A DNA stretch of 64,000 nucleotides, taken from positions 1-64,000 of the forward strand of contig NZ_JAPDPF010000006.1 in NCBI RefSeq assembly GCF_026283925.1, given 5' to 3'. Made by a program: the position numbers and the translations under genes. The notes under the pieces were generated by a model, which had not been told where the DNA came from, ran no database searches, and saw only the letters and a program-made list of their open reading frames with translations. Below, piece by piece: positions 1-64,000 of this stretch (the first letter of the stretch is position 1; every line of letters begins with the position of its first letter). The stretch comes from Dyella halodurans. GTDB taxonomy: Bacteria > Pseudomonadota > Gammaproteobacteria > Xanthomonadales > Rhodanobacteraceae.

Positions 1-37
1 TCTTGGCCAGATCGACCCCAATGCGCTTAAGCTTCAT
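1..37 (-). CDS. IS110-family transposase, N-terminal fragment (runs off the window)
   Basis: Reading leftwards from the ATG at 37, the first twelve codons give MKLKRIGVDLAK. This is the characteristic start of IS110-family transposases, whose RuvC-like DEDD fold has its first catalytic Asp in the GVDLAK motif. A ribosome binding site, GAGGAGTCC, lies just upstream of the ATG. Only the first 37 bases are in the window, so the Ser-containing C-terminal domain and the far end of the element cannot be seen. The identification rests on a short but distinctive motif. Confidence 0.75.
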   Translation of the reverse strand, partial: MKLKRIGVDLAK

Positions 38-123
38 GGGTGGACTCCTCTTCGCCGTTGACTGGTGTATCGCAGCTCCAGTCTGGCACTCGATGCCGAA
101 GGCGGGGAGGAGTCCATCTCATT
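38..123 (-). mobile_element. Structured upstream end of the IS110 element (possible guide-RNA region)
   Basis: The non-coding stretch between the transposase start and the interrupted repeat folds strongly. The arm GGACTCCTC at about 42-50 pairs with GAGGAGTCC at about 107-115. Inside are a hairpin with arms ACTGG and CCAGT and another with arms GGCA and TGCC. IS110-family elements are known to encode a structured bridge RNA in a non-coding end, and this is the right place for one. It is short, about 85 bases, against the usual 150-250 bases, so this role is only inferred. Confidence 0.4.
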
Positions 124-145
124 GCTTTGGGTCGCAAGCGGACCT
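124..145 (+). repeat. Dispersed hairpin repeat, copy 1, cut by IS110
   Basis: The loop and right arm (GGGTCGCAAGCGGACC) are intact, but the left-arm bases expected before GCTTTGGG are replaced by the end of the IS110 element. It lies 12 bases downstream of the next minus-strand stop codon. Confidence 0.8.
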
Positions 146-156
146 ATCAATGCATT

Positions 157-426
157 CTAAGCAGTGTCGTCATTAGTCGGCGGCAACTCGCTCTCTTTCG
201 AAGGGCGAACATGAGGTCGCGCCCGCTCTTCCTTGGCCCCGAACATGCGGTAGTTAGAGCGTGCCTGATTCAGGCTCGGGTGGTTCGCTCCACCAGCGAA
301 GTCAGGATTGTCGAACTGCACGTCGTCATCCTCCCAGAAGCAAACAGGGCAGATCACGAACGAGCCGGGAAACGACCCATCGTCCGGCATCGTGAGATGG
401 TCACAGCACGGGCAGGCAAGGCTCAT
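157..426 (-). CDS. CPCC-type cysteine-rich small protein
   Basis: An 89-residue protein starting MSLACPCCDHLTMP. The pair of cysteine motifs CPCC (residues 5-8) and ICPVCFWEDD, followed by NPDFAGGANHPSLNQAR, is typical of the cysteine-rich CPCC domain family, small probable zinc-binding proteins of unknown role. The start ATG at 426 is preceded by GGGGGAAT. Residues after about 65 are charged and low in complexity. It is the first of a row of small minus-strand genes that are each followed by a hairpin repeat. The family assignment is good, but the function is unknown. Confidence 0.82.
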   Translation of the reverse strand: MSLACPCCDHLTMPDDGSFPGSFVICPVCFWEDDDVQFDNPDFAGGANHPSLNQARSNYRMFGAKEERARPHVRPSKESELPPTNDDTA

Positions 427-441
427 ATTCCCCCTTTGTAA

Positions 442-471
442 AAGGTCTGCTCTGGGTCGGAAGCAGACCTT
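442..471 (+). repeat. Dispersed hairpin repeat, copy 2
   Basis: A perfect 10-bp stem, AAGGTCTGCT (442-451) with AGCAGACCTT (462-471), around a loop containing GGGTCGG. It lies 15 bases from the downstream minus-strand stop. Both arms carry the T/A version of the variable pair, so the stem is kept by a compensating change. Confidence 0.9.
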
Positions 472-486
472 CCTGTGAGTAAGAAA

Positions 487-858
487 TTACTCGAAATCTG
501 GCCTGATGGCGCCCCATCCGCCATTCTGGAACCCGTAGTAGTAAATCGCCTCTGGTCCCGAGTAGTGCTCGTCGGCAAGAAGAACGGCGATTCGTCCGCC
601 CCCGAAAAACTCGATGGAGACCTCATCGGCGTTTATGTCGACGGCTTGCACCCGCCCCGATATGTGGCTGCATAGCAGGTTGCGAAACTGATTATCTCCG
701 GTCCTAGCGGATTGCTCTTGCGATGACACCGCGACCGTATTCATCACATTGAGGGCCGGACCATCGAACTGGAGCTGCAAGTAGTCCCATACGAATGTCA
801 CGGCAGTGAGCTGGCGCCCGGCCAGCTCTTTTAGCTGCTCGTGATCTTGAATGCTCAT
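487..858 (-). CDS. Hypothetical protein, 123 aa
   Basis: An open frame starts at the ATG at 858 (MSIQDHEQLKELAGRQ) behind AAGAAGGCAG. A longer upstream extension would run through the hairpin repeat at 921-949, so the internal start is preferred. The product has no signal peptide or membrane segment. It looks like a small soluble mixed alpha/beta protein with a Gly-rich FFGGGRIAVLL strand and a Trp/Tyr-rich end. I do not recognise a family. It sits between two copies of the repeat. Confidence 0.6.
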   Translation of the reverse strand: MSIQDHEQLKELAGRQLTAVTFVWDYLQLQFDGPALNVMNTVAVSSQEQSARTGDNQFRNLLCSHISGRVQAVDINADEVSIEFFGGGRIAVLLADEHYSGPEAIYYYGFQNGGWGAIRPDFE

Positions 859-920
859 CTGCCTTCTTGACCTCAATGCAGGAGGAGAGATAAACCGTGA
901 AGAACCTTCAGACCACTGAG

Positions 921-949
921 TGTCTGTTATGGGTCGGAAGCGGACGCTA
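921..949 (+). repeat. Dispersed hairpin repeat, copy 3
   Basis: Arms GTCTGTT and AGCGGAC around ATGGGTCGGA. Two T-G pairs replace the standard pairs. It ends 18 bases from the minus-strand stop at 968. Confidence 0.85.
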
Positions 950-967
950 GCACTCATGCTTTGGAAT

Positions 968-1543
968 TCATGGGCTGACGTCCTGCCAAATCCCTGCTCG
1001 TTCGAACAACCCGACATACACATCGACGAGCTTGGCCAAGCCACGCGCATCCGCCCTTGATTCCGGTTCCCAGCGCGATATGCCCTTGCATTCACCGTTT
1101 GATACGACCTCAACGATCAATATGTCGCCGTCCGCACCCCTTACGTTGTCCGTTACCGGAAGGTTCCAGTAGCCGGCATCGCCAATTGCCTTCTTGATGT
1201 CATCAATTTCCGCGACGGATGGGCTGTCGGTTTTTTCAAATGCTACCGGCCCTACGCGCTGTCCAAATTGCCCAGACAAAACGATCGCTCGGCGTGTTGT
1301 TTTCGCTCCGTTCCTCTCGTAACGGAGTGCGATTGGATGCCGAAATGTAGGCAGATAGGTCAACCTGACGGCAAAGTACCCCGGCGCCTTGCCAGTCGCC
1401 GTCAGGGTTGGCTCATTGAAACCGTGAAGACCAAAAGCTTCGTATGGGTTGGAACAACTCTCGGTTTTAGAAACTTGACCGGCGAGTGCGACGTTGGTCC
1501 AAACGAAGAAAATCACGGCAAGGTTTGACAAAATCGGCTTCAC
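968..1543 (-). CDS. Hypothetical secreted protein, 191 aa
   Basis: Begins at a GTG at 1543 with AAGGA about ten bases upstream. The N-terminus VKPILSNLAVIFFVWTNVA followed by LAG is a good Sec signal peptide. An ATG further upstream would force translation through the repeat at 1582-1611, giving repeat-encoded residues, and is rejected. The mature part contains several Cys and Trp residues and ends GIWQDVSP. The family is not recognised. It is probably periplasmic, judged from the signal peptide only. Confidence 0.6.
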   Translation of the reverse strand: MKPILSNLAVIFFVWTNVALAGQVSKTESCSNPYEAFGLHGFNEPTLTATGKAPGYFAVRLTYLPTFRHPIALRYERNGAKTTRRAIVLSGQFGQRVGPVAFEKTDSPSVAEIDDIKKAIGDAGYWNLPVTDNVRGADGDILIVEVVSNGECKGISRWEPESRADARGLAKLVDVYVGLFERAGIWQDVSP

Positions 1544-1581
1544 GAATTCGATTCCTTGTTTGCGACTATGCCGCCAGAGAA

Positions 1582-1611
1582 ATGTCCGCTCTGGGTCGGC
1601 AGCGGACCTTA
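1582..1611 (+). repeat. Dispersed hairpin repeat, copy 4; supplies a stop codon
   Basis: Arms GTCCGCT and AGCGGAC around CTGGGTCGGC. The TTA at 1609-1611, directly after the right arm, is read on the minus strand as the TAA stop of the next gene. Confidence 0.9.
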
Positions 1612-1863
1612 GCCTACCAGCGTCAGGTCGTTCGGAAACTGGGATGCCGAGTCCCAATCGCTGTCGTCTAAAGCTTTCGCACTGCGCCGCCACGCCCTGT
1701 TGAGATGCGCATATACGTGGCCGAGATCAATACGAAGGGCGTCTTCGTCAAAGTCCGGAACCTGCACGAGATCTCTAAGGAGATTCCCGAGATGCTCCCT
1801 GGCGTCCTCAAGTTCAGACAAGAAGGCGGCCCACTCAACTGGCTGAAGGGTTCGATCGATCAC
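1609..1863 (-). CDS. Small hypothetical protein, 84 aa
   Basis: Encodes MIDRTLQPVEWAAFLSELED and continues as a mostly helical, acidic protein ending PNDLTLVG. It has no signal peptide or membrane segment. The TAA stop is contributed by the adjoining hairpin repeat. The pattern of Leu and charged residues (LGNLLRDLVQVPDFDEDAL) suggests a small helical bundle. I do not recognise the family. Confidence comes from the open frame and its regular spacing within the array. Confidence 0.55.
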   Translation of the reverse strand: MIDRTLQPVEWAAFLSELEDAREHLGNLLRDLVQVPDFDEDALRIDLGHVYAHLNRAWRRSAKALDDSDWDSASQFPNDLTLVG

Positions 1864-1900
1864 TTGTCACCCAATTTGTCTCGTAATTGCCGATGTGAAA

Positions 1901-1929
1901 GCGTCCGCTCCGCGTCGGGAGCGGACATC
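1901..1929 (+). repeat. Dispersed hairpin repeat, copy 5
   Basis: Arms GCGTCCGCTC and GAGCGGAC-like around CGCGTCGG. It ends 10 bases from the stop at 1939. Confidence 0.85.
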
Positions 1930-1938
1930 GTTACATGT

Positions 1939-2271
1939 TCACTTCGTGAATTGCTTTGACGTCACTTCGCCTGTATTTGGGTCGATCGTGCAGGCGAAAC
2001 ATGCATAGTTGAATGCGACCAACGGATGTTCCGAAGTGATGCCGGTGTATGCGTCCACCTCGCCCATCCCGATGTCTTCCGCACGCCAAAGCGCCTCGCC
2101 AGTTAGGCCATAGGCGAAGAGGTTCCTCGCGGGCGCTCCATTAGGAAAGGCCATCCAATCGCATAGAACCACGACCAAGTCACCCACCTGGCGCGCGTCG
2201 AGGACGGGGTATCCGACCTCAATCGATCCCCCAGGTGCATTCACCTGGCTCCCCTGAAATTCAATCTTCAA
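1939..2271 (-). CDS. Hypothetical protein, 110 aa, TTG start
   Basis: The likely start is the TTG at 2271, which has a strong GGAGGGG just upstream. Any earlier start would read through the repeat at 2308-2336. The product (MKIEFQGSQVNAPGGSIEVG) is rich in beta strands and carries segments such as NLFAYGLTGEALWRAED and ACFACTIDPNTGEV. These resemble single blades of WD/PQQ-like cytosolic proteins found across proteobacteria. There is no signal peptide, and I assign no function. Confidence 0.6.
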   Translation of the reverse strand: MKIEFQGSQVNAPGGSIEVGYPVLDARQVGDLVVVLCDWMAFPNGAPARNLFAYGLTGEALWRAEDIGMGEVDAYTGITSEHPLVAFNYACFACTIDPNTGEVTSKQFTK

Positions 2272-2307
2272 AGTCCCCTCCGGCTCCGGATTCCCGCGTC
2301 GTCCCTG

Positions 2308-2336
2308 ATGTCTGCTATGGGTCGGGAGCGGACTCC
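2308..2336 (+). repeat. Dispersed hairpin repeat, copy 6
   Basis: Arms GTCTGCT and AGCGGAC (one T-G pair) around ATGGGTCGGG. It ends 18 bases from the stop at 2355. Confidence 0.88.
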
Positions 2337-2354
2337 CGTTTCTATCCAAGCCCC

Positions 2355-2609
2355 TTAGCTGGCGTGACTCAACACGATGCGAAGTGCCAGGTAAGGAACA
2401 AGGTTGAACAGGAGGATGCCGATTTTGTAAATGGCCATGCCTGCGTAGTGGATGCTGTCGAAACGCTCCTCGGGCAGGCGGAACCAGCGACCGTGAAGGT
2501 TCAACATCCAGCGATGTGCAAGGACGAAAGCAGCGAACCACACGATCAAGATGACGTAGTTGATGATGGTGCACCAGAGCAGAACATCTTTCACAAGTTC
2601 AATATTCAT
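2355..2609 (-). CDS. Small membrane protein, DUF6868-like
   Basis: An 84-residue protein beginning MNIELVKDVLLWCTIINYVI with two membrane segments (about residues 13-32 and 57-80). Between them is a soluble HGRWFRLPEERFDSIHYA stretch. This matches the compact layout of DUF6868 inner-membrane proteins (WCTIIN..., HG.WF...., YK...FNLVPY). The start ATG at 2609 follows AGGAGTGGACA. A GGGCGTTAGCC core lies 16 bases before the start (see 2626-2861). The biological role is unknown. Confidence 0.78.
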   Translation of the reverse strand: MNIELVKDVLLWCTIINYVILIVWFAAFVLAHRWMLNLHGRWFRLPEERFDSIHYAGMAIYKIGILLFNLVPYLALRIVLSHAS

Positions 2610-2625
2610 TGTCCACTCCTTTGCC

Positions 2626-2861
2626 GGCTAACGCCCTAATGAGCGGACGCGCATATTCGTCATGTATCTGCATGCACTTGCTGGATGCAGCCTCCAAGGC
2701 ACTGACTCCATAACCTTTACCCGACGCACATGTCACTGGCAATCCAAAGCAATGGTGGACTTGGAATGCATCCCTTTGAATACCCGCATGGGGTCGCTGG
2801 CTTACGTCCGCTGCGAGTCGGGGGAAGACACTTCGATGAGCCACGCATCATGCTGCTCTCG
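2626..2861. other. Gap without a convincing gene; holds an attC-like core and a decayed hairpin repeat
   Basis: At 2626-2636 the + strand reads GGCTAACGCCC (GGGCGTTAGCC on the minus strand), like the end of an integron attC site. At 2803-2832 lies a degraded hairpin repeat (GTCCGCTGCGAGTCGGGG then AAGAC), 29 bases from the stop at 2862. An open minus-strand frame crosses the gap but has no good start and overlaps the next gene. It may be a decayed gene. Confidence 0.45.
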
Positions 2862-3365
2862 CTACCCCATCGAGCGAAGAGATGTCTTCGAGGCCACGAG
2901 TGCGGTGGCGTCCGCCACGCTTCCGAAGGTAATGCCCGAATCAGGCAGCCACCTGATCCCACCCGGCCGTTTCAGGAGAATTCCATCAGGGAATCGGACG
3001 GCTCGCGGGTATGCGGACCAAGGCATTACCGTATGGTGCTCGATGCCACCCACGCCGACCCCGACTTCACTCAATAGCGTCACTGCTTCGGTCCCGAATC
3101 CTTGTCGTCTCCTGAATTTCATCATGATGCCAAATTTCGTCGCCCAGACGCCGGATGCAGCAAACACACCGCAGATCAATACGATCAGCAAGACTATCCT
3201 TGGGTCCGACATGCCCCAAAGGCCAAGGAAAAAGATCGCGCACCCGACGCCGATAAGGCCAAATTGAATGGGTAGTCGTAACAGCCACGGTCCCTGTCGA
3301 TACTGGCGATCGATGACTACCTTGAAGTAGGCCGTGTCACAAAGGTACTGATACTTGACGTCCAT
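2862..3365 (-). CDS. Membrane protein with YcxB-like C-terminal region
   Basis: A 167-residue protein starting at the ATG at 3365 (MDVKYQYLCDTAYFKVVIDR), with AGGATGAG upstream. Two hydrophobic helices (about residues 36-55 and 59-80) are followed by a soluble C-terminal domain with TLLSEVGVGVGGIEHHTVMP, VRFPDGILLKRPGG and IRWLPDSGI. This resembles YcxB-like proteins, in which a two-helix anchor carries a small beta-rich domain. The likeness is by pattern and the role is unknown. Confidence 0.65.
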   Translation of the reverse strand: MDVKYQYLCDTAYFKVVIDRQYRQGPWLLRLPIQFGLIGVGCAIFFLGLWGMSDPRIVLLIVLICGVFAASGVWATKFGIMMKFRRRQGFGTEAVTLLSEVGVGVGGIEHHTVMPWSAYPRAVRFPDGILLKRPGGIRWLPDSGITFGSVADATALVASKTSLRSMG

Positions 3366-3429
3366 GAAGCGCTCATCCTTTCGCTGACGAAAGTCCAACT
3401 TGGCTGAACACCAGTGGCCGCTGTCGGGA

Positions 3430-3460
3430 ATGTCCGTTTCGGGTTGCCGACTCAGCCGGG
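3430..3460 (+). repeat. Hairpin repeat, long type, truncated (copy 8)
   Basis: Reads TGTCCGTTTCGGGTTGCCGA and continues with a CAGCCGG motif. This is the left arm plus the start of the nested element seen complete at 25822-25900. The right half is missing. It ends 20 bases before the stop at 3480. Confidence 0.7.
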
Positions 3461-3479
3461 AGTAAACAGCCCCCTCGGA

Positions 3480-3830
3480 TCACATCAACCTGATTCCCCA
3501 TGGGCGCACAGCCCAGGCGAACAGGGCGAAACAGACGACGGTGATGATTGCGCTCAGGCCGAGGGCCGGCCAGAACCCGAAGCGCGAGAAGAGCCAGGGG
3601 AACGCCAGGAACATCGGCAGGGTCGGCACCACGTACCAGAACGTATACCAGGCGTGGTTGGCGATCTTCGCCGCTGGCTGCTTTTCCATGTGCAGCCAGG
3701 TCAACGCCAGCAAGGTCACCAGAGGTAACGATGCCAGCAGGGCACCGGCCCTGTCGCTGCGCTTGGCGACTTCCGAAACTGCCACGACGATGGCGGCGGT
3801 AATGAAGTACTTGGTGATGATCCAGAGCAT
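3480..3830 (-). CDS. DUF3147 family membrane protein
   Basis: A 116-residue protein with four hydrophobic stretches and the family landmarks SEVAKRSDRAGALLASLPLV and NHAWYTFWYVVPTLPMFL. Length and layout are as usual for DUF3147 inner-membrane proteins, whose function is unknown. Codon use is GC-rich, like the core genes to its right. It may be part of the older chromosome rather than of the accessory array. Confidence 0.88.
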   Translation of the reverse strand: MLWIITKYFITAAIVVAVSEVAKRSDRAGALLASLPLVTLLALTWLHMEKQPAAKIANHAWYTFWYVVPTLPMFLAFPWLFSRFGFWPALGLSAIITVVCFALFAWAVRPWGIRLM

Positions 3831-3889
3831 GGGCGGTCTCTACTGCGCAGCAAGATCGACAGGTTGAAAAGTGACGGCCCACGGAAGGA

Positions 3890-4342
3890 TCAGTCGCGCG
3901 CCTTGACGCTTGAAGGAAGGACGACGAAGTCCTGTGTTCTTTCCAGGGACTCCATGGCCGCGATGAGTGCCGCTGGTGGGGCTACGAGCTTGCGCTCGTT
4001 GAGGTCCAGCCAGCCGCCTGCGCTGGTCACCCGCGCGCTGAGCTTGCCGTCCTGCCGGAAAATCTCGTGCCGAAGCAGGAAGCGGCTGCCGTCGTCGGAA
4101 TGGCCGGCAAGCGCATAGGTCACCGTGATCTGCTGTTGCAGGCCGATCTCCTTGAAGTATTCCAACTCGTCCTTCATGACCACCGGGCCGATCCGCAGGC
4201 GCATGAACTCTTCCATGGGGAACCCATGCTCCATCAGGAACATCTGCCGCACATCGACCGTCTTGTCGAGGTAAGCCGTATTCCGCATATGGGCGTTGAA
4301 GTCCATGTCGCCCCAACCTGCATAGAGAGTCTTCGTGTACAT
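3890..4342 (-). CDS. Acyl-CoA thioesterase, 4HBT (hotdog fold) family
   Basis: A 150-residue protein starting at the ATG at 4342 (MYTKTLYAGWGDMDFNAHMR), with GGAG upstream. The segment WGDMDFNAHMRNTAYLD matches the active-site helix region of YbgC/FadM-type hotdog thioesterases. The Asp after Met is the usual catalytic position. Later strands (YALAGHSDDGSRFLLRHEIF) also fit. It would hydrolyse acyl-CoA esters in the cytoplasm. The open frame extends a further 154 codons upstream, but that part is low in structure and is rejected. Substrate unknown. Confidence 0.85.
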   Translation of the reverse strand: MYTKTLYAGWGDMDFNAHMRNTAYLDKTVDVRQMFLMEHGFPMEEFMRLRIGPVVMKDELEYFKEIGLQQQITVTYALAGHSDDGSRFLLRHEIFRQDGKLSARVTSAGGWLDLNERKLVAPPAALIAAMESLERTQDFVVLPSSVKARD

Positions 4343-4807
4343 GCACGTGCTCCAGCGGATATGAGTAGCCAGCCTTGGACCATCCCCTCCGCGCCAGCCG
4401 GCCATGGCGCCCACCAACCGCCGGGAGTCTAGGACATTCCGCGGTTGCGAGCTTGCCGTGTTCGCCCGCGACCACTGCCCCATGCACGCCCCAATGACCG
4501 TTTCCCGTTCGAGGCCGCGCAAGCTTGATGCCGCCCTCCACTGACCTGCCGCGGCGGCAACAGACGACCCGGTCCTGACACGCCCATTCTTGATGAGGCC
4601 CGCGCTGGGTCGGCGGGTTTTTCCGGGATTTACGTCCGCGGCGCCCGCCAAACCATGCTGCAACAACAGGCACCCGAGAGCGCTGTACGGACCAGCTTCC
4701 GGATCATCGAGCACCAGCCGGCGCAGGTCTGCGACGCCCTCCCAGACCCGGGCCAATACCCCTCGGACGGTCTCCCCAGGTGTTTTTCGCCCATGGTGCG
4801 CCACCGC
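4343..4807. other. Intergenic region between divergent genes
   Basis: About 465 bases between the thioesterase start and the operator in front of glk. Open frames on both strands are shadows of GC-rich sequence. I see no RNA gene or repeat. Confidence 0.4.
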
Positions 4808-4823
4808 TTGACACCGGTGTCAA
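4808..4823 (+). promoter_or_regulatory. Perfect 16-bp palindrome, LacI-type operator candidate
   Basis: TTGACACCGGTGTCAA, a perfect palindrome with the central CG typical of LacI-family operators, lies 48 bases before the glk start. Its first six bases are also a consensus -35 box, and a weak -10 (TACACG) follows after 16 bases. A repressor here would block RNA polymerase directly. The LacI-family gene at 15943-16950 is the obvious candidate regulator (inference). Confidence 0.6.
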
Positions 4824-4870
4824 TTACGTTACACGCTGATAACAGTTCCAATGCAAGGGGCGCACTGGGC

Positions 4871-5929
4871 GTGGCAATCGACCATCCGGATCGACTGGCG
4901 GGGACACCGACGCTGCCATTTTTGGCGGCCGATATCGGCGGCACGCACGCGCGTGTTGCGCTGATGCGCGCCTCGCCCGACGGGGCCCGCGGGGTCGAAA
5001 CGCTGGCCTATCGCGTCTTCGCGTGCGCAGAGTTCTCGACCCTGCCGGAACTGTTGCAGGCCTTTGTCGACGCCGACGTGCGGGCCCCAGTGAAGCACTG
5101 CGTGCTGGCTTGCGCGGGCCAGATCATGGGCGACGAGGTGGTGAACGACAACCTCGCCTGGCCTGTCCACCTGGCGCAGCTACGTCACGCAATGGGCCTC
5201 GACGAGGTCGCCGTGCTCAACGACTTCGAGGCCTTGGCGTACGCGCTTGATGGCCCGCTTGCTGACGGTGGTCGTCACCTCTGCGGGCCCGGCGCCGCTA
5301 CCAGTGGCCCGACCTTGGTGATCGGCCCGGGCACCGGCCTTGGCGCGGCGGTGCATGTTCCTGGCCCGGCCGGCGGCCTGGTGCTGGCGACGGAAGCCGG
5401 CCAGATGGATTACACACCCAACTCGATCCGCGAGCGCGAGGTTCTCGCCTACCTCGCGCCCAATGGCGGCTATGTGCCGTTTGAACACATCGTGTCGGGC
5501 CCCGGCCTGCTGACGGTCTACGCGATTCTGTGCAGGCTGCAAGGAGAGGCACCGAAGCTGTCCACGCCAGAGGCAGTCAGCGCGGCGGCTGTTGCCTGCA
5601 GCGATGTACAAGCGGTGGAGGCGGTGGAGATTTTCTGCGCCTCGCTGGGAAGCTTCGCCGGCAATCTCGCGATGGCCTTCATGGCCACGGGCGGGGTGTA
5701 TCTGGCTGGCGGCTTCCTCTCTTCCCTGTTCGAGCTGCTCAAGGGCAGCGCCTTCGAGAAACGATTCCTGCACGGACGCAGCGCGCGCGCGCTGCTGTCG
5801 CAAGTGCCGGTGTGGGTCACCGAGCACGGCCGCCACGGCGTGCAGGGCGCCGCCCAGTGGTATCTCAGGCAGGCCCTGTCAGGGACGGGGACGCTGCGGC
5901 AGGCCGCGGCAGGTGGCGCCGGCCCATGA
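4871..5929 (+). CDS. glk: Glucokinase
   Basis: A cytoplasmic sugar kinase of 352 residues that phosphorylates glucose (or a related hexose such as glucosamine) with ATP. Landmarks are LAADIGGTHARVAL near the N-terminus (phosphate-binding), VLNDFEALAYAL (catalytic Asp region) and VIGPGTGLGAAV. This is the Glk rather than the ROK type. The start is taken as the GTG at 4871, with AAGGGG upstream; the frame is open further upstream but unlike the family there. It overlaps the next gene by four bases (ATGA), so the two are translationally coupled. In this context it probably feeds sugars released from chitooligosaccharides into metabolism. Confidence 0.85.
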   Translation: MAIDHPDRLAGTPTLPFLAADIGGTHARVALMRASPDGARGVETLAYRVFACAEFSTLPELLQAFVDADVRAPVKHCVLACAGQIMGDEVVNDNLAWPVHLAQLRHAMGLDEVAVLNDFEALAYALDGPLADGGRHLCGPGAATSGPTLVIGPGTGLGAAVHVPGPAGGLVLATEAGQMDYTPNSIREREVLAYLAPNGGYVPFEHIVSGPGLLTVYAILCRLQGEAPKLSTPEAVSAAAVACSDVQAVEAVEIFCASLGSFAGNLAMAFMATGGVYLAGGFLSSLFELLKGSAFEKRFLHGRSARALLSQVPVWVTEHGRHGVQGAAQWYLRQALSGTGTLRQAAAGGAGP

Positions 5930-8259
5930 GCCCTATCGCGACCTCACGATTCTTCCGGTGCGTGGCCATCGTGTGGCTGGCCGCGACGGGCGCGGTCGTT
6001 GCAGCGCCAGCCATCCCCGCGTGGTCGTTGCTGCCGCAGCCGGCAAAGCTCAGCCCCGCCGGATCGGGCGCGGCCACGATCGCCGATGGTGCTGTGGTCT
6101 CGGTGCGCGGCGCGGATCGCGCACAAGTGCAGTCCATGGCGGAGCGCTTCGTGCAGCGCGTGGCCGACACCAATGGATTGCATTTGCGGCTGGCGGCTAC
6201 GGGCGCCGCGCATCCTGCGATCGCCTTCGACGTCGAGCCAAACGCCGATGTCACCGACGACGCCGGCTATCGCATCACAGTGGATGACGGCGGCATCCTG
6301 GTCACGGCGCGTACGCCGCGCGGTGCGTTTTATGGCAGCGTCACGCTGGCGCAGTTGCTGACGCCAGCGGGATGGACGCGTGGCGCGCCGGTCGCGGTGG
6401 CGCATGGCGTCATCGACGATCACCCGCGTTTCGCATGGCGCGCCTTGCTGCTCGACTCCGGGCGACACTACCAGAGCGTGGCCGAGATCAAGCAGCTGAT
6501 CGACTGGATGTCGCTGCACAAGCTCAACGTGTTGCTGTGGCACCTGACCGAAGACCAGGGCTGGCGCCTCGACATCCCCAAGTATCCCGAGCTCACCAAA
6601 ATCGGCGCCTGTCGCAAGGCGGTGGGCTTCGATCGCGAACTGACCGGCTCTGCCGAGCAACCCTATTGCGGCTTTTATACGGAGGCCGACGCGCGCGACA
6701 TCGTGCGTTACGCCGCCGAGCGTTATGTGGAGGTGGTACCGGAAATCGATCTTCCCGGGCATATGCAGGCCGCCGTCGCCACCTATCCGTGGCTGGGCGT
6801 GACCGGCCAGCGTCCGCCGGTATGGACCGAGTGGGGCGTCAGCCCGTGGCTGCTCAAGCCCAATGAAAAGACTCTGCAGTTTGTCGACGACGTGCTCGAT
6901 GAAGTGATGCGGCTGTTTCCTTCGCGCTACATCTCCATTGGTGGCGACGAGGCGGACAAGCAGCAGTGGAATGCGTCGCCCGAGGTGCAGGCGCAGATGC
7001 GCAAGCTGGGCCTGGCGAACATGGATCAGCTGCAAGGCTGGTTCACCCAGCAAGTTGCCGCCCACCTGATCAAGGCCGGGCGTACGCCGGTGGGCTGGGA
7101 TGACGAGCTGGTCGCGGGCGCAACGCTGCCGGCAGCGGAAGTGGTGATGTCCTGGCACGGCGACGACAACGAGCGCGTGGCGCTTACTGCGATCAAGCAA
7201 GGCCACGACGTGGTCATGACGCCGCAGGAATCGCTGTACTTCGACCACGTGCAGTCCGACCGACCCGACGAATGGCCGGGGCCGCCGCCGGCGGCGACGC
7301 TGCGGCAAGCGTACGACACGGTCGTCATCCCGAACGGCGCGAGTGCGGCTGAAGCCAAACGCATCATCGGCGTGCAGGCGGGGCTCTGGGCCGAGCAGAT
7401 GCCAACCTTTGCACACGACCAGCACGCGGTATTCCCGCGCGTCGCGGCGCTGGCGGAGCTTGGCTGGTCGCCTGCGCAGGCGCACGACTGGGATGGCTTT
7501 CTGCAACGCATGCCGGCGGAACTGGCCCGTTACCGCGCGCTCGGCATCGGCTATGCCGACAGTGCGTTTGCACCCGCCTTTCAGGTGACGGCGAGCGAGG
7601 GTGGGTTCCGGGTCGAGTTGGCCAATCAGGTCGGATTCGGCACCCTGCGTTACACCACGGATGGCTCCGCACCGACCAGCCGATCCACGCCGTACTCCCG
7701 GCCGCTCACGCTGGCGCGCGATGCGACCCTGCGCGCGGCGACGTTTGCGGCGGACGGCTTCGAGCTGGCCGCGCCACGCGCGCTGGTGCTGGACGAAACC
7801 ACCTTGCTGAGCCGCGACAGCAGCGCGCTGGCGACCTGCTCGCAGCAGCCGGGCTCGCGCCTGGAAGGCAGCAAGCCGGCGACGGGACCGCGGCCGCTCT
7901 ATTCCGTCGACATCGGCAACGCCTGTTGGCTCTGGCCGCAAGCGTCCTTGGACGGCACCAGGCATGTGGCCATGACGGTCGAACGCATGCCATGGCGTTT
8001 CGGTGACGAGGCCAAGGACGCCGTGGTACGCCACCCGGCCGATGCGGCCGGTGAGTTCGAGATCCATGCGGATTCCTGTACAGGGCCGCTGCTTGCCCGT
8101 TTGCCGCTGGGGAGTGCGGCGCGGGCCAACGGGCAAGTTCGTCTTGATGCACAAGTGGCCATGCCGGCGGGGGCCGGCGCGCGCGACCTGTGTGTGTTTG
8201 CTACCGGCGATCCACGCCAGGGGCAGTGGGCGTTGGCGCGGATCGCGTTTTCGAAATAA
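5926..8259 (+). CDS. Beta-N-acetylhexosaminidase, GH20 (exported)
   Basis: A 777-residue protein with a signal peptide (MSPIATSRFFRCVAIVWLAA, then cleavage near VVA-AP). It has a GH20b-like N-terminal domain and a GH20 catalytic barrel from about residue 165 (HPRFAWRALLLDSGRHYQSV). The catalytic Asp-Glu pair is D341-E342 in SIGGDEADKQQW. It should remove terminal GlcNAc from chitooligosaccharides in the periplasm. The C-terminal 230 residues include a chitobiase-type FN3-like segment with LRYTTDGSAPTSRSTPYS. It starts inside the glk stop codon and is the second gene of the chitosan/chitin locus. Confidence 0.93.
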   Translation: MSPIATSRFFRCVAIVWLAATGAVVAAPAIPAWSLLPQPAKLSPAGSGAATIADGAVVSVRGADRAQVQSMAERFVQRVADTNGLHLRLAATGAAHPAIAFDVEPNADVTDDAGYRITVDDGGILVTARTPRGAFYGSVTLAQLLTPAGWTRGAPVAVAHGVIDDHPRFAWRALLLDSGRHYQSVAEIKQLIDWMSLHKLNVLLWHLTEDQGWRLDIPKYPELTKIGACRKAVGFDRELTGSAEQPYCGFYTEADARDIVRYAAERYVEVVPEIDLPGHMQAAVATYPWLGVTGQRPPVWTEWGVSPWLLKPNEKTLQFVDDVLDEVMRLFPSRYISIGGDEADKQQWNASPEVQAQMRKLGLANMDQLQGWFTQQVAAHLIKAGRTPVGWDDELVAGATLPAAEVVMSWHGDDNERVALTAIKQGHDVVMTPQESLYFDHVQSDRPDEWPGPPPAATLRQAYDTVVIPNGASAAEAKRIIGVQAGLWAEQMPTFAHDQHAVFPRVAALAELGWSPAQAHDWDGFLQRMPAELARYRALGIGYADSAFAPAFQVTASEGGFRVELANQVGFGTLRYTTDGSAPTSRSTPYSRPLTLARDATLRAATFAADGFELAAPRALVLDETTLLSRDSSALATCSQQPGSRLEGSKPATGPRPLYSVDIGNACWLWPQASLDGTRHVAMTVERMPWRFGDEAKDAVVRHPADAAGEFEIHADSCTGPLLARLPLGSAARANGQVRLDAQVAMPAGAGARDLCVFATGDPRQGQWALARIAFSK

Positions 8260-8267
8260 GCGGAAGG

Positions 8268-8284
8268 CGGGACGGGGGTCCCGC
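8268..8284 (+). repeat. Small GC-rich hairpin after the hexosaminidase gene
   Basis: Arms GCGGGAC and GTCCCGC around a GGGG loop, nine bases after the stop. There is no T-run, so it is probably an RNA-stabilising or attenuating hairpin rather than an intrinsic terminator. Confidence 0.4.
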
Positions 8285-8456
8285 GCCGTGGCAGCACAGT
8301 GAACGGCTTTGGCTCGCGTAGCCAGGGTTGGGGACATCGAGAAGTTGCATTACGACGGCGTGCGCACTTGCAGGCACCGCCGGGCCCTACGCGTTTTTCT
8401 TGAAACACCACGGAGCAGTTGAGGTTCGACAGGCAACACCAACGAGGTCAAAGCCC

Positions 8457-11400
8457 ATGCCAAGCGCACTTCGCAAACATCCATTGTCATTCGCCGTCAC
8501 CATGTCGCTGTTCGCCGCCGTGTCGACGTCGGCTGCAGCATCGACCTTCTTCGACGCCCAGGCGGACGACCAGGCCACGCAGAGCAGCACGGCGCAAACG
8601 GCGCCAACGCCGCCTCCCGATGCCAAGAAAGCAGACGGCAAGGCCGACAGCAGCGACGCGGAGAAGAACGCGGTCACGTTGTCGACGGTGGCCGTCTCCG
8701 GCGTGCGCGCGTCGCAGATCCGCGCGATTGACCTGAAACGCGATGCGACGAACATTCAGGACAGCATCACGGCGGAAAACATCGGCGCGCTGCCCGACAC
8801 CACGATCACTGACTCGCTCCAGCGCGTTACCGGCGTGCAGATCAACCGCGATGCCGGTGTAGGTACCTCGGTCGACGTGCGTGGCCTGCCCCAGGTCGGC
8901 ACCATGCTGAATGGCGAAGTGTTCATCACGGCCGACCAGATCGATTCGCAGCAGCCCGACTTCACCATGTTGCCGTCCACGCTGTTCCATGGCGTGGACG
9001 TGATCAAGTCATCCAGCGCCAACCTGACCGATGGCGGCATCAGCGGCGCCATCGACCTGCACACCTATCGCCCGTGGGATCTTCCCAGCGGTTTCACCTA
9101 TAGCTATTCGGCCAACGGCGAGCGCGGCACCACCACCAATCATTGGGGTCCCGAGGCCAATGGCCTGATCTCGTTCAACGACGGTGGCCATTGGGGCCTG
9201 CTGGTATCCGCCGATTACTCCGACACCCGGCGCATGAACGCCACCGAGGGTCTCGACCAGTATGGCGTGGTGCTCAATGGCGAAAACGCGGCCAGCGCGG
9301 GCGGCTACAACGGCTTCCTGACCCCGTGGAACGGCGCGCCCATTCCATCGAAGATCGTCCAGAACGCCGACGGCAGCGTCGACGTCAATGGCGACGGCAA
9401 GTCCAACGGCGTGTTCATGGGCAGCCAGGACATCGGCCTCAATGACATCATCACCCAGCGCAAGCGCAAGTCCGGCAATGCCTCGTTCCAGATGGACCTT
9501 GGCAGCGGCTTCAGCCTGACCAGCGATTTCTTCTACTCGCAGCAGCGTGAGTACGATCGCAACTACGGCATCCAGTTCAATTCCACCAACTGGCAGGGCG
9601 CCACCTACGTGCCGCTGCAGTCGCGCAATACCGGCAGCCCTGCGCTCGGCCAGTACGGCACGCCAGATCCAGGCTGGGAGGGCTCGCAGATATTCACCAC
9701 GCAGGTCTACCAGAAGTGGCCGGGCGACGTGGAGTCGTATTCGCAGATCATCCAGAAAAACTCGACGGCGAAGAACTTCAACCTGCAGATGGACTACGAC
9801 AACGGCGGTCCGTTCACGGCGAGCGTGCGTGGCATCCGTGACACGGCGTCGCAAACGAACCAGGAAACCGACGTCAATATCTCCAACTCCGACGGCGCCC
9901 TGTGGCCCAACGTGCTGATGGACGGCGTGGACCCAAGTACCGTGCCGCCCGGTACCTTTGTCTATCCGTCGCAATTGGGCGGCAATCGTGTGTTCAATGC
10001 GAACGGTATGCCGCAGAACACGGTGCCGATCATCGCGAACTTCACTGGCAAGTACATCACCGTCAACCTGCCATCCTCGCTGGCATCCCAGTTCGCCGAC
10101 CCGAACGGCTGGACCATGAAGACGCTGGAGTCCTCCGGCGACTACGACCGCCAGGTGGCGCTGAACGCGCTGCGTTTCGATGGCAAATACGATTTCCAGG
10201 ATGGCTTCAAGCTGGAATTTGGCGTGCGCAACAGCATCCGCAGCGCCAGCAATGATGGCTGGACCCTGGAAACCCCGGTCTACGCGGGCATTGGCGCCAG
10301 CGACCCGGGTGGATGCCTGGTGCGTTACGTCGGTGCCGACGTGGTGTTGAATAGCGGCTCCTGTACGGCCGGCAATGACCAGGGCTACTTCCGCGCAGGA
10401 CCGTTGTCCGCGATCTCGATGCCCAATACGGCGACGCCGCTATCGAGCAATTTCAAGTACTACAGCAACCTGCTGGGCTCGGGCATCAACTTCTGGGCGA
10501 TCGATCCCAACGCCATGGTCAATCCGATTTCCTTCTGGAAGTCGCTCTACCCCGACACCGTCCAGGTGGGTGAGCCCGGCACGACCTGGGCCGTGCGACT
10601 GAAAGAGTTGTCGGGCTATCTGCAGGGCGACTTCAACGGCAGCATGTGGGACATGACGTACAACGGCAATATCGGCGTGCGCCTGATCCACAGCAATCTT
10701 GACGTGACCCAGCATCTGAGTGGTGCTCCGGGTGCGTACGGCGACGAACCGGAGGACGTCGGCACGGCCGTCACCAAGCGCAGTTATCAGGACGTGCTGC
10801 CGTCCCTGAACTTCGCGCTGGATCTGACCGATAGCCTGAAGTTCCGCCTGGCTTATTCCAAGAACATGATGCCGCTGGACCTCAGCACCTGGGCCGGCGG
10901 TTTGCAGCTGAACTACTCGCTGGCAGAGACACCGCAGGGTCCGATCTTCCGTGTCGCCAATGGCACCTCAACCGGCAACCCGAACCTCAACCCCTGGCGC
11001 TCCACCAACTACGGGACGTCGCTGGAGTACTACATCAACCCCACCAGCATGCTCAGCCTCGCGCTGTTCCGCATCGAGGTGGACAGCTTCATCAAGAACG
11101 GCAGCGTGACCAACTGCAGCCTGCCGGACGAGGACGGCGTGGTGCGCGATCATTGCATCGTGATCACCCAGCCCGTGCAGGGCACCGGCAACAGCATCCA
11201 TGGCGCGGAGTTCGATTACCGCCAGGGCTTCACCTTCCTGCCCGGCTTCCTCTCCAAGACCGGCATCCAGGTCAACGCCACCTATGCACCCAGCAACTCC
11301 GGCGAAACGGATTTGTCGGGCAGCAAGATCCCGTTCCAGGACAACTCCACCAAGTCCGGCAACTTCATCGTGTGGTATCAGGACGACCACTTCCAGGCCC

Positions 11401-11660
11401 GTGTCGCCTATAACTATCGCTCGCGCCGCGCGGTGATGGACAGCGTGGGCGGCATCACCGGCATGGAAATGTACGAAGCGCCGCAGCATTACCTCGATGC
11501 GTCGATCTCGTACAAGTTCAACAAATACGCCGAAGTGTTCCTGGACGGCACCAACCTCACCAACGAGTATCAGCGTTACTACCTCGTCTGGCCCGACCAG
11601 CCCGCGCACTCGACGTTCTCCGAGCGCATGGTCATGTTGGGCGTACGCGGCCAGTGGTAA
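8457..11660 (+). CDS. TonB-dependent outer-membrane receptor, probably for chitooligosaccharides
   Basis: A 1067-residue receptor starting at the ATG at 8457 (MPSALRKHPLSFAVTMSLFA), with a signal peptide. A plug domain (about residues 95-230) carries TVAVSGVRASQIRAIDLKRD, NIQDSITAENIGALPD and DVRGLPQVGTMLNGE. It is followed by a 22-strand barrel ending in an aromatic-terminated strand (GVRGQW). The pattern is that of the TonB-Xanth-Caul subgroup used for carbohydrates. It would import oligosaccharides across the outer membrane with TonB energy. The substrate is inferred from the flanking GH20 and GH2 genes. Confidence 0.92.
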   Translation: MPSALRKHPLSFAVTMSLFAAVSTSAAASTFFDAQADDQATQSSTAQTAPTPPPDAKKADGKADSSDAEKNAVTLSTVAVSGVRASQIRAIDLKRDATNIQDSITAENIGALPDTTITDSLQRVTGVQINRDAGVGTSVDVRGLPQVGTMLNGEVFITADQIDSQQPDFTMLPSTLFHGVDVIKSSSANLTDGGISGAIDLHTYRPWDLPSGFTYSYSANGERGTTTNHWGPEANGLISFNDGGHWGLLVSADYSDTRRMNATEGLDQYGVVLNGENAASAGGYNGFLTPWNGAPIPSKIVQNADGSVDVNGDGKSNGVFMGSQDIGLNDIITQRKRKSGNASFQMDLGSGFSLTSDFFYSQQREYDRNYGIQFNSTNWQGATYVPLQSRNTGSPALGQYGTPDPGWEGSQIFTTQVYQKWPGDVESYSQIIQKNSTAKNFNLQMDYDNGGPFTASVRGIRDTASQTNQETDVNISNSDGALWPNVLMDGVDPSTVPPGTFVYPSQLGGNRVFNANGMPQNTVPIIANFTGKYITVNLPSSLASQFADPNGWTMKTLESSGDYDRQVALNALRFDGKYDFQDGFKLEFGVRNSIRSASNDGWTLETPVYAGIGASDPGGCLVRYVGADVVLNSGSCTAGNDQGYFRAGPLSAISMPNTATPLSSNFKYYSNLLGSGINFWAIDPNAMVNPISFWKSLYPDTVQVGEPGTTWAVRLKELSGYLQGDFNGSMWDMTYNGNIGVRLIHSNLDVTQHLSGAPGAYGDEPEDVGTAVTKRSYQDVLPSLNFALDLTDSLKFRLAYSKNMMPLDLSTWAGGLQLNYSLAETPQGPIFRVANGTSTGNPNLNPWRSTNYGTSLEYYINPTSMLSLALFRIEVDSFIKNGSVTNCSLPDEDGVVRDHCIVITQPVQGTGNSIHGAEFDYRQGFTFLPGFLSKTGIQVNATYAPSNSGETDLSGSKIPFQDNSTKSGNFIVWYQDDHFQARVAYNYRSRRAVMDSVGGITGMEMYEAPQHYLDASISYKFNKYAEVFLDGTNLTNEYQRYYLVWPDQPAHSTFSERMVMLGVRGQW

Positions 11661-11694
11661 GCGGAGCAGCTTCCCACCTCGGCCCCGGCTGACC

Positions 11695-11732
11695 GGTGGC
11701 ACCGTTCCTGCCCTCGCGGGAACGGTGCCACC
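11695..11732 (+). repeat. 14-bp stem hairpin between receptor and permease genes
   Basis: The arm GGTGGCACCGTTCC (11695-11708) pairs perfectly with GGAACGGTGCCACC (11719-11732). No T-run follows. It could set the different expression of the receptor and the downstream genes by protecting or attenuating the transcript. Confidence 0.55.
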
Positions 11733-11782
11733 ACGGCTCGGGCTGAGTCCGGATTCACAAGATCGCCCTTTGGGATAGCTCC

Positions 11783-13210
11783 ATGGATACTCCACTCGCA
11801 CCCCACCACGACCAGGCAAGCATGCAGGACTCCAGCGCGCCCCGATCCGCTCGCGACAACGCCTTCCATCGTTCCATCGGCGTGTTCTCGGGTACCGCGA
11901 TCAATATGACCCAGATGTGCGGCATCGGGCCGTTCATCACCATCCCCATCATGGTCGCCGCGATGGGCGGCCCGCAGGCGATCATTGGCTGGATCGTCGG
12001 CGCCATCCTGGCCATGGCCGACGGCCTGGTCTGGGCCGAGCTTGGCGCGGCCATGCCGGGTTCCGGCGGAACCTATGTCTATCTGCGTGAGGCGTTCCAG
12101 TATCGCACCGGCAAGCTGATGCCGTTCCTGTTCATCTGGACCATGCTGCTGGCGATCCCCCTGCTGATGTCCACCGGCATCATCGGCATGGTGGAGTATC
12201 TGGGCTTCTTCTTCCCCAACCTGGGCTGGTGGCCAGTGCATCTGATCGGCGTGGCGGCCACCGTCGTGGTCACCTGGTTGCTCTACCGTCGCATCGAATC
12301 CGTACGCTCGATCACCATCGCCTTGTGGATCATCATGCTGGTCTCCGTCGTCGGCGTGACCGCGGCGGGTTTCTCACACTTCAATGCGGGCTTTGCCTTT
12401 GCCTACCCGGCCGACACGTTCGGCAGCCACTTCCTGGTCGGACTCGGGGCTGGCCTGATCATCGGCATCTACGACTATCTCGGCTACAACACCACCGCCT
12501 ATATCGGCGACGAGCTGCGCGATCCCGGCCGGACCATGCCCAGGTCGATCATCATCTCGGTGATCGCGATGATGTTTATCTACCTTCTGCTCAACATCAG
12601 CGTGCTTGGCGTGGCGCCGTGGCAGGAAATCGCGCAGTCCAAGTCGGTAGCGTCGCTGGTGGTGGAGCGTAGTTGGGGGCATGTGGCCGCCGCCGTCATG
12701 ACCGTGCTCATCATCGTGACCGCGTTCGCCTCGGTGTTCACCGGCCTGCTGGGTGGCTCGCGCGTACCGTTCCAGGCAGCGCAGGACAAGGTGTTCCTGT
12801 CGGTGTTTGCGAACCTGCACGCCAAGCACGGCTTCCCGCACGTGGCCCTGCTGACGATGGGCGTGGTGACCGCCATCGGCACGTTCTTTGACCTGACCGA
12901 AGTCATCAACATGCTGCTGGCCGCGACCATCATCGTGCAGTCGCTGGCGCAGATTGCCGCCCTGGTGGTGCTGCGCAAGCGCCAGCCGGATCTCGCGCGC
13001 CCGTACAAGCAATGGCTTTACCCCGTGCCATGCGTGATCGCGCTGCTGGGGTGGGTCTATGTATACGTGTCTGCCTCCACCTTGTCGCTGATCCTATCCG
13101 GCCTGTGGATCATCGCCGGCCTGGTGGTGTTTGCGATCTGGGCCAGGCTCAACCAGTCCTGGCCGTTCGCGCCGACTGAAATACGCGAAACCTATCTCGG
13201 GAAGCAGTGA
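11783..13210 (+). CDS. APC-superfamily permease
   Basis: A 475-residue inner-membrane protein with about 12 hydrophobic helices and the APC signature early on (GIGPFITIPIMVAAMGGPQ, AELGAAMPGSGGTYVYLREA). Members carry amino acids, polyamines or amino sugars by proton exchange. Here it lies between a TonB receptor and an exo-glucosaminidase in one plus-strand run, so import of glucosamine or a chitosan-derived compound is plausible. That is inferred from context alone. Four bases separate its stop from the next start, pointing to one transcript. Confidence 0.85.
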   Translation: MDTPLAPHHDQASMQDSSAPRSARDNAFHRSIGVFSGTAINMTQMCGIGPFITIPIMVAAMGGPQAIIGWIVGAILAMADGLVWAELGAAMPGSGGTYVYLREAFQYRTGKLMPFLFIWTMLLAIPLLMSTGIIGMVEYLGFFFPNLGWWPVHLIGVAATVVVTWLLYRRIESVRSITIALWIIMLVSVVGVTAAGFSHFNAGFAFAYPADTFGSHFLVGLGAGLIIGIYDYLGYNTTAYIGDELRDPGRTMPRSIIISVIAMMFIYLLLNISVLGVAPWQEIAQSKSVASLVVERSWGHVAAAVMTVLIIVTAFASVFTGLLGGSRVPFQAAQDKVFLSVFANLHAKHGFPHVALLTMGVVTAIGTFFDLTEVINMLLAATIIVQSLAQIAALVVLRKRQPDLARPYKQWLYPVPCVIALLGWVYVYVSASTLSLILSGLWIIAGLVVFAIWARLNQSWPFAPTEIRETYLGKQ

Positions 13211-13214
13211 CTCC

Positions 13215-15926
13215 ATGCAAACTCCAGCCAGGCACGCGCTTTGGATGGTGCTCGCGGTGGCGATATCCGCCGCGCCAGCCGCCCACGCCCAAACCACTTA
13301 CGCCCCCACCCAGGTAGCCACCGACGTCGGCTCCCTCACGACCATCAAGCACTGGCACATCCAGGACAGTGCGAAGGCACAACAAGGTGGCGCCGACATC
13401 TCCGCCACCGGCTTCTCCACCAAGGGCTGGTACCCGGTGAGTGGTCGGGCAACCGTGATGGCCGGGCTGTTGGAAAACGGCACGTTCAAGAACGACGTGT
13501 TCTACAGCGACAACCTGCGCGCGGTGCAGGTGCCGGACGCCAGTGGCAATCTCTTCGTGACGCCCTGGTGGTACCGCACCGAATTCACGCTGCCGGAGAA
13601 CCAGACGGGCAGGCATACCCTGCTGCGCACCAACGGCATCATCGCCAGCGCCGACCTGTGGCTAAACGGGCATCAGGTCGCCGACCACGCCGACGTGGCC
13701 GGCGCCTATCCCGTGCACGAGCTCGACGTGACGCCCTGGGTAGGCCCAGGCGCCAACGCCCTCGCCATGCAAGTGCATCCGGCCGATCCGAGACAGAGCC
13801 TGTCAATTGGCTGGGTGGACTGGAACCCCACGCCTCCGGACAACAACATGGGCCCATGGCGCGGTGTCGACATCGTGCAGACCGGACCTGTCGCGCTGAG
13901 CTTTCCACAGGTGCTTTCGACGCTGCCGCTGCCCGATCTCTCGCATGCCGCGCTAACCGTGAAGGTCACCGCCAGGAACCTCGACACGGTGGCGCACGAT
14001 GCGACGATCTCCGGCACGGCGGCCGGCGTTTCCATGCAGCAGACCGTCCATCTCGCGCCCGGACAAAGCCAGGTCGTTTCGTTCTCACCCTCGACCACGC
14101 CGGGCCTCGCGCTCGATCACCCGAAGATCTGGTGGCCGGTCGGCATGGGCGAGCACCCGCTGTACCAGCTCGAGATGACGGCTGTCGTCGATGGCTCGCC
14201 CTCCGACCGGGCCGCCACCACGTTCGGCATACGCAGCGTCACTTCCAGCCTGACCAAGCAGGGCTATCGGCAGTTCTTCATCAACGGCAAACCCCTGCTG
14301 ATCCGCGGTGGCGGCTGGGCGCCAGACATGTTCCTGCGCGATGACCCCGCGCGCATGGAGGCGGAGTTCAGCTATGTCGCCAACCTCGGCCTCAACACCA
14401 TCCGCAGCGAAGGCAAGCTGGAGAACCAGCGCTTCTACGATCTCGCCGACCGCAACGGCATCATGGTATTGGCGGGCTGGGAGTGCTGCGATAAATGGGA
14501 GTCGGCGGCGAAGACCGGCGGCTCCCCTTGGAGTGCGGCCGACCTGAAAGTCGCACAAGACTCCATGGCCAGCGAGGCACGCCTGCTGCGCAACCATCCC
14601 TCGGTGATCGGCTTCTATATCGGCAGTGACAACGCGCCGCCGCCGCCGATTGCAAAGATGTACGTCGATACCTTGCGCGCCGAGGATTGGTCCTTGCCGA
14701 TCATCTCGGCCGCTGCCGACCAGGGGACCGCCGAGACCGGCCCCTCCGGCATGAAGATGGCCGGCCCGTACGACTGGATTCCGCCGGCCTACTGGTACGC
14801 CGACAAGCTTGGCGGCGCGTTCGGCTTTGATTCGGAAGTCAGTGCGGGCGCCGATATCCCACGGCTGGATGACCTCAAGCGCATGCTGTCGCCGCAGGAG
14901 CAGGAAGCGCTGTGGAAATCGCCGGAGGCGCGGCAGTACCACGCCTCCGCAGACTGGTCGACCTTCGCCGTGCTGACGCCGTTCGACAAGGCGCTGGCCG
15001 CTCGCTACGGCGCGCCCACCAGCCTCGCCGACTATGTCGCCAAGGCCCAGCTCGACAACTACGATAACGTCCGCGCCCAGTTCGAGGCATTCAACGCGCG
15101 CATGGACGCCGCCAAGCCAGCGACCGGCGTCATCTACTGGATGCTCAACAACGCGTGGCCCTCGCTGCACTGGCACTTGTACGACTACTACATGAACCCC
15201 GCCGGCGCCTATTTCGGCGCCAAGAAAGCGAACGAGCTGGTGCACATCCAGTATTCGTACGACTCGAACAGCATCGTGCTGGTGAACCACGCGCTGGACG
15301 ATGCCCATGGCCTGCAGGCCAGCATCCGTGTGCGCAACCTGGACGGCAGCGTGCGTTTCGAGAAGCACCTGCAAGGCATCGACCTCGCGGGCAACCACAC
15401 GCAGGCATTGGCAACGCTGCCGGCCATCGCCAACCTGTCCCACGTGTATTTCATCGAGCTCGAGCTGGCCGCTGCGGACGGCAAGCCGGTCAGCCGAAAT
15501 GTCTATTGGCTGTCCACCAAACAGGACGTGCTCGATTGGCCGCATTCGACCTGGTACCTCACCCCGGTGACGAAGTATGCAGACCTCACCGCGCTGCAGT
15601 CGTTGCCGGCCGCGACCACCGAGGTGCACGCCACCACGCGGCGCGAGGGCAATGAGGATGTCACCACGGTCACTCTATCGGTGCCCGCATCGTCCAAGGC
15701 CGTGGCGCTATTCCTGCACGTGTCGATCAGGCGTGGCGCCCACGGCGACCTTGCGCTGCCGATACGCTGGACTGACAATGACGTCACGCTTTGGCCCGGT
15801 GAATCGATGGTCCTGACCGCGCGATACGCAGCGCAGGGAACGGCCGAACCTGTCGTCGAAGTGAGCGGGTGGAACGTTCCTGTCCAAAGCGTGGCGGCGG
15901 GCGCTACGCAGGGGACAGCTCATTGA
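13215..15926 (+). CDS. Exo-beta-D-glucosaminidase, GH2 (CsxA-like)
   Basis: A 903-residue exported enzyme (signal peptide MQTPARHALWMVLAVAISAA, cleavage near AHA-QTT). It has the GH2 layout of sugar-binding, Ig-like and TIM-barrel domains. It closely follows the Amycolatopsis exo-chitosanase CsxA: the acid/base Asp is D472 in IGSDNAP and the nucleophile is E541 in FDSEVSAG. An Asp acid/base is the hallmark of this GH2 subgroup. It should release glucosamine from the non-reducing end of chitosan oligomers. The conserved GMKMAGPYDW and SLHWHLYDYYMNPAGAYFG stretches support this over beta-mannosidase. Confidence 0.88.
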   Translation: MQTPARHALWMVLAVAISAAPAAHAQTTYAPTQVATDVGSLTTIKHWHIQDSAKAQQGGADISATGFSTKGWYPVSGRATVMAGLLENGTFKNDVFYSDNLRAVQVPDASGNLFVTPWWYRTEFTLPENQTGRHTLLRTNGIIASADLWLNGHQVADHADVAGAYPVHELDVTPWVGPGANALAMQVHPADPRQSLSIGWVDWNPTPPDNNMGPWRGVDIVQTGPVALSFPQVLSTLPLPDLSHAALTVKVTARNLDTVAHDATISGTAAGVSMQQTVHLAPGQSQVVSFSPSTTPGLALDHPKIWWPVGMGEHPLYQLEMTAVVDGSPSDRAATTFGIRSVTSSLTKQGYRQFFINGKPLLIRGGGWAPDMFLRDDPARMEAEFSYVANLGLNTIRSEGKLENQRFYDLADRNGIMVLAGWECCDKWESAAKTGGSPWSAADLKVAQDSMASEARLLRNHPSVIGFYIGSDNAPPPPIAKMYVDTLRAEDWSLPIISAAADQGTAETGPSGMKMAGPYDWIPPAYWYADKLGGAFGFDSEVSAGADIPRLDDLKRMLSPQEQEALWKSPEARQYHASADWSTFAVLTPFDKALAARYGAPTSLADYVAKAQLDNYDNVRAQFEAFNARMDAAKPATGVIYWMLNNAWPSLHWHLYDYYMNPAGAYFGAKKANELVHIQYSYDSNSIVLVNHALDDAHGLQASIRVRNLDGSVRFEKHLQGIDLAGNHTQALATLPAIANLSHVYFIELELAAADGKPVSRNVYWLSTKQDVLDWPHSTWYLTPVTKYADLTALQSLPAATTEVHATTRREGNEDVTTVTLSVPASSKAVALFLHVSIRRGAHGDLALPIRWTDNDVTLWPGESMVLTARYAAQGTAEPVVEVSGWNVPVQSVAAGATQGTAH

Positions 15927-15942
15927 AGACGCAAAGGCTTCC

Positions 15943-16950
15943 ATGTCACGCGTGACCATCAACGATGTTGCCCGTGCCTCGGACACATCGAAAAAGACCG
16001 TATCGCGAGTATTGAACAATGAGCCGAACGTGCGCGACTCCGTGCGCGAGCGCGTGCTCGCGGCCGTGGCGGAGCTGAACTACCGGCCACTCACCTCGGC
16101 GCGCAGCCTGGCGACGAACCGCTCCTTCATGATCGGCCTGCTCTACGACAACTTGTCGCCGAGCTACATCATGGAAGTCCAGGCCGGCGTGCTGGAAGCC
16201 TGCGAGGCGAAGCAATACAGCATGATGGTGCAGCCGCTGGTGTCGACGGCGCCGGACTTCGTCGAGCGTGTCGAGAGCATCCTGTCGCGACACCAGCCCG
16301 ATGGACTGATCCTCACGCCGCCGATCACCGACCACGCGAAGCTGCTCGATCACCTGCGCAAGAGCGACCTGCCGTTTGCCTCGATCGCGCCACGCCAACC
16401 CAAGGGCTGCATCGGCGTGATGCTGCACGAGCGCGAAGCGGCCGCGGCCATGGTCGAGCACCTGGCATCGCTGGGCCACCGCCGCATCGCCCATATCATT
16501 GGCGACCCCAAGCACGGCGCCGGCATCTGGCGCCTCGCCGGCTACCGCGACGGCCTGAAGCGCGCAGGCTTGAAGGAAAACCCCGCGTACATGATCCAGG
16601 GCCAGTTCTCGTTCGAATCCGGCGTGGCCGCCGCCCGCCGCTTGCTCGCGCTGAAGCAGCGGCCCACCGCCATCTTCGCGGCCGACGATGACATGGCCGT
16701 CGGCGCGATCTGGGCCGCCGCGGAGGCCGGCGTATCAGTTCCCGGCGACATGTCCATTTGCGGCTTCGACGACACCACCATCGCGACGCAGGTGTGGCCG
16801 CCACTGACCACGGTCCACCAGCCCGTGCGCGAAATGGGCAAGCGCGCCACGGAAGAGCTGCTGCTGCGCGTGCTGGGCAAGGGCGAAGCCCGCATGGTCG
16901 AAGTAGCGTACGAAATGCGCATGCGCGCCTCGACGGCACCCGCGCCCTGA
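15943..16950 (+). CDS. LacI-family transcriptional regulator
   Basis: A 335-residue repressor with an N-terminal helix-turn-helix (VTINDVARASDTSKKTVSRV) and the hinge LNYRPLTSARSLATNRS. A periplasmic-binding-protein-like sensor domain follows (GLLYDNLSPSYIMEVQAGVL onwards, DMSICGFDDTTIA near the end). It starts 16 bases after the GH2 stop. By family it would bind a CG-centred palindrome and respond to a sugar or sugar phosphate. The 16-bp palindrome at 4808-4823 is the best target in the window. It probably controls the whole chitooligosaccharide locus (inference). Confidence 0.9.
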   Translation: MSRVTINDVARASDTSKKTVSRVLNNEPNVRDSVRERVLAAVAELNYRPLTSARSLATNRSFMIGLLYDNLSPSYIMEVQAGVLEACEAKQYSMMVQPLVSTAPDFVERVESILSRHQPDGLILTPPITDHAKLLDHLRKSDLPFASIAPRQPKGCIGVMLHEREAAAAMVEHLASLGHRRIAHIIGDPKHGAGIWRLAGYRDGLKRAGLKENPAYMIQGQFSFESGVAAARRLLALKQRPTAIFAADDDMAVGAIWAAAEAGVSVPGDMSICGFDDTTIATQVWPPLTTVHQPVREMGKRATEELLLRVLGKGEARMVEVAYEMRMRASTAPAP

Positions 16951-17001
16951 ACCTGGCACCATCCTGCAACCCACGCTACCGATCGACCGGAGATTGACCG
17001 C

Positions 17002-17847
17002 ATGCCAGCAACGCCAGACGCCAGCAAGCCGCCGCGAAAGTTCCACTTTATTTCCGGGCTGCCGCGCTCCGGCACCACCCTGCTCGCTGCCATCCTCAAC
17101 CAGAACCCGCGCTTCCGCGCCGGCATGACCAGCCCGCTGGCCGACATCATGGGCGTGGTGATTGCGGAAGCGAGCAGCAAGAACGATTTTTCGTTCGATG
17201 TCTCCGACGAGCAGCGCGTTGCCCTGTTGCGCGGCCTGGTCGAGAACTTCTACTCGGTGCAAACAGGCGCCGAGGTGGTATTCGACACCAGTCGGCTATG
17301 GTGCAGCCGCATGCAGTTGCTCAGCGTGCTGTTTCCGGAAGTGAAGGTCATCGCGTGCGTGCGCCAGTTGGCCTGGGTACTGGACAGCATGGAGCGATTG
17401 GTGCGCAAGCAACCGGTCAGCGTCAGCAAGGTGTTCCGCTTCGACACCAACACCACGGTCTACTCCCGCGTCGAGGCGTTGACCGATCCGCGGGGCATGG
17501 TGGGTTTTGCCTACCAGGCCACCAAGGAAGCGTTTTACGGCCAGGACGCGCAAAACCACCTGCTGATGCTGACCTACGAAAGCCTGGCGCGTGATCCCGC
17601 CACGGCCGTACGCGCGGTCTATCAATTCCTCGGTGAGCCGTGGTTCGAGCACGACTTCGACCACATCGAATACCACGCAGACGAGTTCGATGCACGCGTC
17701 GGCATGCCCGGCCTGCATTCCGTCCGGCCGAAGGTTGAGGCGATCGAACGCCAACCCATCCTGCCGCGCGACGTCTTCGGGCGCTTCGTCAACGAAGCGT
17801 TCTGGATGGACCCCAAGAACAACGTCAACCAGGTCACCATCGTCTAG
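17002..17847 (+). CDS. Sulfotransferase family protein (PAPS-dependent)
   Basis: A 281-residue cytoplasmic protein with the 5'-phosphosulfate loop FISGLPRSGTTLLAAIL at residues 16-32, typical of the Sulfotransfer_3 type. The later FRFDTNTTVYSRVEALTD and LLMLTYESLARDP segments also fit. It transfers sulfate from PAPS to an unknown acceptor. It is a clear paralogue of the gene at 52630-53442: both have QNPRF, VVFDTSR.WC and TVYSR.E, similar length and similar ends. It is the last gene of the chitosan locus, before a terminator. Its acceptor is not obvious from the neighbours. Confidence 0.85.
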   Translation: MPATPDASKPPRKFHFISGLPRSGTTLLAAILNQNPRFRAGMTSPLADIMGVVIAEASSKNDFSFDVSDEQRVALLRGLVENFYSVQTGAEVVFDTSRLWCSRMQLLSVLFPEVKVIACVRQLAWVLDSMERLVRKQPVSVSKVFRFDTNTTVYSRVEALTDPRGMVGFAYQATKEAFYGQDAQNHLLMLTYESLARDPATAVRAVYQFLGEPWFEHDFDHIEYHADEFDARVGMPGLHSVRPKVEAIERQPILPRDVFGRFVNEAFWMDPKNNVNQVTIV

Positions 17848-17869
17848 AGGCGCGTCATCGCCACGAGAG

Positions 17870-17897
17870 ACAAAGGCCGCTTGCGCGGCCTTTGTTC
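17870..17897 (+). terminator. Intrinsic terminator after the chitosan locus
   Basis: The arms AAAGGCCGC and GCGGCCTTT around TTGC are followed by GTTCT. The A-run before and T-run after let it work in both directions, serving the minus-strand gene that ends at 17933. Confidence 0.85.
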
Positions 17898-17932
17898 TAT
17901 CTGAAGAGGCCAATCGAGCGTGGGGCCGGCTA

Positions 17933-18589
17933 TCAAAGACGCTTCGCCACCAAGGCAAGCCCGCTCCTGAATGCCGTAGCGCCACCATTGGAAGGATGGC
18001 GGATCTTCTCGGCTTCCACGCCAAGCTTTCGCAGCGAATCGGCCGCAACGTTTCCCACGGCAACGACCGTGACATCGGGCAACGCCGAAAGAAGTTCGCG
18101 CAACAGGACGGCGCCAACAGCCTTCTCGGCTTCATTCGGCGCGCGATTCGACAAGGGTGATTCGCCATAGGGGTGCCAAGGGAAGGCACCCCACAGAATG
18201 GTGTAGTCCGCCAAGCCCTCTTCGCGCAGCGCACCCCACACAATCGTGGACGATGGCTCGCGCCAGGGAAGGCGCCGCGAAGAAAGTCGCTTACTCAGCT
18301 TGCCTACGCGTGGCACGCCGCCCTCCAGCAGCAGGGCCTCGGACGTAAATGGGACACCGGTTATCCGTGATCCCTGATAACCGGGCGCCTCGCCGATGAG
18401 CAGCAGCCTCGGGGCCGATGCCGACAGATGCAGCCTCAGGCGTTCGCGACGCCCCTCTACCGCGTCAGGAGCAATGTCATCACCAGAGACAGCATTCCAG
18501 GGATCGAAGACACGCGGCATCCCAGCGGTCGGCGCCGAGAAGAGCTCCGCGAGGAATGCCTTGATCTTCGGGTTGGTTCGCGTCGCCAT
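17933..18589 (-). CDS. Uracil-DNA glycosylase family protein
   Basis: A 218-residue soluble protein. LLLIGEAPGYQGSRITGVPF contains the GEAPG motif of the uracil-DNA glycosylase superfamily, where the residues after it take part in base excision. A second family motif (NEAEKAVGAVLLRELLSALP then VVAVGNVAADSL) and the WGAFPWHPYG segment follow. It may remove uracil or another damaged base. It is not the classical Ung type. It shares a bidirectional terminator with the sulfotransferase and is the first minus-strand gene of the second accessory array. Confidence 0.82.
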   Translation of the reverse strand: MATRTNPKIKAFLAELFSAPTAGMPRVFDPWNAVSGDDIAPDAVEGRRERLRLHLSASAPRLLLIGEAPGYQGSRITGVPFTSEALLLEGGVPRVGKLSKRLSSRRLPWREPSSTIVWGALREEGLADYTILWGAFPWHPYGESPLSNRAPNEAEKAVGAVLLRELLSALPDVTVVAVGNVAADSLRKLGVEAEKIRHPSNGGATAFRSGLALVAKRL

Positions 18590-18624
18590 GCCGTCGCTCC
18601 AAGGAACCCGTTGAGGTAGGAATT

Positions 18625-18647
18625 CGCCACGGGTCGGAAGCAGATAC
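18625..18647 (+). repeat. Dispersed hairpin repeat, weak left arm
   Basis: CGCCACGGGTCGGAAGCAGA keeps the loop and right arm; the left arm is decayed. It ends 18 bases from the stop at 18666. Confidence 0.7.
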
Positions 18648-18665
18648 TCAAATCAGCCGCCCGTG

Positions 18666-19070
18666 CTACGGACCCCCATTCTCCTCTCGCAAGAAGACGC
18701 CTGCGCGCGAGTAGATAAAGCGGCGATCACTATCCGGAGCACAGCAAACGTATTCCTTGCCCGGACTGCCAAAGTAGGGCCACGCGAACACTAGCCAGTG
18801 GTCATCCACGAGCACGGCGTCCAATCGGCATCCGTCGATTTTTCGATCCACGGGATGGCAGAAGTTGGACGAATCCTTCTCTGCGAGGGCAATAATCTCG
18901 CGCTCGACTGGGGGATTGTGCATGGGAACGACACTAGCCGCCCGGAGAGCTTCCGATCTCTCGCGCAAGAACTGAGCACTGTCGTGCTCTTTCGAGCGCT
19001 CGTAGACATGGAAAAGTGCCCCCGCCAGGGCAAGCGCACCGATTTGGATGGAAACGGCCTTCCAGTTCAC
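18666..19070 (-). CDS. Hypothetical membrane-anchored protein, 134 aa
   Basis: The likely start is the GTG at 19070 behind AGGTGG, giving VNWKAVSIQIGALALAGALF, a single N-terminal membrane or signal segment. An ATG at 19094 in the same frame is possible. The soluble part has four Cys residues (FCHPVDRKIDGC and YVCCAPDS) and the segment LVFAWPYFGSPGKEYVCC. I do not recognise the family. It probably acts at or outside the inner membrane. Confidence 0.6.
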   Translation of the reverse strand: MNWKAVSIQIGALALAGALFHVYERSKEHDSAQFLRERSEALRAASVVPMHNPPVEREIIALAEKDSSNFCHPVDRKIDGCRLDAVLVDDHWLVFAWPYFGSPGKEYVCCAPDSDRRFIYSRAGVFLREENGGP

Positions 19071-19131
19071 ATCGCCACCTGCACCACGATCCAATGGATG
19101 ATTCGCGACCCCGAACAGCCGAAGGTTTCTA

Positions 19132-19160
19132 AGGGCTGCTGAGAGTCGGAAGCGGACCTT
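19132..19160 (+). repeat. Dispersed hairpin repeat
   Basis: AGGGCTGCTGAGAGTCGGAA then GCGGACC. The right arm is intact and the left changed. It is 91 bases from the next minus-strand stop, more than usual. Confidence 0.7.
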
Positions 19161-19251
19161 CTCAGCTTGCCGTCCAGCCGCTGTTCTCGCAACCCGAGAT
19201 CTAAGCGCATAGGGTTGACCCCTTCCCTGTGGTTACGGGCCCTATGCCCGA

Positions 19252-19599
19252 TTACTTGGCGTCTGTGCTATCCGGCAAGGACTGACTCAGCGCTTCGGCG
19301 CGTTCACTCAGCACCAGCAAGGCGGTAAACAGGTCGTCGGTGATGTGGCCGTTTAGAGGCCAATGGCCGGGCTCGACGGATTGGCAGTTGGCCTGCACGT
19401 CGCGGAAGGCTTCGCTGTTGGCGAACAGGCGCGCGAGGGCGTGGATGCCGGTGCAGTGCATGGCGAGCATGGCTTCGGCGCGTGCGCGGGTGCCTCAGCT
19501 TTCGGAAGTCATCCAGTGGACGCGGCCCAGGGGATTGAGGAGTTTGTCGTCGTTGCGCCCGAACTGGCGAGTGCTTGGCTGGAGATCGGTTTGAGCCAT
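19252..19599 (-). pseudogene. Small hypothetical gene broken by an in-frame TGA
   Basis: Translation from the ATG at 19599 (good GGGAGTTGATC upstream) gives MAQTDLQPSTRQFGRNDDKL and onwards to HWMTSES, then a TGA at 19495-19497. The same frame then stays open and coherent (ARAEAMLAMHCTGIHALARL and onwards) to 19252. One C-to-T change in a CGA codon would explain the stop. Either the gene is inactivated or the two parts are made separately. The family is not recognised. The gene at 19782-20117 has the same leader around its ATG. Confidence 0.6.
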
Positions 19600-19781
19600 G
19601 ATCAACTCCCTTGCATAGGGTGGCGGTGGCGGGAGTAACGGCGTAAGACACGGCTGATCGACGGATAAGCCCAGGCGCCAATCCGTGTAGGTCAAAACCG
19701 TATTCAGGAGTAAGTCGTCACCAAGGTGCGGTGCATCGCCGAATCGGCCGATGCACCGCGAGAACGATCACAAGGACGCGC

Positions 19782-20117
19782 TTACTCGTTCATCGCCTGC
19801 TCGTCGCTGAGCTGTTTGGCGTACTGCTCCAGGCACCGGATCGCCATGGACACTCCTTCCTTGAACAGCGGTGGAAGTGGCCATGTATGGGCTTGGCGCG
19901 GCAAACACCTAGCCTTAGCCACGCGATACTGCTCGTCTTCAAACCACAGCTGCGCAAGCGCGTAGTGCGCCAGTGCAACATCGTCGAGGGTAGCGTGGCG
20001 GTGCGAGTGTGCCTGGGGGCCTTGCGCCATGGGATCGGCGGCGGGCGAGGCAGTGAACGGGTCACCCAAGGGAGGAAAAGACAGGCGTGCGGGTGCCGTA
20101 TGATCGTGGACAGCCAT
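19782..20117 (-). CDS. Hypothetical protein, 111 aa
   Basis: Starts at the ATG at 20117 (MAVHDHTAPARLSFPPLGDP) after GAGAGTTGATC, the same leader as the broken gene to its left. This suggests the two belong to one family or operon. After a Pro/His-rich N-terminus comes a helical region (DDVALAHYALAQLWFEDEQY, then a Cys) and an acidic end. It has no signal peptide. I do not recognise it. Confidence 0.55.
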   Translation of the reverse strand: MAVHDHTAPARLSFPPLGDPFTASPAADPMAQGPQAHSHRHATLDDVALAHYALAQLWFEDEQYRVAKARCLPRQAHTWPLPPLFKEGVSMAIRCLEQYAKQLSDEQAMNE

Positions 20118-20617
20118 GATCAACTCTCAGTAAGTTGGTGATGGTTAGCGGGTCGTAGGTGTTGGCGCACCTGCGGCCCGCGCCTCATGACATTGCTGCC
20201 ATGGTCACTCGCGTTGCCCAAACCAAAGAACGCCGCGAGTGACGCGCCGAAAGTAGCAAAGCGAGACTTTGCCGCCTGTCAGGGATTACCGTTGCGACGC
20301 ATCCGGTCGCATGACATGGCTCGTGTGGTCCTCGGACTTCGGGGATTCGGACGATCCCAGGCTCACTTACCTCTTGAGCTGACTGGCGATCGTTGGAGAT
20401 GAGCCTGGAACCGTTCTTCTGCGAATCAGCGATACATCGCATCGATGTCAATGTTGCGATGCCACTGAGGCATCTGCAGCATCTGCGGGCATGCCGCAGA
20501 GAAAAATGGTCACCGAAATGACCGTTGTACGCACGAACATCGCGACTGCCATGTGCCCTACCTTTTTCATAGGTCAGTGCGAAACAACCATCTATGTATG
20601 AGATCGTTCCCGTCAAA
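20118..20617. other. 500-base stretch with no convincing gene
   Basis: A minus-strand frame (20185-20616) is open but rich in Arg, Ser and Cys with no ribosome binding site or recognisable pattern. It may be the remains of an array gene. Confidence 0.35.
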
Positions 20618-20648
20618 CGTCGGCTTCGAGTCGAAAGCAGACCTTACA
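20618..20648 (+). repeat. Dispersed hairpin repeat; supplies a stop codon
   Basis: GTCGGCTTCGAGTCGAAAGC then AGACC. The TTA at 20644-20646 is the TAA stop of the minus-strand gene to the right. Confidence 0.8.
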
Positions 20649-21024
20649 TTGACGGCACATTGATATCAGGAAACAGCCGCAAGAAGGTCGCGAGAATCAA
20701 TGGTTGCTGCCCGAGGGCAGCCGTCGCCGTAGCTTCCCCTGGGCCATCCGGCTGTCGAACTCCACGGCGAAAGGCAATTCCGCTCAGTGCGAGATAGTCC
20801 GCCTCTGTGAGCCCTGGGGATGGCGTGAAACCAATAAGACGGAACACTTGCGCCCTCGGACCTGAAAACTCCCTGAGATCGACTATGTAGCCTGGGTAGC
20901 TCACAGAAGTCGCCATCACTCGCTCAGCCCAATCGTGCAACTCGGCAGTGTCGATAGCACCGGCCAGATAGCAGGCGAGAACGAATCCAATTGTCGATGA
21001 GTCGCCTCTTGTCAGTCCGATCAT
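20644..21024 (-). CDS. Hypothetical protein, 126 aa
   Basis: Starts at the ATG at 21024 with AAGGA nearby (MIGLTRGDSSTIGFVLACYL). Going further upstream would read into the repeat at 21051-21080. The sequence suggests a soluble helical protein (AIDTAELHDWAERVMATS, then YPGYIVDLREFSG), as in small proteins of unknown function from contact-dependent or immunity-type loci. That comparison is only a guess. The stop is supplied by the repeat. Confidence 0.6.
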   Translation of the reverse strand: MIGLTRGDSSTIGFVLACYLAGAIDTAELHDWAERVMATSVSYPGYIVDLREFSGPRAQVFRLIGFTPSPGLTEADYLALSGIAFRRGVRQPDGPGEATATAALGQQPLILATFLRLFPDINVPSM

Positions 21025-21050
21025 TGCGTCCTTGCCTCGCTTGAAGGGTA

Positions 21051-21080
21051 ATGTCTGCGTTGGATCGGAAGCGGACCTTA
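21051..21080 (+). repeat. Dispersed hairpin repeat
   Basis: Arms GTCTGC and GCGGAC with a TTGGATCGGA loop. It ends 10 bases from the stop at 21091. Confidence 0.85.
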
Positions 21081-21090
21081 GCAAGCCTGT

Positions 21091-21486
21091 TCAACAAAGC
21101 ACCACTACGACTTCCTGATGTTCTGTCACAGCGGTCTTACACGCCGCGATAAGGTCCGTGACGCAATACAGCCGCCACCCGTTGCCTTGACCCCATTTAG
21201 CCTTTACCGGGTCCAAGCCCGCCTTCTCATCGTCGGCTGTCGCCCGCCGCCAGTCCTGGTGCCCGATCTCCTCGACCAAGGCCTTCCTATATTCGATTAG
21301 GGCAGGCAGGAGTACTTCAGCCTGGGTCGCACTGATCGTGACGAACTCTGATGTCTCAAACCCCGACGTTATCGATGGCACTAGATCGTCGGAAACGTTG
21401 CCGAGCGCTTTCAAGACAGCTTCGAAAGCTGATCCTGACTTGTCGTCGCCTGAAAACGTGCCACATGAAATGTGTAACCCCGCCAT
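21091..21486 (-). CDS. Hypothetical protein, 131 aa
   Basis: Starts at the ATG at 21486 after GGGGAGAGC (MAGLHISCGTFSGDDKSGSA). It is soluble, with no membrane segment. A regular helix (SATQAEVLLPALIEYRKALV) is followed by WRRATADDEKAGLDPVKAKW and a hydrophobic C-terminal strand, EVVVVLC. The family is not recognised. It stands between two repeats, like its neighbours. Confidence 0.6.
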   Translation of the reverse strand: MAGLHISCGTFSGDDKSGSAFEAVLKALGNVSDDLVPSITSGFETSEFVTISATQAEVLLPALIEYRKALVEEIGHQDWRRATADDEKAGLDPVKAKWGQGNGWRLYCVTDLIAACKTAVTEHQEVVVVLC

Positions 21487-21501
21487 GCTCTCCCCTTGAT
21501 T

Positions 21502-21531
21502 AGGTCCGTTTCGGGTCGAAAGCAGACCTTA
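21502..21531 (+). repeat. Dispersed hairpin repeat
   Basis: GGTCCGTTTC pairs with GAAAGCAGACC around GGGTC, a longer stem than usual with one mismatch and one T-G pair. It ends 10 bases from the stop at 21542. Confidence 0.88.
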
Positions 21532-21541
21532 CATTCCGTAG

Positions 21542-21844
21542 CTAGAGCTCGATAAAGCCGCACTCCTCCGCGTCGTAGAAGCGAGCCTCAAGTCGACTGC
21601 AGATCTGCCTCAATACAACACGTTCCTCGTCTCCCCAGACCCCACTGAACGTAATTGCGCGTGGATCGGGGCTCTCGGCCACGCTTTCCACGTTGGCTGT
21701 GAGTCGAAGGCCTACCGCAACCTCCATAACCTCCGTCACAAGGTCCTCCACGACTTGCCGCGGCCCGAGTGGAGGCGGCACCCAGTCATTACCCAACGTC
21801 TCGGCGTCCCGATCCGCTCGCACGACAATACCGATGCTACCCAT
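21542..21844 (-). CDS. Hypothetical protein, 100 aa
   Basis: Encodes MGSIGIVVRADRDAETLGND and a soluble alpha/beta protein with QVVEDLVTEVMEVAVGLRLT and a C-terminal RLEARFYDAEECGFIEL. The family is not recognised. The start ATG at 21844 follows AGGGGAAAGCAA, a good ribosome binding site. Confidence 0.58.
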   Translation of the reverse strand: MGSIGIVVRADRDAETLGNDWVPPPLGPRQVVEDLVTEVMEVAVGLRLTANVESVAESPDPRAITFSGVWGDEERVVLRQICSRLEARFYDAEECGFIEL

Positions 21845-21880
21845 TTGCTTTCCCCTAACTCCGTGACTTTCTTAAACGTG

Positions 21881-21909
21881 ATGTCCGTGATGGGTCTGAA
21901 GCGGACGCT
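21881..21909 (+). repeat. Dispersed hairpin repeat
   Basis: GTCCGTGATGGGTCTGAAGC then GGAC. It ends 24 bases from the stop at 21934. Confidence 0.85.
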
Positions 21910-21933
21910 CCTGACGGTTGCCATTCCGCTCGC

Positions 21934-22155
21934 TTAGCGCTTCGCGCCTTCAGTATTGCCAAGCGTAATGAAGGTGAAAATCGCGATGACGGCTGCCGAT
22001 CCGAGCGTCACTCTGGAAGCCAAGAGGGCAACCAGGAAACTATAGTGAACTCCCAGCACCAAGCATTTGACCAGAACAGTGACCATCGCGATCGTTGTGA
22101 CGACCGCATAGAAGATGAAGCCGCCTAGCAAAGCCTTCAGGACTCTTTTCACCAA
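21934..22155 (-). CDS. Small membrane protein, 73 aa
   Basis: Starts MVKRVLKALLGGFIFYAVVT and has two strong hydrophobic segments (about residues 10-35 and 40-65) with basic ends (MVKR, GAKR). AGAGGGGATTGGTGAAAAGA-like sequence before the ATG offers a ribosome binding site. There is no recognisable family; two-helix proteins of this size are often holins, regulators or immunity proteins, but nothing here decides. Confidence 0.58.
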   Translation of the reverse strand: MVKRVLKALLGGFIFYAVVTTIAMVTVLVKCLVLGVHYSFLVALLASRVTLGSAAVIAIFTFITLGNTEGAKR

Positions 22156-22180
22156 TCCCCTCTCCGTCAGTGATCAGAAA

Positions 22181-22271
22181 TACGTCCGCTTCGGGTTGCG
22201 GATTCAGCCGGTCGTTGCAACGGTTTGATGAAATCGCTCGGCCGGCGTTTCGTAGTCGGAGGCGGACCTAC
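22181..22271 (+). repeat. Hairpin repeat with a nested, diverged element
   Basis: The outer arms GTCCGCTTCGGGT and GTCGGAGGCGGACC are split by about 60 bases beginning TGCGGATTCAGCCGGTCG. This is the element seen intact at 25822-25900, with its right arm decayed. It ends 13 bases from the stop at 22285. Confidence 0.85.
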
Positions 22272-22284
22272 TACAACCAATCAG

Positions 22285-22692
22285 CTATCCCTGTCCCGCG
22301 ATCTGCCTTAGCTCATGGACGCGCTCAATATCAAGGTTCATCGGACAGACCACGAACTCCGGTGAACCGATATATTTGCCCGCGAGATCGCAATGGGCAT
22401 TTCGATATGCAAGCCAGGATCTTTGCGCCTTGTCGAACTCGGCCGCATCGTCTGGACTCTTGGACTCCAATTGAGCGTGAATCACGTTGTACAGGGCATT
22501 TATTTCGCGCTTTGTTTCATCGACGACGAACTCTGTACACCCCTCGACTGCTCCAGTCGGGCCGGCGTCTGTAGAGGCTTTTAAGCATTCGTCGTACGCA
22601 GCCCTGTAGTCCTTCAGCTTTGGCGGATCTGCCAAAGCCTGGGTCGAGAGAAGAATAGAGCCCAGCGCGATACCGGTGGCAAACAGATGCAT
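22285..22692 (-). CDS. LprI-like secreted protein (DUF1311)
   Basis: A 135-residue protein with the signal peptide MHLFATGIALGSILLSTQAL, cleaved near LA-DPP. The mature domain has Cys residues and the pattern ECLKAS, CTEFVVDETKREINALYNVI, then FDKAQRSWLAYRNAHCDL. This is the LprI N-terminal type (DUF1311), helical periplasmic proteins, some of which inhibit lysozyme. Family assignment is firm. Lysozyme inhibition here is only a possibility. Confidence 0.82.
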   Translation of the reverse strand: MHLFATGIALGSILLSTQALADPPKLKDYRAAYDECLKASTDAGPTGAVEGCTEFVVDETKREINALYNVIHAQLESKSPDDAAEFDKAQRSWLAYRNAHCDLAGKYIGSPEFVVCPMNLDIERVHELRQIAGQG

Positions 22693-22734
22693 TTGTTCCC
22701 CCTTTTACTTGATTCTAACCGTCATCTCGCCAAG

Positions 22735-22763
22735 GCCCGCTACGGGTCGGCAGCAGACCTTAG
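22735..22763 (+). repeat. Dispersed hairpin repeat
   Basis: GCCCGCTACGGGTCGGCAGC then AGACC. It ends 5 bases before the stop at 22769. Confidence 0.88.
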
Positions 22764-22768
22764 CGGCT

Positions 22769-24322
22769 CTATCCCTTGAGGACCGATGTTAGCGACTTAA
22801 TGCGTTCCATCGCGATTCGGTTGTGTGGATCAATGGCCAGAATCTTGCGATAGCTCGAAACGGCCTTCTCGGGTTTACCGGCAATTTCATAGGCAGCTCC
22901 GAGATCTGTCCACGCGTCGATACTTTTGGGGGAGACGTGACTCCACAAAAGACAAATGTCGACGGCATCGTCGGCATGGGCAAGGTCCGACAGAGATGAA
23001 AACCAAGCTTCGAAAGTATCATCAGGGATATGGAATCCCGGATGCTCCTTCGTATAGGCGGCATAGACCTGCAACGCGTTGTCGAAACCGCGAGCGCGAA
23101 GCGTCCTCGCGAAGTCTTGTACGGAAGGAGGCACCCCCGCAGATGCTCGATGTCGTATCGACAATACCCCAGCGGGTACATGCTCAGAATCGGGCGTTGC
23201 GGCCATAAATAGCTTAGCGCCGGCATCCCTTTTCAGCGTCGCATCCAGGAATGCAAGGGTATAGCGGGCCACCCAGGCATAGCTCTCGTTCCGCTCGTCA
23301 ACGGTCGTTCCCTTGCTGCTGGCTTCGCTGAGGAAGCGGAGGTTGTCGGTCGCCAAGTCGTCGTGTGACAGCCTGTGCAAGCCGATCTCCGTCACGTCGG
23401 CGTAATGGATGTGAGCCAGAAAGCTGTTGGGCAGAGAATCGACGCCCGGCCCCAGCGGGTCACCCCGTTCGGCGAAGAAAAGCAGCGGTACGGTGATCCG
23501 ATCTGGTATCACATCGGGAGCCGCGGCCAATACGTTGGGGAAGTAGCGAACGGAACCATCAAGATCCACCAAAGCCCGGATCCGGCTATCGGCAACAGCG
23601 GCAAAAGTGCTGGCCATGCCGCCCCAGCTGTATCCGACGACACCGACCTTGGCCCCATCTACATCGGGAAGCGATCCGGCGTACCCGATCAGGAAACCTA
23701 TGTCTGCCGCTTGTGCGCGAGTGTTCTCCACACTATCGGCCACACTGCCGTCTCTCATATAGCGGACGTGCGCACCATGCGATGGACTCGCAATCACCAC
23801 GTAGCCGTGGCTCGCAAGATATTCGCAAAGACCGTCGTTCTCGAACGCTGTCGATGCGTCACTTGGGGCGTAAATGATCAGCGGAAACGCGCCTTGTTCG
23901 GCCGGAGCATCACCAGTGGCGCGAACAGGTTCGTTACGCACGGCGTCGATGTGAGTGGGGCTGACTCCAAAGGCCAAATATTCACGCAATGCCTGCGTGG
24001 TAATGCGCATTGCCTCATCTTTGTCGAGGTCGAACCGGTCCTCGGTTGCAGCCAGCCGCAAGTAATCGTCATAAATGAGTGGACGTCCGGGCGAAGCAGC
24101 GGGATACCAGATCAAAGTCTGTATTGGGCGTCCTTGCAGACCCTGGTCAGCCTCGCCCGTGACGGCATCGTATCCCACGCGGTAGCTCCGACTGAGGTCG
24201 TATTGTTGTACAACCCTGAAGCCAACTAGATGCGGTCCGTATTCCGCCCGAAACTGAAATCCTTCACTGGCATGGACCGAGAGGGCAACGAGGACAAGGA
24301 AACAACTAGCCAGCCAACGCAT
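22769..24322 (-). CDS. Secreted alpha/beta-hydrolase with C-terminal TPR
   Basis: A 517-residue protein with the signal peptide MRWLASCFLVLVALSVHA. It has an alpha/beta-hydrolase domain of the dienelactone hydrolase/platelet-activating-factor acetylhydrolase type. The nucleophile is S232 in VGYSWGG and the oxyanion-side strand is FPLIIYAPSD. Acid and His candidates lie in FFAERGDPLG and IGLHRLSHDD. Residues about 460-517 form a TPR (IDAWTDLGAAYEIAGKPEKA). It probably cleaves small esters in the periplasm. Substrate unknown. It is the longest gene of the array. Confidence 0.78.
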   Translation of the reverse strand: MRWLASCFLVLVALSVHASEGFQFRAEYGPHLVGFRVVQQYDLSRSYRVGYDAVTGEADQGLQGRPIQTLIWYPAASPGRPLIYDDYLRLAATEDRFDLDKDEAMRITTQALREYLAFGVSPTHIDAVRNEPVRATGDAPAEQGAFPLIIYAPSDASTAFENDGLCEYLASHGYVVIASPSHGAHVRYMRDGSVADSVENTRAQAADIGFLIGYAGSLPDVDGAKVGVVGYSWGGMASTFAAVADSRIRALVDLDGSVRYFPNVLAAAPDVIPDRITVPLLFFAERGDPLGPGVDSLPNSFLAHIHYADVTEIGLHRLSHDDLATDNLRFLSEASSKGTTVDERNESYAWVARYTLAFLDATLKRDAGAKLFMAATPDSEHVPAGVLSIRHRASAGVPPSVQDFARTLRARGFDNALQVYAAYTKEHPGFHIPDDTFEAWFSSLSDLAHADDAVDICLLWSHVSPKSIDAWTDLGAAYEIAGKPEKAVSSYRKILAIDPHNRIAMERIKSLTSVLKG

Positions 24323-24365
24323 GCGTTTCGGTCCTTTAGACGGGTTTGTGGTCCAGATGAACTGA

Positions 24366-24425
24366 TTGCGCGGTCGTTAGTGTGTTGCGTCGACCGGTTG
24401 AGGCCGCCGCGAAAATCGGACCACC
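24366..24425 (+). repeat. Right half of the nested element, decayed repeat remnant
   Basis: GTGTGTTGCGTCGACCGGTT then GAGGCCGC matches the right arm and centre of the element at 25822-25900. The following ATCGGACC may be the leftover right arm of the outer repeat. The left half is missing. Confidence 0.7.
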
Positions 24426-24481
24426 CTTTCGTCGAAATGCCCGCCTTGGGGCGGGCGGCTGGATGGTCAATTCTTCGCTGG

Positions 24482-25117
24482 CTAATCATCCTGGCCGACC
24501 AGCAGTTTGAAATTGACCAAGACGTAGAACGCGCCCCAATAGATGAAGACACTGGCGAATACGACAAACCACGAGATCAAAGGCATGGTCGAACTATTTG
24601 CAATCAGGCGTGACAGTGACAGTACAGAATGTGAGCTGTCGTCCGTGATCATGTCGCCGTTGAAGAAGGTTGGGAAATGGATTACGGAAAAGTCTCCCAA
24701 TATGAAGGCGAACGCGACAATCAAAAATACCGCCAATCTCAGAAAGGCATGCGGCACCGGCCTCAGCGAGGCACTTCTGCGAATCGCCACCCTGATCGTG
24801 GGGGCAACTGGCCAGTAGCCAATAAATAGCAGCGCGGCGTAAAGCAAAAACAAGAGCCACTGAATCGTCATGACGAAACTGCATTTCTCTGGATAGGGGG
24901 AAATTCCGACAGATTTCCAGATGGCCGGCACATGATTTACCCCATATGCACCGATCTCGCTAGCCAAGGTTGAGCCAGCGACCACGTCAAAAAATATTGA
25001 CGATAGGTAACTTATGGCAAGCGTCACGATCGCCGTTATCGCTATGGGTCCCAGGTTCATCTTGCCTTTAAGAGCAAGCTTTCGCCTTTTGGCATACGGC
25101 CCGATCATCAGACTCAT
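24482..25117 (-). CDS. Hypothetical four-helix membrane protein (paralogue of 27035-27691)
   Basis: A 211-residue protein starting at the ATG at 25117 after GGGAGGACTG. A basic LALKGKMNL motif precedes four hydrophobic segments, including FVMTIQWLLFLLYAALLFIG and a C-terminal SVFIYWGAFYVLVNFKLLVG. The paralogue at 27035-27691 shares LALKG, SVQWL/TIQWL, GYWP/GYCP, HFPTF/KFPTL and the C-terminal YW....VNF pattern. No family or function is recognised. Confidence 0.68.
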   Translation of the reverse strand: MSLMIGPYAKRRKLALKGKMNLGPIAITAIVTLAISYLSSIFFDVVAGSTLASEIGAYGVNHVPAIWKSVGISPYPEKCSFVMTIQWLLFLLYAALLFIGYWPVAPTIRVAIRRSASLRPVPHAFLRLAVFLIVAFAFILGDFSVIHFPTFFNGDMITDDSSHSVLSLSRLIANSSTMPLISWFVVFASVFIYWGAFYVLVNFKLLVGQDD

Positions 25118-25174
25118 CAGTCCTCCCGTTTAGCTTTTGATGACGCATTCGCGCGAAATCAGTTTCTGATCGGA

Positions 25175-25202
25175 ATGTCTGCTGTGGGTCGGTAGCGGAC
25201 CT
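25175..25202 (+). repeat. Dispersed hairpin repeat touching a stop codon
   Basis: Arms GTCTGCT and AGCGGAC around GTGGGTCGGT. The last base is part of the TGA stop of the gene to the right. Confidence 0.88.
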
Positions 25203-25786
25203 CACGACTCCAAAGTGCGCCTACTGGCCAGTTGCCAGAACATGATGCCGGCAATACCGCCGGCAAAGCCAAGCGGGCCCCAAAAAATCTCGAACCCTCG
25301 CGAGAGATCTAGGGGCACCTTGTCGGGTGAATCGGTATAAAAGCTGATCGAACTGCCCAGTTTGACCCATGCCACCACGGCAAGAAGACCAACTACGATC
25401 CCGGCGCACGGATAGAAGGTAGGAGCCTTAACCTGCATTCTCTTAGCAGTCCACGCCAGCACCAAACAAGGAGCTGCCGAGAGCATCACCGCCACGAGCC
25501 AGGCGACCGTGAGCACTGCGACCAGCTCCACCCCGAATGCAAGAACTGAATGCTGCTTCGCAATGAGCTCCGCAAACATGCGCGTGCCGAAAAAGGCGTA
25601 CCAGATCGCGAAGCAAAGGGCCGCCACCGAAACACTCTGAAAATAGCATTCCGCCATTTGACCGTAGGAAAGTGTTGCTATAGAACTGCGCCCTTCGATT
25701 AAAGTTCGCTCGCTCCCCATAATTCCTCCCAAGATGATCACAGTAAATCCATAGCTGGCGAGAGATCCAATCTCGGCCAATTTCAC
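25202..25786 (-). CDS. Hypothetical four-helix membrane protein, 194 aa
   Basis: Starts MKLAEIGSLASYGFTVIILG. Hydrophobic segments lie near residues 10-25, 52-70, 83-110 and 128-145, with a further weak one at the C-terminus (WGPLGFAGGIAGIMFWQLAS). It is not similar to the paralogue pair on either side. No family is recognised. The start ATG at 25786 has GGATGTG upstream. It lies in the array of repeat-separated genes. Confidence 0.6.
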   Translation of the reverse strand: MKLAEIGSLASYGFTVIILGGIMGSERTLIEGRSSIATLSYGQMAECYFQSVSVAALCFAIWYAFFGTRMFAELIAKQHSVLAFGVELVAVLTVAWLVAVMLSAAPCLVLAWTAKRMQVKAPTFYPCAGIVVGLLAVVAWVKLGSSISFYTDSPDKVPLDLSRGFEIFWGPLGFAGGIAGIMFWQLASRRTLES

Positions 25787-25805
25787 ATCCTTGATCTGAC
25801 TTTCC

Positions 25806-25917
25806 CATGTCCGCTTCGGGTTGCGGTTTCAGCCGGTCGATGCAACACACTGAAGACTGCGCGATTAGCAGGAGTGTTGCATCGACCGGCTGAAACCGCA
25901 GTCGGAAGCGCACCTTA
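25806..25917 (+). repeat. Hairpin repeat with complete nested palindrome; supplies a stop codon
   Basis: The outer repeat halves (ATGTCCGCTTCGGGT and GTCGGAAGCGCACC) flank a 79-bp insert at 25822-25900. Its 27-bp ends are perfect inverted copies (TGCGGTTTCAGCC at the left end, GGCTGAAACCGCA at the right). A GT dinucleotide stands on both sides. The TTA at 25915-25917 is the TAA stop of the next gene. Confidence 0.9.
25822..25900 (+). mobile_element. 79-bp MITE-like element with perfect 27-bp terminal inverted repeats
   Basis: Left arm 25822-25848, right arm 25874-25900, centre 25 bases. It has no coding capacity. Partial copies at 22196-, 24366-, 28520- and shorter starts at 3442 and 60943 enter the hairpin repeat at the same point, so it is either a site-specific insertion or a long form of the repeat. 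Confidence 0.7.
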
Positions 25918-26367
25918 TCTGTCGAACCGAAGCAACCGCTCGGTTACGGGCGATTTTCCCCACGCATTTCTGAAGTCACCCCGTGGGACAAAGGAAATTT
26001 TCCGCCCAAAGGAACACGGTCGCTCGAGAAAAATGGTCATTCGGTAGGCTCGGCCACTGATGAGCCGGACGCGACCAATGTCATCCAAAGTAATTGTTGT
26101 GGTCTTCCTGCCTCGAGACACGACGAGAGAATCTCCACAGTCGCGCACAACGTCCATCAACCATGCGAATGGCAACAAGGCCACTATGGTTGCGAAGGCG
26201 CCAATCATCGCAACATGAAAACACATCCCCGGCGAAAAACCGCTTCCCCAAATTGTTCGCCAGGCAGCAACAAGCGTAAGCAGTGAGAAGGCGACAGCCA
26301 TAAACGCGGCGATCGCCCATTTGGAGCCGAATACCCCGGCAGACAGGATTGCTCCTTCAGAATTCAT
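25915..26367 (-). CDS. Hypothetical membrane protein with PH-like domain, 150 aa
   Basis: Starts at the ATG at 26367 (MNSEGAILSAGVFGSKWAIA), AAGGGGG upstream. Two membrane helices (about 16-37 and 47-70) precede a soluble beta-rich part: DSLVVSRGRKTTTITLDDIG, VRLISGRAYRMTIFLERP and ISFVPRGD. The design resembles small two-helix anchors carrying a PH-like fold. Its TAA stop is part of the composite repeat. No family name can be given. Confidence 0.62.
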   Translation of the reverse strand: MNSEGAILSAGVFGSKWAIAAFMAVAFSLLTLVAAWRTIWGSGFSPGMCFHVAMIGAFATIVALLPFAWLMDVVRDCGDSLVVSRGRKTTTITLDDIGRVRLISGRAYRMTIFLERPCSFGRKISFVPRGDFRNAWGKSPVTERLLRFDR

Positions 26368-26417
26368 CACGCCCCCTTTTTCGATTCTCTACCGCATTGA
26401 CTGCTCACCCAGCTCAA

Positions 26418-26444
26418 CTGTCCGCTTCGGGTCGGCAGCGGGCG
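26418..26444 (+). repeat. Dispersed hairpin repeat
   Basis: GTCCGCTTCGGGTCGGCAGC then GGGCGC. Its right arm is slightly altered. It lies 30 bases before the stop at 26474. Confidence 0.85.
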
Positions 26445-26473
26445 CCCTCCCTCCATAACCCAAGCGCCAGCGA

Positions 26474-26923
26474 TCAGCCAAGTCTCCAGCCAAAGTCCGA
26501 ATACGGTACACCTTCAAACGCACACCGAATGCCTTGTGCAGTGTACGGAATGATGTCGTAGGGAAGCTCGGCCCAATCATGCCAACCAAGGTAGTCGTGC
26601 TTTCCGTTCTCAACCAATTCGGGCGTCCCCGCCCAACGCTCCGCAAAGAAGAATGCGCCCAGCCATTCGGCACCGGAATCGCCAGCGCGACAATGCATGA
26701 GGTGAGCCAACCGAAGTGTTTCCGGGCTAGCCACCAATCCCGTCTCTTCCCTGAGCTCCCGCGCGGCGGCCACCGTCAAAGGCTCCCCACCATCGTGGGA
26801 TCCGGCGGGAAGACTTAAGAAGCCATCCATCCAGCCGGTGTTGCTGCGCCGTAACAACAGTACGTTGCTTTTCTTGCGAACGATGACGAAAACGCTCGTC
26901 GTCAACTGAAACCGCTGCCTCAA
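26474..26923 (-). CDS. NUDIX hydrolase
   Basis: Hydrolyses a nucleoside diphosphate linked to another group. The full Nudix box G-x5-E-x7-REL-x-EE-x-GL is present as GSHDGGEPLTVAAARELREE then TGLV, and NTGWMDGFLSLPAG precedes it. I take the TTG at 26923 as start (GGAGAGCGCA upstream, product LRQRFQLTTSVFVIVRK), since earlier starts at 26971 and 26980 lie inside the hairpin repeat and lack a ribosome binding site. Length, about 149 residues, is normal. Substrate unknown. Confidence 0.85.
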   Translation of the reverse strand: MRQRFQLTTSVFVIVRKKSNVLLLRRSNTGWMDGFLSLPAGSHDGGEPLTVAAARELREETGLVASPETLRLAHLMHCRAGDSGAEWLGAFFFAERWAGTPELVENGKHDYLGWHDWAELPYDIIPYTAQGIRCAFEGVPYSDFGWRLG

Positions 26924-26961
26924 TGCGCTCTCCAAAGCCAAGTCGTCCAGTGCGTCACTAA

Positions 26962-26989
26962 GGTCCGGCATGGGTTGCAAGCGGACCCT
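26962..26989 (+). repeat. Dispersed hairpin repeat
   Basis: GGTCCGGCATGGGTTGCAAG then CGGACC. It lies 45 bases before the stop at 27035. Confidence 0.8.
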
Positions 26990-27034
26990 GAGCGGCGGCC
27001 TAGAGCGCCGCCAAATCTGTTCTCCTGACCCTCC

Positions 27035-27691
27035 TCACCCCACCGCGACAGGTCGAGGGGCGGTCGTAAAAATCATTCGGAAGTTAACAACGTAGTGGAG
27101 GATGGCCCAGTACACACAGATAGTCGCAAATGGCGCGAACCATGCGAACAAAGGCATGGCGATTGAGCTGTTCATGATGCCGACGAAGGTTCGCGAGGAA
27201 GCCTTCCCTTCATCGAGCGGAAAGAATCCCCCATTCATCAGCGTTGGGAACTTCATTACGCCGATCTCTCCAAGCAAATAGAGACACAGGGTGATCCCGC
27301 CGACGAAGAGCTTAAGCTCCCGGTGGCTGACGTATGTGCGCTTGTACCAGCCATGGATGGCAATCCTGGTGGGCGTTGAAAAAGGGCAGTAACCCACGAA
27401 AAGCACCCACGCGTAGATTGGCACGAAAAGCCATTGGACTGACATGATAAACCGAGCTGTCGCGCCGAACCTCGAGTACTCCGGTGCGTTGCGAACTACT
27501 GGGATTAAGCTAGCAGCCGCATCGACAAAGCCATTGATTGCCGGGCCACTAGAGAAGCGAGGATATGCGAGAAGACTAAGATAGCTAAGAACCAGAAAAA
27601 CACCTGCCGACCAGAGAAGCGGTCTGAGGTAGAAGCGGCCCTTCAAGGCGAGTCGTTTCTTCTGCATAAACGGTGCTGGAAATTCGCTCAC
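27035..27691 (-). CDS. Hypothetical four-helix membrane protein (paralogue of 24482-25117)
   Basis: A 218-residue protein. The GTG at 27691 has GAGGAGGGAGA directly before it, and an ATG at 27667 (MQKKRLALKGRFYLRPLL) is an alternative start. It has four hydrophobic segments, including FIMSVQWLFVPIYAWVLFVG, and the shared landmarks listed for its paralogue 2 kb away. No recognised family. Two related genes in one array suggest duplication or repeated capture of one gene type. Confidence 0.68.
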   Translation of the reverse strand: MSEFPAPFMQKKRLALKGRFYLRPLLWSAGVFLVLSYLSLLAYPRFSSGPAINGFVDAAASLIPVVRNAPEYSRFGATARFIMSVQWLFVPIYAWVLFVGYCPFSTPTRIAIHGWYKRTYVSHRELKLFVGGITLCLYLLGEIGVMKFPTLMNGGFFPLDEGKASSRTFVGIMNSSIAMPLFAWFAPFATICVYWAILHYVVNFRMIFTTAPRPVAVG

Positions 27692-27737
27692 TCTCCCTCC
27701 TCGCGTCGTCACTGACCCTTGCCAGGGCTTCTTCACG

Positions 27738-27764
27738 GATCCGCTCCGCGTCTGAGGCGGACCT
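27738..27764 (+). repeat. Dispersed hairpin repeat
   Basis: GATCCGCTCCGCGTCTGAGG then CGGACC, with a changed loop. It lies 36 bases before the stop at 27801. Confidence 0.8.
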
Positions 27765-27800
27765 AAATCGGAGCTGGACCCGAGCACACTGCGCCTGGCG

Positions 27801-28484
27801 TCAGTCTGCCCCGTCATGCACAAGCTGATATGTCGGAGACAACGGCCAAATCCGTTGGTCCGGTTCAACAAGGCGAACTCTGGCGTAGCCGTTCTCCGCC
27901 ACTGGCAGAGATGGCGCAATGGCTTTCTCCACGTCGGCTGCGACACTTAGCCATTGCCTATTCCACTGAGAGAAGTCTCGCAGGAACGGCTCTGGCAGCG
28001 ACTCGATCTGCTTATTCGACCAGAGCAGGAGCGATCGACCTGATTCAGCGCCGTAAAAGAAATGAACTACGCCGCCAATAACGGCTCCTTGCGCCGTGTC
28101 GATCCAGACGAACCCCTTTTCATCGCACGAATGCAATCGACAGGAAGACAGCATGACGTACCGACCGTCCGTCTCCACCAGAGACTGATCGGGCCCACCC
28201 ATCACCTCCCATACCGAACTTCGTAGTGGCGGAGGTGGAGCTTTTGACTTACTCATCCCGAGATAGATGCTTATCTTCGGCACGCTTCTGGCAAGCAAAT
28301 GATCAAATCGCTTGTCGAAGAGAATCCCACTGGCGCTTGCCCCCTTGGATGGCAACAACCAAGTCAACGATTCTGACTCCGACGACACTGGAGCCTCGGC
28401 TTTCGCGGAAACCTGGCTCGCGAACAAGCCTCCAGCTATGGCGAGGAGAAACACCATGCTGGCCCACCGATAATTCGATCCCAT
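27801..28484 (-). CDS. Hypothetical secreted protein, 227 aa
   Basis: Starts at the ATG at 28484 after GGGAAAGGT with a clear signal peptide (MGSNYRWASMVFLLAIAGGL, then FASQVSA). The mature protein has GRYVMLSSCRLHSCDEKGFV, with two Cys that could pair, then WIDTAQGAVIGGVVHFFYG. This pattern is seen in small periplasmic proteins that contact DUF-type cell-wall modules, but I do not recognise the family. It is the last gene of the array before the adhesin operon. Confidence 0.6.
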   Translation of the reverse strand: MGSNYRWASMVFLLAIAGGLFASQVSAKAEAPVSSESESLTWLLPSKGASASGILFDKRFDHLLARSVPKISIYLGMSKSKAPPPPLRSSVWEVMGGPDQSLVETDGRYVMLSSCRLHSCDEKGFVWIDTAQGAVIGGVVHFFYGAESGRSLLLWSNKQIESLPEPFLRDFSQWNRQWLSVAADVEKAIAPSLPVAENGYARVRLVEPDQRIWPLSPTYQLVHDGAD

Positions 28485-28507
28485 ACCTTTCCCAAGTGAC
28501 TTTGAAC

Positions 28508-28590
28508 TGTCCGTTTCGGGTTGCGGATTCAGCCGGTCCCTGCAACAGACTGAACACTGCGCGAGCATTAGCGCATTCAGAGGATCCACT
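28508..28590 (+). repeat. Hairpin repeat, long type, right half lost
   Basis: GTCCGTTTCGGGTTGCGGAT then TCAGCCGG continues into the centre of the nested element (ACTGAACACTGCGCGA), after which the similarity fades. It ends about 26 bases before the stop at 28617. Confidence 0.8.
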
Positions 28591-28616
28591 TGAACGGGTC
28601 TCAGCGCGCGACTTGC

Positions 28617-29447
28617 TCAGCCCAGCTTTTCCCCATAGTAAAGCCGATAGAACCATGCCCATGCCGTCTCTATTTGTTTCTGGATGCGCGGCGGTACTGA
28701 ATGCGGCATGGGTGTCGCCATGCGAGTGGACTGCCGGTGCGGGTACTTCATCCGGTAGTGGCTGTCGCTTTCCTGTTTTCCCACCGTGAGCCGTTCCGGA
28801 TCAATCTCGAACGGCGCGAGCCCGAGCCATGCGTACAGATGTGACATGCATTTCGCCGGCTGCGCGACCAAGTCTTCGAAGCGCACGAAGTACAGCCGCT
28901 GCTTGACGGCATCAGGCAAATCCAAGACAGCTTGCAGTGCGATGAGCGGGGCTCCGATCACGCGGTCTTTTGCAAACAGCATATCCGCGCGGCCGAAACG
29001 GTCGTAGTCCGCCAGGTGATCGATAAAATCCACCAGTATCGTGCGCTGATGTTGCGCTTCAATCGATCCGTAGATCTGCCCGAGCTCACGCAGGCAGACG
29101 ATCAATTTGGCTTCAGGCTCGATGTGCAGCAACAGTTCAAACGCATGCAGCCAGGCACGGTTCTTGTCGATCACCACCCGGTGTGTGCCGCTGTCGTGAT
29201 ACCAGCCATGCAAAAATCCCCGCATGGCCGAAGCCAGGTGCGCGTAGCTGGTCTCGAACGACGAATCCAGCTGCGACAGGAAGAACTGATCGTCACTGAT
29301 CATCCGCCGGATGCCGAGCAGCGTGTTGCACAACGGCGAGCTTTGTCCTTCGCACTGAATCTCAGGGTGTTGCGCGAGGAGCTGGCATAGCAGAGTCGAA
29401 CCCGCGCGCGGCAGGCCGGTGATGCCAACGAAAGTGGGCGTGGCCAT
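28617..29447 (-). CDS. Sulfotransferase, third gene of the adhesin operon
   Basis: A 276-residue cytoplasmic protein with the PAPS-binding loop GITGLPRAGSTLLCQLL (residues 8-24), then VVIDKNRAWLHAFELLL and KLIVCLRELGQIYGSIEAQH. It belongs to the same broad Sulfotransfer_3 group as the other two in the window but is more distant. Its ATG lies one base after the TpsB stop, so it is translationally coupled to the transporter. In HMW1-type systems the third gene makes a cytoplasmic enzyme that modifies the exoprotein. By analogy this one could sulfate the TpsA protein (inference). Confidence 0.85.
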   Translation of the reverse strand: MATPTFVGITGLPRAGSTLLCQLLAQHPEIQCEGQSSPLCNTLLGIRRMISDDQFFLSQLDSSFETSYAHLASAMRGFLHGWYHDSGTHRVVIDKNRAWLHAFELLLHIEPEAKLIVCLRELGQIYGSIEAQHQRTILVDFIDHLADYDRFGRADMLFAKDRVIGAPLIALQAVLDLPDAVKQRLYFVRFEDLVAQPAKCMSHLYAWLGLAPFEIDPERLTVGKQESDSHYRMKYPHRQSTRMATPMPHSVPPRIQKQIETAWAWFYRLYYGEKLG

Positions 29448-29448
29448 G

Positions 29449-31125
29449 TCAGAACCCCTTACTGATCTGCACCCACGCACGTGTGGATGGACGCTTGCCC
29501 GCCAGCGCTGGCGTGCTCCCCACTGGCTGGCCCACTTGCACCTGCGCTATCCATTGGTCGTGTCCGACCCAGGACAGCCCGGCACCGAGGCTGCTCAGCG
29601 CGGCATGGTTGCTTCCGGTGTTGCCGGGCCACGATTGGGGATTGATCCACACGGCGCCTTGGTCGGCAAACACGCTGCCCTGCCAGGCTCCGCCTGGCAG
29701 ACTCAGGTCATGGCGCAGTTCCACCGTGGCCAGATAACCTGAGGCACCGGCCAACGTACTTACTTCGTAGCCGCGCACACTTTGCATGCCTCCGAGCAGG
29801 AACTGTTCGGAAGAGTCCAGGTTGCGGTTGCTGTACTGGCCACTAATGGCCACGTACAAGCGCGTCGTGGCGGTGATTGACTGCAGACGATTCACGCCGC
29901 CATCCCAATGCAGCTCATGCCCTTGCGTATTGGCCGTCGCCGCATCGCTGGCCTGAGCCACTGGGTTGTCGAAACTCAGCTGCCCGCGCGTCACTGACAG
30001 TTGCGCTTGTGTCACGCCGCCGCCACCCCAGCTATCGAGGTGGTCGAAGGTGCCACTGGCGCTCCAGTTCCAGGTGTGGCGCTCATCGTACACGCCAGTC
30101 AGACCGGTATCGTCCGCCAGACCGCGATGGTCCAGCTCCAGCCGCGCACTGACGTTTGTCGTAGGGCTGCGCACGATGGCCTGTGTTATCCACGCGCTCG
30201 TTTCGTTCGCATGCCCTCGCGCATCCAGGTCTGACAGGCTGTCGCCCAGTCTGTAGGCAAGCGTCGAGTACGCCAAGCCGAACCGTGTGCCTGCGCCATT
30301 GAGCGCAAGATCATAGGCAAGATGCCCGTAGTGCATGTGCTCGTCGGACGTCAGAAGCCCCGCCGTGAGCTGGTCGCCGAGGCCAGCCAGGTTGTTCACC
30401 GCAACATTTCCGCCCAGGCGGGTACGGCCGGTGAATCGGTCTCCCGCATTATCCAGCGTAAGGTTGCCGGTCACCGGAGGCAGCGCCTGGGCATCGACGT
30501 TGAGGTTGCTGGTACCAGGCTGACTGCCGGGCCCCAGCACCGCGTGGGCTTGCACGCCGGGCAGGTCGTTCAATAACAGCAACTGACGATCTAGCGTCTG
30601 CTGCGTTACCAGTTGGCCGCTCTGCAGCGGGCTTAGGGTGGCGTCGAGCAGGCTCGTCCGGACCCGACTTTGGTTAGTCACCTGCACCTGGTCGTAGCGC
30701 GCCTCGATGACATTGAACTGCACCACGCCGTCACTCAACGTCTGCGCCGGCACCACAGCGCGGGACAACGGATAACCGTGGGCGCGATAGTAGTCAGTGA
30801 TGCGCTGAGCCAGATGCGTGAGCGAGGTGAGCGTCTGCGTGTGGCCCTCGCCATCGGCGACCAGCGCGTACAGCGTCTCGGTATCGAACGTCGTGTTGCC
30901 GCGGACAACGATCTGCTTCACTTCGAAAGGCGTGTTGTCGGTAGCGTGGGCCGTCTCGGGTGACTGGATCTGTATCCCCGGCTCTCGGTTGGGCAACTCC
31001 CGCTGTGGAGGCTGCGCCTGCTGCAGCAACTGACCGCTGGTGGGCGGCACCTGCTGCGCGAACACGGGAGTAGCCAACAGTGCCAGGGCGAAGGGCGACA
31101 AACGCAACACGGTGGATCGGGTCAC
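29449..31125 (-). CDS. TpsB outer-membrane transporter of a two-partner secretion system (ShlB/FhaC type)
   Basis: A 558-residue protein. The GTG at 31125 gives a signal peptide (VTRSTVLRLSPFALALLATP, cleaved near VFA-QQ). A POTRA domain follows (FEVKQIVVRGNTTFDTETLY, about residues 65-140), then a 16-strand barrel with the conserved FLLGGMQSVRGYEV motif. The end ISKGF has the C-terminal Phe needed for barrel assembly. It exports the large TpsA protein encoded 43 bases upstream. The ribosome binding site is weak, which fits coupling to TpsA. Confidence 0.93.
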   Translation of the reverse strand: MTRSTVLRLSPFALALLATPVFAQQVPPTSGQLLQQAQPPQRELPNREPGIQIQSPETAHATDNTPFEVKQIVVRGNTTFDTETLYALVADGEGHTQTLTSLTHLAQRITDYYRAHGYPLSRAVVPAQTLSDGVVQFNVIEARYDQVQVTNQSRVRTSLLDATLSPLQSGQLVTQQTLDRQLLLLNDLPGVQAHAVLGPGSQPGTSNLNVDAQALPPVTGNLTLDNAGDRFTGRTRLGGNVAVNNLAGLGDQLTAGLLTSDEHMHYGHLAYDLALNGAGTRFGLAYSTLAYRLGDSLSDLDARGHANETSAWITQAIVRSPTTNVSARLELDHRGLADDTGLTGVYDERHTWNWSASGTFDHLDSWGGGGVTQAQLSVTRGQLSFDNPVAQASDAATANTQGHELHWDGGVNRLQSITATTRLYVAISGQYSNRNLDSSEQFLLGGMQSVRGYEVSTLAGASGYLATVELRHDLSLPGGAWQGSVFADQGAVWINPQSWPGNTGSNHAALSSLGAGLSWVGHDQWIAQVQVGQPVGSTPALAGKRPSTRAWVQISKGF

Positions 31126-31168
31126 AGGCAGGTATCCGAAAGACAGAGAAGGGAGATGGAACGGGTCG

Positions 31169-34100
31169 TCATGGCAAGCGCACGCCGCCGCCAACCACGC
31201 GCACATCCGGCGTGTAGAGATCCGACACACCAGCCGGGCCAGGCGACCGCGGCGGTACCGTGGCCTCTCCGTCCGAGGTGGCCATCGTCGACACCGGCAG
31301 GCCGCCTGCCGAACGTGCGACGGGCGCCGATTGACCCAACTGCTGCTGGACGTAGGCCACGCCCGGCAGCGTCGCATCACTGTTGGCCATGACATAGAAC
31401 GCCAGCGCATTACCTGCGGCCTGCGCGAAGACGTAATTGCCATCATTGGCGGCGAGTCCATTGCCGGTCATGGCGTATGCACCTGCGGGACTTTGCGCGG
31501 TTGCCGGCGTGGTAAAGGTCAGCGCGCCGGTGGTGGCATTGGTCAACGTGTCGCTGCCCTGGAAACCGCTGACCGTGCCAGTCAGCGACGGAACCGCCTG
31601 GCCGGCGAAGATCTGCATCGGTGTCGCCAGGTAGGTAAGCGTGGCCGGCGTCACCGTGAGCGTGCCGCTGCTATAGGTGATGGCGTAGTTACCCGACGTC
31701 AGGCCACCGGGCGTGAGTGCATAGTTGCCCACGTTCAAGGCACCTTGCGAACTGCCGCCATAGGTCAGCGCACCGGCCAGCACCGCGGTGGTCTGCCCAT
31801 CGACAAAACCGCTATAGGTGACGCCGCTGCCACCGCTGTACGCATGTGCGTTGTAGATCGCGCTGGCATTATTGGCTGTGATGGTGAGTGGCGCCGGGGT
31901 AATGATCCCGGTGGCAGCCGTCACCGCACTGTTGCCCAGCATGTAGTTGCTTGCCCCACTGCCACCGATCGCCAGGCCGCTGACTTCGACGTTGATGCCA
32001 CTGCCAGCATTTGCAGTGCTATAGAGGCCGGAGGCAGGGTCATTGAGACTGACCACATCGCTGCCAATCACGCCGGTCAACGTGTAGTTTCCTGGCGCCA
32101 ACATCGCCACCGTGGTGCCGTCATACACCTTGCTGATCGGACCGCCAAGGCTGGCCGCCAGTGTCGCCGGCGTGATGCTTGCCGCCACACTCGCGTTGGT
32201 GGATGCCAGGGTGTAGTCGCTGGTCTGCGACCCGTTGCTGCCGACAATGCCGCCGATGCTCAGACCCGACACCGTGACGTCCGTGGCGCTGGCCACGCGT
32301 GCGCTGTTGTAAGCCACGCTGGTGTCGCTCAGGTTGGCGCCGGTATCACCCGACACCAGGCCACTCAAGCTATACGCCGGGTTGAAGCCGGTTGGCACCT
32401 TGGTCGTGCCGTCATAGATCTTGGTCACGCCGCTGTTGGTCAGCGTCGCCGTCAGTGTCGCTGGCGTGATCGTTGCGGCAACGGGAGAAATAAACGGCAC
32501 CGCCACGCTGTAGTCAGAGCTCAAACTGGCGTACGTGCTGGAGAGAATATCCACCCAGAGACTGCCGCTCGCACTGATGTTGCTGGCTGTTGCTACATGA
32601 CTGCTGTTGTAAGCCAACGTGATGCCGGAGGCATTGAGCACGAGGCTATCGCCGCTGAGCGCACCGCTGACGCCGCCGCCGATCAAGCTGGCACCGTTCG
32701 CCGTTGAAGTGCCATCGTAGACCTTGGTCAGCAGGCCGCCGATGGTCGGCGCCGTGGCCGTCAGCACCTGGGGTGAAATGCTGGCCACGCCGCCGCCGGT
32801 GGAGGCCGTGGTGCTCGCCAAGGCGTAATCGCCGAGCACGGAATTGTCGGTACCGTTACCGGTGATCGATGCCAGCGACAGGCCCGCCTGCGTGATCGAG
32901 TTCGCCGAGATGACGTGCGCCGAATTGAATACGGGCGTTGCTGAACTGCTCACCGTAGCGCTATCGCCCGACACCAGGCCGGCGATGCTGTACGTCGGAC
33001 TGAATCCGCTGGGTGCCGACGTGGTGCCGTCGTAGGTCTTGGTGACGTTGGTGATATTGGAAAGCGATACCGTGATGGCGGCCGGCATGATGGTCGCCGC
33101 CACACTCGCACTGGTGGACACCAGCATGTAGTCGCTGGCCAGCGAGCCATTGCTGCCGGCAATGCCACTGATGGCCAGACCCGATACCGTGAGGTTGGTA
33201 GCACTGGCCACATGCGCACTGTTGTAAGCCATGCCGGTGTCGGTCGGGCTGGCGCTGGTATCACCGAAAATCAGTCCACTGTAGCTATACGTCGGGGTAA
33301 ATCCGGCCGGTGCATTGGTCGTGCCGTCGTAACTCTTGGTCACATTACCGTTGGACAACGTCATCCGCAGAAGCTGGGGCGTAATCGTCGCCGCCACACT
33401 TGCACTGGTCGACGCCAACATGTAATCGCTGGGCAGCGAGCCGTTGCTGCCGATAACGTTACTGATGCTCAGGCCCGATACGGTGGCCTCGTTGGCGCTG
33501 AGGACGTGCGCGCTGTTGTAAGCCACGCCCGTGTTGGTCAAGTTGGCGCTGGTGTCGCCCGAAGCAAAGCCAATGTAGTTATACATTGGCGTAAAGCCGA
33601 CGGGCGCCGCAGTCGTGCCGTCATAGATCTTCGTCGGACCGCTATTGGTAAGCATCGCCGTCAGCATCGCGGGTGTGATGCTCGCCGCCACATTTGCGCT
33701 GGTGGACGCCAGCATGTAATCGCTGGCCTGCGAACCGTTGCTGCCGGTAATGCCTGTGATGCCCAGGCCCGATACCGTAACGTCAGTAGCGCTGACCACG
33801 TGTGCGCTGTTGTAAACCACGCTTGTGTCGCTCAGGGTAGCGCTGGTATCACCTGACACCAGGCCACTGTAGCTATACGTCGGCGCAAAGGCGATCGGCG
33901 CATTGGTCGTGCCGTCATAGATTTTGGTCACGCCGCTGTTGTTCAACGTCGGCGTCAGTGTCGCCGGCGTGATCGTTCCGGCCACCGAAGCAATGGTCGG
34001 TACCGCCACGCTGTAGTCCGTGCCCTGGCTACCATTGGTGCTGGAGAGGATATTCACCCAGAGACTGCCGATGGCGTTGATGCTGCTGGCCGTTGCGACG

Positions 34101-37100
34101 TGACTGCTGTTGTAACCCAACATGATGCCGCTGGTATTGAGCGCGAGGCTATCGCCGCCGAGCGCACCGCTGACGCTGCCGCCGCTCAACATCGCACCGT
34201 TCGCCACGGTGGTGCCGTCGTAGACCTTGGTCAGCAGGCCGCCGATGGTCGGTGCCGTGGCCGTCAGCACCAGGGGTGAAATGCTGGCTACGCCCGCACC
34301 CGTGGAAGCGGTCGTGCTCGCCAAAATGTAATCGCCGAGCACGGAATTGTCGGTACCGTTACCGGTAATGGATGCCAGCGACAGTCCACCTTGCGCGATG
34401 GTCGTCGCCGAGACGACGTGAGACGAATTGAATACCGGCGTTGCCGAACTGCTCACCGTGGCGCTGTCGCCCGACACCAGGCCAGAGATGCTGTAGGTCG
34501 GACTGAATCCGCCGGGCGCGGCCGTGGTGCCGTCGTAGGTCTTGGAGACATTTGCGGTATTGGAAAGAGATACCGTCAACGGTGCCGGTGTAATAGTGGC
34601 CGCCACATTGGCGCTGCTGGATGCCAGGGTGTAATCGCTGGCCTGAGAACCATCGCTACCGATGATGCCGGTGATGCTCAGACCCGATACCGTGACGTTC
34701 GTGGCGCTGCCCACATGCGCACTGTTGTAGGCGACGCCGGTGTCGGAAAGGCTGGCGCTGGTATCACCGGAAATCAGTCCACTGTAACTATACGTCGGGG
34801 TAAACCCGGACGGCGCATTGGTCGTGCCGTCGTACGTCTTGGTGACGCCACTATTCGTCAGCGTCGCCGTCAGCGTTACCGGTGTGATGGTCGCCGCCCC
34901 ATTCGCGCTGGTGGATGCCAGCGCGTAATCGCTGATCAGCGAACCATTGCTACCGGCAATGCCGCTGAGGCTCAGGCCCGACACCGTCACAAGATTGGCG
35001 ATCGCCACATGCGCGCTGTTATAGGCCGCGCCGGTGTCGGTCAGGCTGGCGCTGGTGTCGCCGGCAACGAGTCCGCTATAGCTATACGTCGGCGTAAAGC
35101 CGGTCGGTACAGTGGTCGTGCCGTCGTATGTCTTGGTCAGGCCGATGTTGGCGAGCGTCGCCGCCAGGGTCGCGGGTGTGATGCTCGCCGCCACACTGGC
35201 GCTGGTGGAGGCCAACGTGTAATCGCTGGCCAGCGAGCCGTTGCTGCCGGTAATGCCACTGATGGCCAGACCCGATACCGTGACGTCCGTGGCACTGGCC
35301 ACATGCGCACTGTTATAAGCCACGCCGGTGTTGGACAGGCTGGCGCCGGTATCGCCCGACACCAGGCCGCTGAAGCTATACGTCGGGGTAAAGCCCGCCG
35401 GCCCACTGGTGGTGCCGTTATAGGTTTTGGTCACGCCGCTATTGGTCAGCGTCGGCGTCAGCGTTGCCGGATTGACCGTCAAGGTCGCACTCGACGTACC
35501 AAAGCTCAAGTCGTAGCTGGTGGAATACGCCGACGACAGATTCTCGCTATAGCTACCGGCGTGCTGCGCGTTCGTCAGCCCCAACGTGATCGCCGAAAGC
35601 ACCGGCGATGCGGACGAATAGCTCACTACCGCACTGGCCTGATTGGTCCCGTTATACGTCACCGTTTGATTGCTGGCGTTGATCGTCAGCGGCGTCAGCA
35701 AGCTTTCGATCAAGGGCGTGGTATTGCCCGCGTAGATTCGCCAGGTGCCACTGCTTCCACCGCTGGTTGCGATGGTCCAGGAATAATTGCCTGGCTGCAT
35801 CATCTGGGCGTTGGACAAGCCGGTCATCCCGCTTGTGGAGGTGCTACCGCTGCTGGTCCCCAAGAGCTGCCCGGTGGTTGTCGTATCCCAATAGCTGGCT
35901 GTAACCGTGCCGCCATTGATAAATCCAACCAGACCACCGAGCGTGTCGCTTCCATCACCACTCGCCACGTGGCCTGTGGCATAGGCGTCGGTGACCGTGC
36001 CGGTGCTTAAACCAACCAACCCGCCAATGGCATTGACGTTACTCGTCCCGCCGGACGTCCACGACGCGTTACCTGTTGCGTAAGCGTTCTGAATGCTGCC
36101 CTGGTTGTAACCGACCAGCCCTCCGATGTCGTCTTGAGCCGAGCCGCCGCCATAGGACCCGCTCACCGCGCCCGTGGCATAGGCATTGCGGATCGTGCCG
36201 TAGTTGCCTCCGACGAGGCCGCCAAAATAGGACATGTATGACGTCCCGCTGACGACTCCCTTGGCGAAGGCGTTGCTGATGGTGCCGGTGGTTTCGTTAT
36301 AGCCCACCAGGTCGCCAACCCATTCGCCACCACCGGCGGCGCCCCCCGTGCCGCTGGCTGTCCCCGTCGTGAAAACATTGCTGATGGCGCCCCTGTTGTC
36401 GCCTACCAGTCCACCGATGGAGGCACCGTAACCCGAGCCTGAAACGCTGCCGCCTAACAGACCGACGTTGCGGATCGTGCCCGAGGAAATTCCAAACAGG
36501 CCTACGCCGACCGGGGTGCCGCCCACAGCGCTGGCAGAACTCGCGATGGTCAGGCCACTTATGGTGTGGCCAAGACCGTCGAAGACGCCTGAGAACGGCG
36601 AGGCGTTGCTTCCTATCGGCGTGAAGTTGCCGGAGAGCACCAAATTGCCCGCAAGCGCGTAGTATCCGGATGCGCTCATACCCTGCAGCGCTGACGCGGT
36701 GTTGATCAGCGTATAGCTGTTTCCGTTGATGCTCAGCGCATTGCTGCCCGTGAAATTCACTTGCCCACCGAAACCGCTGCCGCCCAGCCCCACATTGACG
36801 CCGGTGCCGCTGTAGTTCAGTGCGAGACCCGCCGAGCCGCTGGCAGTCATCGTCCCGTTGATATTGATGTTGTTCTGCGCGTCCAACGTCAGCGTGTGCG
36901 CACTCCAGCTAACCGTGTCATTGACATTCACGTTGCCGGTGCCGGCGGTACTGCCTTCGCTGGACTGGATGACGACATTGCCGCTGCTCAGCGCGGCGCT
37001 GAGCGTGGCGCCCGAGATGTCACCGGAAGGTGTGCCGGCCGATACCGTCCCGGAATTGCCCGGCGCGATAGTGAAATCGGTCGGATCGATCAGCCACGTG

Positions 37101-38215
37101 CCGGACAAGCCGAGTTGCGCGGCCGTCGTGATCTTTGCAGTATCGGCTACGTTGACTTTCGCTGCGCTTGTTTCGATCTGCCCGCCATTGCCACTATTGG
37201 GGGCGCTGGCATCGAGCGTGCCAGCAACGGTGACAGCGCCCGCATCCATGCCACCCAGCAGAACGATGTGACCATTCTTGTTCTGTACGGTCTGCGCCTC
37301 GATGGTGCCGGTGTTGTTCACCGCACTGGCGAGCAGGCTATCGCGCGCGCCGGCCGTCATCCAAACGTTGCCGCCATCCGCTTCAATGAGCTGACCGTTC
37401 TGGGCGAGCGCGTTGAGCGTGCTCTGGTCTACGCGCACGCTCACTAGCTGGTTGCCGCTGAAGTTGAGCGTCACGGCGCTGCCACCGGCGAGCGCTACGC
37501 TGCCCAGTTGGGCGTGAATCGCGCCCTGGTTGCCGACCTGGTTGCCGAGCAGGGCGACGTAGCCGCCACCGGTGACGTTGATCGTGCCAAGATTGGTCAC
37601 GCTACCCTTGCCCGTGCCGCTGAAGCTCAGCGAGCCGGTACCCAGTGCGCTGTCGTTGACATCCAGCGTCGAGGCGACGAGTCCACCCACGTTCACCTGT
37701 GCACCCTGACCAAACAGCACGCCGTTGGGATTGATCAGGAACACCTGACCGTTGGCGTTGAGGTGGCCAAAAATCTGGCTGCCATTGGTATCAGCGATGC
37801 GGTTGACCGCAATGGCGCTGGCACCGGGCTGCACAAAATCCACGGTGGACTGGCTGCCAATATTGAAGGTCTGCCAATTGAGCGAGAGATTCTGACTCTG
37901 CTGGGTGACGGTGAGTGTGTCGCCGTGCTGCGCAAGTTGACCGGCGCCGTTGGTGACTTTGCCGCCGGTGGGCAATGCGTTGGCCGCCACGGCGGAAGTC
38001 GCAGCGAGAACGACCGGGGTCGTGGTGGTGCCGGGAGGTGGTGCGGCCGCCAGCGCCAGAAGCGGCAGGCTCAGGGGTACGCCGGCCAACCACGCGGCAC
38101 GACGCGTGCCCCCTTCAGCATTGCGCCCACCCTTAGTGCGACCACGGGCGAATTCGGACGCCACTTGAAGCACGCCCAGCCTGCGGTTCCAGACCAACCG
38201 AAAGATATGGTTCAC
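31169..38215 (-). CDS. TpsA giant filamentous-haemagglutinin-type exoprotein with YDG repeats
   Basis: A 2348-residue exoprotein. It begins with an extended signal peptide region (MNHIFRLVWNRRLGVLQVAS), followed by a haemagglutination-activity TPS domain (about residues 75-330: QNLSLNWQTFNIGSQSTVDF, NPNGVLFGQG). GLUG-type repeats (IGGLVGDNRGAISN and similar) lie at about 590-790. Then come 12 tandem YDG repeats of 90-100 residues, each with K.YDGTT and DYTLAS-type motifs, an MBG-like segment (ITANNASAIYNAHAYSG), and a short end. It is secreted by the TpsB protein encoded next, probably as a surface adhesin. A perfect CRP/Clp site lies about 265 bases upstream. Confidence 0.92.
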   Translation of the reverse strand: MNHIFRLVWNRRLGVLQVASEFARGRTKGGRNAEGGTRRAAWLAGVPLSLPLLALAAAPPPGTTTTPVVLAATSAVAANALPTGGKVTNGAGQLAQHGDTLTVTQQSQNLSLNWQTFNIGSQSTVDFVQPGASAIAVNRIADTNGSQIFGHLNANGQVFLINPNGVLFGQGAQVNVGGLVASTLDVNDSALGTGSLSFSGTGKGSVTNLGTINVTGGGYVALLGNQVGNQGAIHAQLGSVALAGGSAVTLNFSGNQLVSVRVDQSTLNALAQNGQLIEADGGNVWMTAGARDSLLASAVNNTGTIEAQTVQNKNGHIVLLGGMDAGAVTVAGTLDASAPNSGNGGQIETSAAKVNVADTAKITTAAQLGLSGTWLIDPTDFTIAPGNSGTVSAGTPSGDISGATLSAALSSGNVVIQSSEGSTAGTGNVNVNDTVSWSAHTLTLDAQNNININGTMTASGSAGLALNYSGTGVNVGLGGSGFGGQVNFTGSNALSINGNSYTLINTASALQGMSASGYYALAGNLVLSGNFTPIGSNASPFSGVFDGLGHTISGLTIASSASAVGGTPVGVGLFGISSGTIRNVGLLGGSVSGSGYGASIGGLVGDNRGAISNVFTTGTASGTGGAAGGGEWVGDLVGYNETTGTISNAFAKGVVSGTSYMSYFGGLVGGNYGTIRNAYATGAVSGSYGGGSAQDDIGGLVGYNQGSIQNAYATGNASWTSGGTSNVNAIGGLVGLSTGTVTDAYATGHVASGDGSDTLGGLVGFINGGTVTASYWDTTTTGQLLGTSSGSTSTSGMTGLSNAQMMQPGNYSWTIATSGGSSGTWRIYAGNTTPLIESLLTPLTINASNQTVTYNGTNQASAVVSYSSASPVLSAITLGLTNAQHAGSYSENLSSAYSTSYDLSFGTSSATLTVNPATLTPTLTNSGVTKTYNGTTSGPAGFTPTYSFSGLVSGDTGASLSNTGVAYNSAHVASATDVTVSGLAISGITGSNGSLASDYTLASTSASVAASITPATLAATLANIGLTKTYDGTTTVPTGFTPTYSYSGLVAGDTSASLTDTGAAYNSAHVAIANLVTVSGLSLSGIAGSNGSLISDYALASTSANGAATITPVTLTATLTNSGVTKTYDGTTNAPSGFTPTYSYSGLISGDTSASLSDTGVAYNSAHVGSATNVTVSGLSITGIIGSDGSQASDYTLASSSANVAATITPAPLTVSLSNTANVSKTYDGTTAAPGGFSPTYSISGLVSGDSATVSSSATPVFNSSHVVSATTIAQGGLSLASITGNGTDNSVLGDYILASTTASTGAGVASISPLVLTATAPTIGGLLTKVYDGTTVANGAMLSGGSVSGALGGDSLALNTSGIMLGYNSSHVATASSINAIGSLWVNILSSTNGSQGTDYSVAVPTIASVAGTITPATLTPTLNNSGVTKIYDGTTNAPIAFAPTYSYSGLVSGDTSATLSDTSVVYNSAHVVSATDVTVSGLGITGITGSNGSQASDYMLASTSANVAASITPAMLTAMLTNSGPTKIYDGTTAAPVGFTPMYNYIGFASGDTSANLTNTGVAYNSAHVLSANEATVSGLSISNVIGSNGSLPSDYMLASTSASVAATITPQLLRMTLSNGNVTKSYDGTTNAPAGFTPTYSYSGLIFGDTSASPTDTGMAYNSAHVASATNLTVSGLAISGIAGSNGSLASDYMLVSTSASVAATIMPAAITVSLSNITNVTKTYDGTTSAPSGFSPTYSIAGLVSGDSATVSSSATPVFNSAHVISANSITQAGLSLASITGNGTDNSVLGDYALASTTASTGGGVASISPQVLTATAPTIGGLLTKVYDGTSTANGASLIGGGVSGALSGDSLVLNASGITLAYNSSHVATASNISASGSLWVDILSSTYASLSSDYSVAVPFISPVAATITPATLTATLTNSGVTKIYDGTTKVPTGFNPAYSLSGLVSGDTGANLSDTSVAYNSARVASATDVTVSGLSIGGIVGSNGSQTSDYTLASTNASVAASITPATLAASLGGPISKVYDGTTVAMLAPGNYTLTGVIGSDVVSLNDPASGLYSTANAGSGINVEVSGLAIGGSGASNYMLGNSAVTAATGIITPAPLTITANNASAIYNAHAYSGGSGVTYSGFVDGQTTAVLAGALTYGGSSQGALNVGNYALTPGGLTSGNYAITYSSGTLTVTPATLTYLATPMQIFAGQAVPSLTGTVSGFQGSDTLTNATTGALTFTTPATAQSPAGAYAMTGNGLAANDGNYVFAQAAGNALAFYVMANSDATLPGVAYVQQQLGQSAPVARSAGGLPVSTMATSDGEATVPPRSPGPAGVSDLYTPDVRVVGGGVRLP
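31870..35440 (-). repeat. Twelve YDG-domain tandem repeats inside tpsA
   Basis: Repeat units of about 300 bases, each encoding K(T/V/I/S)Y(D/N)GT. Units 4-6 and 9-11 match each other better than their neighbours, with a period near 1.5 kb, showing duplication of a block of five units. Confidence 0.85.
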
Positions 38216-38479
38216 CAGATTGTCCCCTGTGCGGTGCTCAAGCTTGAGCGCCAGACTTCATGTCATGTGGCAATGGTTCGACCGATATCACGCGCGATTC
38301 GCACGAGCGGTGCGTCCCCTCGCGCAGCGATACCCAAGAACCTAAGACAGCTTTTCGTGCCAACTTCCTTTTTCGCCACCGGCGACGGCGCGGTGACACA
38401 ACAGCATCAACAGCGACCGAGGTTGCCGAAATTATCGACACTCCAGGGCCGCCATTGAGCCGGCCGCCATGCTGCCTAC

Positions 38480-38497
38480 TTGTGACGCGTATCACAA
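38480..38497 (+). promoter_or_regulatory. CRP/Clp-type binding site upstream of tpsA
   Basis: TTGTGACGCGTATCACAA contains TGTGA, six bases, TCACA. This is the consensus for CRP and for Clp, the Xanthomonas relative that controls adhesion genes. It lies about 265 bases before the tpsA start, far for simple activation, so a promoter nearby or looping would be needed. Confidence 0.6.
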
Positions 38498-38750
38498 GGT
38501 GTCGATCAGCCCTTTCACTCCAATCGGCGACGAGCACGTCGCCGGCACGGGTCGCAAAATGTTGCGCCAGAGGCAGGGCAAGGAAGTTCACTCAACGAAT
38601 CCTGTCCCGCATGTCGCGCACCCAAGACTTCGCAGACGCACGTTGGCAACTAAAGCGGATGTTGTCAGTGCGATCGTTGAGAGCTTTGGCCTAGCGAATG
38701 ACTTATGCAGAGGACGCGAATCCGACTCCGACTATGTCAGCACGTAAGTA

Positions 38751-38971
38751 TTAACTGCTTTCGTCGCCGCTTTGTTTTTGGCGATCTTTAGAAACAAAGA
38801 AGGTAAAGCCCGCCATTGCAACACCGAGACCCGCGGCACCGCGAGACCCAGATTTAAGTGCCGCAACAAAGGCATCCTCGCCAGATGGGAGATGAACTCT
38901 TCACCGATTGCCATCTGGCCGGACACTCGGGAAACGCGTGGGGCGTCGTCAATGAAGAAAGCCGGGATCAT
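38751..38971 (-). pseudogene. Remnant of a small membrane-protein gene with a frameshift
   Basis: The left part codes for VHLPSGEDAFVAALKSGSRG followed by AAGLGVAMAGFTFFVSKDRQ and a TAA at 38751-38753, which looks like a genuine protein end with one membrane segment. Upstream the same message continues only in another frame (MIPAFFIDDAPRVSRVSGQM). A frameshift near 38890 would join them. There is no start for the joined frame. Function unknown. Confidence 0.4.
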
Positions 38972-39394
38972 CCCGACATCTTTGTCTGCGGCCCCACGCG
39001 CATACCGTGGAGCGAACTATGGAGCCATGGACCCGAGTTTGGGTAACGCGCAAGCCCGTAGTCGATCCGACAAGGCGATATGAGATCAGGACCAGTGGTA
39101 TTTGGATGCCTGTTTTGGGTGACGGAATCAGCCGAGAGGCCGGGATAATGGGACGGTAGGCCGCTCACAAGCTGGCTCGCGCCTGGGCGTCAGGCAGTCC
39201 GCACAGCGTCGATAGCGCGGCTGCCGTCCAACTCTCGCGGTGCCCTAGCAAAGCGCTTTCAACCTTCCGGGCCACAGTGCACCGTGCTCGACACCGCCTG
39301 AAAACCGAGCGCAAAGCCCGTCATCGCGCGGCTTTCACGCGGCTTGCGGCATAGACTCGCGGTGGCCGAATGCCCTGGCAGGCTCCACTCGGCC
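38972..39394. other. Intergenic stretch before the NO reductase gene
   Basis: Only short open frames without ribosome binding sites. It may contain further decayed parts of the broken gene to its left. No RNA gene or repeat is visible. Confidence 0.35.
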
Positions 39395-39409
39395 GTATTC
39401 CGTGAATAC
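39395..39409 (+). promoter_or_regulatory. Palindrome GTATTC-N3-GAATAC before norB
   Basis: GTATTCCGTGAATAC, a 6-3-6 palindrome ending 18 bases before the start codon and just before the ribosome binding site. It could be an operator for a nitric-oxide-sensing regulator such as an NsrR-type repressor. It does not match one known consensus exactly. Confidence 0.4.
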
Positions 39410-39427
39410 CTAAGGGAGCGCGTGGTC

Positions 39428-41722
39428 ATGATCGAGGCCGTCGTGGGAATGCGCGTGAATGAGGATCGCCTGTCACCGTGGTGGCTGCGCGCCGTGCTGG
39501 TGGTGATGGTGATCGGTTTTTCCACCTTGCTTGCCGTCACCGTGCTGGCGTATCGGAACGCGCCGCCAGTTCCTGCGCAGGTGGTCGGCCCCGATGGCGC
39601 CGTGCTGTATACCGGCGACGACATACGCGCCGGGCAAGCGGTTTTCCTGAAATACGGCCTGATGGACAACGGCAGCATCTGGGGCCACGGCGCCTATCTT
39701 GGGCCGGACTTCGGGGCCGAAGCATTGCATCGCATGGGCACGGCGACCGAACAGCATCTCGCGCAACAGCAGTACCAGCAGCCGTGGGCGTCGCTAGATC
39801 CGATGCAGCAGGCCGCCGTTCAAGGACAGACGGCCGTGATGCTCAAGACCAATCGCTACGATCCGGCCAGTGACCGCCTGTCGCTCACGGCACCGGAAGC
39901 GAAGGCTTTCGAACAGGAGGCCGCCTATTGGACCGGATATTTTCAGGAGCCCACCCGCAACGCAGGACTCAAGCGCGGCTTGATCAGCGACCCGCAGGAG
40001 CTGCACCAGTTCAGCGCCTTCGTCAGCTGGGCGGCCTGGGTTTCGGTGGCCAACCGACCCGGTCATGCGTATTCCTACACCAATAACTTTCCGTTCGATC
40101 CTGCAGTCGGCAACGTGGCGCCAAGCGGTGCACTGCTGTGGAGTGCTCTGAGCCTGGTGATGCTGCTGGGCGGCATCGCCGCGGTGCTGCTCGCGTTCGG
40201 TAAATTCGACTACCTCGGCTGGATCACGCGCGGCCACCGGGCCACGCCTCAGGTCATTCCCGGGCAATCGAGCCCCGGGCAGCGTGCGCTGGCCAAGTTC
40301 TTCGTGGTGGTGGCGTTGCTCTACCTCGCGCAGACGCTCATTGGTGGCGCGGTAGCGCATTTCCGTGCCGACCCGGGCACCTTTTATGGCTTCGAGCTGG
40401 AGCGCATCTTCCCCAGCAACGTGCTGCGCGTCTGGCACCTGCAGACCGCCATTTTTTGGATCGCCACCTCCTATGTCGCGGCGGCCCTCTATCTGGCGCG
40501 CTCGCTGCGCCGCGACGAGCCAAGCTGGCTGCCCATGGCGATTCATCTGCTGTTCGCCGCGTTCGCGGTGGTGATCGTGGGCAGCCTGCTCGGCGAGTGG
40601 GCCGGCATCTCGCAGCTGCTGGGGCGCTGGTGGTTCTGGCTCGGCAACCAGGGCTGGGAATACCTGGAGCTGGGGCGGATCTGGCAGTACCTGCTGGTGG
40701 TTGGCCTGCTCGGATGGTTCGCCCTGCTCTGGTATCTCGCGCGCCCGCGCGATGTGGTGCAGGTGGAAGCCCGCCCGCTCGCTCGCGTCTTCCTGTTCGC
40801 CGCGCTGTCGATCCCCGTGTTCTACCTGCCCGCCCTGTTCTTTGGCGCCGAGACCAACTACACGGTGGTCGATACCTGGCGCTTCTGGATCATTCACCTG
40901 TGGGTGGAAGGCTTCTTCGAATTCTTCGCCACCACCGTGGTGGCTGTGGTGTTCTACCAGCTGGGACTGACGCGCCTGACGACGGCCATGCGGGTCATTT
41001 ATCTCGACGCGATCCTCTACTTCCTGGGTGGCCTGATCGGCACCGGGCACCACTGGTACTTCAGTGGCCAGACCCAGTTCAACATGGCCCTGTCCGCGCT
41101 GTTCTCAGCGCTCGAAGTGGTGCCACTGACGCTGTTGACGCTGGATGCCTGGGACTTCGTGCGGACCACCCAGGGCGGGCGCGATGACCAGGGAGGGGTG
41201 CTGCGGATACCGCACAAGTGGACGTTTTATTTCCTGATGGCCGTTGGCTTCTGGAATTTCGTCGGTGCCGGCGTGTTCGGTTTCCTGATCAACCTGCCGA
41301 TTGTCAGTTACTACGAAGTCGGTACCCAGCTCACGCCAAACCACGGTCACGCCGCCATGCTTGGCGTGTTTGGCATGCTTGCGCTGGCCTTGTTGGTATT
41401 CGTCATTCGGCAAACCACCGCCGAGGCGCAATGGCCTGCCGTCGAGAAGTACGTCAAGGTCGGATTCTGGGGCGTCAACATCGGCCTGGCCATGATGCTG
41501 GTGATGAGCCTGTTTCCCAGTGGCGTGCTGCAGGTCTGGGATGTCATGTCGAACGGTTACTGGCACGCCCGCGGCTACGACTACGTCAATGCGCCGCGCT
41601 CCCGCCTGATCGAATGGCTGCGCATGCCCGGCGACCTGGTAATGATCGTGTTCGGCGCCGTGCCCATGGCCATGGCCGCGATCAAGGGCTGGTGGCTTTC
41701 GCGTTATCCGCTTCAGCCCTGA
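39428..41722 (+). CDS. norB: Quinol-dependent nitric oxide reductase (qNOR)
   Basis: A 764-residue inner-membrane enzyme that reduces two NO to N2O using quinol. It fuses an N-terminal cytochrome-c-like periplasmic domain without haem c (about residues 45-215) to a 12-helix haem-copper-oxidase-like subunit, which distinguishes qNOR from cNOR. Conserved stretches include RVWHLQTAIFWIAT (haem b His), HLWVEGFFEFFATT, GTGHHWYFSG and NHGHAAMLGVFG (metal-centre His residues). The start at 39428 has GGGAG upstream. It faces nirK convergently, so the window holds both NO production and NO removal. Confidence 0.92.
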   Translation: MIEAVVGMRVNEDRLSPWWLRAVLVVMVIGFSTLLAVTVLAYRNAPPVPAQVVGPDGAVLYTGDDIRAGQAVFLKYGLMDNGSIWGHGAYLGPDFGAEALHRMGTATEQHLAQQQYQQPWASLDPMQQAAVQGQTAVMLKTNRYDPASDRLSLTAPEAKAFEQEAAYWTGYFQEPTRNAGLKRGLISDPQELHQFSAFVSWAAWVSVANRPGHAYSYTNNFPFDPAVGNVAPSGALLWSALSLVMLLGGIAAVLLAFGKFDYLGWITRGHRATPQVIPGQSSPGQRALAKFFVVVALLYLAQTLIGGAVAHFRADPGTFYGFELERIFPSNVLRVWHLQTAIFWIATSYVAAALYLARSLRRDEPSWLPMAIHLLFAAFAVVIVGSLLGEWAGISQLLGRWWFWLGNQGWEYLELGRIWQYLLVVGLLGWFALLWYLARPRDVVQVEARPLARVFLFAALSIPVFYLPALFFGAETNYTVVDTWRFWIIHLWVEGFFEFFATTVVAVVFYQLGLTRLTTAMRVIYLDAILYFLGGLIGTGHHWYFSGQTQFNMALSALFSALEVVPLTLLTLDAWDFVRTTQGGRDDQGGVLRIPHKWTFYFLMAVGFWNFVGAGVFGFLINLPIVSYYEVGTQLTPNHGHAAMLGVFGMLALALLVFVIRQTTAEAQWPAVEKYVKVGFWGVNIGLAMMLVMSLFPSGVLQVWDVMSNGYWHARGYDYVNAPRSRLIEWLRMPGDLVMIVFGAVPMAMAAIKGWWLSRYPLQP

Positions 41723-41757
41723 GGCGCGCCGTTTGCCGCCAAAGAGGCAGAAGTGCG

Positions 41758-42324
41758 TCAGCTCGCCGCGAGTGCCTTGCGTACGGCGTCCACGAAGGTC
41801 GGATCGACTCGTCCGATCACCGTGGTGCGCGCAATGATGCGCCCGTCGGGATCGAGCAGGATCAGTTCGGTGGAGTGATTGAAGTCGCCGTCGGGCAACT
41901 GACGGTACTGCAGGCCCAGCAGTGCGGAAAGCGCGCGCACGTCCTGCGGCTCGGCGCGGGCCAGGGTCCAGTGCGGCGCATCGAGCTGGCGCTTCTGGGC
42001 GTACTGCTGCAAGGCCGCCACGTTGTCGCGCGCCGGATCGAAGCTGACCGCGAGCAGATCCAGCTTGTCACGCGCAGGCTCGTCCAGGGCTTTGCGTGTG
42101 GCTTTCATGGTGTCCACGGTCATCGGGCAGACCATGGCGCAGGACGTGTAGAACATGGTTATCAGCTGCACGCGCCCGCGGCGTTCGGACAACGTCCAGC
42201 TGTGCCCGCCCTGATCGGTGAGCTTGATGCCGAGCTGATAAATCGAATCGTTCGGCAGCGGCGTCGCCGCCAGTGCCGGGCCGACCAGTAGCAGGCAAAG
42301 CCAGGATATCAACAGGCGTCTCAT
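41758..42324 (-). CDS. SCO1/SenC family copper chaperone-like protein
   Basis: A 188-residue exported or membrane-anchored thioredoxin-fold protein (signal MRRLLISWLCLLLVGPALA). It has YTSCAMVCPMTVDTMK, where the CxxxC pair binds copper or acts in redox, and the later conserved His is in DFNHSTELIL. Family members deliver copper to cytochrome oxidase or other copper enzymes. As the third gene after nirK, it may supply copper to the nitrite reductase (inference). It starts eight bases after the preceding gene stops. Confidence 0.88.
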   Translation of the reverse strand: MRRLLISWLCLLLVGPALAATPLPNDSIYQLGIKLTDQGGHSWTLSERRGRVQLITMFYTSCAMVCPMTVDTMKATRKALDEPARDKLDLLAVSFDPARDNVAALQQYAQKRQLDAPHWTLARAEPQDVRALSALLGLQYRQLPDGDFNHSTELILLDPDGRIIARTTVIGRVDPTFVDAVRKALAAS

Positions 42325-42332
42325 CGAATGCC

Positions 42333-43106
42333 TCACTCGGGCCGCGCGCAGCGGAAGCCCAGGTTGTTGGTGGTGTCCGAGGCCTTGAGCGCGGACAGCA
42401 TGGCCACGCGCATCAGGGTGGCGTAGTTTTCCTTCTGCTGCATGTTGGCGGCGCCGGCACCGCAGAAGCGCACCTTGTCGGCGCCATCCTGCTCTCGACC
42501 ATCGCCACTCACCAGCAAGGCGTTGAAGTCGTCCACCCATTCCCACACCAGGCCATTGAGGTCGCGCACGCCGTGCACGTCCGCGTCACCACCCACCAAG
42601 GGCAGCGGCGTGTTTGACGGACGGCTGTACCAATCCAGCACGCGGTCGCGCCAGGCGGGATCGCTGCGGGCATCGGCGCGATGCGCGTCGGCGGCCGCGG
42701 CGTATTCCCACTCGTACCATGAGGGCAGGCGCGCCTGCTCGCTCTCGCAGAAAGCCTGTGCCGCGAACCAGCTCACCCGCGTCACGGGTTGCTGCGGCAA
42801 TTCGCTGGCACCCAGCGCATCGGCGCTGGCCCAGCGCGATAAATACTGGCCATCGGCGAAGACCGGCGCCACGCGATCACGTCGCCACTGCGGATGCGCC
42901 CTGACGAAGGCCAGGAACTCGGCGTTCGTCACGGGCTCGGTGCGCAGGCGAAACGGCTTGATCTGCGCCGGCGCGCTCTTGTTGTCGGCTGCGATCACGC
43001 TGGCGAAGCTGCCGCCAGGCAAGGGCACGTAGTCCGCCGCCAGCGACGCCGACGCCGCACACATGCCCATGACCAGCCACCACCCACGCATGACTATCGA
43101 ACCCAT
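42333..43106 (-). CDS. nirV: SUMF1/formylglycine-generating-enzyme family protein (NirV-like)
   Basis: A 257-residue protein with a signal peptide (near MRGWWLVMGMCAASASLAA). The FGE-sulfatase domain shows RLRTEPVTNAEFLAFVRAHP, VTRVSWFAAQAFCESEQARL, YEWEYAA and the ending NNLGFRCAR. Genes of this family beside nirK are called nirV; their role is unproven. Its ATG shares the A of the nirK TGA stop, so it is coupled to nirK. It lacks the usual paired active-site Cys motif of true formylglycine generators as far as I can see, so chemistry on sulfatases is unlikely. Confidence 0.82.
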   Translation of the reverse strand: MGSIVMRGWWLVMGMCAASASLAADYVPLPGGSFASVIAADNKSAPAQIKPFRLRTEPVTNAEFLAFVRAHPQWRRDRVAPVFADGQYLSRWASADALGASELPQQPVTRVSWFAAQAFCESEQARLPSWYEWEYAAAADAHRADARSDPAWRDRVLDWYSRPSNTPLPLVGGDADVHGVRDLNGLVWEWVDDFNALLVSGDGREQDGADKVRFCGAGAANMQQKENYATLMRVAMLSALKASDTTNNLGFRCARPE

Positions 43107-44623
43107 CAGTGCCCTGCCGCAGGTGTCGGCGCGGGCTGCGCGCGTACCTTGGCCACGTCTTCCTTGGTGATCTGCCCACCTGGGTTGCCCCAGCTGTTGA
43201 GCACGAAGGTAAGAATATTGGCCACCTCGTCGTCGGTGAGCTGACCCATCGGCGGCATCACCGAATCGTACTCCTTGCCGTTGACGGTGACCTTGCCGGT
43301 GTGGCCATGCAGGGGGATGCTGATCAAGTCGTCCTTGCTCAGCTTGGCCAGGAAATCGGACTTGGCCAACGGCGGAAACACCCCTTCGAGGCCTTCGCCA
43401 TTGGGCTGGTGGCAGACCGAGCAGGTACCGGCGAACAACTCCTTGCCCGCGGCGATCTGCTCGTCCTTGCTCAGCGTGCCGCTGGCATGCGCCTGGGCGG
43501 CGACCGCCACCGCCTGCAGGTTCGGCCCGGCGCGGTCACCCAGGTAGACCGAGTCCACCTCCTTGCCCGAGTAGATCGCCTTGTTCTCCGGGCCTTCCAC
43601 CTTGAGGATGCCCAGCGCGCCCTTGTTGAAGGCGCGGAAAATCGAATGGTCGACCAACACGTAGCTGCCCGGCACGTCGACATGGAACTCGCCCATGATC
43701 GCGCCGCCAGCGGGAATCAAGGTGGTTTGCACGTTCTCCTGCGCGTGCGTGCCACCTTCGAAGTAGACCTTGTCGAAGATCTCGCCGATCACGTGGAAGC
43801 TGGAGACCAGGTTGGGCCCGCCATTGCCCACGAACAGGCGCACGGTTTCCCCGGTCTTGGCGGTGAGCGCGTGGTCGCCGGTGAGCGAACCCTCGTGGCC
43901 GTTGAACAGCACGTAGGTCGGATGCTCATCGATGGCCTTGTCCATATCGAACGGCTGGTGACCCTTCTCGCGGTACTTGCCCGTCGTATAGAAGTCGCCC
44001 TGCATCACGTAGTACTCGTGGTCCACCTTGGGCAGGCCTTCCGGCGGCTCGATCAGGATCAGGCCGTACATGCCGTTGGCAATGTGCATGCCTACCGGCG
44101 CAGTCGCGCAGTGATAGACGTAGATGCCGGCGTTGAGCGCCTTGAAGGTGAACTGGCTCTCGTGGCCCGGTGCGGTGAAGCTCGACGCCGCGCCGCCGCC
44201 CGGACCGGTGACGCCATGCAGGTCGATGTTATGCGGCATCTTGCTGTCCGGCGAATTCTTCAGATGGAACTCCACCGTGTCGCCCTGGCGCACGCGGATG
44301 AAGCTGCCGGGTACCGTGCCGCCGAAGGTCCAGTAGGTGTAGGTGACGCCTTCGGAAATCGGCATCTCCTTCTCGATCACTTCCAGGTCCACGATCACCT
44401 TGGCCGGATGATCGCGATGGATCGGTGGCGGCACATTCGGTGGTATGCCCAGCACGGCATGGATGGGTTCGCCCTGCGGCGGACCGAAATCACCAGGTAC
44501 CGATGTCGCGGATTTCGCTGGCGCGCTGCTGCTCGCCGCGGTGTCATTCGCCGTCTTGCCCGAACAGGCCGCCAAGGCCAGCATGCAGCCGGCCACCCAC
44601 ATGGTCATCAACTGCCGCTTCAT
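43106..44623 (-). CDS. nirK: Copper nitrite reductase with fused C-terminal cytochrome c domain
   Basis: A 505-residue periplasmic lipoprotein (lipobox LALAAC, Cys20) that reduces nitrite to NO. Two cupredoxin domains supply type 1 copper ligands H131, C172, H180 and M185 and type 2 ligands H136, H171 and H326. Catalytic D134 and H277 are present. A C-terminal class I cytochrome c domain (residues about 385-490) has CSVCH at 401-405 and a Met axial ligand candidate in VMPPMG. The three-domain layout is known from Ralstonia-type enzymes and is common in Rhodanobacter. The start at 44623 follows GGGGAG. Confidence 0.93.
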
Positions 44624-44658
44624 CGTAACGCTCCCCTTTCGGATTCCCGTCACGCAAC

Positions 44659-44687
44659 CCGGCATGCTCACCGCCCAACCATGCCGG
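44659..44687 (-). promoter_or_regulatory. Inverted repeat in the nirK leader
   Basis: CCGGCATG (44659-44666) and CATGCCGG (44680-44687) with a 13-base spacer, 36 bases before the nirK start. It could be a regulator site or an RNA hairpin. No T-run follows. Confidence 0.4.
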
Positions 44688-44748
44688 CCGCGGGAACGAA
44701 GTGAATGGAAATAAGCGGAACCTTGCGCCCGCTGGCGTGAGCGACCCG

Positions 44749-44964
44749 TCAACGCGGGGCGCTGCCTCTTGGAGCGAGCTCCCATCTGCCCTGCAAATGG
44801 TCGGCCCACCCATATGACACGGGCAGGCCCTGCTCGACCCTGGCGGGCATGGCTAGGATGGCTTTCTGGATTTCAGAGGAGGATGAATCCGGGTACCCAA
44901 GTAGTGTCCGGCCGCCTTCGGTGAACTTGCCTGGCTCGGCGGAGGCGAGGTGATCCTTGACCAC
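44749..44964 (-). CDS. Possible small protein or gene remnant, 71 aa
   Basis: A minus-strand frame begins at a GTG at 44964 and reads [20 protein letters not shown] to APR. The same frame continues a few codons upstream (WPIKVFALSD) before a stop, so this may be the end of a larger decayed gene. Composition is reasonable for a protein, but no ribosome binding site or family is seen. It lies just upstream of nirK. Confidence 0.3.
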
Positions 44965-45201
44965 GTCGCTGAGTGCGAAGACTTTGATGGGCCAGCCTAC
45001 CCGTCACTCAAGCGGCTGGCATTGTCTGGGCGTCTCCCGTGCGCCCAAGGTCCATGGCAGACCGTAGCTACCCTACCTCCGGTAACAAGCGCCCATTGGC
45101 GCCGCTGGACGGTCGCGCGAGCTCAGTGCCTCTGCTGCTGGCAATCCTCGAGGTCCGCTGTGCATTGCGGAATCAGCTGGTCGACGCACATTCCATCGAC
45201 A

Positions 45202-45888
45202 TCAACCCGACGGCACGGCTGCCAGGTTAATGCCGTTCTCTGCGGCCTTCTGCCGAGTGAGGTCGGTTATGACCACTCCCTTTGCCATCAGATAGTCCGC
45301 GAGATGCTGATTCTTGCAAATGACGGCTGCTGTAAGGGCATTGAAGCCTTTTGAGTTCGGAGGCGTGTCCAGTCGAACGCCAGCGGCGACCAGCGCGTAA
45401 ACATTCGATGCTTGATCATGGAGTGATGCTGCTTCGAGTGGGCTGAGCACATTGCCGTCAGCTCTGAGATTTGGATCCAGTCCATGCGCCATCAGGGTCA
45501 CCAAAGTAGCCGTGGAGTCGTATTGAACGGCCCATGACAGCATCCTCAGGGCATTCTCTTCCCGGATCTGCGCTCCTTTTTCGAACAGCCTATTGAGCAG
45601 GTCGGCATCGTCCGCGAGGACAGCCATGTCAATCGCGTTCATCTGCTGGCCGTGCAACGGCATTGACGCGTTGGGATCAGCCAGTGAAGCGGCTATTTGA
45701 GCCAACCTCTCTCGGTCAGCCATCTCGTCTTTGGCCGCCTCCCCGTGACAAAGGCCTCGCTGGAGTGCGCGTGTCAGCACGTTCGAAACGGTATCCGAAG
45801 TCGGATCCGACGGATCGGATGCCCTCGAGGCTGACGACAGCACAAGCCCGATCGACAATACGGCAGCGCAACACGACATCCTGCTCAT
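45202..45888 (-). CDS. Secreted ankyrin-repeat protein
   Basis: A 228-residue protein starting at the ATG at 45888 (MSRMSCCAAVLSIGLVLSSA) after AGGGGTGATC, with a signal peptide. The mature part has about four ankyrin-like units: MNAIDMAVLADDADLLNRLF, LSWAVQYDSTATLVTLMAHG, LSPLEAASLHDQASNVYALV and LTAAVICKNQHLADYLMAKG. Periplasmic ankyrin proteins bind partner proteins; no partner is evident here. It stands alone between the nir genes and the autotransporter. Confidence 0.78.
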   Translation of the reverse strand: MSRMSCCAAVLSIGLVLSSASRASDPSDPTSDTVSNVLTRALQRGLCHGEAAKDEMADRERLAQIAASLADPNASMPLHGQQMNAIDMAVLADDADLLNRLFEKGAQIREENALRMLSWAVQYDSTATLVTLMAHGLDPNLRADGNVLSPLEAASLHDQASNVYALVAAGVRLDTPPNSKGFNALTAAVICKNQHLADYLMAKGVVITDLTRQKAAENGINLAAVPSG

Positions 45889-45979
45889 GATCACCCCTTA
45901 GGAATTGGACCAGCTTCGTTCGTCGTGGCTGATAAGGAAGCACGCGAACCCACCCGATGGCTTGCGCGCAACTCTATGG

Positions 45980-46003
45980 TGTCTGCTTCGAGTTGCGGAC
46001 TAA
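45980..46003 (+). repeat. Hairpin repeat, long type, remnant
   Basis: TGTCTGCTTCGAGTTGCGGA then CTAAC: left arm plus the start of the nested element. It lies 81 bases from the autotransporter stop. Confidence 0.65.
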
Positions 46004-46084
46004 CATCTATCCAAATCACGCAAGCGATCAAGCGGCTTTAGTCTGCGGAGCGCCGCCATCTGACGAGCAGCGCTCCGGCAAACC

Positions 46085-49000
46085 TCAGAACCTCCAATCC
46101 AGACTCAAGCGCGCGGACTGATCCGAAGCGCGCTGAGCAAACTGACCTTGGTAGCTGGCATCCACCGAAACGTTGGGCGTGATGGTGAAGCTGATGCCCG
46201 TGTTGAGCACGCCGGCATTGCGCGCCACCGGCAGGCCGGCGATGTCGAAGCTGTCGCCACCGGCGGCAAAGCGCATGGTCGCGCCGGGCACCGTATCGCC
46301 CCAGGCGTGCTGCCAGCCCAGGCCCACGTGCGCGTGCAGGCCGTGATCTGCCCCCCCGAGGTCGAAGATGGTCCGCAGGCCCAGCGTACTGTAGCCGAGG
46401 GTGCTGTCCTGCGCGGCCACATCCAGCGTGGCGGGCATGCCGTTCTCGTGAATCGTCGGCGTGCTCAAGCGCTCGACGGCCAGGTTCGCGAACGGCGCCA
46501 GCATGGTGCGGCCCAGCGCAATCGGCCAGCTTGCATCGACATAGCCCTGCGCGGTGTTGGCGCGGTAGCTGCTGCCTGCACTGCCGCCGAAGGTGCCAAA
46601 ACCGATGAAGCGGTTCGTGTCCACCTTCTGCCAGCCGTAGATGACGCCCCCCTGCCACTGCAGCGGGCCGGTCTGCATGCTGCCGTACAAGCCCAGGTGT
46701 TGGTCGACCATGTGGGAAGACGCACCCAGCGTGGCGATGCGTGCCGTGCCTTGACCGGTGCCGATCACCGCGCCCAGCCGCGCGCTACCACCTACCGGCA
46801 GGTCGCCCCCGATCAGCAGGCCACTGCCGTCGTCACTGAGGTCAGATGCATTGCCATCGCTGTCATGGCTGCCCCAATGCCCCCAAACGGCAGTCCAGGC
46901 GGTGACGCCGTGGTCGTCGGTGACATTCAGGCCGTTCGCATTGTTGTCTTGACCGGCAAGATGCTGGTTGATCGCTTCGCGCACGTAGTGATCGTTGTCG
47001 GCAATCGCCGTGCGGGTCGAGGCGTGGATTTCGCCGGAGAGCTGATCGAAGGCGTGGCGGGCGGTAGCCGCGTCCAACACCACCAGCGCATCATAGAGGG
47101 GGCTGCTTGGACCCAGGGCGTTCGTCGCCGTCGCCACTGCCCGCTGGTTGGGCGTCTGCGCCACGGTGGCGAAGCTGATGTCGTTGCGCTCCAGTGATAA
47201 CGTCACCGCGTTGGTGCCATAGCTAAGTACCGGCTCGAGAAAGGCCAGGTTGGCGCTGGCCGAAGCGAACCGGCCACTGACGCCACCGGCGGCGGTGAGC
47301 ACCGTGTAGCTGGTGAGCGGCGCCCAGTTGCCCGCATCGGCCAGCACCAGCGCCGTGCCCGCGAGGCTGGCGGTGCCGCCGACGCTCAGTAGACTGGCCT
47401 GACCACTGGGGGTCGCTTCCACCTCAAACACACCGTTGGCGAGCTGGGTGTAGTTGCCCTGGATGGTGAGTGTGCCGATCGAGCCACCCGCCCACAGCGT
47501 GCCGCCGTTACTGACGTTGCCGCCAATCGTGCCGTGGCCGCGCAGCGTGCCGCCACTGGCGACGGTCACGTTGCCACCCAGCACGGCCGCTGGCGTGCTT
47601 GCATCGCCCACTTCCAGCGCGCCTGCCTGCACGGTCGTGGTGCCGGTAAAGCCATTGCTGTTGCCGTCCAGAATGAGTGTGCCGGCGTTCTGCACCAGTG
47701 CGCCGCTGCCGGAAATCGCACCTGGGAATTCAAGCGCATCGCTGCGGAAAAACGTGAGCACGCCATGGGCGCCGATGGTCACGTCGCCGGTAATGGAGCC
47801 TGCGGTCCCGTTGTTGCCAATCTGCAGCGTGCCTTGATTGATCGTGGTACCACCGGTGTAGCTATCGGTGCCAGTAAGCACCAGATTACTCGCGCCGTTC
47901 TTGATCAATGCACCTGGTCCGTCGATGTTGCCTGACGTGACGAGGCTACCGACGGTGTCAAATGTGCCGCTGCCTGCCAACGTGATGTTGCGCGCCGAGT
48001 TGAACGAGGCTGTGTTCGCCAGCGTGCCGCCGTTGAAGGTGAGACCACCCGACGCGTCACCCAGGTTGGCATCGCTCGACACCGACAGCGTGCCACCATT
48101 GATCGTGCTGCCACCGAGATACGTGTTGTTGCCCCCGAGAGTCTCGGTCCCGCCGGCCAGCGTGAGGCCACCGTTACCCGTGATGGTGCCGCCGAAATGG
48201 CCAGCCGCATTCGTCAGCGTCAACACCTGGTTGCCGAGGCTCACCTTGCCGTTGCCATCGAGTGAGACGATCGACGCGCCACTGCTGGTGCCCGAGATAT
48301 CGAAGATGGCGCCGCTGGCGACGTTGACGTCTGACGAATGGGTCGGTGCGCCGCTGCCCGACAAGGCCAGCGTGCCGCCATTGATCGCGGTGGCGCCGGT
48401 ATAGAGGTTGGACCCGGCCAGGGTTTCGTTGCCGCTGGCGAGGGTAAGCCCGCCGGCGCCGGCGATCGTACCGGCAAAGTTGCCGCTGGCCTGGGTCAGC
48501 GTGAGCGTCTGGTTGCCGAGATTGACGAAGCCACTGCCGTCGAGCGACGTGATGGACGCACCACTTGTGGTGTGGCTGATGTCGAAGGTGGCGCCAGTCG
48601 CTATATTCACGTCCGCGGAATGGGCGATGCTGCCGCTGCCTGATAAGGAAAGGGTGCCGGCACCGATGGTAGTTGTCCCGGCGTAGGAATCCGCACCGGT
48701 GAGCACCAGCGTGCCTGCGCCGCCTTTTGTGAGGCCGCCACTACCCGTCAACGCCTGCGCCACCGTGAACGCATTAGCAGCATTGTCGATGTCAAAGCCG
48801 CCACCTGCATTGCCCCAGACAATGTTGCGGGCCGTCTGGTTGAACGTGGTGCCGGTGACTTCCAGCGTGCCGCCTTCGAAATCCAGCGGATTGGTGCTCG
48901 CGCCGAGGTTGGCATCGGAGGACACCGCCAGGTTGCCGCCACTCAGTGTGGTCGTGCCGGTGTAACCATTGATACCGTTGAGAACCAGCGTGCCGCCATC

Positions 49001-52000
49001 GGTCTTGTTCAGGCCATTGACGCCATCCAGTACATTGTCGATGGTGGCGATAGCACCGCTGCTCACGCGAAGGACCGGCGCTACGCCACCCTGCCCAACC
49101 AGATTGATGGCGCCGCCCGTCACATGGTAGCCGTCACTGACGAACTGGATGCCGGTGGCGCCGACCGTGCCGTTGGTGTCATCCACTGTCACCGTGCCTG
49201 ATGCGCCACCGAAGATCGCAAAGTCCGGTTGCGGCGACATCGGCCCGACAAACTGGCCGGTGGTGTCGGACCAGGTGTTGGAATTCAACGACCACGTACC
49301 GCTGCCGCCGCCCATTTGGCTTGCGCTGGCCAGCCCGTTCGCATTCCACGCCGCCAACGTGAGGCCAAGCGTGTCGACCAGATTGATCTGCTTGGTGACG
49401 GTGAGTATCTGCAATGCCATGCCACTCGGCGGCGCAAAACCGCCGGCGGTGATGTTCAACGAACCACCCCAGTCGAAGAGGTTGTACAAGCCCGGCCCCA
49501 TGCTGCCGAGATTGTTGACGTTGAGGGTGGCGCTGTCGATCGACAGGCTGCCGTTCACTACAACGTGATCGCCCTGGCCAGGCGTGCTGAAGTTGGGACC
49601 GGGCGAGCCGAAGTCGAAGTTCAGCTGCGACCCGGCACCGATGGTGAGATTGCCATTGACGGTCAAGGTGCCCGCGGCGAGCGCACTGCCCGGCGTGAGT
49701 GAAGCACCGTTGGCAAGCACGACACTACCCTGCACGCTGCCGTAACCGCCAAGCGTGCCTCCGTTGACGCTGACATCGCCGCCCAGGGCGGCTGCGGTGT
49801 GCAAGCTGTCGCCAATGAGCAGCGTGGAACCGGAAGCCACGGTGGTAAGACCGCTGGCCGTGTTGACGCCGTCGAGGGTCAGCGTGCCTGGGCCATTCGT
49901 GGTCAGCGTACCGGCGCCAGAGATCACGCCGACATAGATGCCGCTACTGCCTTGGTTGAACACCAGTGCGGCGTTATTGACGATATCGCCTTGCAGGCTG
50001 CTCGTATTGCCTTGCAGCGTGCCGGCGCTGATCGTCGTGCCGCCGACATAATTGTTGACTCCGGTCAGCACCAGCGTGCCGGTACCGGTCTTGGTCAATG
50101 TGCCGATGCCGGAGACTGTGCCGCCATAGGTGCCATTGGCGGCCTGGTTGAACACCAGTGCAGCGTTGTCGGTGATGCTCCCCTGCAGGCTGGTCGTATT
50201 GCCTTGCAGGGTGCCTGCACTGACCAACGTGCCGCCAATGTAGCTGTTGACGCCGATGAGCGTCAGCGTGCCCACGCCCGTCTTGATCAGCGCGCCGTTG
50301 CCGCTGATGCCGCCCGATACCGCCAGGTCGGCATTGGTCTGCAACGTGCCACCGGTGTTGACCAGGCTAATGTTGCGGCTGGTCGCAAACGCGCCATCGG
50401 TCTCCAGCGTGCCGCCGTTGAGGGACAACCCAGCGGTACTCTGCCCCAGGTTGGTATCCGCAGAAACGACGAGCGTACCGCCGTTGAGTGTCGTAACCCC
50501 GGTATAGGCGTTGGCACCGGAGAACGTCTGCATGCCGCCATTGAGCGTGACGCCGCCGATGCCGACAATCGTGCCGCCGAAATTTTCGTTAGCAGCGTTG
50601 TCGATCACCAGCGTATGCGTGCCCAGCGTCACCGTGCCGTTGCCGGACACACCGGCGATCGTAGCCGTCGTGCCCGTGGTACCGCTGACATCGAGGGCGC
50701 CGCCATCGAGAACATCGGCGCCCTGGAAATTGCCGTTGCCCGTCAGCGCCACCGTGCCCTGGTTGATGGTCAAGGACCCGCTGAACGTGGACGCGTCACC
50801 TGAAAGCGAGAGCGAGCCGGCGCCATCCTTGATGAGCTGACCCATGCCGCTCATCGAGCCGGCGAAGCTACCCGTAGAAGCCTGGTTGAAGTCCACCGCT
50901 GGCGTTCCGATGCCATTGCTCACGAAGGTCAGATTGCCAACGAGGGCACTGCTGTTGCCGGTTAGCACACCTTGCTGGATCGTCCAGTCGATGCCCGCGT
51001 TGCCCGTGCCGGTCAGTGTCCAGTCGCTGTTACCGGTCTTGGTATTGCTGACGAAGCCATTGATCAGTGCGGCATTGAGGGACCCGTTTATGCCGCCCGC
51101 CAGCGTAAGGATGTCGCCGCCGTTGGTGTTGCCGCTGATACTCTGGATATTGCCGGTAAACGAGGCGCCCGACAGTACCACCAGCTGGTTGCCACCGCCG
51201 GAGAAAAGCACCGAATCCGCCTGTGTGGTGCCGTTGCTGCCACCGGCAATGGTGCCTTCGTTGACAACCGTGACTCCACCCCAGCCGCGCACGCCAACAC
51301 CCGGCGTGCCGTCCTGCGCGCTCGGTATCGGGGAGACGGTGTTGGCGTTGCCGCCGATGATCAAGCCCGCGTTCTCCAGCGATGAGCCCGCACCCACAAG
51401 GTTGACGCCTGCGCCACCACCACCGTAACCACCGGGCAGGTTCCCGCCGTCCTGATAAATCCCAGGGCTGCCTCCGAGGCCGCCGATGATCGAGCCGGTA
51501 GCGTTGTTGGTGACCGCCGCTCCGGCGCCGAGCACCAGCAGGCCATCACCGCCGGCGCCACCACTGCCGGCATAGCCGCCATTGCCGCCGGCCCCGCCAG
51601 CGCCACCCAGCAACCTGCCGGTGTTGATGAGGGATACGCCACCCGCGCCCGCCGCAATGATCACACCCGCGCCACCGCCGCCACCGCCACCCGGGTCGCC
51701 GTTCGTGGCGTTGCCATTGGCCGCCGAGGCGGTCGCATCACCACCCTTGCCGCCCATACCGCCGGCGATGGTTGTGGCACTCCCCACGAAGGGCGCCGAG
51801 CTGCCGTCGTTGATGTAAACGCCGGCTCCGCCGCCACCGCCGCCACTGCCGACAACGCTTGCTCCCGACTCGGCCTGGCCCGCACTGCCGGTACCACCGG
51901 TAACGGACGCGGCGACGCCCGCTGAACCGATGGCCCCTGCGGTGCCGCCGGCGCCGCCGATTGCCGTGATATTGGTCGAACCTACGTTGAAGATCCCGTT

Positions 52001-52366
52001 CGCGCCATTGCCACCCGTGCCGTTGGTGGCGGTGCTACCCGCGCTTTCGCTGGTATTGGGGTTCCACACGATCGCATCGCCGCCGTCGCCGTTACCAGCA
52101 CCGCCAATCGGGCTGCGACCGGGGCGTCCACCGATGCCGCCCGCCGCACCGCATCCCGAGGAGGCGCTTGGCGTACAAGTCTCGCTCCATGCCGGCGCGG
52201 TCACACAAGCCAACGCCAGGGCGGCAATTGCCAGCGCAAGCGGATGGCGGCGCGGGACGCGCGTACCGGATGCGCCGGAAGACGAACCCCGCGTTCGCGT
52301 GAGTTCGGACGTCACCTGCACGACCGCCAGCGACCCATTCCATACGAGTCTGTACACACGGTTCAT
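46085..52366 (-). CDS. Giant autotransporter (type Va) with beta-helix passenger
   Basis: A 2093-residue surface protein starting at the ATG at 52366 after CAGGGGAAAATCGA. It has an extended signal peptide region (MNRVYRLVWNGSLAVVQVTS) and a glycine-rich segment to about residue 330. A long beta-helical passenger follows with many autotransporter-associated strand repeats (for example TLVLTGVNNYVGGTTISAGT, NNYLGG and similar). The C-terminal autotransporter barrel spans about the last 280 residues (WTAVWGHWGSHDSDGNASDL to LSLDWRF, terminal Phe). It is probably an adhesin. The leader sequence resembles that of TpsA although the secretion route differs. Confidence 0.92.
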   Translation of the reverse strand: MNRVYRLVWNGSLAVVQVTSELTRTRGSSSGASGTRVPRRHPLALAIAALALACVTAPAWSETCTPSASSGCGAAGGIGGRPGRSPIGGAGNGDGGDAIVWNPNTSESAGSTATNGTGGNGANGIFNVGSTNITAIGGAGGTAGAIGSAGVAASVTGGTGSAGQAESGASVVGSGGGGGGAGVYINDGSSAPFVGSATTIAGGMGGKGGDATASAANGNATNGDPGGGGGGGAGVIIAAGAGGVSLINTGRLLGGAGGAGGNGGYAGSGGAGGDGLLVLGAGAAVTNNATGSIIGGLGGSPGIYQDGGNLPGGYGGGGAGVNLVGAGSSLENAGLIIGGNANTVSPIPSAQDGTPGVGVRGWGGVTVVNEGTIAGGSNGTTQADSVLFSGGGNQLVVLSGASFTGNIQSISGNTNGGDILTLAGGINGSLNAALINGFVSNTKTGNSDWTLTGTGNAGIDWTIQQGVLTGNSSALVGNLTFVSNGIGTPAVDFNQASTGSFAGSMSGMGQLIKDGAGSLSLSGDASTFSGSLTINQGTVALTGNGNFQGADVLDGGALDVSGTTGTTATIAGVSGNGTVTLGTHTLVIDNAANENFGGTIVGIGGVTLNGGMQTFSGANAYTGVTTLNGGTLVVSADTNLGQSTAGLSLNGGTLETDGAFATSRNISLVNTGGTLQTNADLAVSGGISGNGALIKTGVGTLTLIGVNSYIGGTLVSAGTLQGNTTSLQGSITDNAALVFNQAANGTYGGTVSGIGTLTKTGTGTLVLTGVNNYVGGTTISAGTLQGNTSSLQGDIVNNAALVFNQGSSGIYVGVISGAGTLTTNGPGTLTLDGVNTASGLTTVASGSTLLIGDSLHTAAALGGDVSVNGGTLGGYGSVQGSVVLANGASLTPGSALAAGTLTVNGNLTIGAGSQLNFDFGSPGPNFSTPGQGDHVVVNGSLSIDSATLNVNNLGSMGPGLYNLFDWGGSLNITAGGFAPPSGMALQILTVTKQINLVDTLGLTLAAWNANGLASASQMGGGSGTWSLNSNTWSDTTGQFVGPMSPQPDFAIFGGASGTVTVDDTNGTVGATGIQFVSDGYHVTGGAINLVGQGGVAPVLRVSSGAIATIDNVLDGVNGLNKTDGGTLVLNGINGYTGTTTLSGGNLAVSSDANLGASTNPLDFEGGTLEVTGTTFNQTARNIVWGNAGGGFDIDNAANAFTVAQALTGSGGLTKGGAGTLVLTGADSYAGTTTIGAGTLSLSGSGSIAHSADVNIATGATFDISHTTSGASITSLDGSGFVNLGNQTLTLTQASGNFAGTIAGAGGLTLASGNETLAGSNLYTGATAINGGTLALSGSGAPTHSSDVNVASGAIFDISGTSSGASIVSLDGNGKVSLGNQVLTLTNAAGHFGGTITGNGGLTLAGGTETLGGNNTYLGGSTINGGTLSVSSDANLGDASGGLTFNGGTLANTASFNSARNITLAGSGTFDTVGSLVTSGNIDGPGALIKNGASNLVLTGTDSYTGGTTINQGTLQIGNNGTAGSITGDVTIGAHGVLTFFRSDALEFPGAISGSGALVQNAGTLILDGNSNGFTGTTTVQAGALEVGDASTPAAVLGGNVTVASGGTLRGHGTIGGNVSNGGTLWAGGSIGTLTIQGNYTQLANGVFEVEATPSGQASLLSVGGTASLAGTALVLADAGNWAPLTSYTVLTAAGGVSGRFASASANLAFLEPVLSYGTNAVTLSLERNDISFATVAQTPNQRAVATATNALGPSSPLYDALVVLDAATARHAFDQLSGEIHASTRTAIADNDHYVREAINQHLAGQDNNANGLNVTDDHGVTAWTAVWGHWGSHDSDGNASDLSDDGSGLLIGGDLPVGGSARLGAVIGTGQGTARIATLGASSHMVDQHLGLYGSMQTGPLQWQGGVIYGWQKVDTNRFIGFGTFGGSAGSSYRANTAQGYVDASWPIALGRTMLAPFANLAVERLSTPTIHENGMPATLDVAAQDSTLGYSTLGLRTIFDLGGADHGLHAHVGLGWQHAWGDTVPGATMRFAAGGDSFDIAGLPVARNAGVLNTGISFTITPNVSVDASYQGQFAQRASDQSARLSLDWRF

Positions 52367-52629
52367 TCGATTTTCCCCTGTCATGCGCCGCATCGCTCGG
52401 CTGGCGTGCGATAGCGGTTCGGATTCGCGGCCATTCAACGCCGCCGATGGAGCCCCTGACGCGAAAGGTTTTCGCGCACCAACGTTCACTGGCGCATACG
52501 TTTGCCCCGCCCGTACGTACCTGCGCCAACACGCTAATCGTGATCGATGTCAGACACCGCATCAACCATGTTTTCGGAGGGAATGGCCGCGGAACGACGG
52601 GGCTTCACCCTCGCCCGTACATCGTCGAA

Positions 52630-53442
52630 TCACACCACGCGTACGGCGCGGATGTTGGCCGCCGCATTAAGCCAGAAGGCGTCGTTCTCGAAGCGCCGGA
52701 AGATGTCGGGCGGCAACACCGTCGCGCGTTCTTGCGCTTGTACCTTTCCGCCCACAGTGTGCAGGCCAGGGGTGCCGGCGCGTTCGTCAAACTCCTCCGC
52801 CTCAAATCGCACGTTGTCGAAATCGTGCTGAAACAGTGGCTCGCCGATGAACTCGTAGACCGCGGCCATGGCCCCAGCAGGATCGCGCACCAAGGTTTCG
52901 TACTGCAGGACCATCAGATGCTTAGCATGCTCGCCGTAAAACGCTTCCTTCAGCGCGTTGTACGCATAACCCAACATCCCCTCGCCATGGGCAATGCCTT
53001 CGGCGCGACTGTAGACGGTGCCCCCGGTCTGAAAACTGAAAATGGTGGATGGGCGCAACGCGTTGTTGCGAATCGCACACTCCACGCTGTCCACGATCCA
53101 TGACACGTGACGCACGCAGGCAATCAACTTCGCGCCAGGGAAAAGCGTGTGCAACACCGGCAACTTCGCGCACCAGATGCGGCTGGTGTCGAAGACAACG
53201 TCCGCCGTGAACTCGTCACTGTAATAACTATCGAAAAGCCCACGCAGCACGCGCTGGCGTTGCTGGTCGGTGATGAATACCGAAAATTCGTTCCGACCAC
53301 TCATCTCACCCAACATGGCATTGACCATGCCGGCGAGGGGGCCACTCATGTTCGCGTAAAACCGCGGATTCTGGCGCAGCAACGCCGCCAGCAGCGTAGA
53401 ACCGGACCTGGGCAAGCCAGATAGGAAATGAATGGATTGCAC
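52630..53442 (-). CDS. Sulfotransferase family protein upstream of the autotransporter
   Basis: A 270-residue cytoplasmic protein starting at a GTG at 53442 after AAGGGGGCAGT. The PAPS loop is FLSGLPRSGSTLLAALL (residues 6-22), followed by VVFDTSRIWCAKLPVLHTLF and KLIACVRHVSWIVDSVE. It is closely related to the product of 17002-17847. It lies 263 bases upstream of the autotransporter in the same direction, the second place in this window where a sulfotransferase stands beside a giant exported adhesin. The acceptor is unknown. Confidence 0.86.
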   Translation of the reverse strand: MQSIHFLSGLPRSGSTLLAALLRQNPRFYANMSGPLAGMVNAMLGEMSGRNEFSVFITDQQRQRVLRGLFDSYYSDEFTADVVFDTSRIWCAKLPVLHTLFPGAKLIACVRHVSWIVDSVECAIRNNALRPSTIFSFQTGGTVYSRAEGIAHGEGMLGYAYNALKEAFYGEHAKHLMVLQYETLVRDPAGAMAAVYEFIGEPLFQHDFDNVRFEAEEFDERAGTPGLHTVGGKVQAQERATVLPPDIFRRFENDAFWLNAAANIRAVRVV

Positions 53443-53508
53443 ACTGCCCCCTTTTTCGGCCTATCCCAGGCTTTGAACGCTTCAACATCATTGATAGCCG
53501 TCCGAAAG

Positions 53509-53534
53509 AAAAGGGCCGGAGTAGCCGGCCCTTT
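53509..53534 (+). terminator. Bidirectional intrinsic terminator
   Basis: AAAGGGCCGG and CCGGCCCTTT around a short loop, with A-rich and T-rich sides. On the minus strand it ends the M3 peptidase region's other side and separates it from the sulfotransferase gene. Confidence 0.65.
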
Positions 53535-53554
53535 CCCATTTCAACACCAGGAAG

Positions 53555-55774
53555 TCATTGCTTCCTCGGCGCCTCCTTCAGACCGCGATTGAGCAGCATC
53601 GGCTCGATGCTCGGGTCCTTGCCGCGCCAGTTCCTGTACATCGTGGCGAGGTCCTGGGTGTTGCCCTGCGAGAGGATCATCGCGCGGAAGCGGTCGCCGT
53701 TCTCGCGGGTCAGGCCGCCCTTGTCGACGAAGCCCTGGAAGGCGTCGTCAGCCAGCATTTCCGTCCACAGGTAGGCGTAGTAACCCGCGGCATAGCCGCC
53801 ACCCCAGATGTGCGAGAAATAGCTGGAGCGATAGCGGGGCGGCACATAGCTCAGGTTGATCTTGGCCTTGGTGAGCGCGTCCATCTCGAACGTGTTCGGG
53901 TCCTGCTTCGGCGCATCGGCCGACAGGCTGTGCCAGCTCATGTCGAGCAGGGCGGCGCCGACCAGTTCGGTCATGTCGTAGCCCTTGTTGAAGGTCTTCG
54001 CCTTTTTGATCTTCTCGACCAGTGCCTGCGGCATCGGTTCGCCGGTCTGATAGTTTTTTGCGTAGTTGGCGAAGATCTTCGGGTCGGTGGCCCAGTGCTC
54101 GTTGAATTGCGACGGGAATTCCACGAAATCGCGTGCCGTTGCCGACCCCGAAAGACTCGGGTATTCGGAATTCGCGAACATGCCATGCAGACCATGACCG
54201 AACTCATGGAACATGGTGATCACGTCGTCGAACGACAGCAGCGCTGGCTGGCCCGGTGCCGGCTTGGTGAAGTTGGCGACGTTGAAGACCACGGGCTTGG
54301 TGCCCATCAGCTTGGATTGGGCCACCAGATTGCTCATCCAGGCGCCGCCGTTCTTGTTGTCGCGCTTGAAGTAGTCACAGTAGAACAGCGCCATCGAGGT
54401 GCCGTCCTTGTCGAACACTTCGAACACGCGTACGTCAGGCTGCCAGACGGGGATGTCCTTGCGCTCTTTGAAGGTCAAACCGTAGAGCTGGTTGGCGGCG
54501 AAGAACACGCCGTTCTGCAGCACGTTGTCCAGCTCGAAGTACGGTTTGATCTGCGATTCGTCGAGATCGTACTTGGCCTTGCGGACCTGCTCGGAGTAGT
54601 GATTCCAGTCCCACGCCTCGACCTTGAAGTCGCCCTTCTGCTGGTCGATCACGTCCTGGATATCCTTTGCCTCGCGCTGGGCACGCGCGGTGGCCGCCGG
54701 GGCCAGCTTGTCCATGAAGGTGATCGCCGCTTCCGGCGTCTTGGCCATCTGGTCTTCCAGCTTCCAAGCGGCGTAACTGGAGAAGCCCAGCAGCTTGGCC
54801 TGCTCGGCGCGAATCTGCGCGATACGCGAAATCAGCTCGCGCGTGTCGTTGTCGTCGCCCTTTTCCGCACGATTCCACGACGCCTTGAACAACTGCTCGC
54901 GCGTGGCGCGGTCGTTGAGGTTCTGCAACGCCGGCTGCTGCGTAGTGTTCTGCAGTGGGATCACCCACTTGCCGTCCAGCTTGCGACTGGCGGCTGCCTG
55001 CGAAGCGGCGGCGATGTCGGCATCGGACAAGCCATCGAGCGTGGCCTTGTCGTCCACCACCAGCGCGCCGGCCTTGGTGCCCGCCAGCAGCTTCTTGGCG
55101 AACTGAGCGCGCAGTCCGGACTCTTCCTTGTTGAGCGCCTTGAGCTTGGTCTTGTCGGCGTCGGAAAGTTTTGCGCCGCCGCGCACGAAGTTCTTGTAGG
55201 TGACCTCCACCAGGCGCTTGGATTCCGGATCGAGCTTGAGCGAATCACGCTGGTTGTAGATCGTCTCGATGCGCTTGAAGAGCTTATCGTTCAGGACAAT
55301 GGCGTCCTGATGCTCCGCAAACTTGGGCGCTTCGTCCTGCTGCACTTTCTGCAGTACGTCGTTGGTGTTGGCACCCGTCACCGCGAAGAAAGCGCGGCGA
55401 ACGCGGGACAGCAACTGACCCGACTTCTCCATCGGGATGAAGGTGTTCTCGAAGGTTGGCGCATCCGGGTTGTCGGCGATCTTGTTGATCTCCTCCAGGT
55501 GCTGCTTCATGCCCTCCTCGAGCGCCGGCTGGTAGTCGCCATCCTTGATCTTGTCGAACGGCGGCGCCTCGAAGGGCAGCGTGCTGGGCGAGAGGAACGG
55601 GTTCACGGCGCTGACCTCAGCGGCCGGCGCCGCCGTGGATGCCTTGGCTGGCGCGGTGCCGGCGGGAGCGGGAGAGGGAGCGGGGCCAGGCTGCGCAGCC
55701 TGTTCGTTCGATTGCTGCGAACAGGCGGCCAGCGCAATGGACGTGGCTATGACAAGCGTACGAAGGCGTGGCAT
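53555..55774 (-). CDS. M3-family metallopeptidase (peptidyl-dipeptidase Dcp type), lipoprotein
   Basis: A 739-residue zinc peptidase anchored as a lipoprotein (MPRLRTLVIATSIALAACSQ, lipobox LAAC). A Pro/Ala-rich linker leads into an M3 domain with the zinc motif HEFGH at residues 523-527 and the surrounding FHEFGHGLHGMFANSEYPSL. The downstream RYRSSYFSHIWGGGYAAGYY stretch is a family signature. It would cut dipeptides from the C-end of peptides in the periplasm. Most Dcp proteins are cytoplasmic, whereas this type is exported in Xanthomonadales. Confidence 0.93.
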   Translation of the reverse strand: MPRLRTLVIATSIALAACSQQSNEQAAQPGPAPSPAPAGTAPAKASTAAPAAEVSAVNPFLSPSTLPFEAPPFDKIKDGDYQPALEEGMKQHLEEINKIADNPDAPTFENTFIPMEKSGQLLSRVRRAFFAVTGANTNDVLQKVQQDEAPKFAEHQDAIVLNDKLFKRIETIYNQRDSLKLDPESKRLVEVTYKNFVRGGAKLSDADKTKLKALNKEESGLRAQFAKKLLAGTKAGALVVDDKATLDGLSDADIAAASQAAASRKLDGKWVIPLQNTTQQPALQNLNDRATREQLFKASWNRAEKGDDNDTRELISRIAQIRAEQAKLLGFSSYAAWKLEDQMAKTPEAAITFMDKLAPAATARAQREAKDIQDVIDQQKGDFKVEAWDWNHYSEQVRKAKYDLDESQIKPYFELDNVLQNGVFFAANQLYGLTFKERKDIPVWQPDVRVFEVFDKDGTSMALFYCDYFKRDNKNGGAWMSNLVAQSKLMGTKPVVFNVANFTKPAPGQPALLSFDDVITMFHEFGHGLHGMFANSEYPSLSGSATARDFVEFPSQFNEHWATDPKIFANYAKNYQTGEPMPQALVEKIKKAKTFNKGYDMTELVGAALLDMSWHSLSADAPKQDPNTFEMDALTKAKINLSYVPPRYRSSYFSHIWGGGYAAGYYAYLWTEMLADDAFQGFVDKGGLTRENGDRFRAMILSQGNTQDLATMYRNWRGKDPSIEPMLLNRGLKEAPRKQ

Positions 55775-55861
55775 CAGGAGTTCCCCAGTGGACTGAACAA
55801 ACCCTCACCTAACCACACCTTGCCTCGCCTGCCATGGGTCGAAAGTCAGGCCCGCGCCCAC

Positions 55862-56060
55862 TCAGCCAGAAGCTGCCGCCTCCGTCATCAACCATTCGCG
55901 AAATGTCGCGATCTTGGGCAGCGAGGAACTTTCGACTCGATAGACCACGTAATGAGCCCACTGCGGCGCCAGCTTCATCTTCGGAATCTGCCGGATGAGT
56001 CGCGCGTCTCTTGTCGCGCCTGACGCGATCGACCAGGGGCGTGTTCTGTTCCCCCGATCG
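55862..56060 (-). pseudogene. C-terminal fragment of a LysR-type regulator
   Basis: The frame ends RLIRQIPKMKLAPQWAHYVV then YRVESSSLPKIATFREWLMT, the typical end of a GcvA-like LysR sensor domain. An earlier piece, NTPLVDRVRRDKR, appears in a different frame just before it, so the remnant is also frameshifted. The helix-turn-helix half is absent. It is a dead gene next to ridA. Confidence 0.6.
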
Positions 56061-56082
56061 AGTAGGCGGCCCACGTCGTGAC

Positions 56083-56553
56083 TCAGTGAGCGTTTGCCGG
56101 AGTCGCGACATAGCCAATGCACTCCACTTCGAGTGCAGCCCCCAGAGCCAAACCCGTCACGCCAAAGGCGCTACGCGCAGGGAACTGACCGGCCTGGAAA
56201 TAGCTGCGATAGATCTGGTTAAACGCGTCCCAGTTTTTCATGTCGGCCAGCATGACCGTGCATTTGACGATATGGTCCGGCCCCATCCCCGCGAGCTTGG
56301 CCGCCGCCATGATGTTGTCCATGGCGAGGCGCGCCTGGGTTTCGAAGTCCTTGCCCAGGCCTGTGGCATCGTTACCGATCTGCCCAGAGAGATAGACGGT
56401 ATTGCCCGCTCGTACAGCCGGCGAGAAGGGATATTTGGTCTCGCCGGTAACGTAGTGGGTGATGCCCCCTTGTGCGGGAGCGGCGTGCAAGTTGAACGCA
56501 CTAGCCACTGCTACGGTGGCGACGGCCAGCATTCGAACGAAGGGTCGGGTCAT
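56083..56553 (-). CDS. RidA family protein with signal peptide
   Basis: A 156-residue protein from the ATG at 56553 (MTRPFVRMLAVATVAVASAF), CAGGAG upstream. RidA fold landmarks are FSPAVRAGNTVYLSGQIGND, ETQARLAMDNIMAAAKLAGM and FPARSAFGVTGLALGAALEV. Classical RidA proteins hydrolyse reactive enamines and imines. The Arg in FPARSAF is the conserved ligand-binding one. The export signal is unusual for the archetype but common in exported subgroups. Confidence 0.85.
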   Translation of the reverse strand: MTRPFVRMLAVATVAVASAFNLHAAPAQGGITHYVTGETKYPFSPAVRAGNTVYLSGQIGNDATGLGKDFETQARLAMDNIMAAAKLAGMGPDHIVKCTVMLADMKNWDAFNQIYRSYFQAGQFPARSAFGVTGLALGAALEVECIGYVATPANAH

Positions 56554-56698
56554 TGAAGCGGTCTCCTGGAGCAGTGGCGTGAGATTGGGCGATAGGCCAA
56601 TTGAACGAGCACACCCGAATACTGCACTACTATCACTCATCCCTGTGTCGTGCAGCCACTGGCGAACCCGGCCAGGCAAGCTCGGAGGAGAGCATCAA

Positions 56699-57103
56699 GT
56701 GACCACGACGGAAATGATCCATGGTTCCTGCCGCTGCGGCACGATTCAATGGCGCTTCAAAGGTACGCCCGAGTCAGCAACAGTGTGCAATTGCACCGCA
56801 TGTCACCGCTACGGCGCGCTGTGGGCGTATGCGTATGAAGGGGATGGCATTCACGTCTCGGGCCCGACGCAAACCTACACGCAGGGAAGATGGGTCGTGT
56901 TTCATTTTTGCTCCGTCTGCGGCTGCGTGGCGTACTGGCGCGGATTGAAGAACAGCGAGAACGGACAGCGCCCCATGGGCGTCAACCTGCGACTGGCCGA
57001 CCTGGAGAGTGTTGCGCAGATTCCCATAGTCCGTCACGACGGGCTCAACACCACGGATGACATGCCGCAAGACGGTCGATGCGTCACCGACTATTGGTAT
57101 TGA
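56699..57103 (+). CDS. GFA-domain zinc protein
   Basis: A 134-residue protein with the Cys pattern of the glutathione-dependent formaldehyde-activating family: GSCRCGTIQW, CNCTACHRYGALWAY and FHFCSVCGCVAYWRG. Two zinc ions are expected. The GTG at 56699 has GGAGGAG upstream, better than the ATG at 56714. Formaldehyde activation has been disputed for the family, so function is open. It is transcribed divergently from ridA. Confidence 0.85.
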   Translation: MTTTEMIHGSCRCGTIQWRFKGTPESATVCNCTACHRYGALWAYAYEGDGIHVSGPTQTYTQGRWVVFHFCSVCGCVAYWRGLKNSENGQRPMGVNLRLADLESVAQIPIVRHDGLNTTDDMPQDGRCVTDYWY

Positions 57104-57245
57104 ATCGCTCTCCCTCTGTCGCGAGCAGCGCTTGTTGGCGAGGATGGCTCAGGAAGAATCGGAACGACGGATCCGCCTTGTTCGAATGGAAGCCCGGATC
57201 AGAGTGCAGTTATTTCGGAAGAGCGCACTCTGACCACGGCTTTGC

Positions 57246-57692
57246 TCATTCCACCCAGGTATTCAATCGCCCGACCAGACACCATCCCCGCAACACCACG
57301 TACCCGCCACCAAGGCCGGCGAACAGGGTTGCACCTGGTGGCGGATGTGTGATGTTGCTGTAGGCATAGACGTCGTCGCCCGACGCCATGCGGTCGCTGA
57401 TGACCATCCAGTCCGCATATTTATTGAACTGACGATCCATCCATTCTTTGCTCGTTGGCTGGTGCGCCAGGCGAATGCCCGTCGGCAAGGTGAGGCAATG
57501 AAAGTCTGGGTCCACTTGGTCATTGACGGATCCAAAGCCTGTTACCAATTGCATCAGTGTGTCTGACCCGTGCATTTGCCTCAGTCGGACTTGTCGGTCC
57601 CGCTGCGCGACCAGCCCTGCCCCGTAGAAGGCCAATGCTGCGGCGACCAACACGCTCGACATCCAGCCCAGGGATTTCCAGTTGATGGTCAT
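57246..57692 (-). CDS. Hypothetical protein with one membrane anchor, 148 aa
   Basis: Starts MTINWKSLGWMSSVLVAAAL with an N-terminal membrane helix (about residues 9-28). The soluble part includes SVNDQVDPDFHCLTLPTGIR and HQPTSKEWMDRQFNKYADWM. It begins 16 bases after the stop of the gene to its right, with no clear ribosome binding site, so the two are probably cotranscribed. The family is not recognised. Confidence 0.6.
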   Translation of the reverse strand: MTINWKSLGWMSSVLVAAALAFYGAGLVAQRDRQVRLRQMHGSDTLMQLVTGFGSVNDQVDPDFHCLTLPTGIRLAHQPTSKEWMDRQFNKYADWMVISDRMASGDDVYAYSNITHPPPGATLFAGLGGGYVVLRGWCLVGRLNTWVE

Positions 57693-57708
57693 GGGTAACC
57701 CGGGTGCT

Positions 57709-58215
57709 TCAGAGCGAGGGCCCCACTTGAACACTTTCCTGGCCGTCCGTGGTGAGGGAAACCATGATGGTTGCGCCCTCCTGACGCCGGGTCTTCAGAT
57801 AGGCATCTGCATAAGTATCGATATAGACGGCAGCCTCATAGGGACCACAATAACCTTCCACCTCCACCACCGCCGTTGAAGGTCGGTCACTGAGCAGGAG
57901 GTTTACGGTGTGCAGCGTTTCTTCGCGCAGCGGCTTGCCACGGTACGTCAGGCTGGTGAGGGTCGCCCTGGCCTGCCGCGGCTGCGTGATGGATGCCTGT
58001 ACGGAAACCCCGTTGCGGCATTCCAGGGTGAGCGCGCGCTTGTCCACGCAATGGGCATCGTCGGTGCAGGTGGTGTCCTTGGTGATTGTTTGACGCTTGG
58101 GGACCAGGTCAGGGCCATCCAGCGTGACGGTCGATGGCTTCTCCGCCGCGCTCGCGCCGCAAGTAAGGGCAGCGCCAAAGAGGGCAATAACAGCAAGAGC
58201 GACTCTGTAAGCCAT
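57709..58215 (-). CDS. Hypothetical secreted protein, 168 aa
   Basis: Has a signal peptide (MAYRVALAVIALFGAALTCG, cleaved near ASA-AE). The mature part contains the close Cys pairs DTTCTDDAHCVDKR and LECRNGVS, then a beta-rich domain ending SVQVGPSL. Disulfide bonds are likely. GGGGAAGGT precedes the ATG. The family is not recognised. A hairpin repeat follows the gene's upstream neighbour rather than this gene. Confidence 0.6.
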   Translation of the reverse strand: MAYRVALAVIALFGAALTCGASAAEKPSTVTLDGPDLVPKRQTITKDTTCTDDAHCVDKRALTLECRNGVSVQASITQPRQARATLTSLTYRGKPLREETLHTVNLLLSDRPSTAVVEVEGYCGPYEAAVYIDTYADAYLKTRRQEGATIMVSLTTDGQESVQVGPSL

Positions 58216-58264
58216 ACCTTCCCCTGGATCCTACTTAGAAGACATCACCGATGTTGATTTACAA

Positions 58265-58292
58265 CTGTCCGTTACGGATCGGAAGCAGACCC
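58265..58292 (+). repeat. Dispersed hairpin repeat
   Basis: GTCCGTTACGGATCGGAAGC then AGACC. It ends 18 bases from the stop at 58311. Confidence 0.85.
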
Positions 58293-58310
58293 CGGCCACC
58301 AAGCGACTTC

Positions 58311-58754
58311 CTAGTCGGCCGACCCCGCCTGCAAGGCCTTGGTAAGCGCATAGCGGGCACCCCCGGGCGGAAAGTCAGGCAATCGACTGAAGACGGTGTA
58401 GCCGCGCTTTTCATAGAAGGGTAGCGCCTGGAAATCGAACGTTTCGAGGAAGGCATTGGCACACCCTTTTTTGATCGCGGCTTCCTCGATCAGTGCCATC
58501 AGGGCGCTTCCGTAACCTTGACCGCGCAATTCATCTTGAAGCCACAGCGCGCTGACCTGCAGCCAACTCACATAAGCGGCTGCAACAACACCGCCGACCA
58601 ACTTGCCTTCGCCGTCCCGAACGGTCGCCACAAGATATTCCGGCGTCGCGCCATTGGTATGGGACTGATTGAAAGCGAGTAGGCCATGGACGATTGCATT
58701 GATGTCGCTACCACTTGGCTTGTCTTCGAGCGCCGTGCAGAGTGATGTGGCCAT
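58311..58754 (-). CDS. GNAT-family N-acetyltransferase
   Basis: A 147-residue protein from the ATG at 58754 (MATSLCTALEDKPSGSDINA), AGGGACAG upstream. The acetyl-CoA loop is RGQGYGSALM (residues 77-86), after the strand VSALWLQDELRG. The C-terminal helix-strand pair is FLETFDFQALPFYEKRGYTV. It transfers acetyl from acetyl-CoA to an amine; the substrate is unknown. A longer frame upstream is rejected because it lacks a ribosome binding site and runs toward the next repeat. Confidence 0.85.
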   Translation of the reverse strand: MATSLCTALEDKPSGSDINAIVHGLLAFNQSHTNGATPEYLVATVRDGEGKLVGGVVAAAYVSWLQVSALWLQDELRGQGYGSALMALIEEAAIKKGCANAFLETFDFQALPFYEKRGYTVFSRLPDFPPGGARYALTKALQAGSAD

Positions 58755-58830
58755 AGCTGTCCCTAGGTTGCGTCTGATGCGACCGTCCTTGTCGACGGAG
58801 CGCCAATGGTGAAGTCGACTGACATCTCGG

Positions 58831-58872
58831 TGTCTTCTCTGGATCGGAGGTGACCCGAAGCGGGCGTTAAAT
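58831..58872 (+). repeat. Hairpin repeat joined to an attC-like core
   Basis: TGTCTTCTCTGGATCGGAGG is a diverged repeat copy. It runs into GCGGGCGTTAAAT (58860-58872), where GTTAAAT fits the GTTRRRY core of integron attC sites. The next stop codon is at 58907. Confidence 0.6.
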
Positions 58873-58906
58873 CTCTTCCCTTCAACCCGACGCCTCAAGC
58901 AATCGG

Positions 58907-60016
58907 CTAACGCCCCTGAGTCCGGTCTGCCTTCTCTACCAAAACGTCAAAGGCCTTGCCGATTTGCTCATGCGTAAAGTCACAGTGCCCCTCTCCCACA
59001 CGTGGCAGCACCGTCACTTTCGACGCATTGCCAGCGGCCTTCGCGAGTTCGGGATAGACCGTATCGAAGCGGGACGGCACAGTCTGGTCGAAGGCGTTCC
59101 TTTGCAGTACGACGGGGCTGGCGACTCGCCCAGTTAGCGTCACGTTGTCAGCGAGATAAGTCATCGCCGATGGCGTTCCCTTGTAGCGACGTACCTTGTG
59201 TTTGAAGTCGGCATCGTCTGCGAACTCAGTGTAGTTGGCCTTCATCGTATCGACGGGCATGCCACCTGCACGCTGCTCGATCTCCCGCAGCAACATATAG
59301 TTGAGCATCAATGTCCCAGGTAACGTTGCACTGGTTTCCTGCAACCTATCCTCTAACCGGGCGGCCTTGGTAGGATCGCTCTGCAGCGCTTCTTGAATGC
59401 GGCCCGAATCGATCATCGCTGGAGAGGCGGGATTCGCCAGATCCGGCATGACCCCCGGGAAATACGTATCAAAGGCGACCAGGGGCGTCACGACGCCGCG
59501 CGCGACAATGTCCGGCGCGGACACATTCACGCCACACACCGACAGCGCTCCACTGTAGGCCGGGCCGTGGCGTTCCAGGGTTGCCAGCGCCTCCAGCCCA
59601 CCTAGTGAGAACCCGACCAAGTAAGCACGATGCGGCTTTCCGTTCTCCTTGATAAAGAGCCGACGAAGCTGCTCGCTGTCTTCCAGTGCATCCCCCACTG
59701 CCCAGCCCTGGGAAGCGAACGCACTGGCCGCGACAGCAAAGCCACGAGAAAGGAAGACGGGCGTTTCTTCATTCTGCGGCCACGGGCTCTGGCGCGGCAC
59801 GCCCTTCGGCTCATAGCCGTGCATAAGCACGACCAGGTCACCATTCCAGTTCTTCGGTATATCAATTCGATAGGGGGCACCATCCAACGATCCTACCGAC
59901 GTGCGGATCACCGACCCGGTCGCGGAATCCGAGGAGGCCGACGAGGCATTAATCGGGCAACAGACACTACAGGCCACCAGCAGGCCAAGAAGCCAACTTC
60001 CGGGAGCGCAGCGCAT
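58907..60016 (-). CDS. Alpha/beta-hydrolase, secreted
   Basis: A 369-residue protein from the ATG at 60016 (MRCAPGSWLLGLLVACSVCC) with an N-terminal export signal. The hydrolase fold shows NGDLVVLMHGYEP (oxyanion strand), the nucleophile S138 in VGFSLGGLEAL and the His candidate in GEGHCDFTHEQ. It is similar to uncharacterised esterases and lipase-like proteins. The stop codon TAG lies inside a GGGCGTTAGCC core identical to the one at 2626-2636. Substrate unknown. Confidence 0.8.
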   Translation of the reverse strand: MRCAPGSWLLGLLVACSVCCPINASSASSDSATGSVIRTSVGSLDGAPYRIDIPKNWNGDLVVLMHGYEPKGVPRQSPWPQNEETPVFLSRGFAVAASAFASQGWAVGDALEDSEQLRRLFIKENGKPHRAYLVGFSLGGLEALATLERHGPAYSGALSVCGVNVSAPDIVARGVVTPLVAFDTYFPGVMPDLANPASPAMIDSGRIQEALQSDPTKAARLEDRLQETSATLPGTLMLNYMLLREIEQRAGGMPVDTMKANYTEFADDADFKHKVRRYKGTPSAMTYLADNVTLTGRVASPVVLQRNAFDQTVPSRFDTVYPELAKAAGNASKVTVLPRVGEGHCDFTHEQIGKAFDVLVEKADRTQGR

Positions 60017-60127
60017 GCAATTTCCCCTGGGGATGTCATTTAAAGCTAGCACAGGACTGGCGACTGGCCGTCGCCGGATCTCCATCTATTTCCGGTTGTC
60101 CCCAGTGGGCGGCTTGGAGCCGGCCGA

Positions 60128-60152
60128 TGATCGCTTCGGGTCGGAAACAACC
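60128..60152 (+). repeat. Dispersed hairpin repeat, decayed
   Basis: ATGATCGCTTCGGGTCGGAA then ACAACC: loop and part of the arms only. It ends 13 bases before the stop at 60166. Confidence 0.6.
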
Positions 60153-60165
60153 ATTCGGTGAATAG

Positions 60166-60813
60166 TCATACCTCCACTGGAATGTCCATGCGCCTGCCGA
60201 AATAGCTTGAAAGAAAGACCACCATGACCATGATGCCGAGCGAAGAGGGAATGACCTGGCTCCACGGCTGTGCGTGCTTGAGTAGATTGCCCGCTCCAGA
60301 CGACAGCATCGCGAAATAGCATCCGGTCATTTTGAGTCCGTGATCCAGAGGCCGGACGCGGCGCAGCCAGTACGCCGCCCAAAACGGCCTGCTCAAGTCG
60401 TAGAGCGCCATACATGCTACGTAGGCCGCTGTTGAGTAGGCGATCGCGGGTGTCCAGGACGCCGTACCAGTGCCCTTCGATAACACGATCCACGCGCATC
60501 CGATCAACGCGACAATGGCTAGTATGGCGTCGACGGTGGAAGGGTAGCGGTTCCGCAGCGCCAATGAGCGCAAACTGCTGATGTACTGATAGGAAGCAGA
60601 CAGTGTCACGGCTATCAGCGCTATCGGCACGTAAAGGAAGATATCGGCCAAGATGGCGGTGCCTAGAACCATGCCAGCCATCACCACGAATACGCGGCCG
60701 CTGCGCCGATGAACGACGCCTCCCTTTCTCGATAGCAGAGGCCATAGCCCGCAAATCAGGCCGCCTGCACCCATGCCAATGTGAACGGCTATGTTGACGT
60801 CGTTCGCCTGCAT
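60166..60813 (-). CDS. DUF2306-like multi-helix membrane protein
   Basis: A 215-residue protein with about seven hydrophobic helices. The start MQANDVNIAVHIGMGAGGLI and the segment SRKGGVVHRRSGRVFVV match the DUF2306-type layout, where a HIG..G motif precedes a KGG.HRR.GR loop. The His and Arg residues could bind haem or a quinone, but that is not established. The start ATG at 60813 has GGGGGGAGC upstream. Function unknown. Confidence 0.7.
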   Translation of the reverse strand: MQANDVNIAVHIGMGAGGLICGLWPLLSRKGGVVHRRSGRVFVVMAGMVLGTAILADIFLYVPIALIAVTLSASYQYISSLRSLALRNRYPSTVDAILAIVALIGCAWIVLSKGTGTASWTPAIAYSTAAYVACMALYDLSRPFWAAYWLRRVRPLDHGLKMTGCYFAMLSSGAGNLLKHAQPWSQVIPSSLGIMVMVVFLSSYFGRRMDIPVEV

Positions 60814-60930
60814 GCTCCCCCCTGGGATGCAAGAACTTCTATGGAAACAGCGAGACTTACATTCCCATGGCTTCCGGGCAATTGAAGCTATGCGCTATTC
60901 AGTCTCGACGCAAAACCAGGATGCCGGAAC

Positions 60931-60973
60931 GGGCTGCTTCGAGTTGCGGATTCGGCCGGTCGAAAGCCGACAT
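60931..60973 (+). repeat. Hairpin repeat, long type, short form
   Basis: GGGCTGCTTCGAGTTGCGGA then TTCGGCCGGTCGAAAGC: the nested element starts at the same point as at 25822 but is reduced to a few bases of its left arm. It ends 12 bases from the stop at 60986. Confidence 0.7.
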
Positions 60974-60985
60974 GGAATGCCCAGC

Positions 60986-61924
60986 TCAGTCGTGGAGGAT
61001 ACCTATCGTCCGAAACCACGTCTCGGCCAACCGGGGCCAGCCCGTGATCGGGTCCGGTGTCGGCCTCAAGCCGAATGCATGGCCTCCATGAGCATACAGA
61101 TGCATCTCAGCCGGCACATGCGCCTTTGCCAGCGCGGCGTAATAGACCATCGACTGATCCACGCCATCGACATAATCGTCTTCCGCCTGCACGAGAAAGG
61201 TGGGCGGTGTCTCGCTGGACACGGGTACATTGGTATTCAATTTGCCACCACCCTCGGTGAGATGCCCGGGGTAAATCGGCATTGCAAAATCCGGTCGCGC
61301 ACTCTCCTTGTCGGCCGCATCTACCGGTGCATACAGGGATCGATTGAAGTTCGTGCTGATCTCGGCCACCAGGAATCCGCCCGCTGAGAAACCCAGCACG
61401 CCGACCTTGTGCGGATCGACATGCCATTCCGCCGCGTGAAAGCGCACCAGTCGCATCGTTCGCTGCACGTCCTGCAGTGAGGGCACCGATAGTGCCAAGT
61501 TGTGCGGGCGGCAATCGCATTTCCACTCGTAGGGCTTGCTTGGCACCCGATACTTCAGCAACACGCAAGTCATGCCATTGGACGTCAGCCAGTCGCAGGC
61601 CTCGGTGCCCTCCAGGTCCATGGCCAGTATCTGGAAGCCGCCACCCGGAATCACGACAACCGCGGCCCCCGTGTTCCTTCCCGTGGGTGCATACACCGTC
61701 ATCGTGGGCCGCGTCACGTTGAACACGTTGGTCACCGGCTTGCCGGCCAGGAACTTGTCACTCGACTTCACGGTTTCCGGACCTGGTACGGATTGCAGAT
61801 CGGGCGCCGCCCCGGGCCATAACGGTAACTGCGTGTGCCCGCCGGCCGCTTGCCAAGCGGGCGCTTCCGCTTCCGCGCCCGCGCTTACCAGCAGCAGCAC
61901 CAAAGCAACTGACCAAAGCTTCAT
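60986..61924 (-). CDS. Secreted alpha/beta-hydrolase (acetylxylan-esterase-like)
   Basis: A 312-residue protein with the signal peptide MKLWSVALVLLLVSAGAEA. VVVIPGGGFQILAMDLEGTE is the oxyanion loop, S180 in GVLGFSAGGFL the nucleophile, and GGHAFGLRP carries the His. The pattern is that of BD-FAE/acetyl-esterase proteins that remove acyl groups from plant cell-wall sugars. Substrate is inferred from the family only. Confidence 0.85.
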   Translation of the reverse strand: MKLWSVALVLLLVSAGAEAEAPAWQAAGGHTQLPLWPGAAPDLQSVPGPETVKSSDKFLAGKPVTNVFNVTRPTMTVYAPTGRNTGAAVVVIPGGGFQILAMDLEGTEACDWLTSNGMTCVLLKYRVPSKPYEWKCDCRPHNLALSVPSLQDVQRTMRLVRFHAAEWHVDPHKVGVLGFSAGGFLVAEISTNFNRSLYAPVDAADKESARPDFAMPIYPGHLTEGGGKLNTNVPVSSETPPTFLVQAEDDYVDGVDQSMVYYAALAKAHVPAEMHLYAHGGHAFGLRPTPDPITGWPRLAETWFRTIGILHD

Positions 61925-62317
61925 GGCAAACGTCCTTGTGGCAACGCAATGATTTGATACGGCATTGGATATCGAAGACGAGACCTTTGCCGCAACGCCT
62001 GAACTCCCCTGGCAATATCTAACTGCGTCCTATGCTCTGGCAGGGCCAGGAAAATGTCTTTGTAAAGGCGACGTCCGCTGGTAGTCGGAAGCGGACCGGA
62101 CCCGGGCAGCGCAGAAGTGCTGCTGCGATCGCTTCGAGCCCAGCGAGTTCCAGGGGTTCCCAACCAGCAGTTCCGCGCCATCGGCCCAAAAATGCTGCAC
62201 CGCAATGGTGCACGGCTTGCCCGGTTAGCTTGCAACTGGTGCGCGAAAAGCCTTTTAGATGTCCGTATTTTCGATAACCCCATGTTTTTCCGGCTTAGTT
62301 AGCCACGGCACGAATGA
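61925..62317. other. Intergenic stretch before the nitrate transporter
   Basis: About 390 bases without a convincing gene apart from the hairpin repeat at 62071-62098. Open frames on the minus strand have no ribosome binding site or family pattern. Confidence 0.35.
62071..62098 (+). repeat. Dispersed hairpin repeat without a gene on its right
   Basis: Arms GTCCGCT and AGCGGAC around GGTAGTCGGA. It is the only copy with no minus-strand stop codon shortly to the right; a gene may have been lost there. Confidence 0.85.
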
Positions 62318-62364
62318 TGCATAGCAACATGCACGACTGGTGGTCGGCGCGCGCCGACCACCAG
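62318..62364 (+). promoter_or_regulatory. Two leader hairpins before the nitrate transporter gene
   Basis: A small hairpin with arms TGCAT and ATGCA and a six-base loop AGCAAC (62318-62333) is followed by a 28-bp perfect palindrome, CTGGTGGTCGGCGC and its complement (62337-62364), ending 40 bases before the start codon. Assimilatory nitrate genes are often controlled by ANTAR antiterminators that bind paired six-base-loop hairpins. The fit here is partial: A first, but no G at position 4. Confidence 0.45.
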
Positions 62365-62404
62365 GGCTTGCGGGGGCAGTACGTCATCTTCGGGCGGGGG
62401 TGCT

Positions 62405-63748
62405 ATGTCGGGCAAGGCGACACGGATCGAGCTGTTCCAATGGCGCACGCCGCACATGCGTGCGTTCCATCTGAGCTGGCTGGCCTTCTTTGTGTGCTTC
62501 TTCGCGTGGTTTGCGGTGGCGCCGATGATGCCCATGGTGCGGCAGGCGTTTGGGCTCAGTGCCGACCAGGTCGCGAACATTACGATCGCGGCCGTGGCGG
62601 TCACCGTCTTTGGACGTCTGCTGGTAGGCCCGCTGTGCGACCGGCTGGGGCCGCGGCTTACCTACACCGGCTTGTTGTTGCTCGGATCGATTCCGGTATT
62701 CGGCATGGCGCTGGTGCAGGGCTACGCATCTTTCCTGGTGATGCGTCTGGCCATAGGCATGGTGGGTGCGGGGTTCGTCATTACGCAGTACCACACCTCC
62801 GTGATGTTCGCGCCCAACGTGGTCGGTGCCGCGAATGCCACCACGGCTGGCTGGGGCAATGCGGGTGGCGGTGCCGCGCAGGCCGTGATGCCGATGGTGC
62901 TTGCCGGCTTGCTTGCCCTTGGCGTGGGCCGCGCCCTTTCCTGGCGCGCGGCCATGCTGCTGCCGGGCGTGCTGATGGTGATTGTCGGACTCCTGTATTG
63001 GCGGTTCACCCAGGACTGCCCCGAGGGCAACTATCGCCAGCTGCGTGCGCAGGGCGTAACCGTGGGCAGCGGCAAGCAAGGTGGCTGGGCGGCGTTTCGC
63101 CAGGCGGCGGGCAACTATCGCGTCTGGATGTTGTTCGTCACCTATGCGGGATGCTTCGGCATCGAGTTGTTCGTGCATGGCGTGGCGGCGGCCTATTACG
63201 TCGATCGATTCGGGCTGAACCTGCGCAGCGCCGGCCTGGCTGTCGGCGCGTTTGGTCTGTTGGCGCTGTTTGCGCGAAGCCTGGGCGGTCTGGCCTCCGA
63301 TCGCCTGGCGCGCCGGCATGGCTTGTCGGCACGCGCCCATCTCCTGTGCGTCCTGATGTTGTGCGAAGGCACCGGACTGCTGTGGTTCGCGCATGCCACG
63401 GGTGTCGGCATGGCCGTGGCCACCATGCTGGTTTTTGGCTTGTTCACGCATCTGGCGTGCGGGGCCACCTATGCGCTGGTGCCGTTCATCGATCGCAAGG
63501 TGCTCGGCGGCGTGACGGGCATCGTTGGCGCGGGCGGCAATGTCGGCGCCGTGGCGGCCGGCTTCCTGCTGAAGCACACCGGTTCGGTGCAAGTCACCTT
63601 CGCGCTACTCGGTGGCTTCGTCATGGTCGGCTCGCTGTGCGCGCTGGCCGTGCGCTTCAGCAACGAGCATGTCGCCAACGAAGAGCGGCTCTATCAGCAA
63701 GCCTTGCAACAGGGTCGCGCCGCGGCGCCCGCCCTGACCATCAATTGA
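62405..63748 (+). CDS. Nitrate/nitrite transporter, NarK/NasA (NNP) family
   Basis: A 447-residue, 12-helix major-facilitator protein starting at the ATG at 62405 after GGGGG. It has the nitrate signatures GWGNAGGGAAQAVMP and, in the second half, GIVGAGGNVGAVAAGF, with the R.L.GP.CDRLGPR loop between helices 2 and 3. It takes up nitrate (and possibly exports nitrite). The nirB gene follows 21 bases later, suggesting nitrate assimilation or nitrite reduction to ammonium. Confidence 0.92.
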   Translation: MSGKATRIELFQWRTPHMRAFHLSWLAFFVCFFAWFAVAPMMPMVRQAFGLSADQVANITIAAVAVTVFGRLLVGPLCDRLGPRLTYTGLLLLGSIPVFGMALVQGYASFLVMRLAIGMVGAGFVITQYHTSVMFAPNVVGAANATTAGWGNAGGGAAQAVMPMVLAGLLALGVGRALSWRAAMLLPGVLMVIVGLLYWRFTQDCPEGNYRQLRAQGVTVGSGKQGGWAAFRQAAGNYRVWMLFVTYAGCFGIELFVHGVAAAYYVDRFGLNLRSAGLAVGAFGLLALFARSLGGLASDRLARRHGLSARAHLLCVLMLCEGTGLLWFAHATGVGMAVATMLVFGLFTHLACGATYALVPFIDRKVLGGVTGIVGAGGNVGAVAAGFLLKHTGSVQVTFALLGGFVMVGSLCALAVRFSNEHVANEERLYQQALQQGRAAAPALTIN

Positions 63749-63769
63749 TTCGGTATCGAGGTCATCGAC

Positions 63770-64000
63770 ATGACGATGAAGCTTGTCGTAGTGGGCAATG
63801 GGATGGTCGGTCACAAACTGCTGGAGGAGCTTGCGGCCATGCAGCCGCCCGGCCTTCAGGTGACCGTGTTGTGCGAGGAAGCGCAGCCCGCCTACGACCG
63901 CGTGCACCTCTCGGAATTCTTTGCAGGCAGAAGCGCCGATGAGCTTTCGCTTGTCACGCCAGGATTCTTCGAGCAGAGCGGCTTCCACCTGCGTCTGGCC
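63770..64000 (+). CDS. nirB: NAD(P)H-dependent nitrite reductase large subunit, N-terminal part
   Basis: The first 77 residues of a flavoprotein cut by the window end (MTMKLVVVGNGMVGHKLLEE). The VVVGNGMVGH dinucleotide-binding motif and CEEAQPAYDRVHLSEFFAGR are the typical NirB beginning. The enzyme reduces nitrite to ammonium with siroheme and iron-sulfur centres further along. GAGG lies upstream of the ATG at 63770; a second ATG at 63776 is possible. The gene order transporter-nirB fits a nitrate-assimilation operon. Confidence 0.9.
   Translation, partial: MTMKLVVVGNGMVGHKLLEELAAMQPPGLQVTVLCEEAQPAYDRVHLSEFFAGRSADELSLVTPGFFEQSGFHLRLA

Follow-up and report, generated by a model that had tools for sequence, protein, structure and literature searches.

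Short two-arm repeats behind small genes in Dyella are very probably recombination sites of a gene-cassette system, served most likely by a 207-aa tyrosine recombinase

The window analysed in this work, a stretch of 64,000 nucleotides of Dyella halodurans DNA (contig NZ_JAPDPF010000006.1), contains arrays of small genes followed by short palindromic repeats. From sequence comparison, it is very probable that these repeats serve a gene-cassette system as its sites of recombination, and the enzyme acting on them would most likely be a 207-aa recombinase. The system is read here as bidirectional and integron-like, yet as no integron. By sequence comparison, it was possible to establish the recurrence of gene-plus-site units, a central crossover, the lack of covariation between arms, the position of the recombinase, the half-sites beside part of its relatives, and the relocation of a module. 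Integrons are the model for the stockpiling and shuffling of single genes. In the open literature, with bioRxiv and most subscription papers outside the scope, no description of the sites or of the recombinase as a cassette system was found, and five site strings matched no paper; a prior description is possible.

Sites and their genes

In gene sense, the consensus of the sites is AAG GTCYGCTTY CGACCC RNAGCRGAC MTT, with an asymmetric 6-bp centre, 95-98% conserved among sites, between inverted arms. A weight-matrix scan of the window found 20 copies above 13 bits, all sharing one orientation, where about 0.3 per strand are expected in Markov-shuffled sequence (first matrix version). Two of the 20, at 2806 and 27739, score below 15 bits and are considered weak. 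Insertion elements interrupt four further sites, whose halves lie at 3432, 22184, 25809, and 28509, and additional weak copies lie at 21692, 45981, and 60129. The scan confirmed the positions and the single orientation reported in a first-pass annotation, whose figure of about 28 copies is fair when split and weak ones are added to the 20. In the whole genome, 56 matches were found at no more than 2 mismatches and none with the reversed-pattern control, and each of the 20 genus genomes sampled has sites (1-115 copies). Neighbouring sites agree in orientation in 470 of 473 pairs.

The annotated location of the repeats, after minus-strand stop codons, holds as well. For 18 of the 20 window copies, an ORF of 60 aa or more on the minus strand stops 1-48 bp before the site, which is the case for 13% of random places (16% inside arrays); the exceptions are the sites at 19134 (94 bp) and 62073 (202 bp). 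A plus-strand stop is equally close on the opposite side at 3 of the 20 sites. The longer ORF runs in the sense direction in 312 of 351 inter-site intervals, and the median stop-to-site distance is 19 bp (309 of these 312 intervals, ORF of at least 50 aa). The Pfam cut-off was passed by 5 of 19 window ORFs. The features are collected in Table 1.

Table 1. Sites and cassette genes of the window.
Feature	Coordinates	Strand	Remark
Site	120..143	-	right arm cut by IS110-type element end; element leftward, from 119 down
Cassette gene, 89 aa	157..426	-	Cys-rich CPCC family (PF14206)
Site	445..468	-	
Site	922..945	-	
Site	1584..1607	-	
Cassette ORF, 84 aa	1609..1863	-	stop 1 bp off site 1584
Site	1903..1926	-	
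Site	2310..2333	-	
Cassette gene, 84 aa	2355..2609	-	DUF6868
Weak site	2806..2829	-	
Half-site	3432..3444	-	followed by IS30-type end remnant
Site	18622..18645	-	
Site	19134..19157	-	
Site	20619..20642	-	
Site	21053..21076	-	
Site	21504..21527	-	
Site	21883..21906	-	
Cassette ORF, 73 aa	21934..22155	-	
Split site	22184..22267	-	centre split by IS30-type remnant; halves 22184-22196 and near 22255-22267
Cassette gene, 135 aa	22285..22692	-	LprI family (PF07007)
Site	22735..22758	-	
Cassette gene, 517 aa	22769..24322	-	dienelactone-hydrolase-like + TPR
Cassette ORF, 211 aa	24482..25117	-	
Site	25177..25200	-	
Split site	25809..25913	-	centre split by 79-bp palindromic IS30-type remnant (25822-25900)
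Site	26420..26443	-	
Cassette gene, 168 aa	26474..26980	-	NUDIX hydrolase
Site	26963..26986	-	
Weak site	27739..27762	-	
Half-site	28509..28521	-	followed by IS30-type end
Isolated site	58267..58290	-	20 bp past stop of ORF 58311-58898
Isolated site	62073..62096	-	

Mobility of the units and the point of crossover

Near-identical genes recur among unrelated neighbours, bordered by sites. In 56 homology blocks, taken from pairwise comparisons that are partly non-independent and after exclusion of blocks reaching a locus end or touching no site, 79 of 112 ends fall at sites in both sequences, compared with 1.8% in a shifted control, and 25 blocks have both ends at sites. The other 33 ends lie away from scored sites, at least two of them adjoining the ends of insertion elements (window positions 22196 and 28521). 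The window unit 24413-25200 (ORF 24482..25117) is 89.9% identical to L013, another locus of the same genome. The unit 21891-22196 (ORF 21934..22155), bordered on the stop side by site 21883 and adjoining an IS30-type end on the opposite side, is 94.5% identical to locus L019 of genome G014. In Phaeobacter inhibens, strains P70 and P54 have one module in different places, with half-sites swapped at the centre. A clean pair of empty and occupied places was not found among the array loci of the genus. The recurrence of gene-plus-site units bordered by sites, the agreement in orientation, the lack of an integron integrase over the cut-off in the genus, and a candidate recombinase in the same genome, though outside the window, support the initial suggestion of an unrecognised cassette-type system. 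There is no support for the other suggestion, a self-spreading 3' element: the repeats move together with genes, and the cuts fall in their middle.

The point of exchange can be read from pairs at least 95% identical. Differences at site positions 1-9, 10-15, and 16-24 number 24, 2, and 6 for the 5' site (18 comparisons) and 9, 4, and 34 for the 3' site (17 comparisons). Judged from these comparisons, the crossover is in the 6-bp centre, between positions 9 and 16. Exchange within a 6-bp spacer, as in dif-type sites, was found both for the block pairs and for the Phaeobacter strains.

The repeats had been described as hairpins with covarying arms, and this was not borne out. When sites scoring 20 bits or less were excluded, the frequency of Watson-Crick pairs was close to that of independent assortment (389 sites, with four pairs re-tested in 546 sites). 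In the 546-site set, the largest departure, at positions 8/17, is a slight excess (263 vs 245.5), and tabulating C/T against G/A for positions 4 and 21 gives [[333,95],[61,10]] (p=0.16). Both matched arm examples of the first-pass annotation need be no more than chance, and the hairpin idea is wrong in detail, the palindrome acting as a two-arm core site.

The candidate recombinase and its relatives

The genome of the window encodes, outside the window and between two outward-reading arrays, a tyrosine recombinase of 207 aa, which scores 77 bits against PF00589. Its catalytic set is complete (R58, K86, H155, R158, H181, Y190), and the six residues, giving the R-K-HxxR-H-Y pattern of tyrosine recombinases, show no less than 98% conservation across 75 sequences; 6 of 80 recombinases were excluded from this count for their in-frame stops. 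A search of the window and the first 40 array loci by recombinase motif was negative; it also missed the true gene, which was recovered by the PF00589 search. The best sequence match is XerH, and weak NCBIfam matches are named tyrosine-type DNA invertase (PRK09870/PRK09871), which we take to be FimB/FimE-like. The AlphaFold model is weak (pLDDT 64, pTM 0.48), and its best fold matches, which include XerH, XerA, and Cre, are read only as agreeing with membership of the tyrosine-recombinase family.

In genomes G000 and G002, the recombinase lies at the turning point of arrays, and 0.9 kb separates the gene from the closest site recognised downstream. Of the palindromic sites around the recombinase of Dyella sp. 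OK004, 14 lie to one side and 1 to the other. At all three loci, upstream homology ends at the first site. Relatives of the recombinase are widespread in Proteobacteria and are also found on plasmids, enterobacterial ones included. After exclusion of 5 of 80 loci with too little flank, 39 of the remaining 75 relatives have an outward half-site next to the recombinase: upstream in 23, downstream in 29, and on both sides in 13, with 2 and 4 in wrong-orientation controls. A half-site is missing downstream in 46 of the 75, upstream in 52, and from both sides in 36. The inner arm of the recombinase-side sites is often non-canonical, in an attI-like manner. Four recombinase units share 98.8-99.3% identity over about 755 bp; they occur in three hosts and within four different flanks, and their identity stops at sites. 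Discovery of inverted repeats beside recombinases returned mostly other palindromes, probably terminators; generic palindromes around the centre are moderately enriched (43 vs 13, 13, and 5, at least 6/7 pairs).

Proposed mechanism and its meaning

It is proposed that each arm is bound by the recombinase as one half-site and that a cassette consists of a gene followed by the left half-site. Exchange between two centres would excise or insert the cassette. As recombination would occur at the centres, every junction would re-form a full site with halves of different origin, and as the centre is asymmetric, all cassettes would be held to the same direction. The most likely enzyme is the tyrosine recombinase of 207 aa in the same genome, which is presumed to catalyse the exchange. 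The outward-facing sites that often flank its relatives, on one or both sides, would allow arrays to grow outward both ways. The substrate is presumably double-stranded; the missing arm covariation in 546 sites speaks against a folded single strand. Cassettes may pass through circles. In the case of arrays lacking a recombinase gene, the gene may have been lost, or they could be served in trans.

We consider it likely that, next to the integron, this is a second platform for gene capture and an independent one. It would be built on a minimal tyrosine recombinase flanked on either side by outward sites, sometimes with two different centres (CGACCC, CGGCCA) that would keep the two arrays apart. 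Its carriers would be both chromosomes and plasmids, in Alpha-, Beta-, and Gammaproteobacteria, and it would move single small genes or multi-kb operons. A separate system of this kind, with a recombinase, sites, and double-sided layout of its own, would imply that the capture of cassettes has evolved repeatedly; arrays of small unknown genes missed by IntI/attC searches would be explained, and a simple enzyme would be open to testing. The plasmid-borne relatives of the recombinase suggest that the system could also transfer genes between species.

Alternative explanations

Of the other explanations, the one that survives best, and which we still regard as improbable, assumes that the host XerC/XerD move the cassettes, as with dif modules, and that the small recombinase is a passenger. 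The arms and the 6-bp centre match Xer geometry. The small recombinase was undetected in 17 of 20 genus genomes, all of them site-bearing, by a profile search in 13 of the 20 genomes and a search at E<=1e-20, blind to decayed copies, in the other seven (of which G014, G018, and G019 were also searched with PF00589). Strong PF00589 matches, taken as XerC and XerD, are present in the recombinase-negative genomes examined (G003, G014, G018, and G019). However, the arm sequences GTCCGCT/AGCGGAC do not resemble the A+T-rich arms tabulated for XerC/XerD in PMC13141974, both arms are alike whereas XerC and XerD arms are distinct, and the small recombinase occupies the turning point of arrays, with half-sites beside part of its relatives. 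The idea that a recombinase gene tracks with the sites stands weakly: two intact genes and one decayed copy were found in the 20 genus genomes, and the other 17 genomes speak against it. Among 369 genomes of the class, 14 were recombinase-positive and 4 of these have strict sites, as do 21 of the 355 negative ones (Fisher p=0.010; p=0.045 without the window's own genome), a modest co-occurrence. This search scored at most eight candidates per genome, so some recombinase genes may be missed; within that limit, none was found in G071, which has 39 strict sites.

It is very improbable that the arrays are ordinary integron remnants, that is, attC clusters without integrase mobilised in trans by IntI. 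Such remnants are resembled by the small one-way gene arrays with no IntI nearby, and IntI is present in other genera of the family (over the cut-off in 23 of 61 genomes overall). Nevertheless, IntI over the cut-off was found in 0 of 20 genus genomes. The crossover is central and not at the stem foot, the arms part at each exchange, and the consensus is without the GTT/AAC core.

A shared 3'-end element, such as a terminator or REP-like repeat, with the blocks arising from homologous recombination between repeats, is equally hard to credit. The sites do lie directly past stop codons, and their consensus is palindromic. Yet neighbours are almost uniformly co-oriented, the arms do not covary, units change place amid unrelated flanks and swap half-sites, and the centre is conserved, though it would be free in a plain hairpin. 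An intrinsic terminator was rejected, as just MTT follows the palindrome in the consensus, with no U-tract; a hairpin or RNA reading was also rejected on this ground, on the lack of covariation, and on 0 Rfam matches in the window at gathering thresholds. REP/BIME repeats have mixed orientation, a GTAG foot, and a RAYT gene; neither the orientation nor the consensus of the sites fits them. Mobilisation of genes by IS110- or IS30-type elements is extremely improbable: these insert at fixed places within sites, but they disrupt the sites they enter, and 25 of 56 blocks are bounded by recognisable sites on both sides.

Comparison with known systems

As a probable cassette system with a candidate recombinase, the arrays share features with several known systems. 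With XerH/difH and Cre/loxP they share the geometry of the site. In loxP, two arms flank an asymmetric spacer; XerH and Cre are not known to have cassette arrays and are longer proteins with a core-binding domain. FimB/FimE-type invertases are, like the candidate recombinase, about 200 aa long, a catalytic domain with little ahead of it. Invertases flip one segment between inverted repeats, whereas here direct repeats delimit many mobile genes.

The dif modules of Acinetobacter plasmids (pdif, XerC/XerD) have two-arm sites with a 6-bp spacer containing the crossover, and their modules are shuffled (PMC13141974); insertion sequences that target pdif sites are described in PMC13141974 and PMC10132070. 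All of these features, insertion elements at sites included, are found here. The differences are that dif modules depend on host XerC/XerD, whereas a dedicated recombinase is encoded beside the sites here, and that they alternate in orientation and leave in pairs, whereas here nearly all neighbours agree and single cassettes recur. The distinct dif arms also contrast with the arms described here.

The closest parallels concern the integron. In both systems, small genes, most of them outside any known family, form arrays that extend outward from a tyrosine recombinase, and both have palindromic cassette sites, with a less symmetric site beside many recombinases here. Arrays without a recombinase, common here, are common in integrons as well, of which CALIN and In0 forms are distinguished (PMC9668308). 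A primary site beside the recombinase with an outward one-way array was found at three Dyella-type loci, and such a site in 39 of 75 relatives. No genome of the genus has an IntI over the cut-off, the recombinase is not an IntI (207 aa, 22.1 bits vs a cut-off of 265, TIGR02249), and attC cores with GTT crossover are absent. The cores of attC are RYYYAAC/GTTRRRY, with the crossover in GTT. In the system described here, in contrast, the crossover is in the centre of a site without a covarying stem, and at some loci arrays extend outward from the recombinase in both directions.

Sites and the genes between them

The sites consist of two inverted arms around an asymmetric 6-bp centre, with the consensus AAG GTCYGCTTY CGACCC RNAGCRGAC MTT in the sense of the genes; beyond about 30 bp, the information in the consensus is at background. 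A weight-matrix scan of the window gave 20 copies above 13 bits, all in a single orientation (chance level with the first matrix, about 0.3 copies per strand in shuffled sequence), and 4 more are interrupted by insertion elements. At 18 of the 20, the stop of a minus-strand ORF (at least 60 aa) lies 1-48 bp before the site, compared with 13% of random places and 16% of places within arrays; a plus-strand stop lies equally close on the opposite side at 3 of the 20. The 4.69-Mb genome, in which the window occupies G000:C22:1-64000, contains 56 matches with at most two mismatches and none to a reversed control pattern. With one mismatch allowed, matches were found in 28 of 61 genomes searched, and G021, from another genus, has 26 copies. 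All 20 genomes of the same genus carry the repeat, in 1 to 115 copies (one apiece in G003 and G018), and arrays are visible in nine of them and in G021, those whose match places were listed. The window and 61 extracted loci together hold 581 sites, and neighbours less than 2.5 kb apart share their orientation in 470 pairs and oppose each other in 3. At L010:4734-4794, two opposite-facing sites 60 bp apart mark an orientation change with no recombinase, which is rare.

The longer ORF is on the sense strand in 312 of 351 inter-site intervals, with a median of 38 bp from site to start. In the 309 sense ORFs of at least 50 aa, the stop is a median of 19 bp from the next site, and no more than 40 bp from it in 71%. 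The Pfam cut-off was passed by five of 19 scanned window ORFs (CPCC, DUF6868, LprI, a hydrolase with TPR, and NUDIX). The 2348-codon minus-strand ORF at 31169-38215, with long internal DNA repeats (32105-35479, 73-83% alike), probably encodes a large repeat protein that has nothing to do with the sites.

Exchange of units and position of the crossover

As blastn among arrays showed, gene units recur at 80-99.6% identity, elsewhere in the same genome or in different species, with unrelated neighbours. Counting only homology blocks in contact with a site that stop short of the locus ends (n = 56), 79 of 112 ends fall at a site in both sequences (1.8% for randomly shifted ends), and both ends do so in 25 blocks. 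For example, L005:4308-4883 and L013:4296-4871, on two contigs of the window's genome, are 99.3% identical between unrelated flanks; window 24413-25200 matches L013 at 89.9%, and 21891-22196 matches L019, from another genome, at 94.5%.

Unit pairs at least 95% identical were compared over positions 1-9, 10-15 and 16-24 of their sites, the comparisons being partly non-independent. The 5'-side site differs mostly in the left arm (24, 2 and 6 differences, 18 comparisons) and the 3'-side site mostly in the right arm (9, 4 and 34, 17 comparisons), and therefore exchange takes place in or adjoining the 6-bp centre. Some differences lie in the wrong arm, as expected from later mutation. On this sequence evidence, each site is two half-sites joined. 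The first-pass annotation recognized the layout of a cassette array and read the repeats as covarying hairpins. The hairpin reading is contradicted by the crossover at the centre and by the arms, in which covariation was not detected over 546 sites (p = 0.16), consistent with half-site exchange.

A plasmid comparison in Phaeobacter inhibens involves a module of phosphoesterase, ABC-transporter genes and LysR, located after the recombinase in pP54_a and before the hydrolase-recombinase block in pP70_b. The comparison covers 5.9 kb of the module, which extends beyond the stretch of pP70_b used, and a further copy in either plasmid is possible. Module and block show 99.2-99.5% identity between pP54_a and pP70_b, with an overlap of 21 bp that falls within a site. 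In pP70_b, the last half-site of the module meets, at the shared centre CGGCCC, the half-site preceding the hydrolase in pP54_a. For many other strains, the aligned part of this region begins at 7829, an alignment border, and leaves the recombinase outside; in M631, the one record inspected, no recombinase is annotated there. A clean empty/occupied pair was not found within the genus.

The recombinase and its relatives

A PF00589 search detected a short (207-aa) tyrosine recombinase within arrays of the window's genome and G002. In both, it is located where site orientation flips, so that genes assigned by site sense point away from it on both sides. The best NCBIfam match, XerA-type, is under its cut-off, and XerH is the best PDB sequence match. 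IntI was rejected (22 bits in the curated model; cut-off 265). A scan of genome contigs gave at least 558 relatives. The best 80 of these were studied; record titles place almost all of them in the Gamma-, Beta- and Alphaproteobacteria. Across the query and 74 relatives, 75 sequences in all, R58, K86, H155, R158, H181 and Y190 show at least 98% conservation. The closest named relative among the best 80, from Dyella sp. OK004 (87%), has similar arrays, with fourteen palindromic sites on one side and one on the other, 29 bp past the stop; on these two grounds the genus of the 20 genomes is probably Dyella. Upstream homology among the loci of the window's genome, G002 and OK004 stops at the first site.

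Among 75 loci with enough flank, 23 have a strict outward half-site upstream and 29 have one downstream, including 13 with both; 36 have neither (wrong-orientation controls, 2 and 4). When full sites up to 400 bp away were counted less strictly, 32 were outward upstream and 29 outward downstream, against 5 and 10 in the opposite orientation, several of the latter being the same palindromes read in reverse. The inner arm beside the recombinase is often off consensus, which would fit an attI-like site. The two main centres are CGACCC and CGGCCA; where half-sites flank a locus on both sides (13 loci), the centre differs between the sides in 6. Four recombinase units share 98.8-99.3% identity over about 755 bp, and their similarity ends at sites on both sides; two are copies in Xanthomonas chitinilytica, and the others are from Pseudoxanthomonas winnipegensis and a MAG. 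The family is present on 388 of 72,556 plasmid records (E ≤ 1e-30) and 3 of 50,697 phage records (E ≤ 1e-20); 14 of 21 viral-contig loci were close. Relatives about 56-61% identical, annotated mostly as site-specific integrase, are found on Klebsiella, Escherichia and Pantoea plasmids.

Arrays with and without the recombinase

Within the 20 site-bearing genus genomes, the recombinase is intact in 2, decayed in 1, where the copy adjoins a decayed site close to the end of a contig, and not detected in 17 at the sensitivity used (profile search: 13 of 20). Among 369 genomes of the class, with up to 8 candidates scored per genome, 4 of the 14 recombinase-positive genomes have strict sites, versus 21 of the 355 negative ones (p = 0.010; p = 0.045 with the window's own genome left out). 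In G071, from another family, the recombinase was not found despite 39 strict sites with both centres. We read arrays in genomes without a detected recombinase as probably outliving it, like integrase-less cassette clusters; service by trans-acting or other enzymes is possible.

Two kinds of insertion elements are found in the sites. An IS30-type element and short end remnants are located in site centres, apparently with a 2-bp duplication, and an IS110-type element ends at a single fixed point in the right arm in 5 cases. Both assignments are tentative and come from sequence, that of the 396-aa transposase for the first and the beginning of the transposase in L005, MKLTRIGVDIAK, for the second.

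Positions of recombinase genes, sites and insertion elements
Feature	Location	Basis
Recombinase gene, window's genome (G000)	C1:123406-124026	PF00589
Recombinase gene, G002	C1:2150470-2151090	PF00589
Decayed recombinase copy (L211)	G008:C10 about 870689-870989	
Strict sites, G071	contigs C6, C29, C54, C60, C63, C65	
IS30-type remnants, window	25822-25900, 22197, 28522, 3445	
IS30-type element	L041:520-1749, L042:7835-9064	
IS110-type ends	window 1-119; L013:8926, L016:111, L028:5922, L031:11584	

Comparison with known systems

Chemically, the reaction is probably that of an ordinary tyrosine recombinase. Judged by sequence and by a literature search limited mainly to open papers other than preprints, the proposed cassette system may represent a new category: it would resemble an integron in its workings and a dif module in its mode of exchange, yet lacks tested defining features of both.
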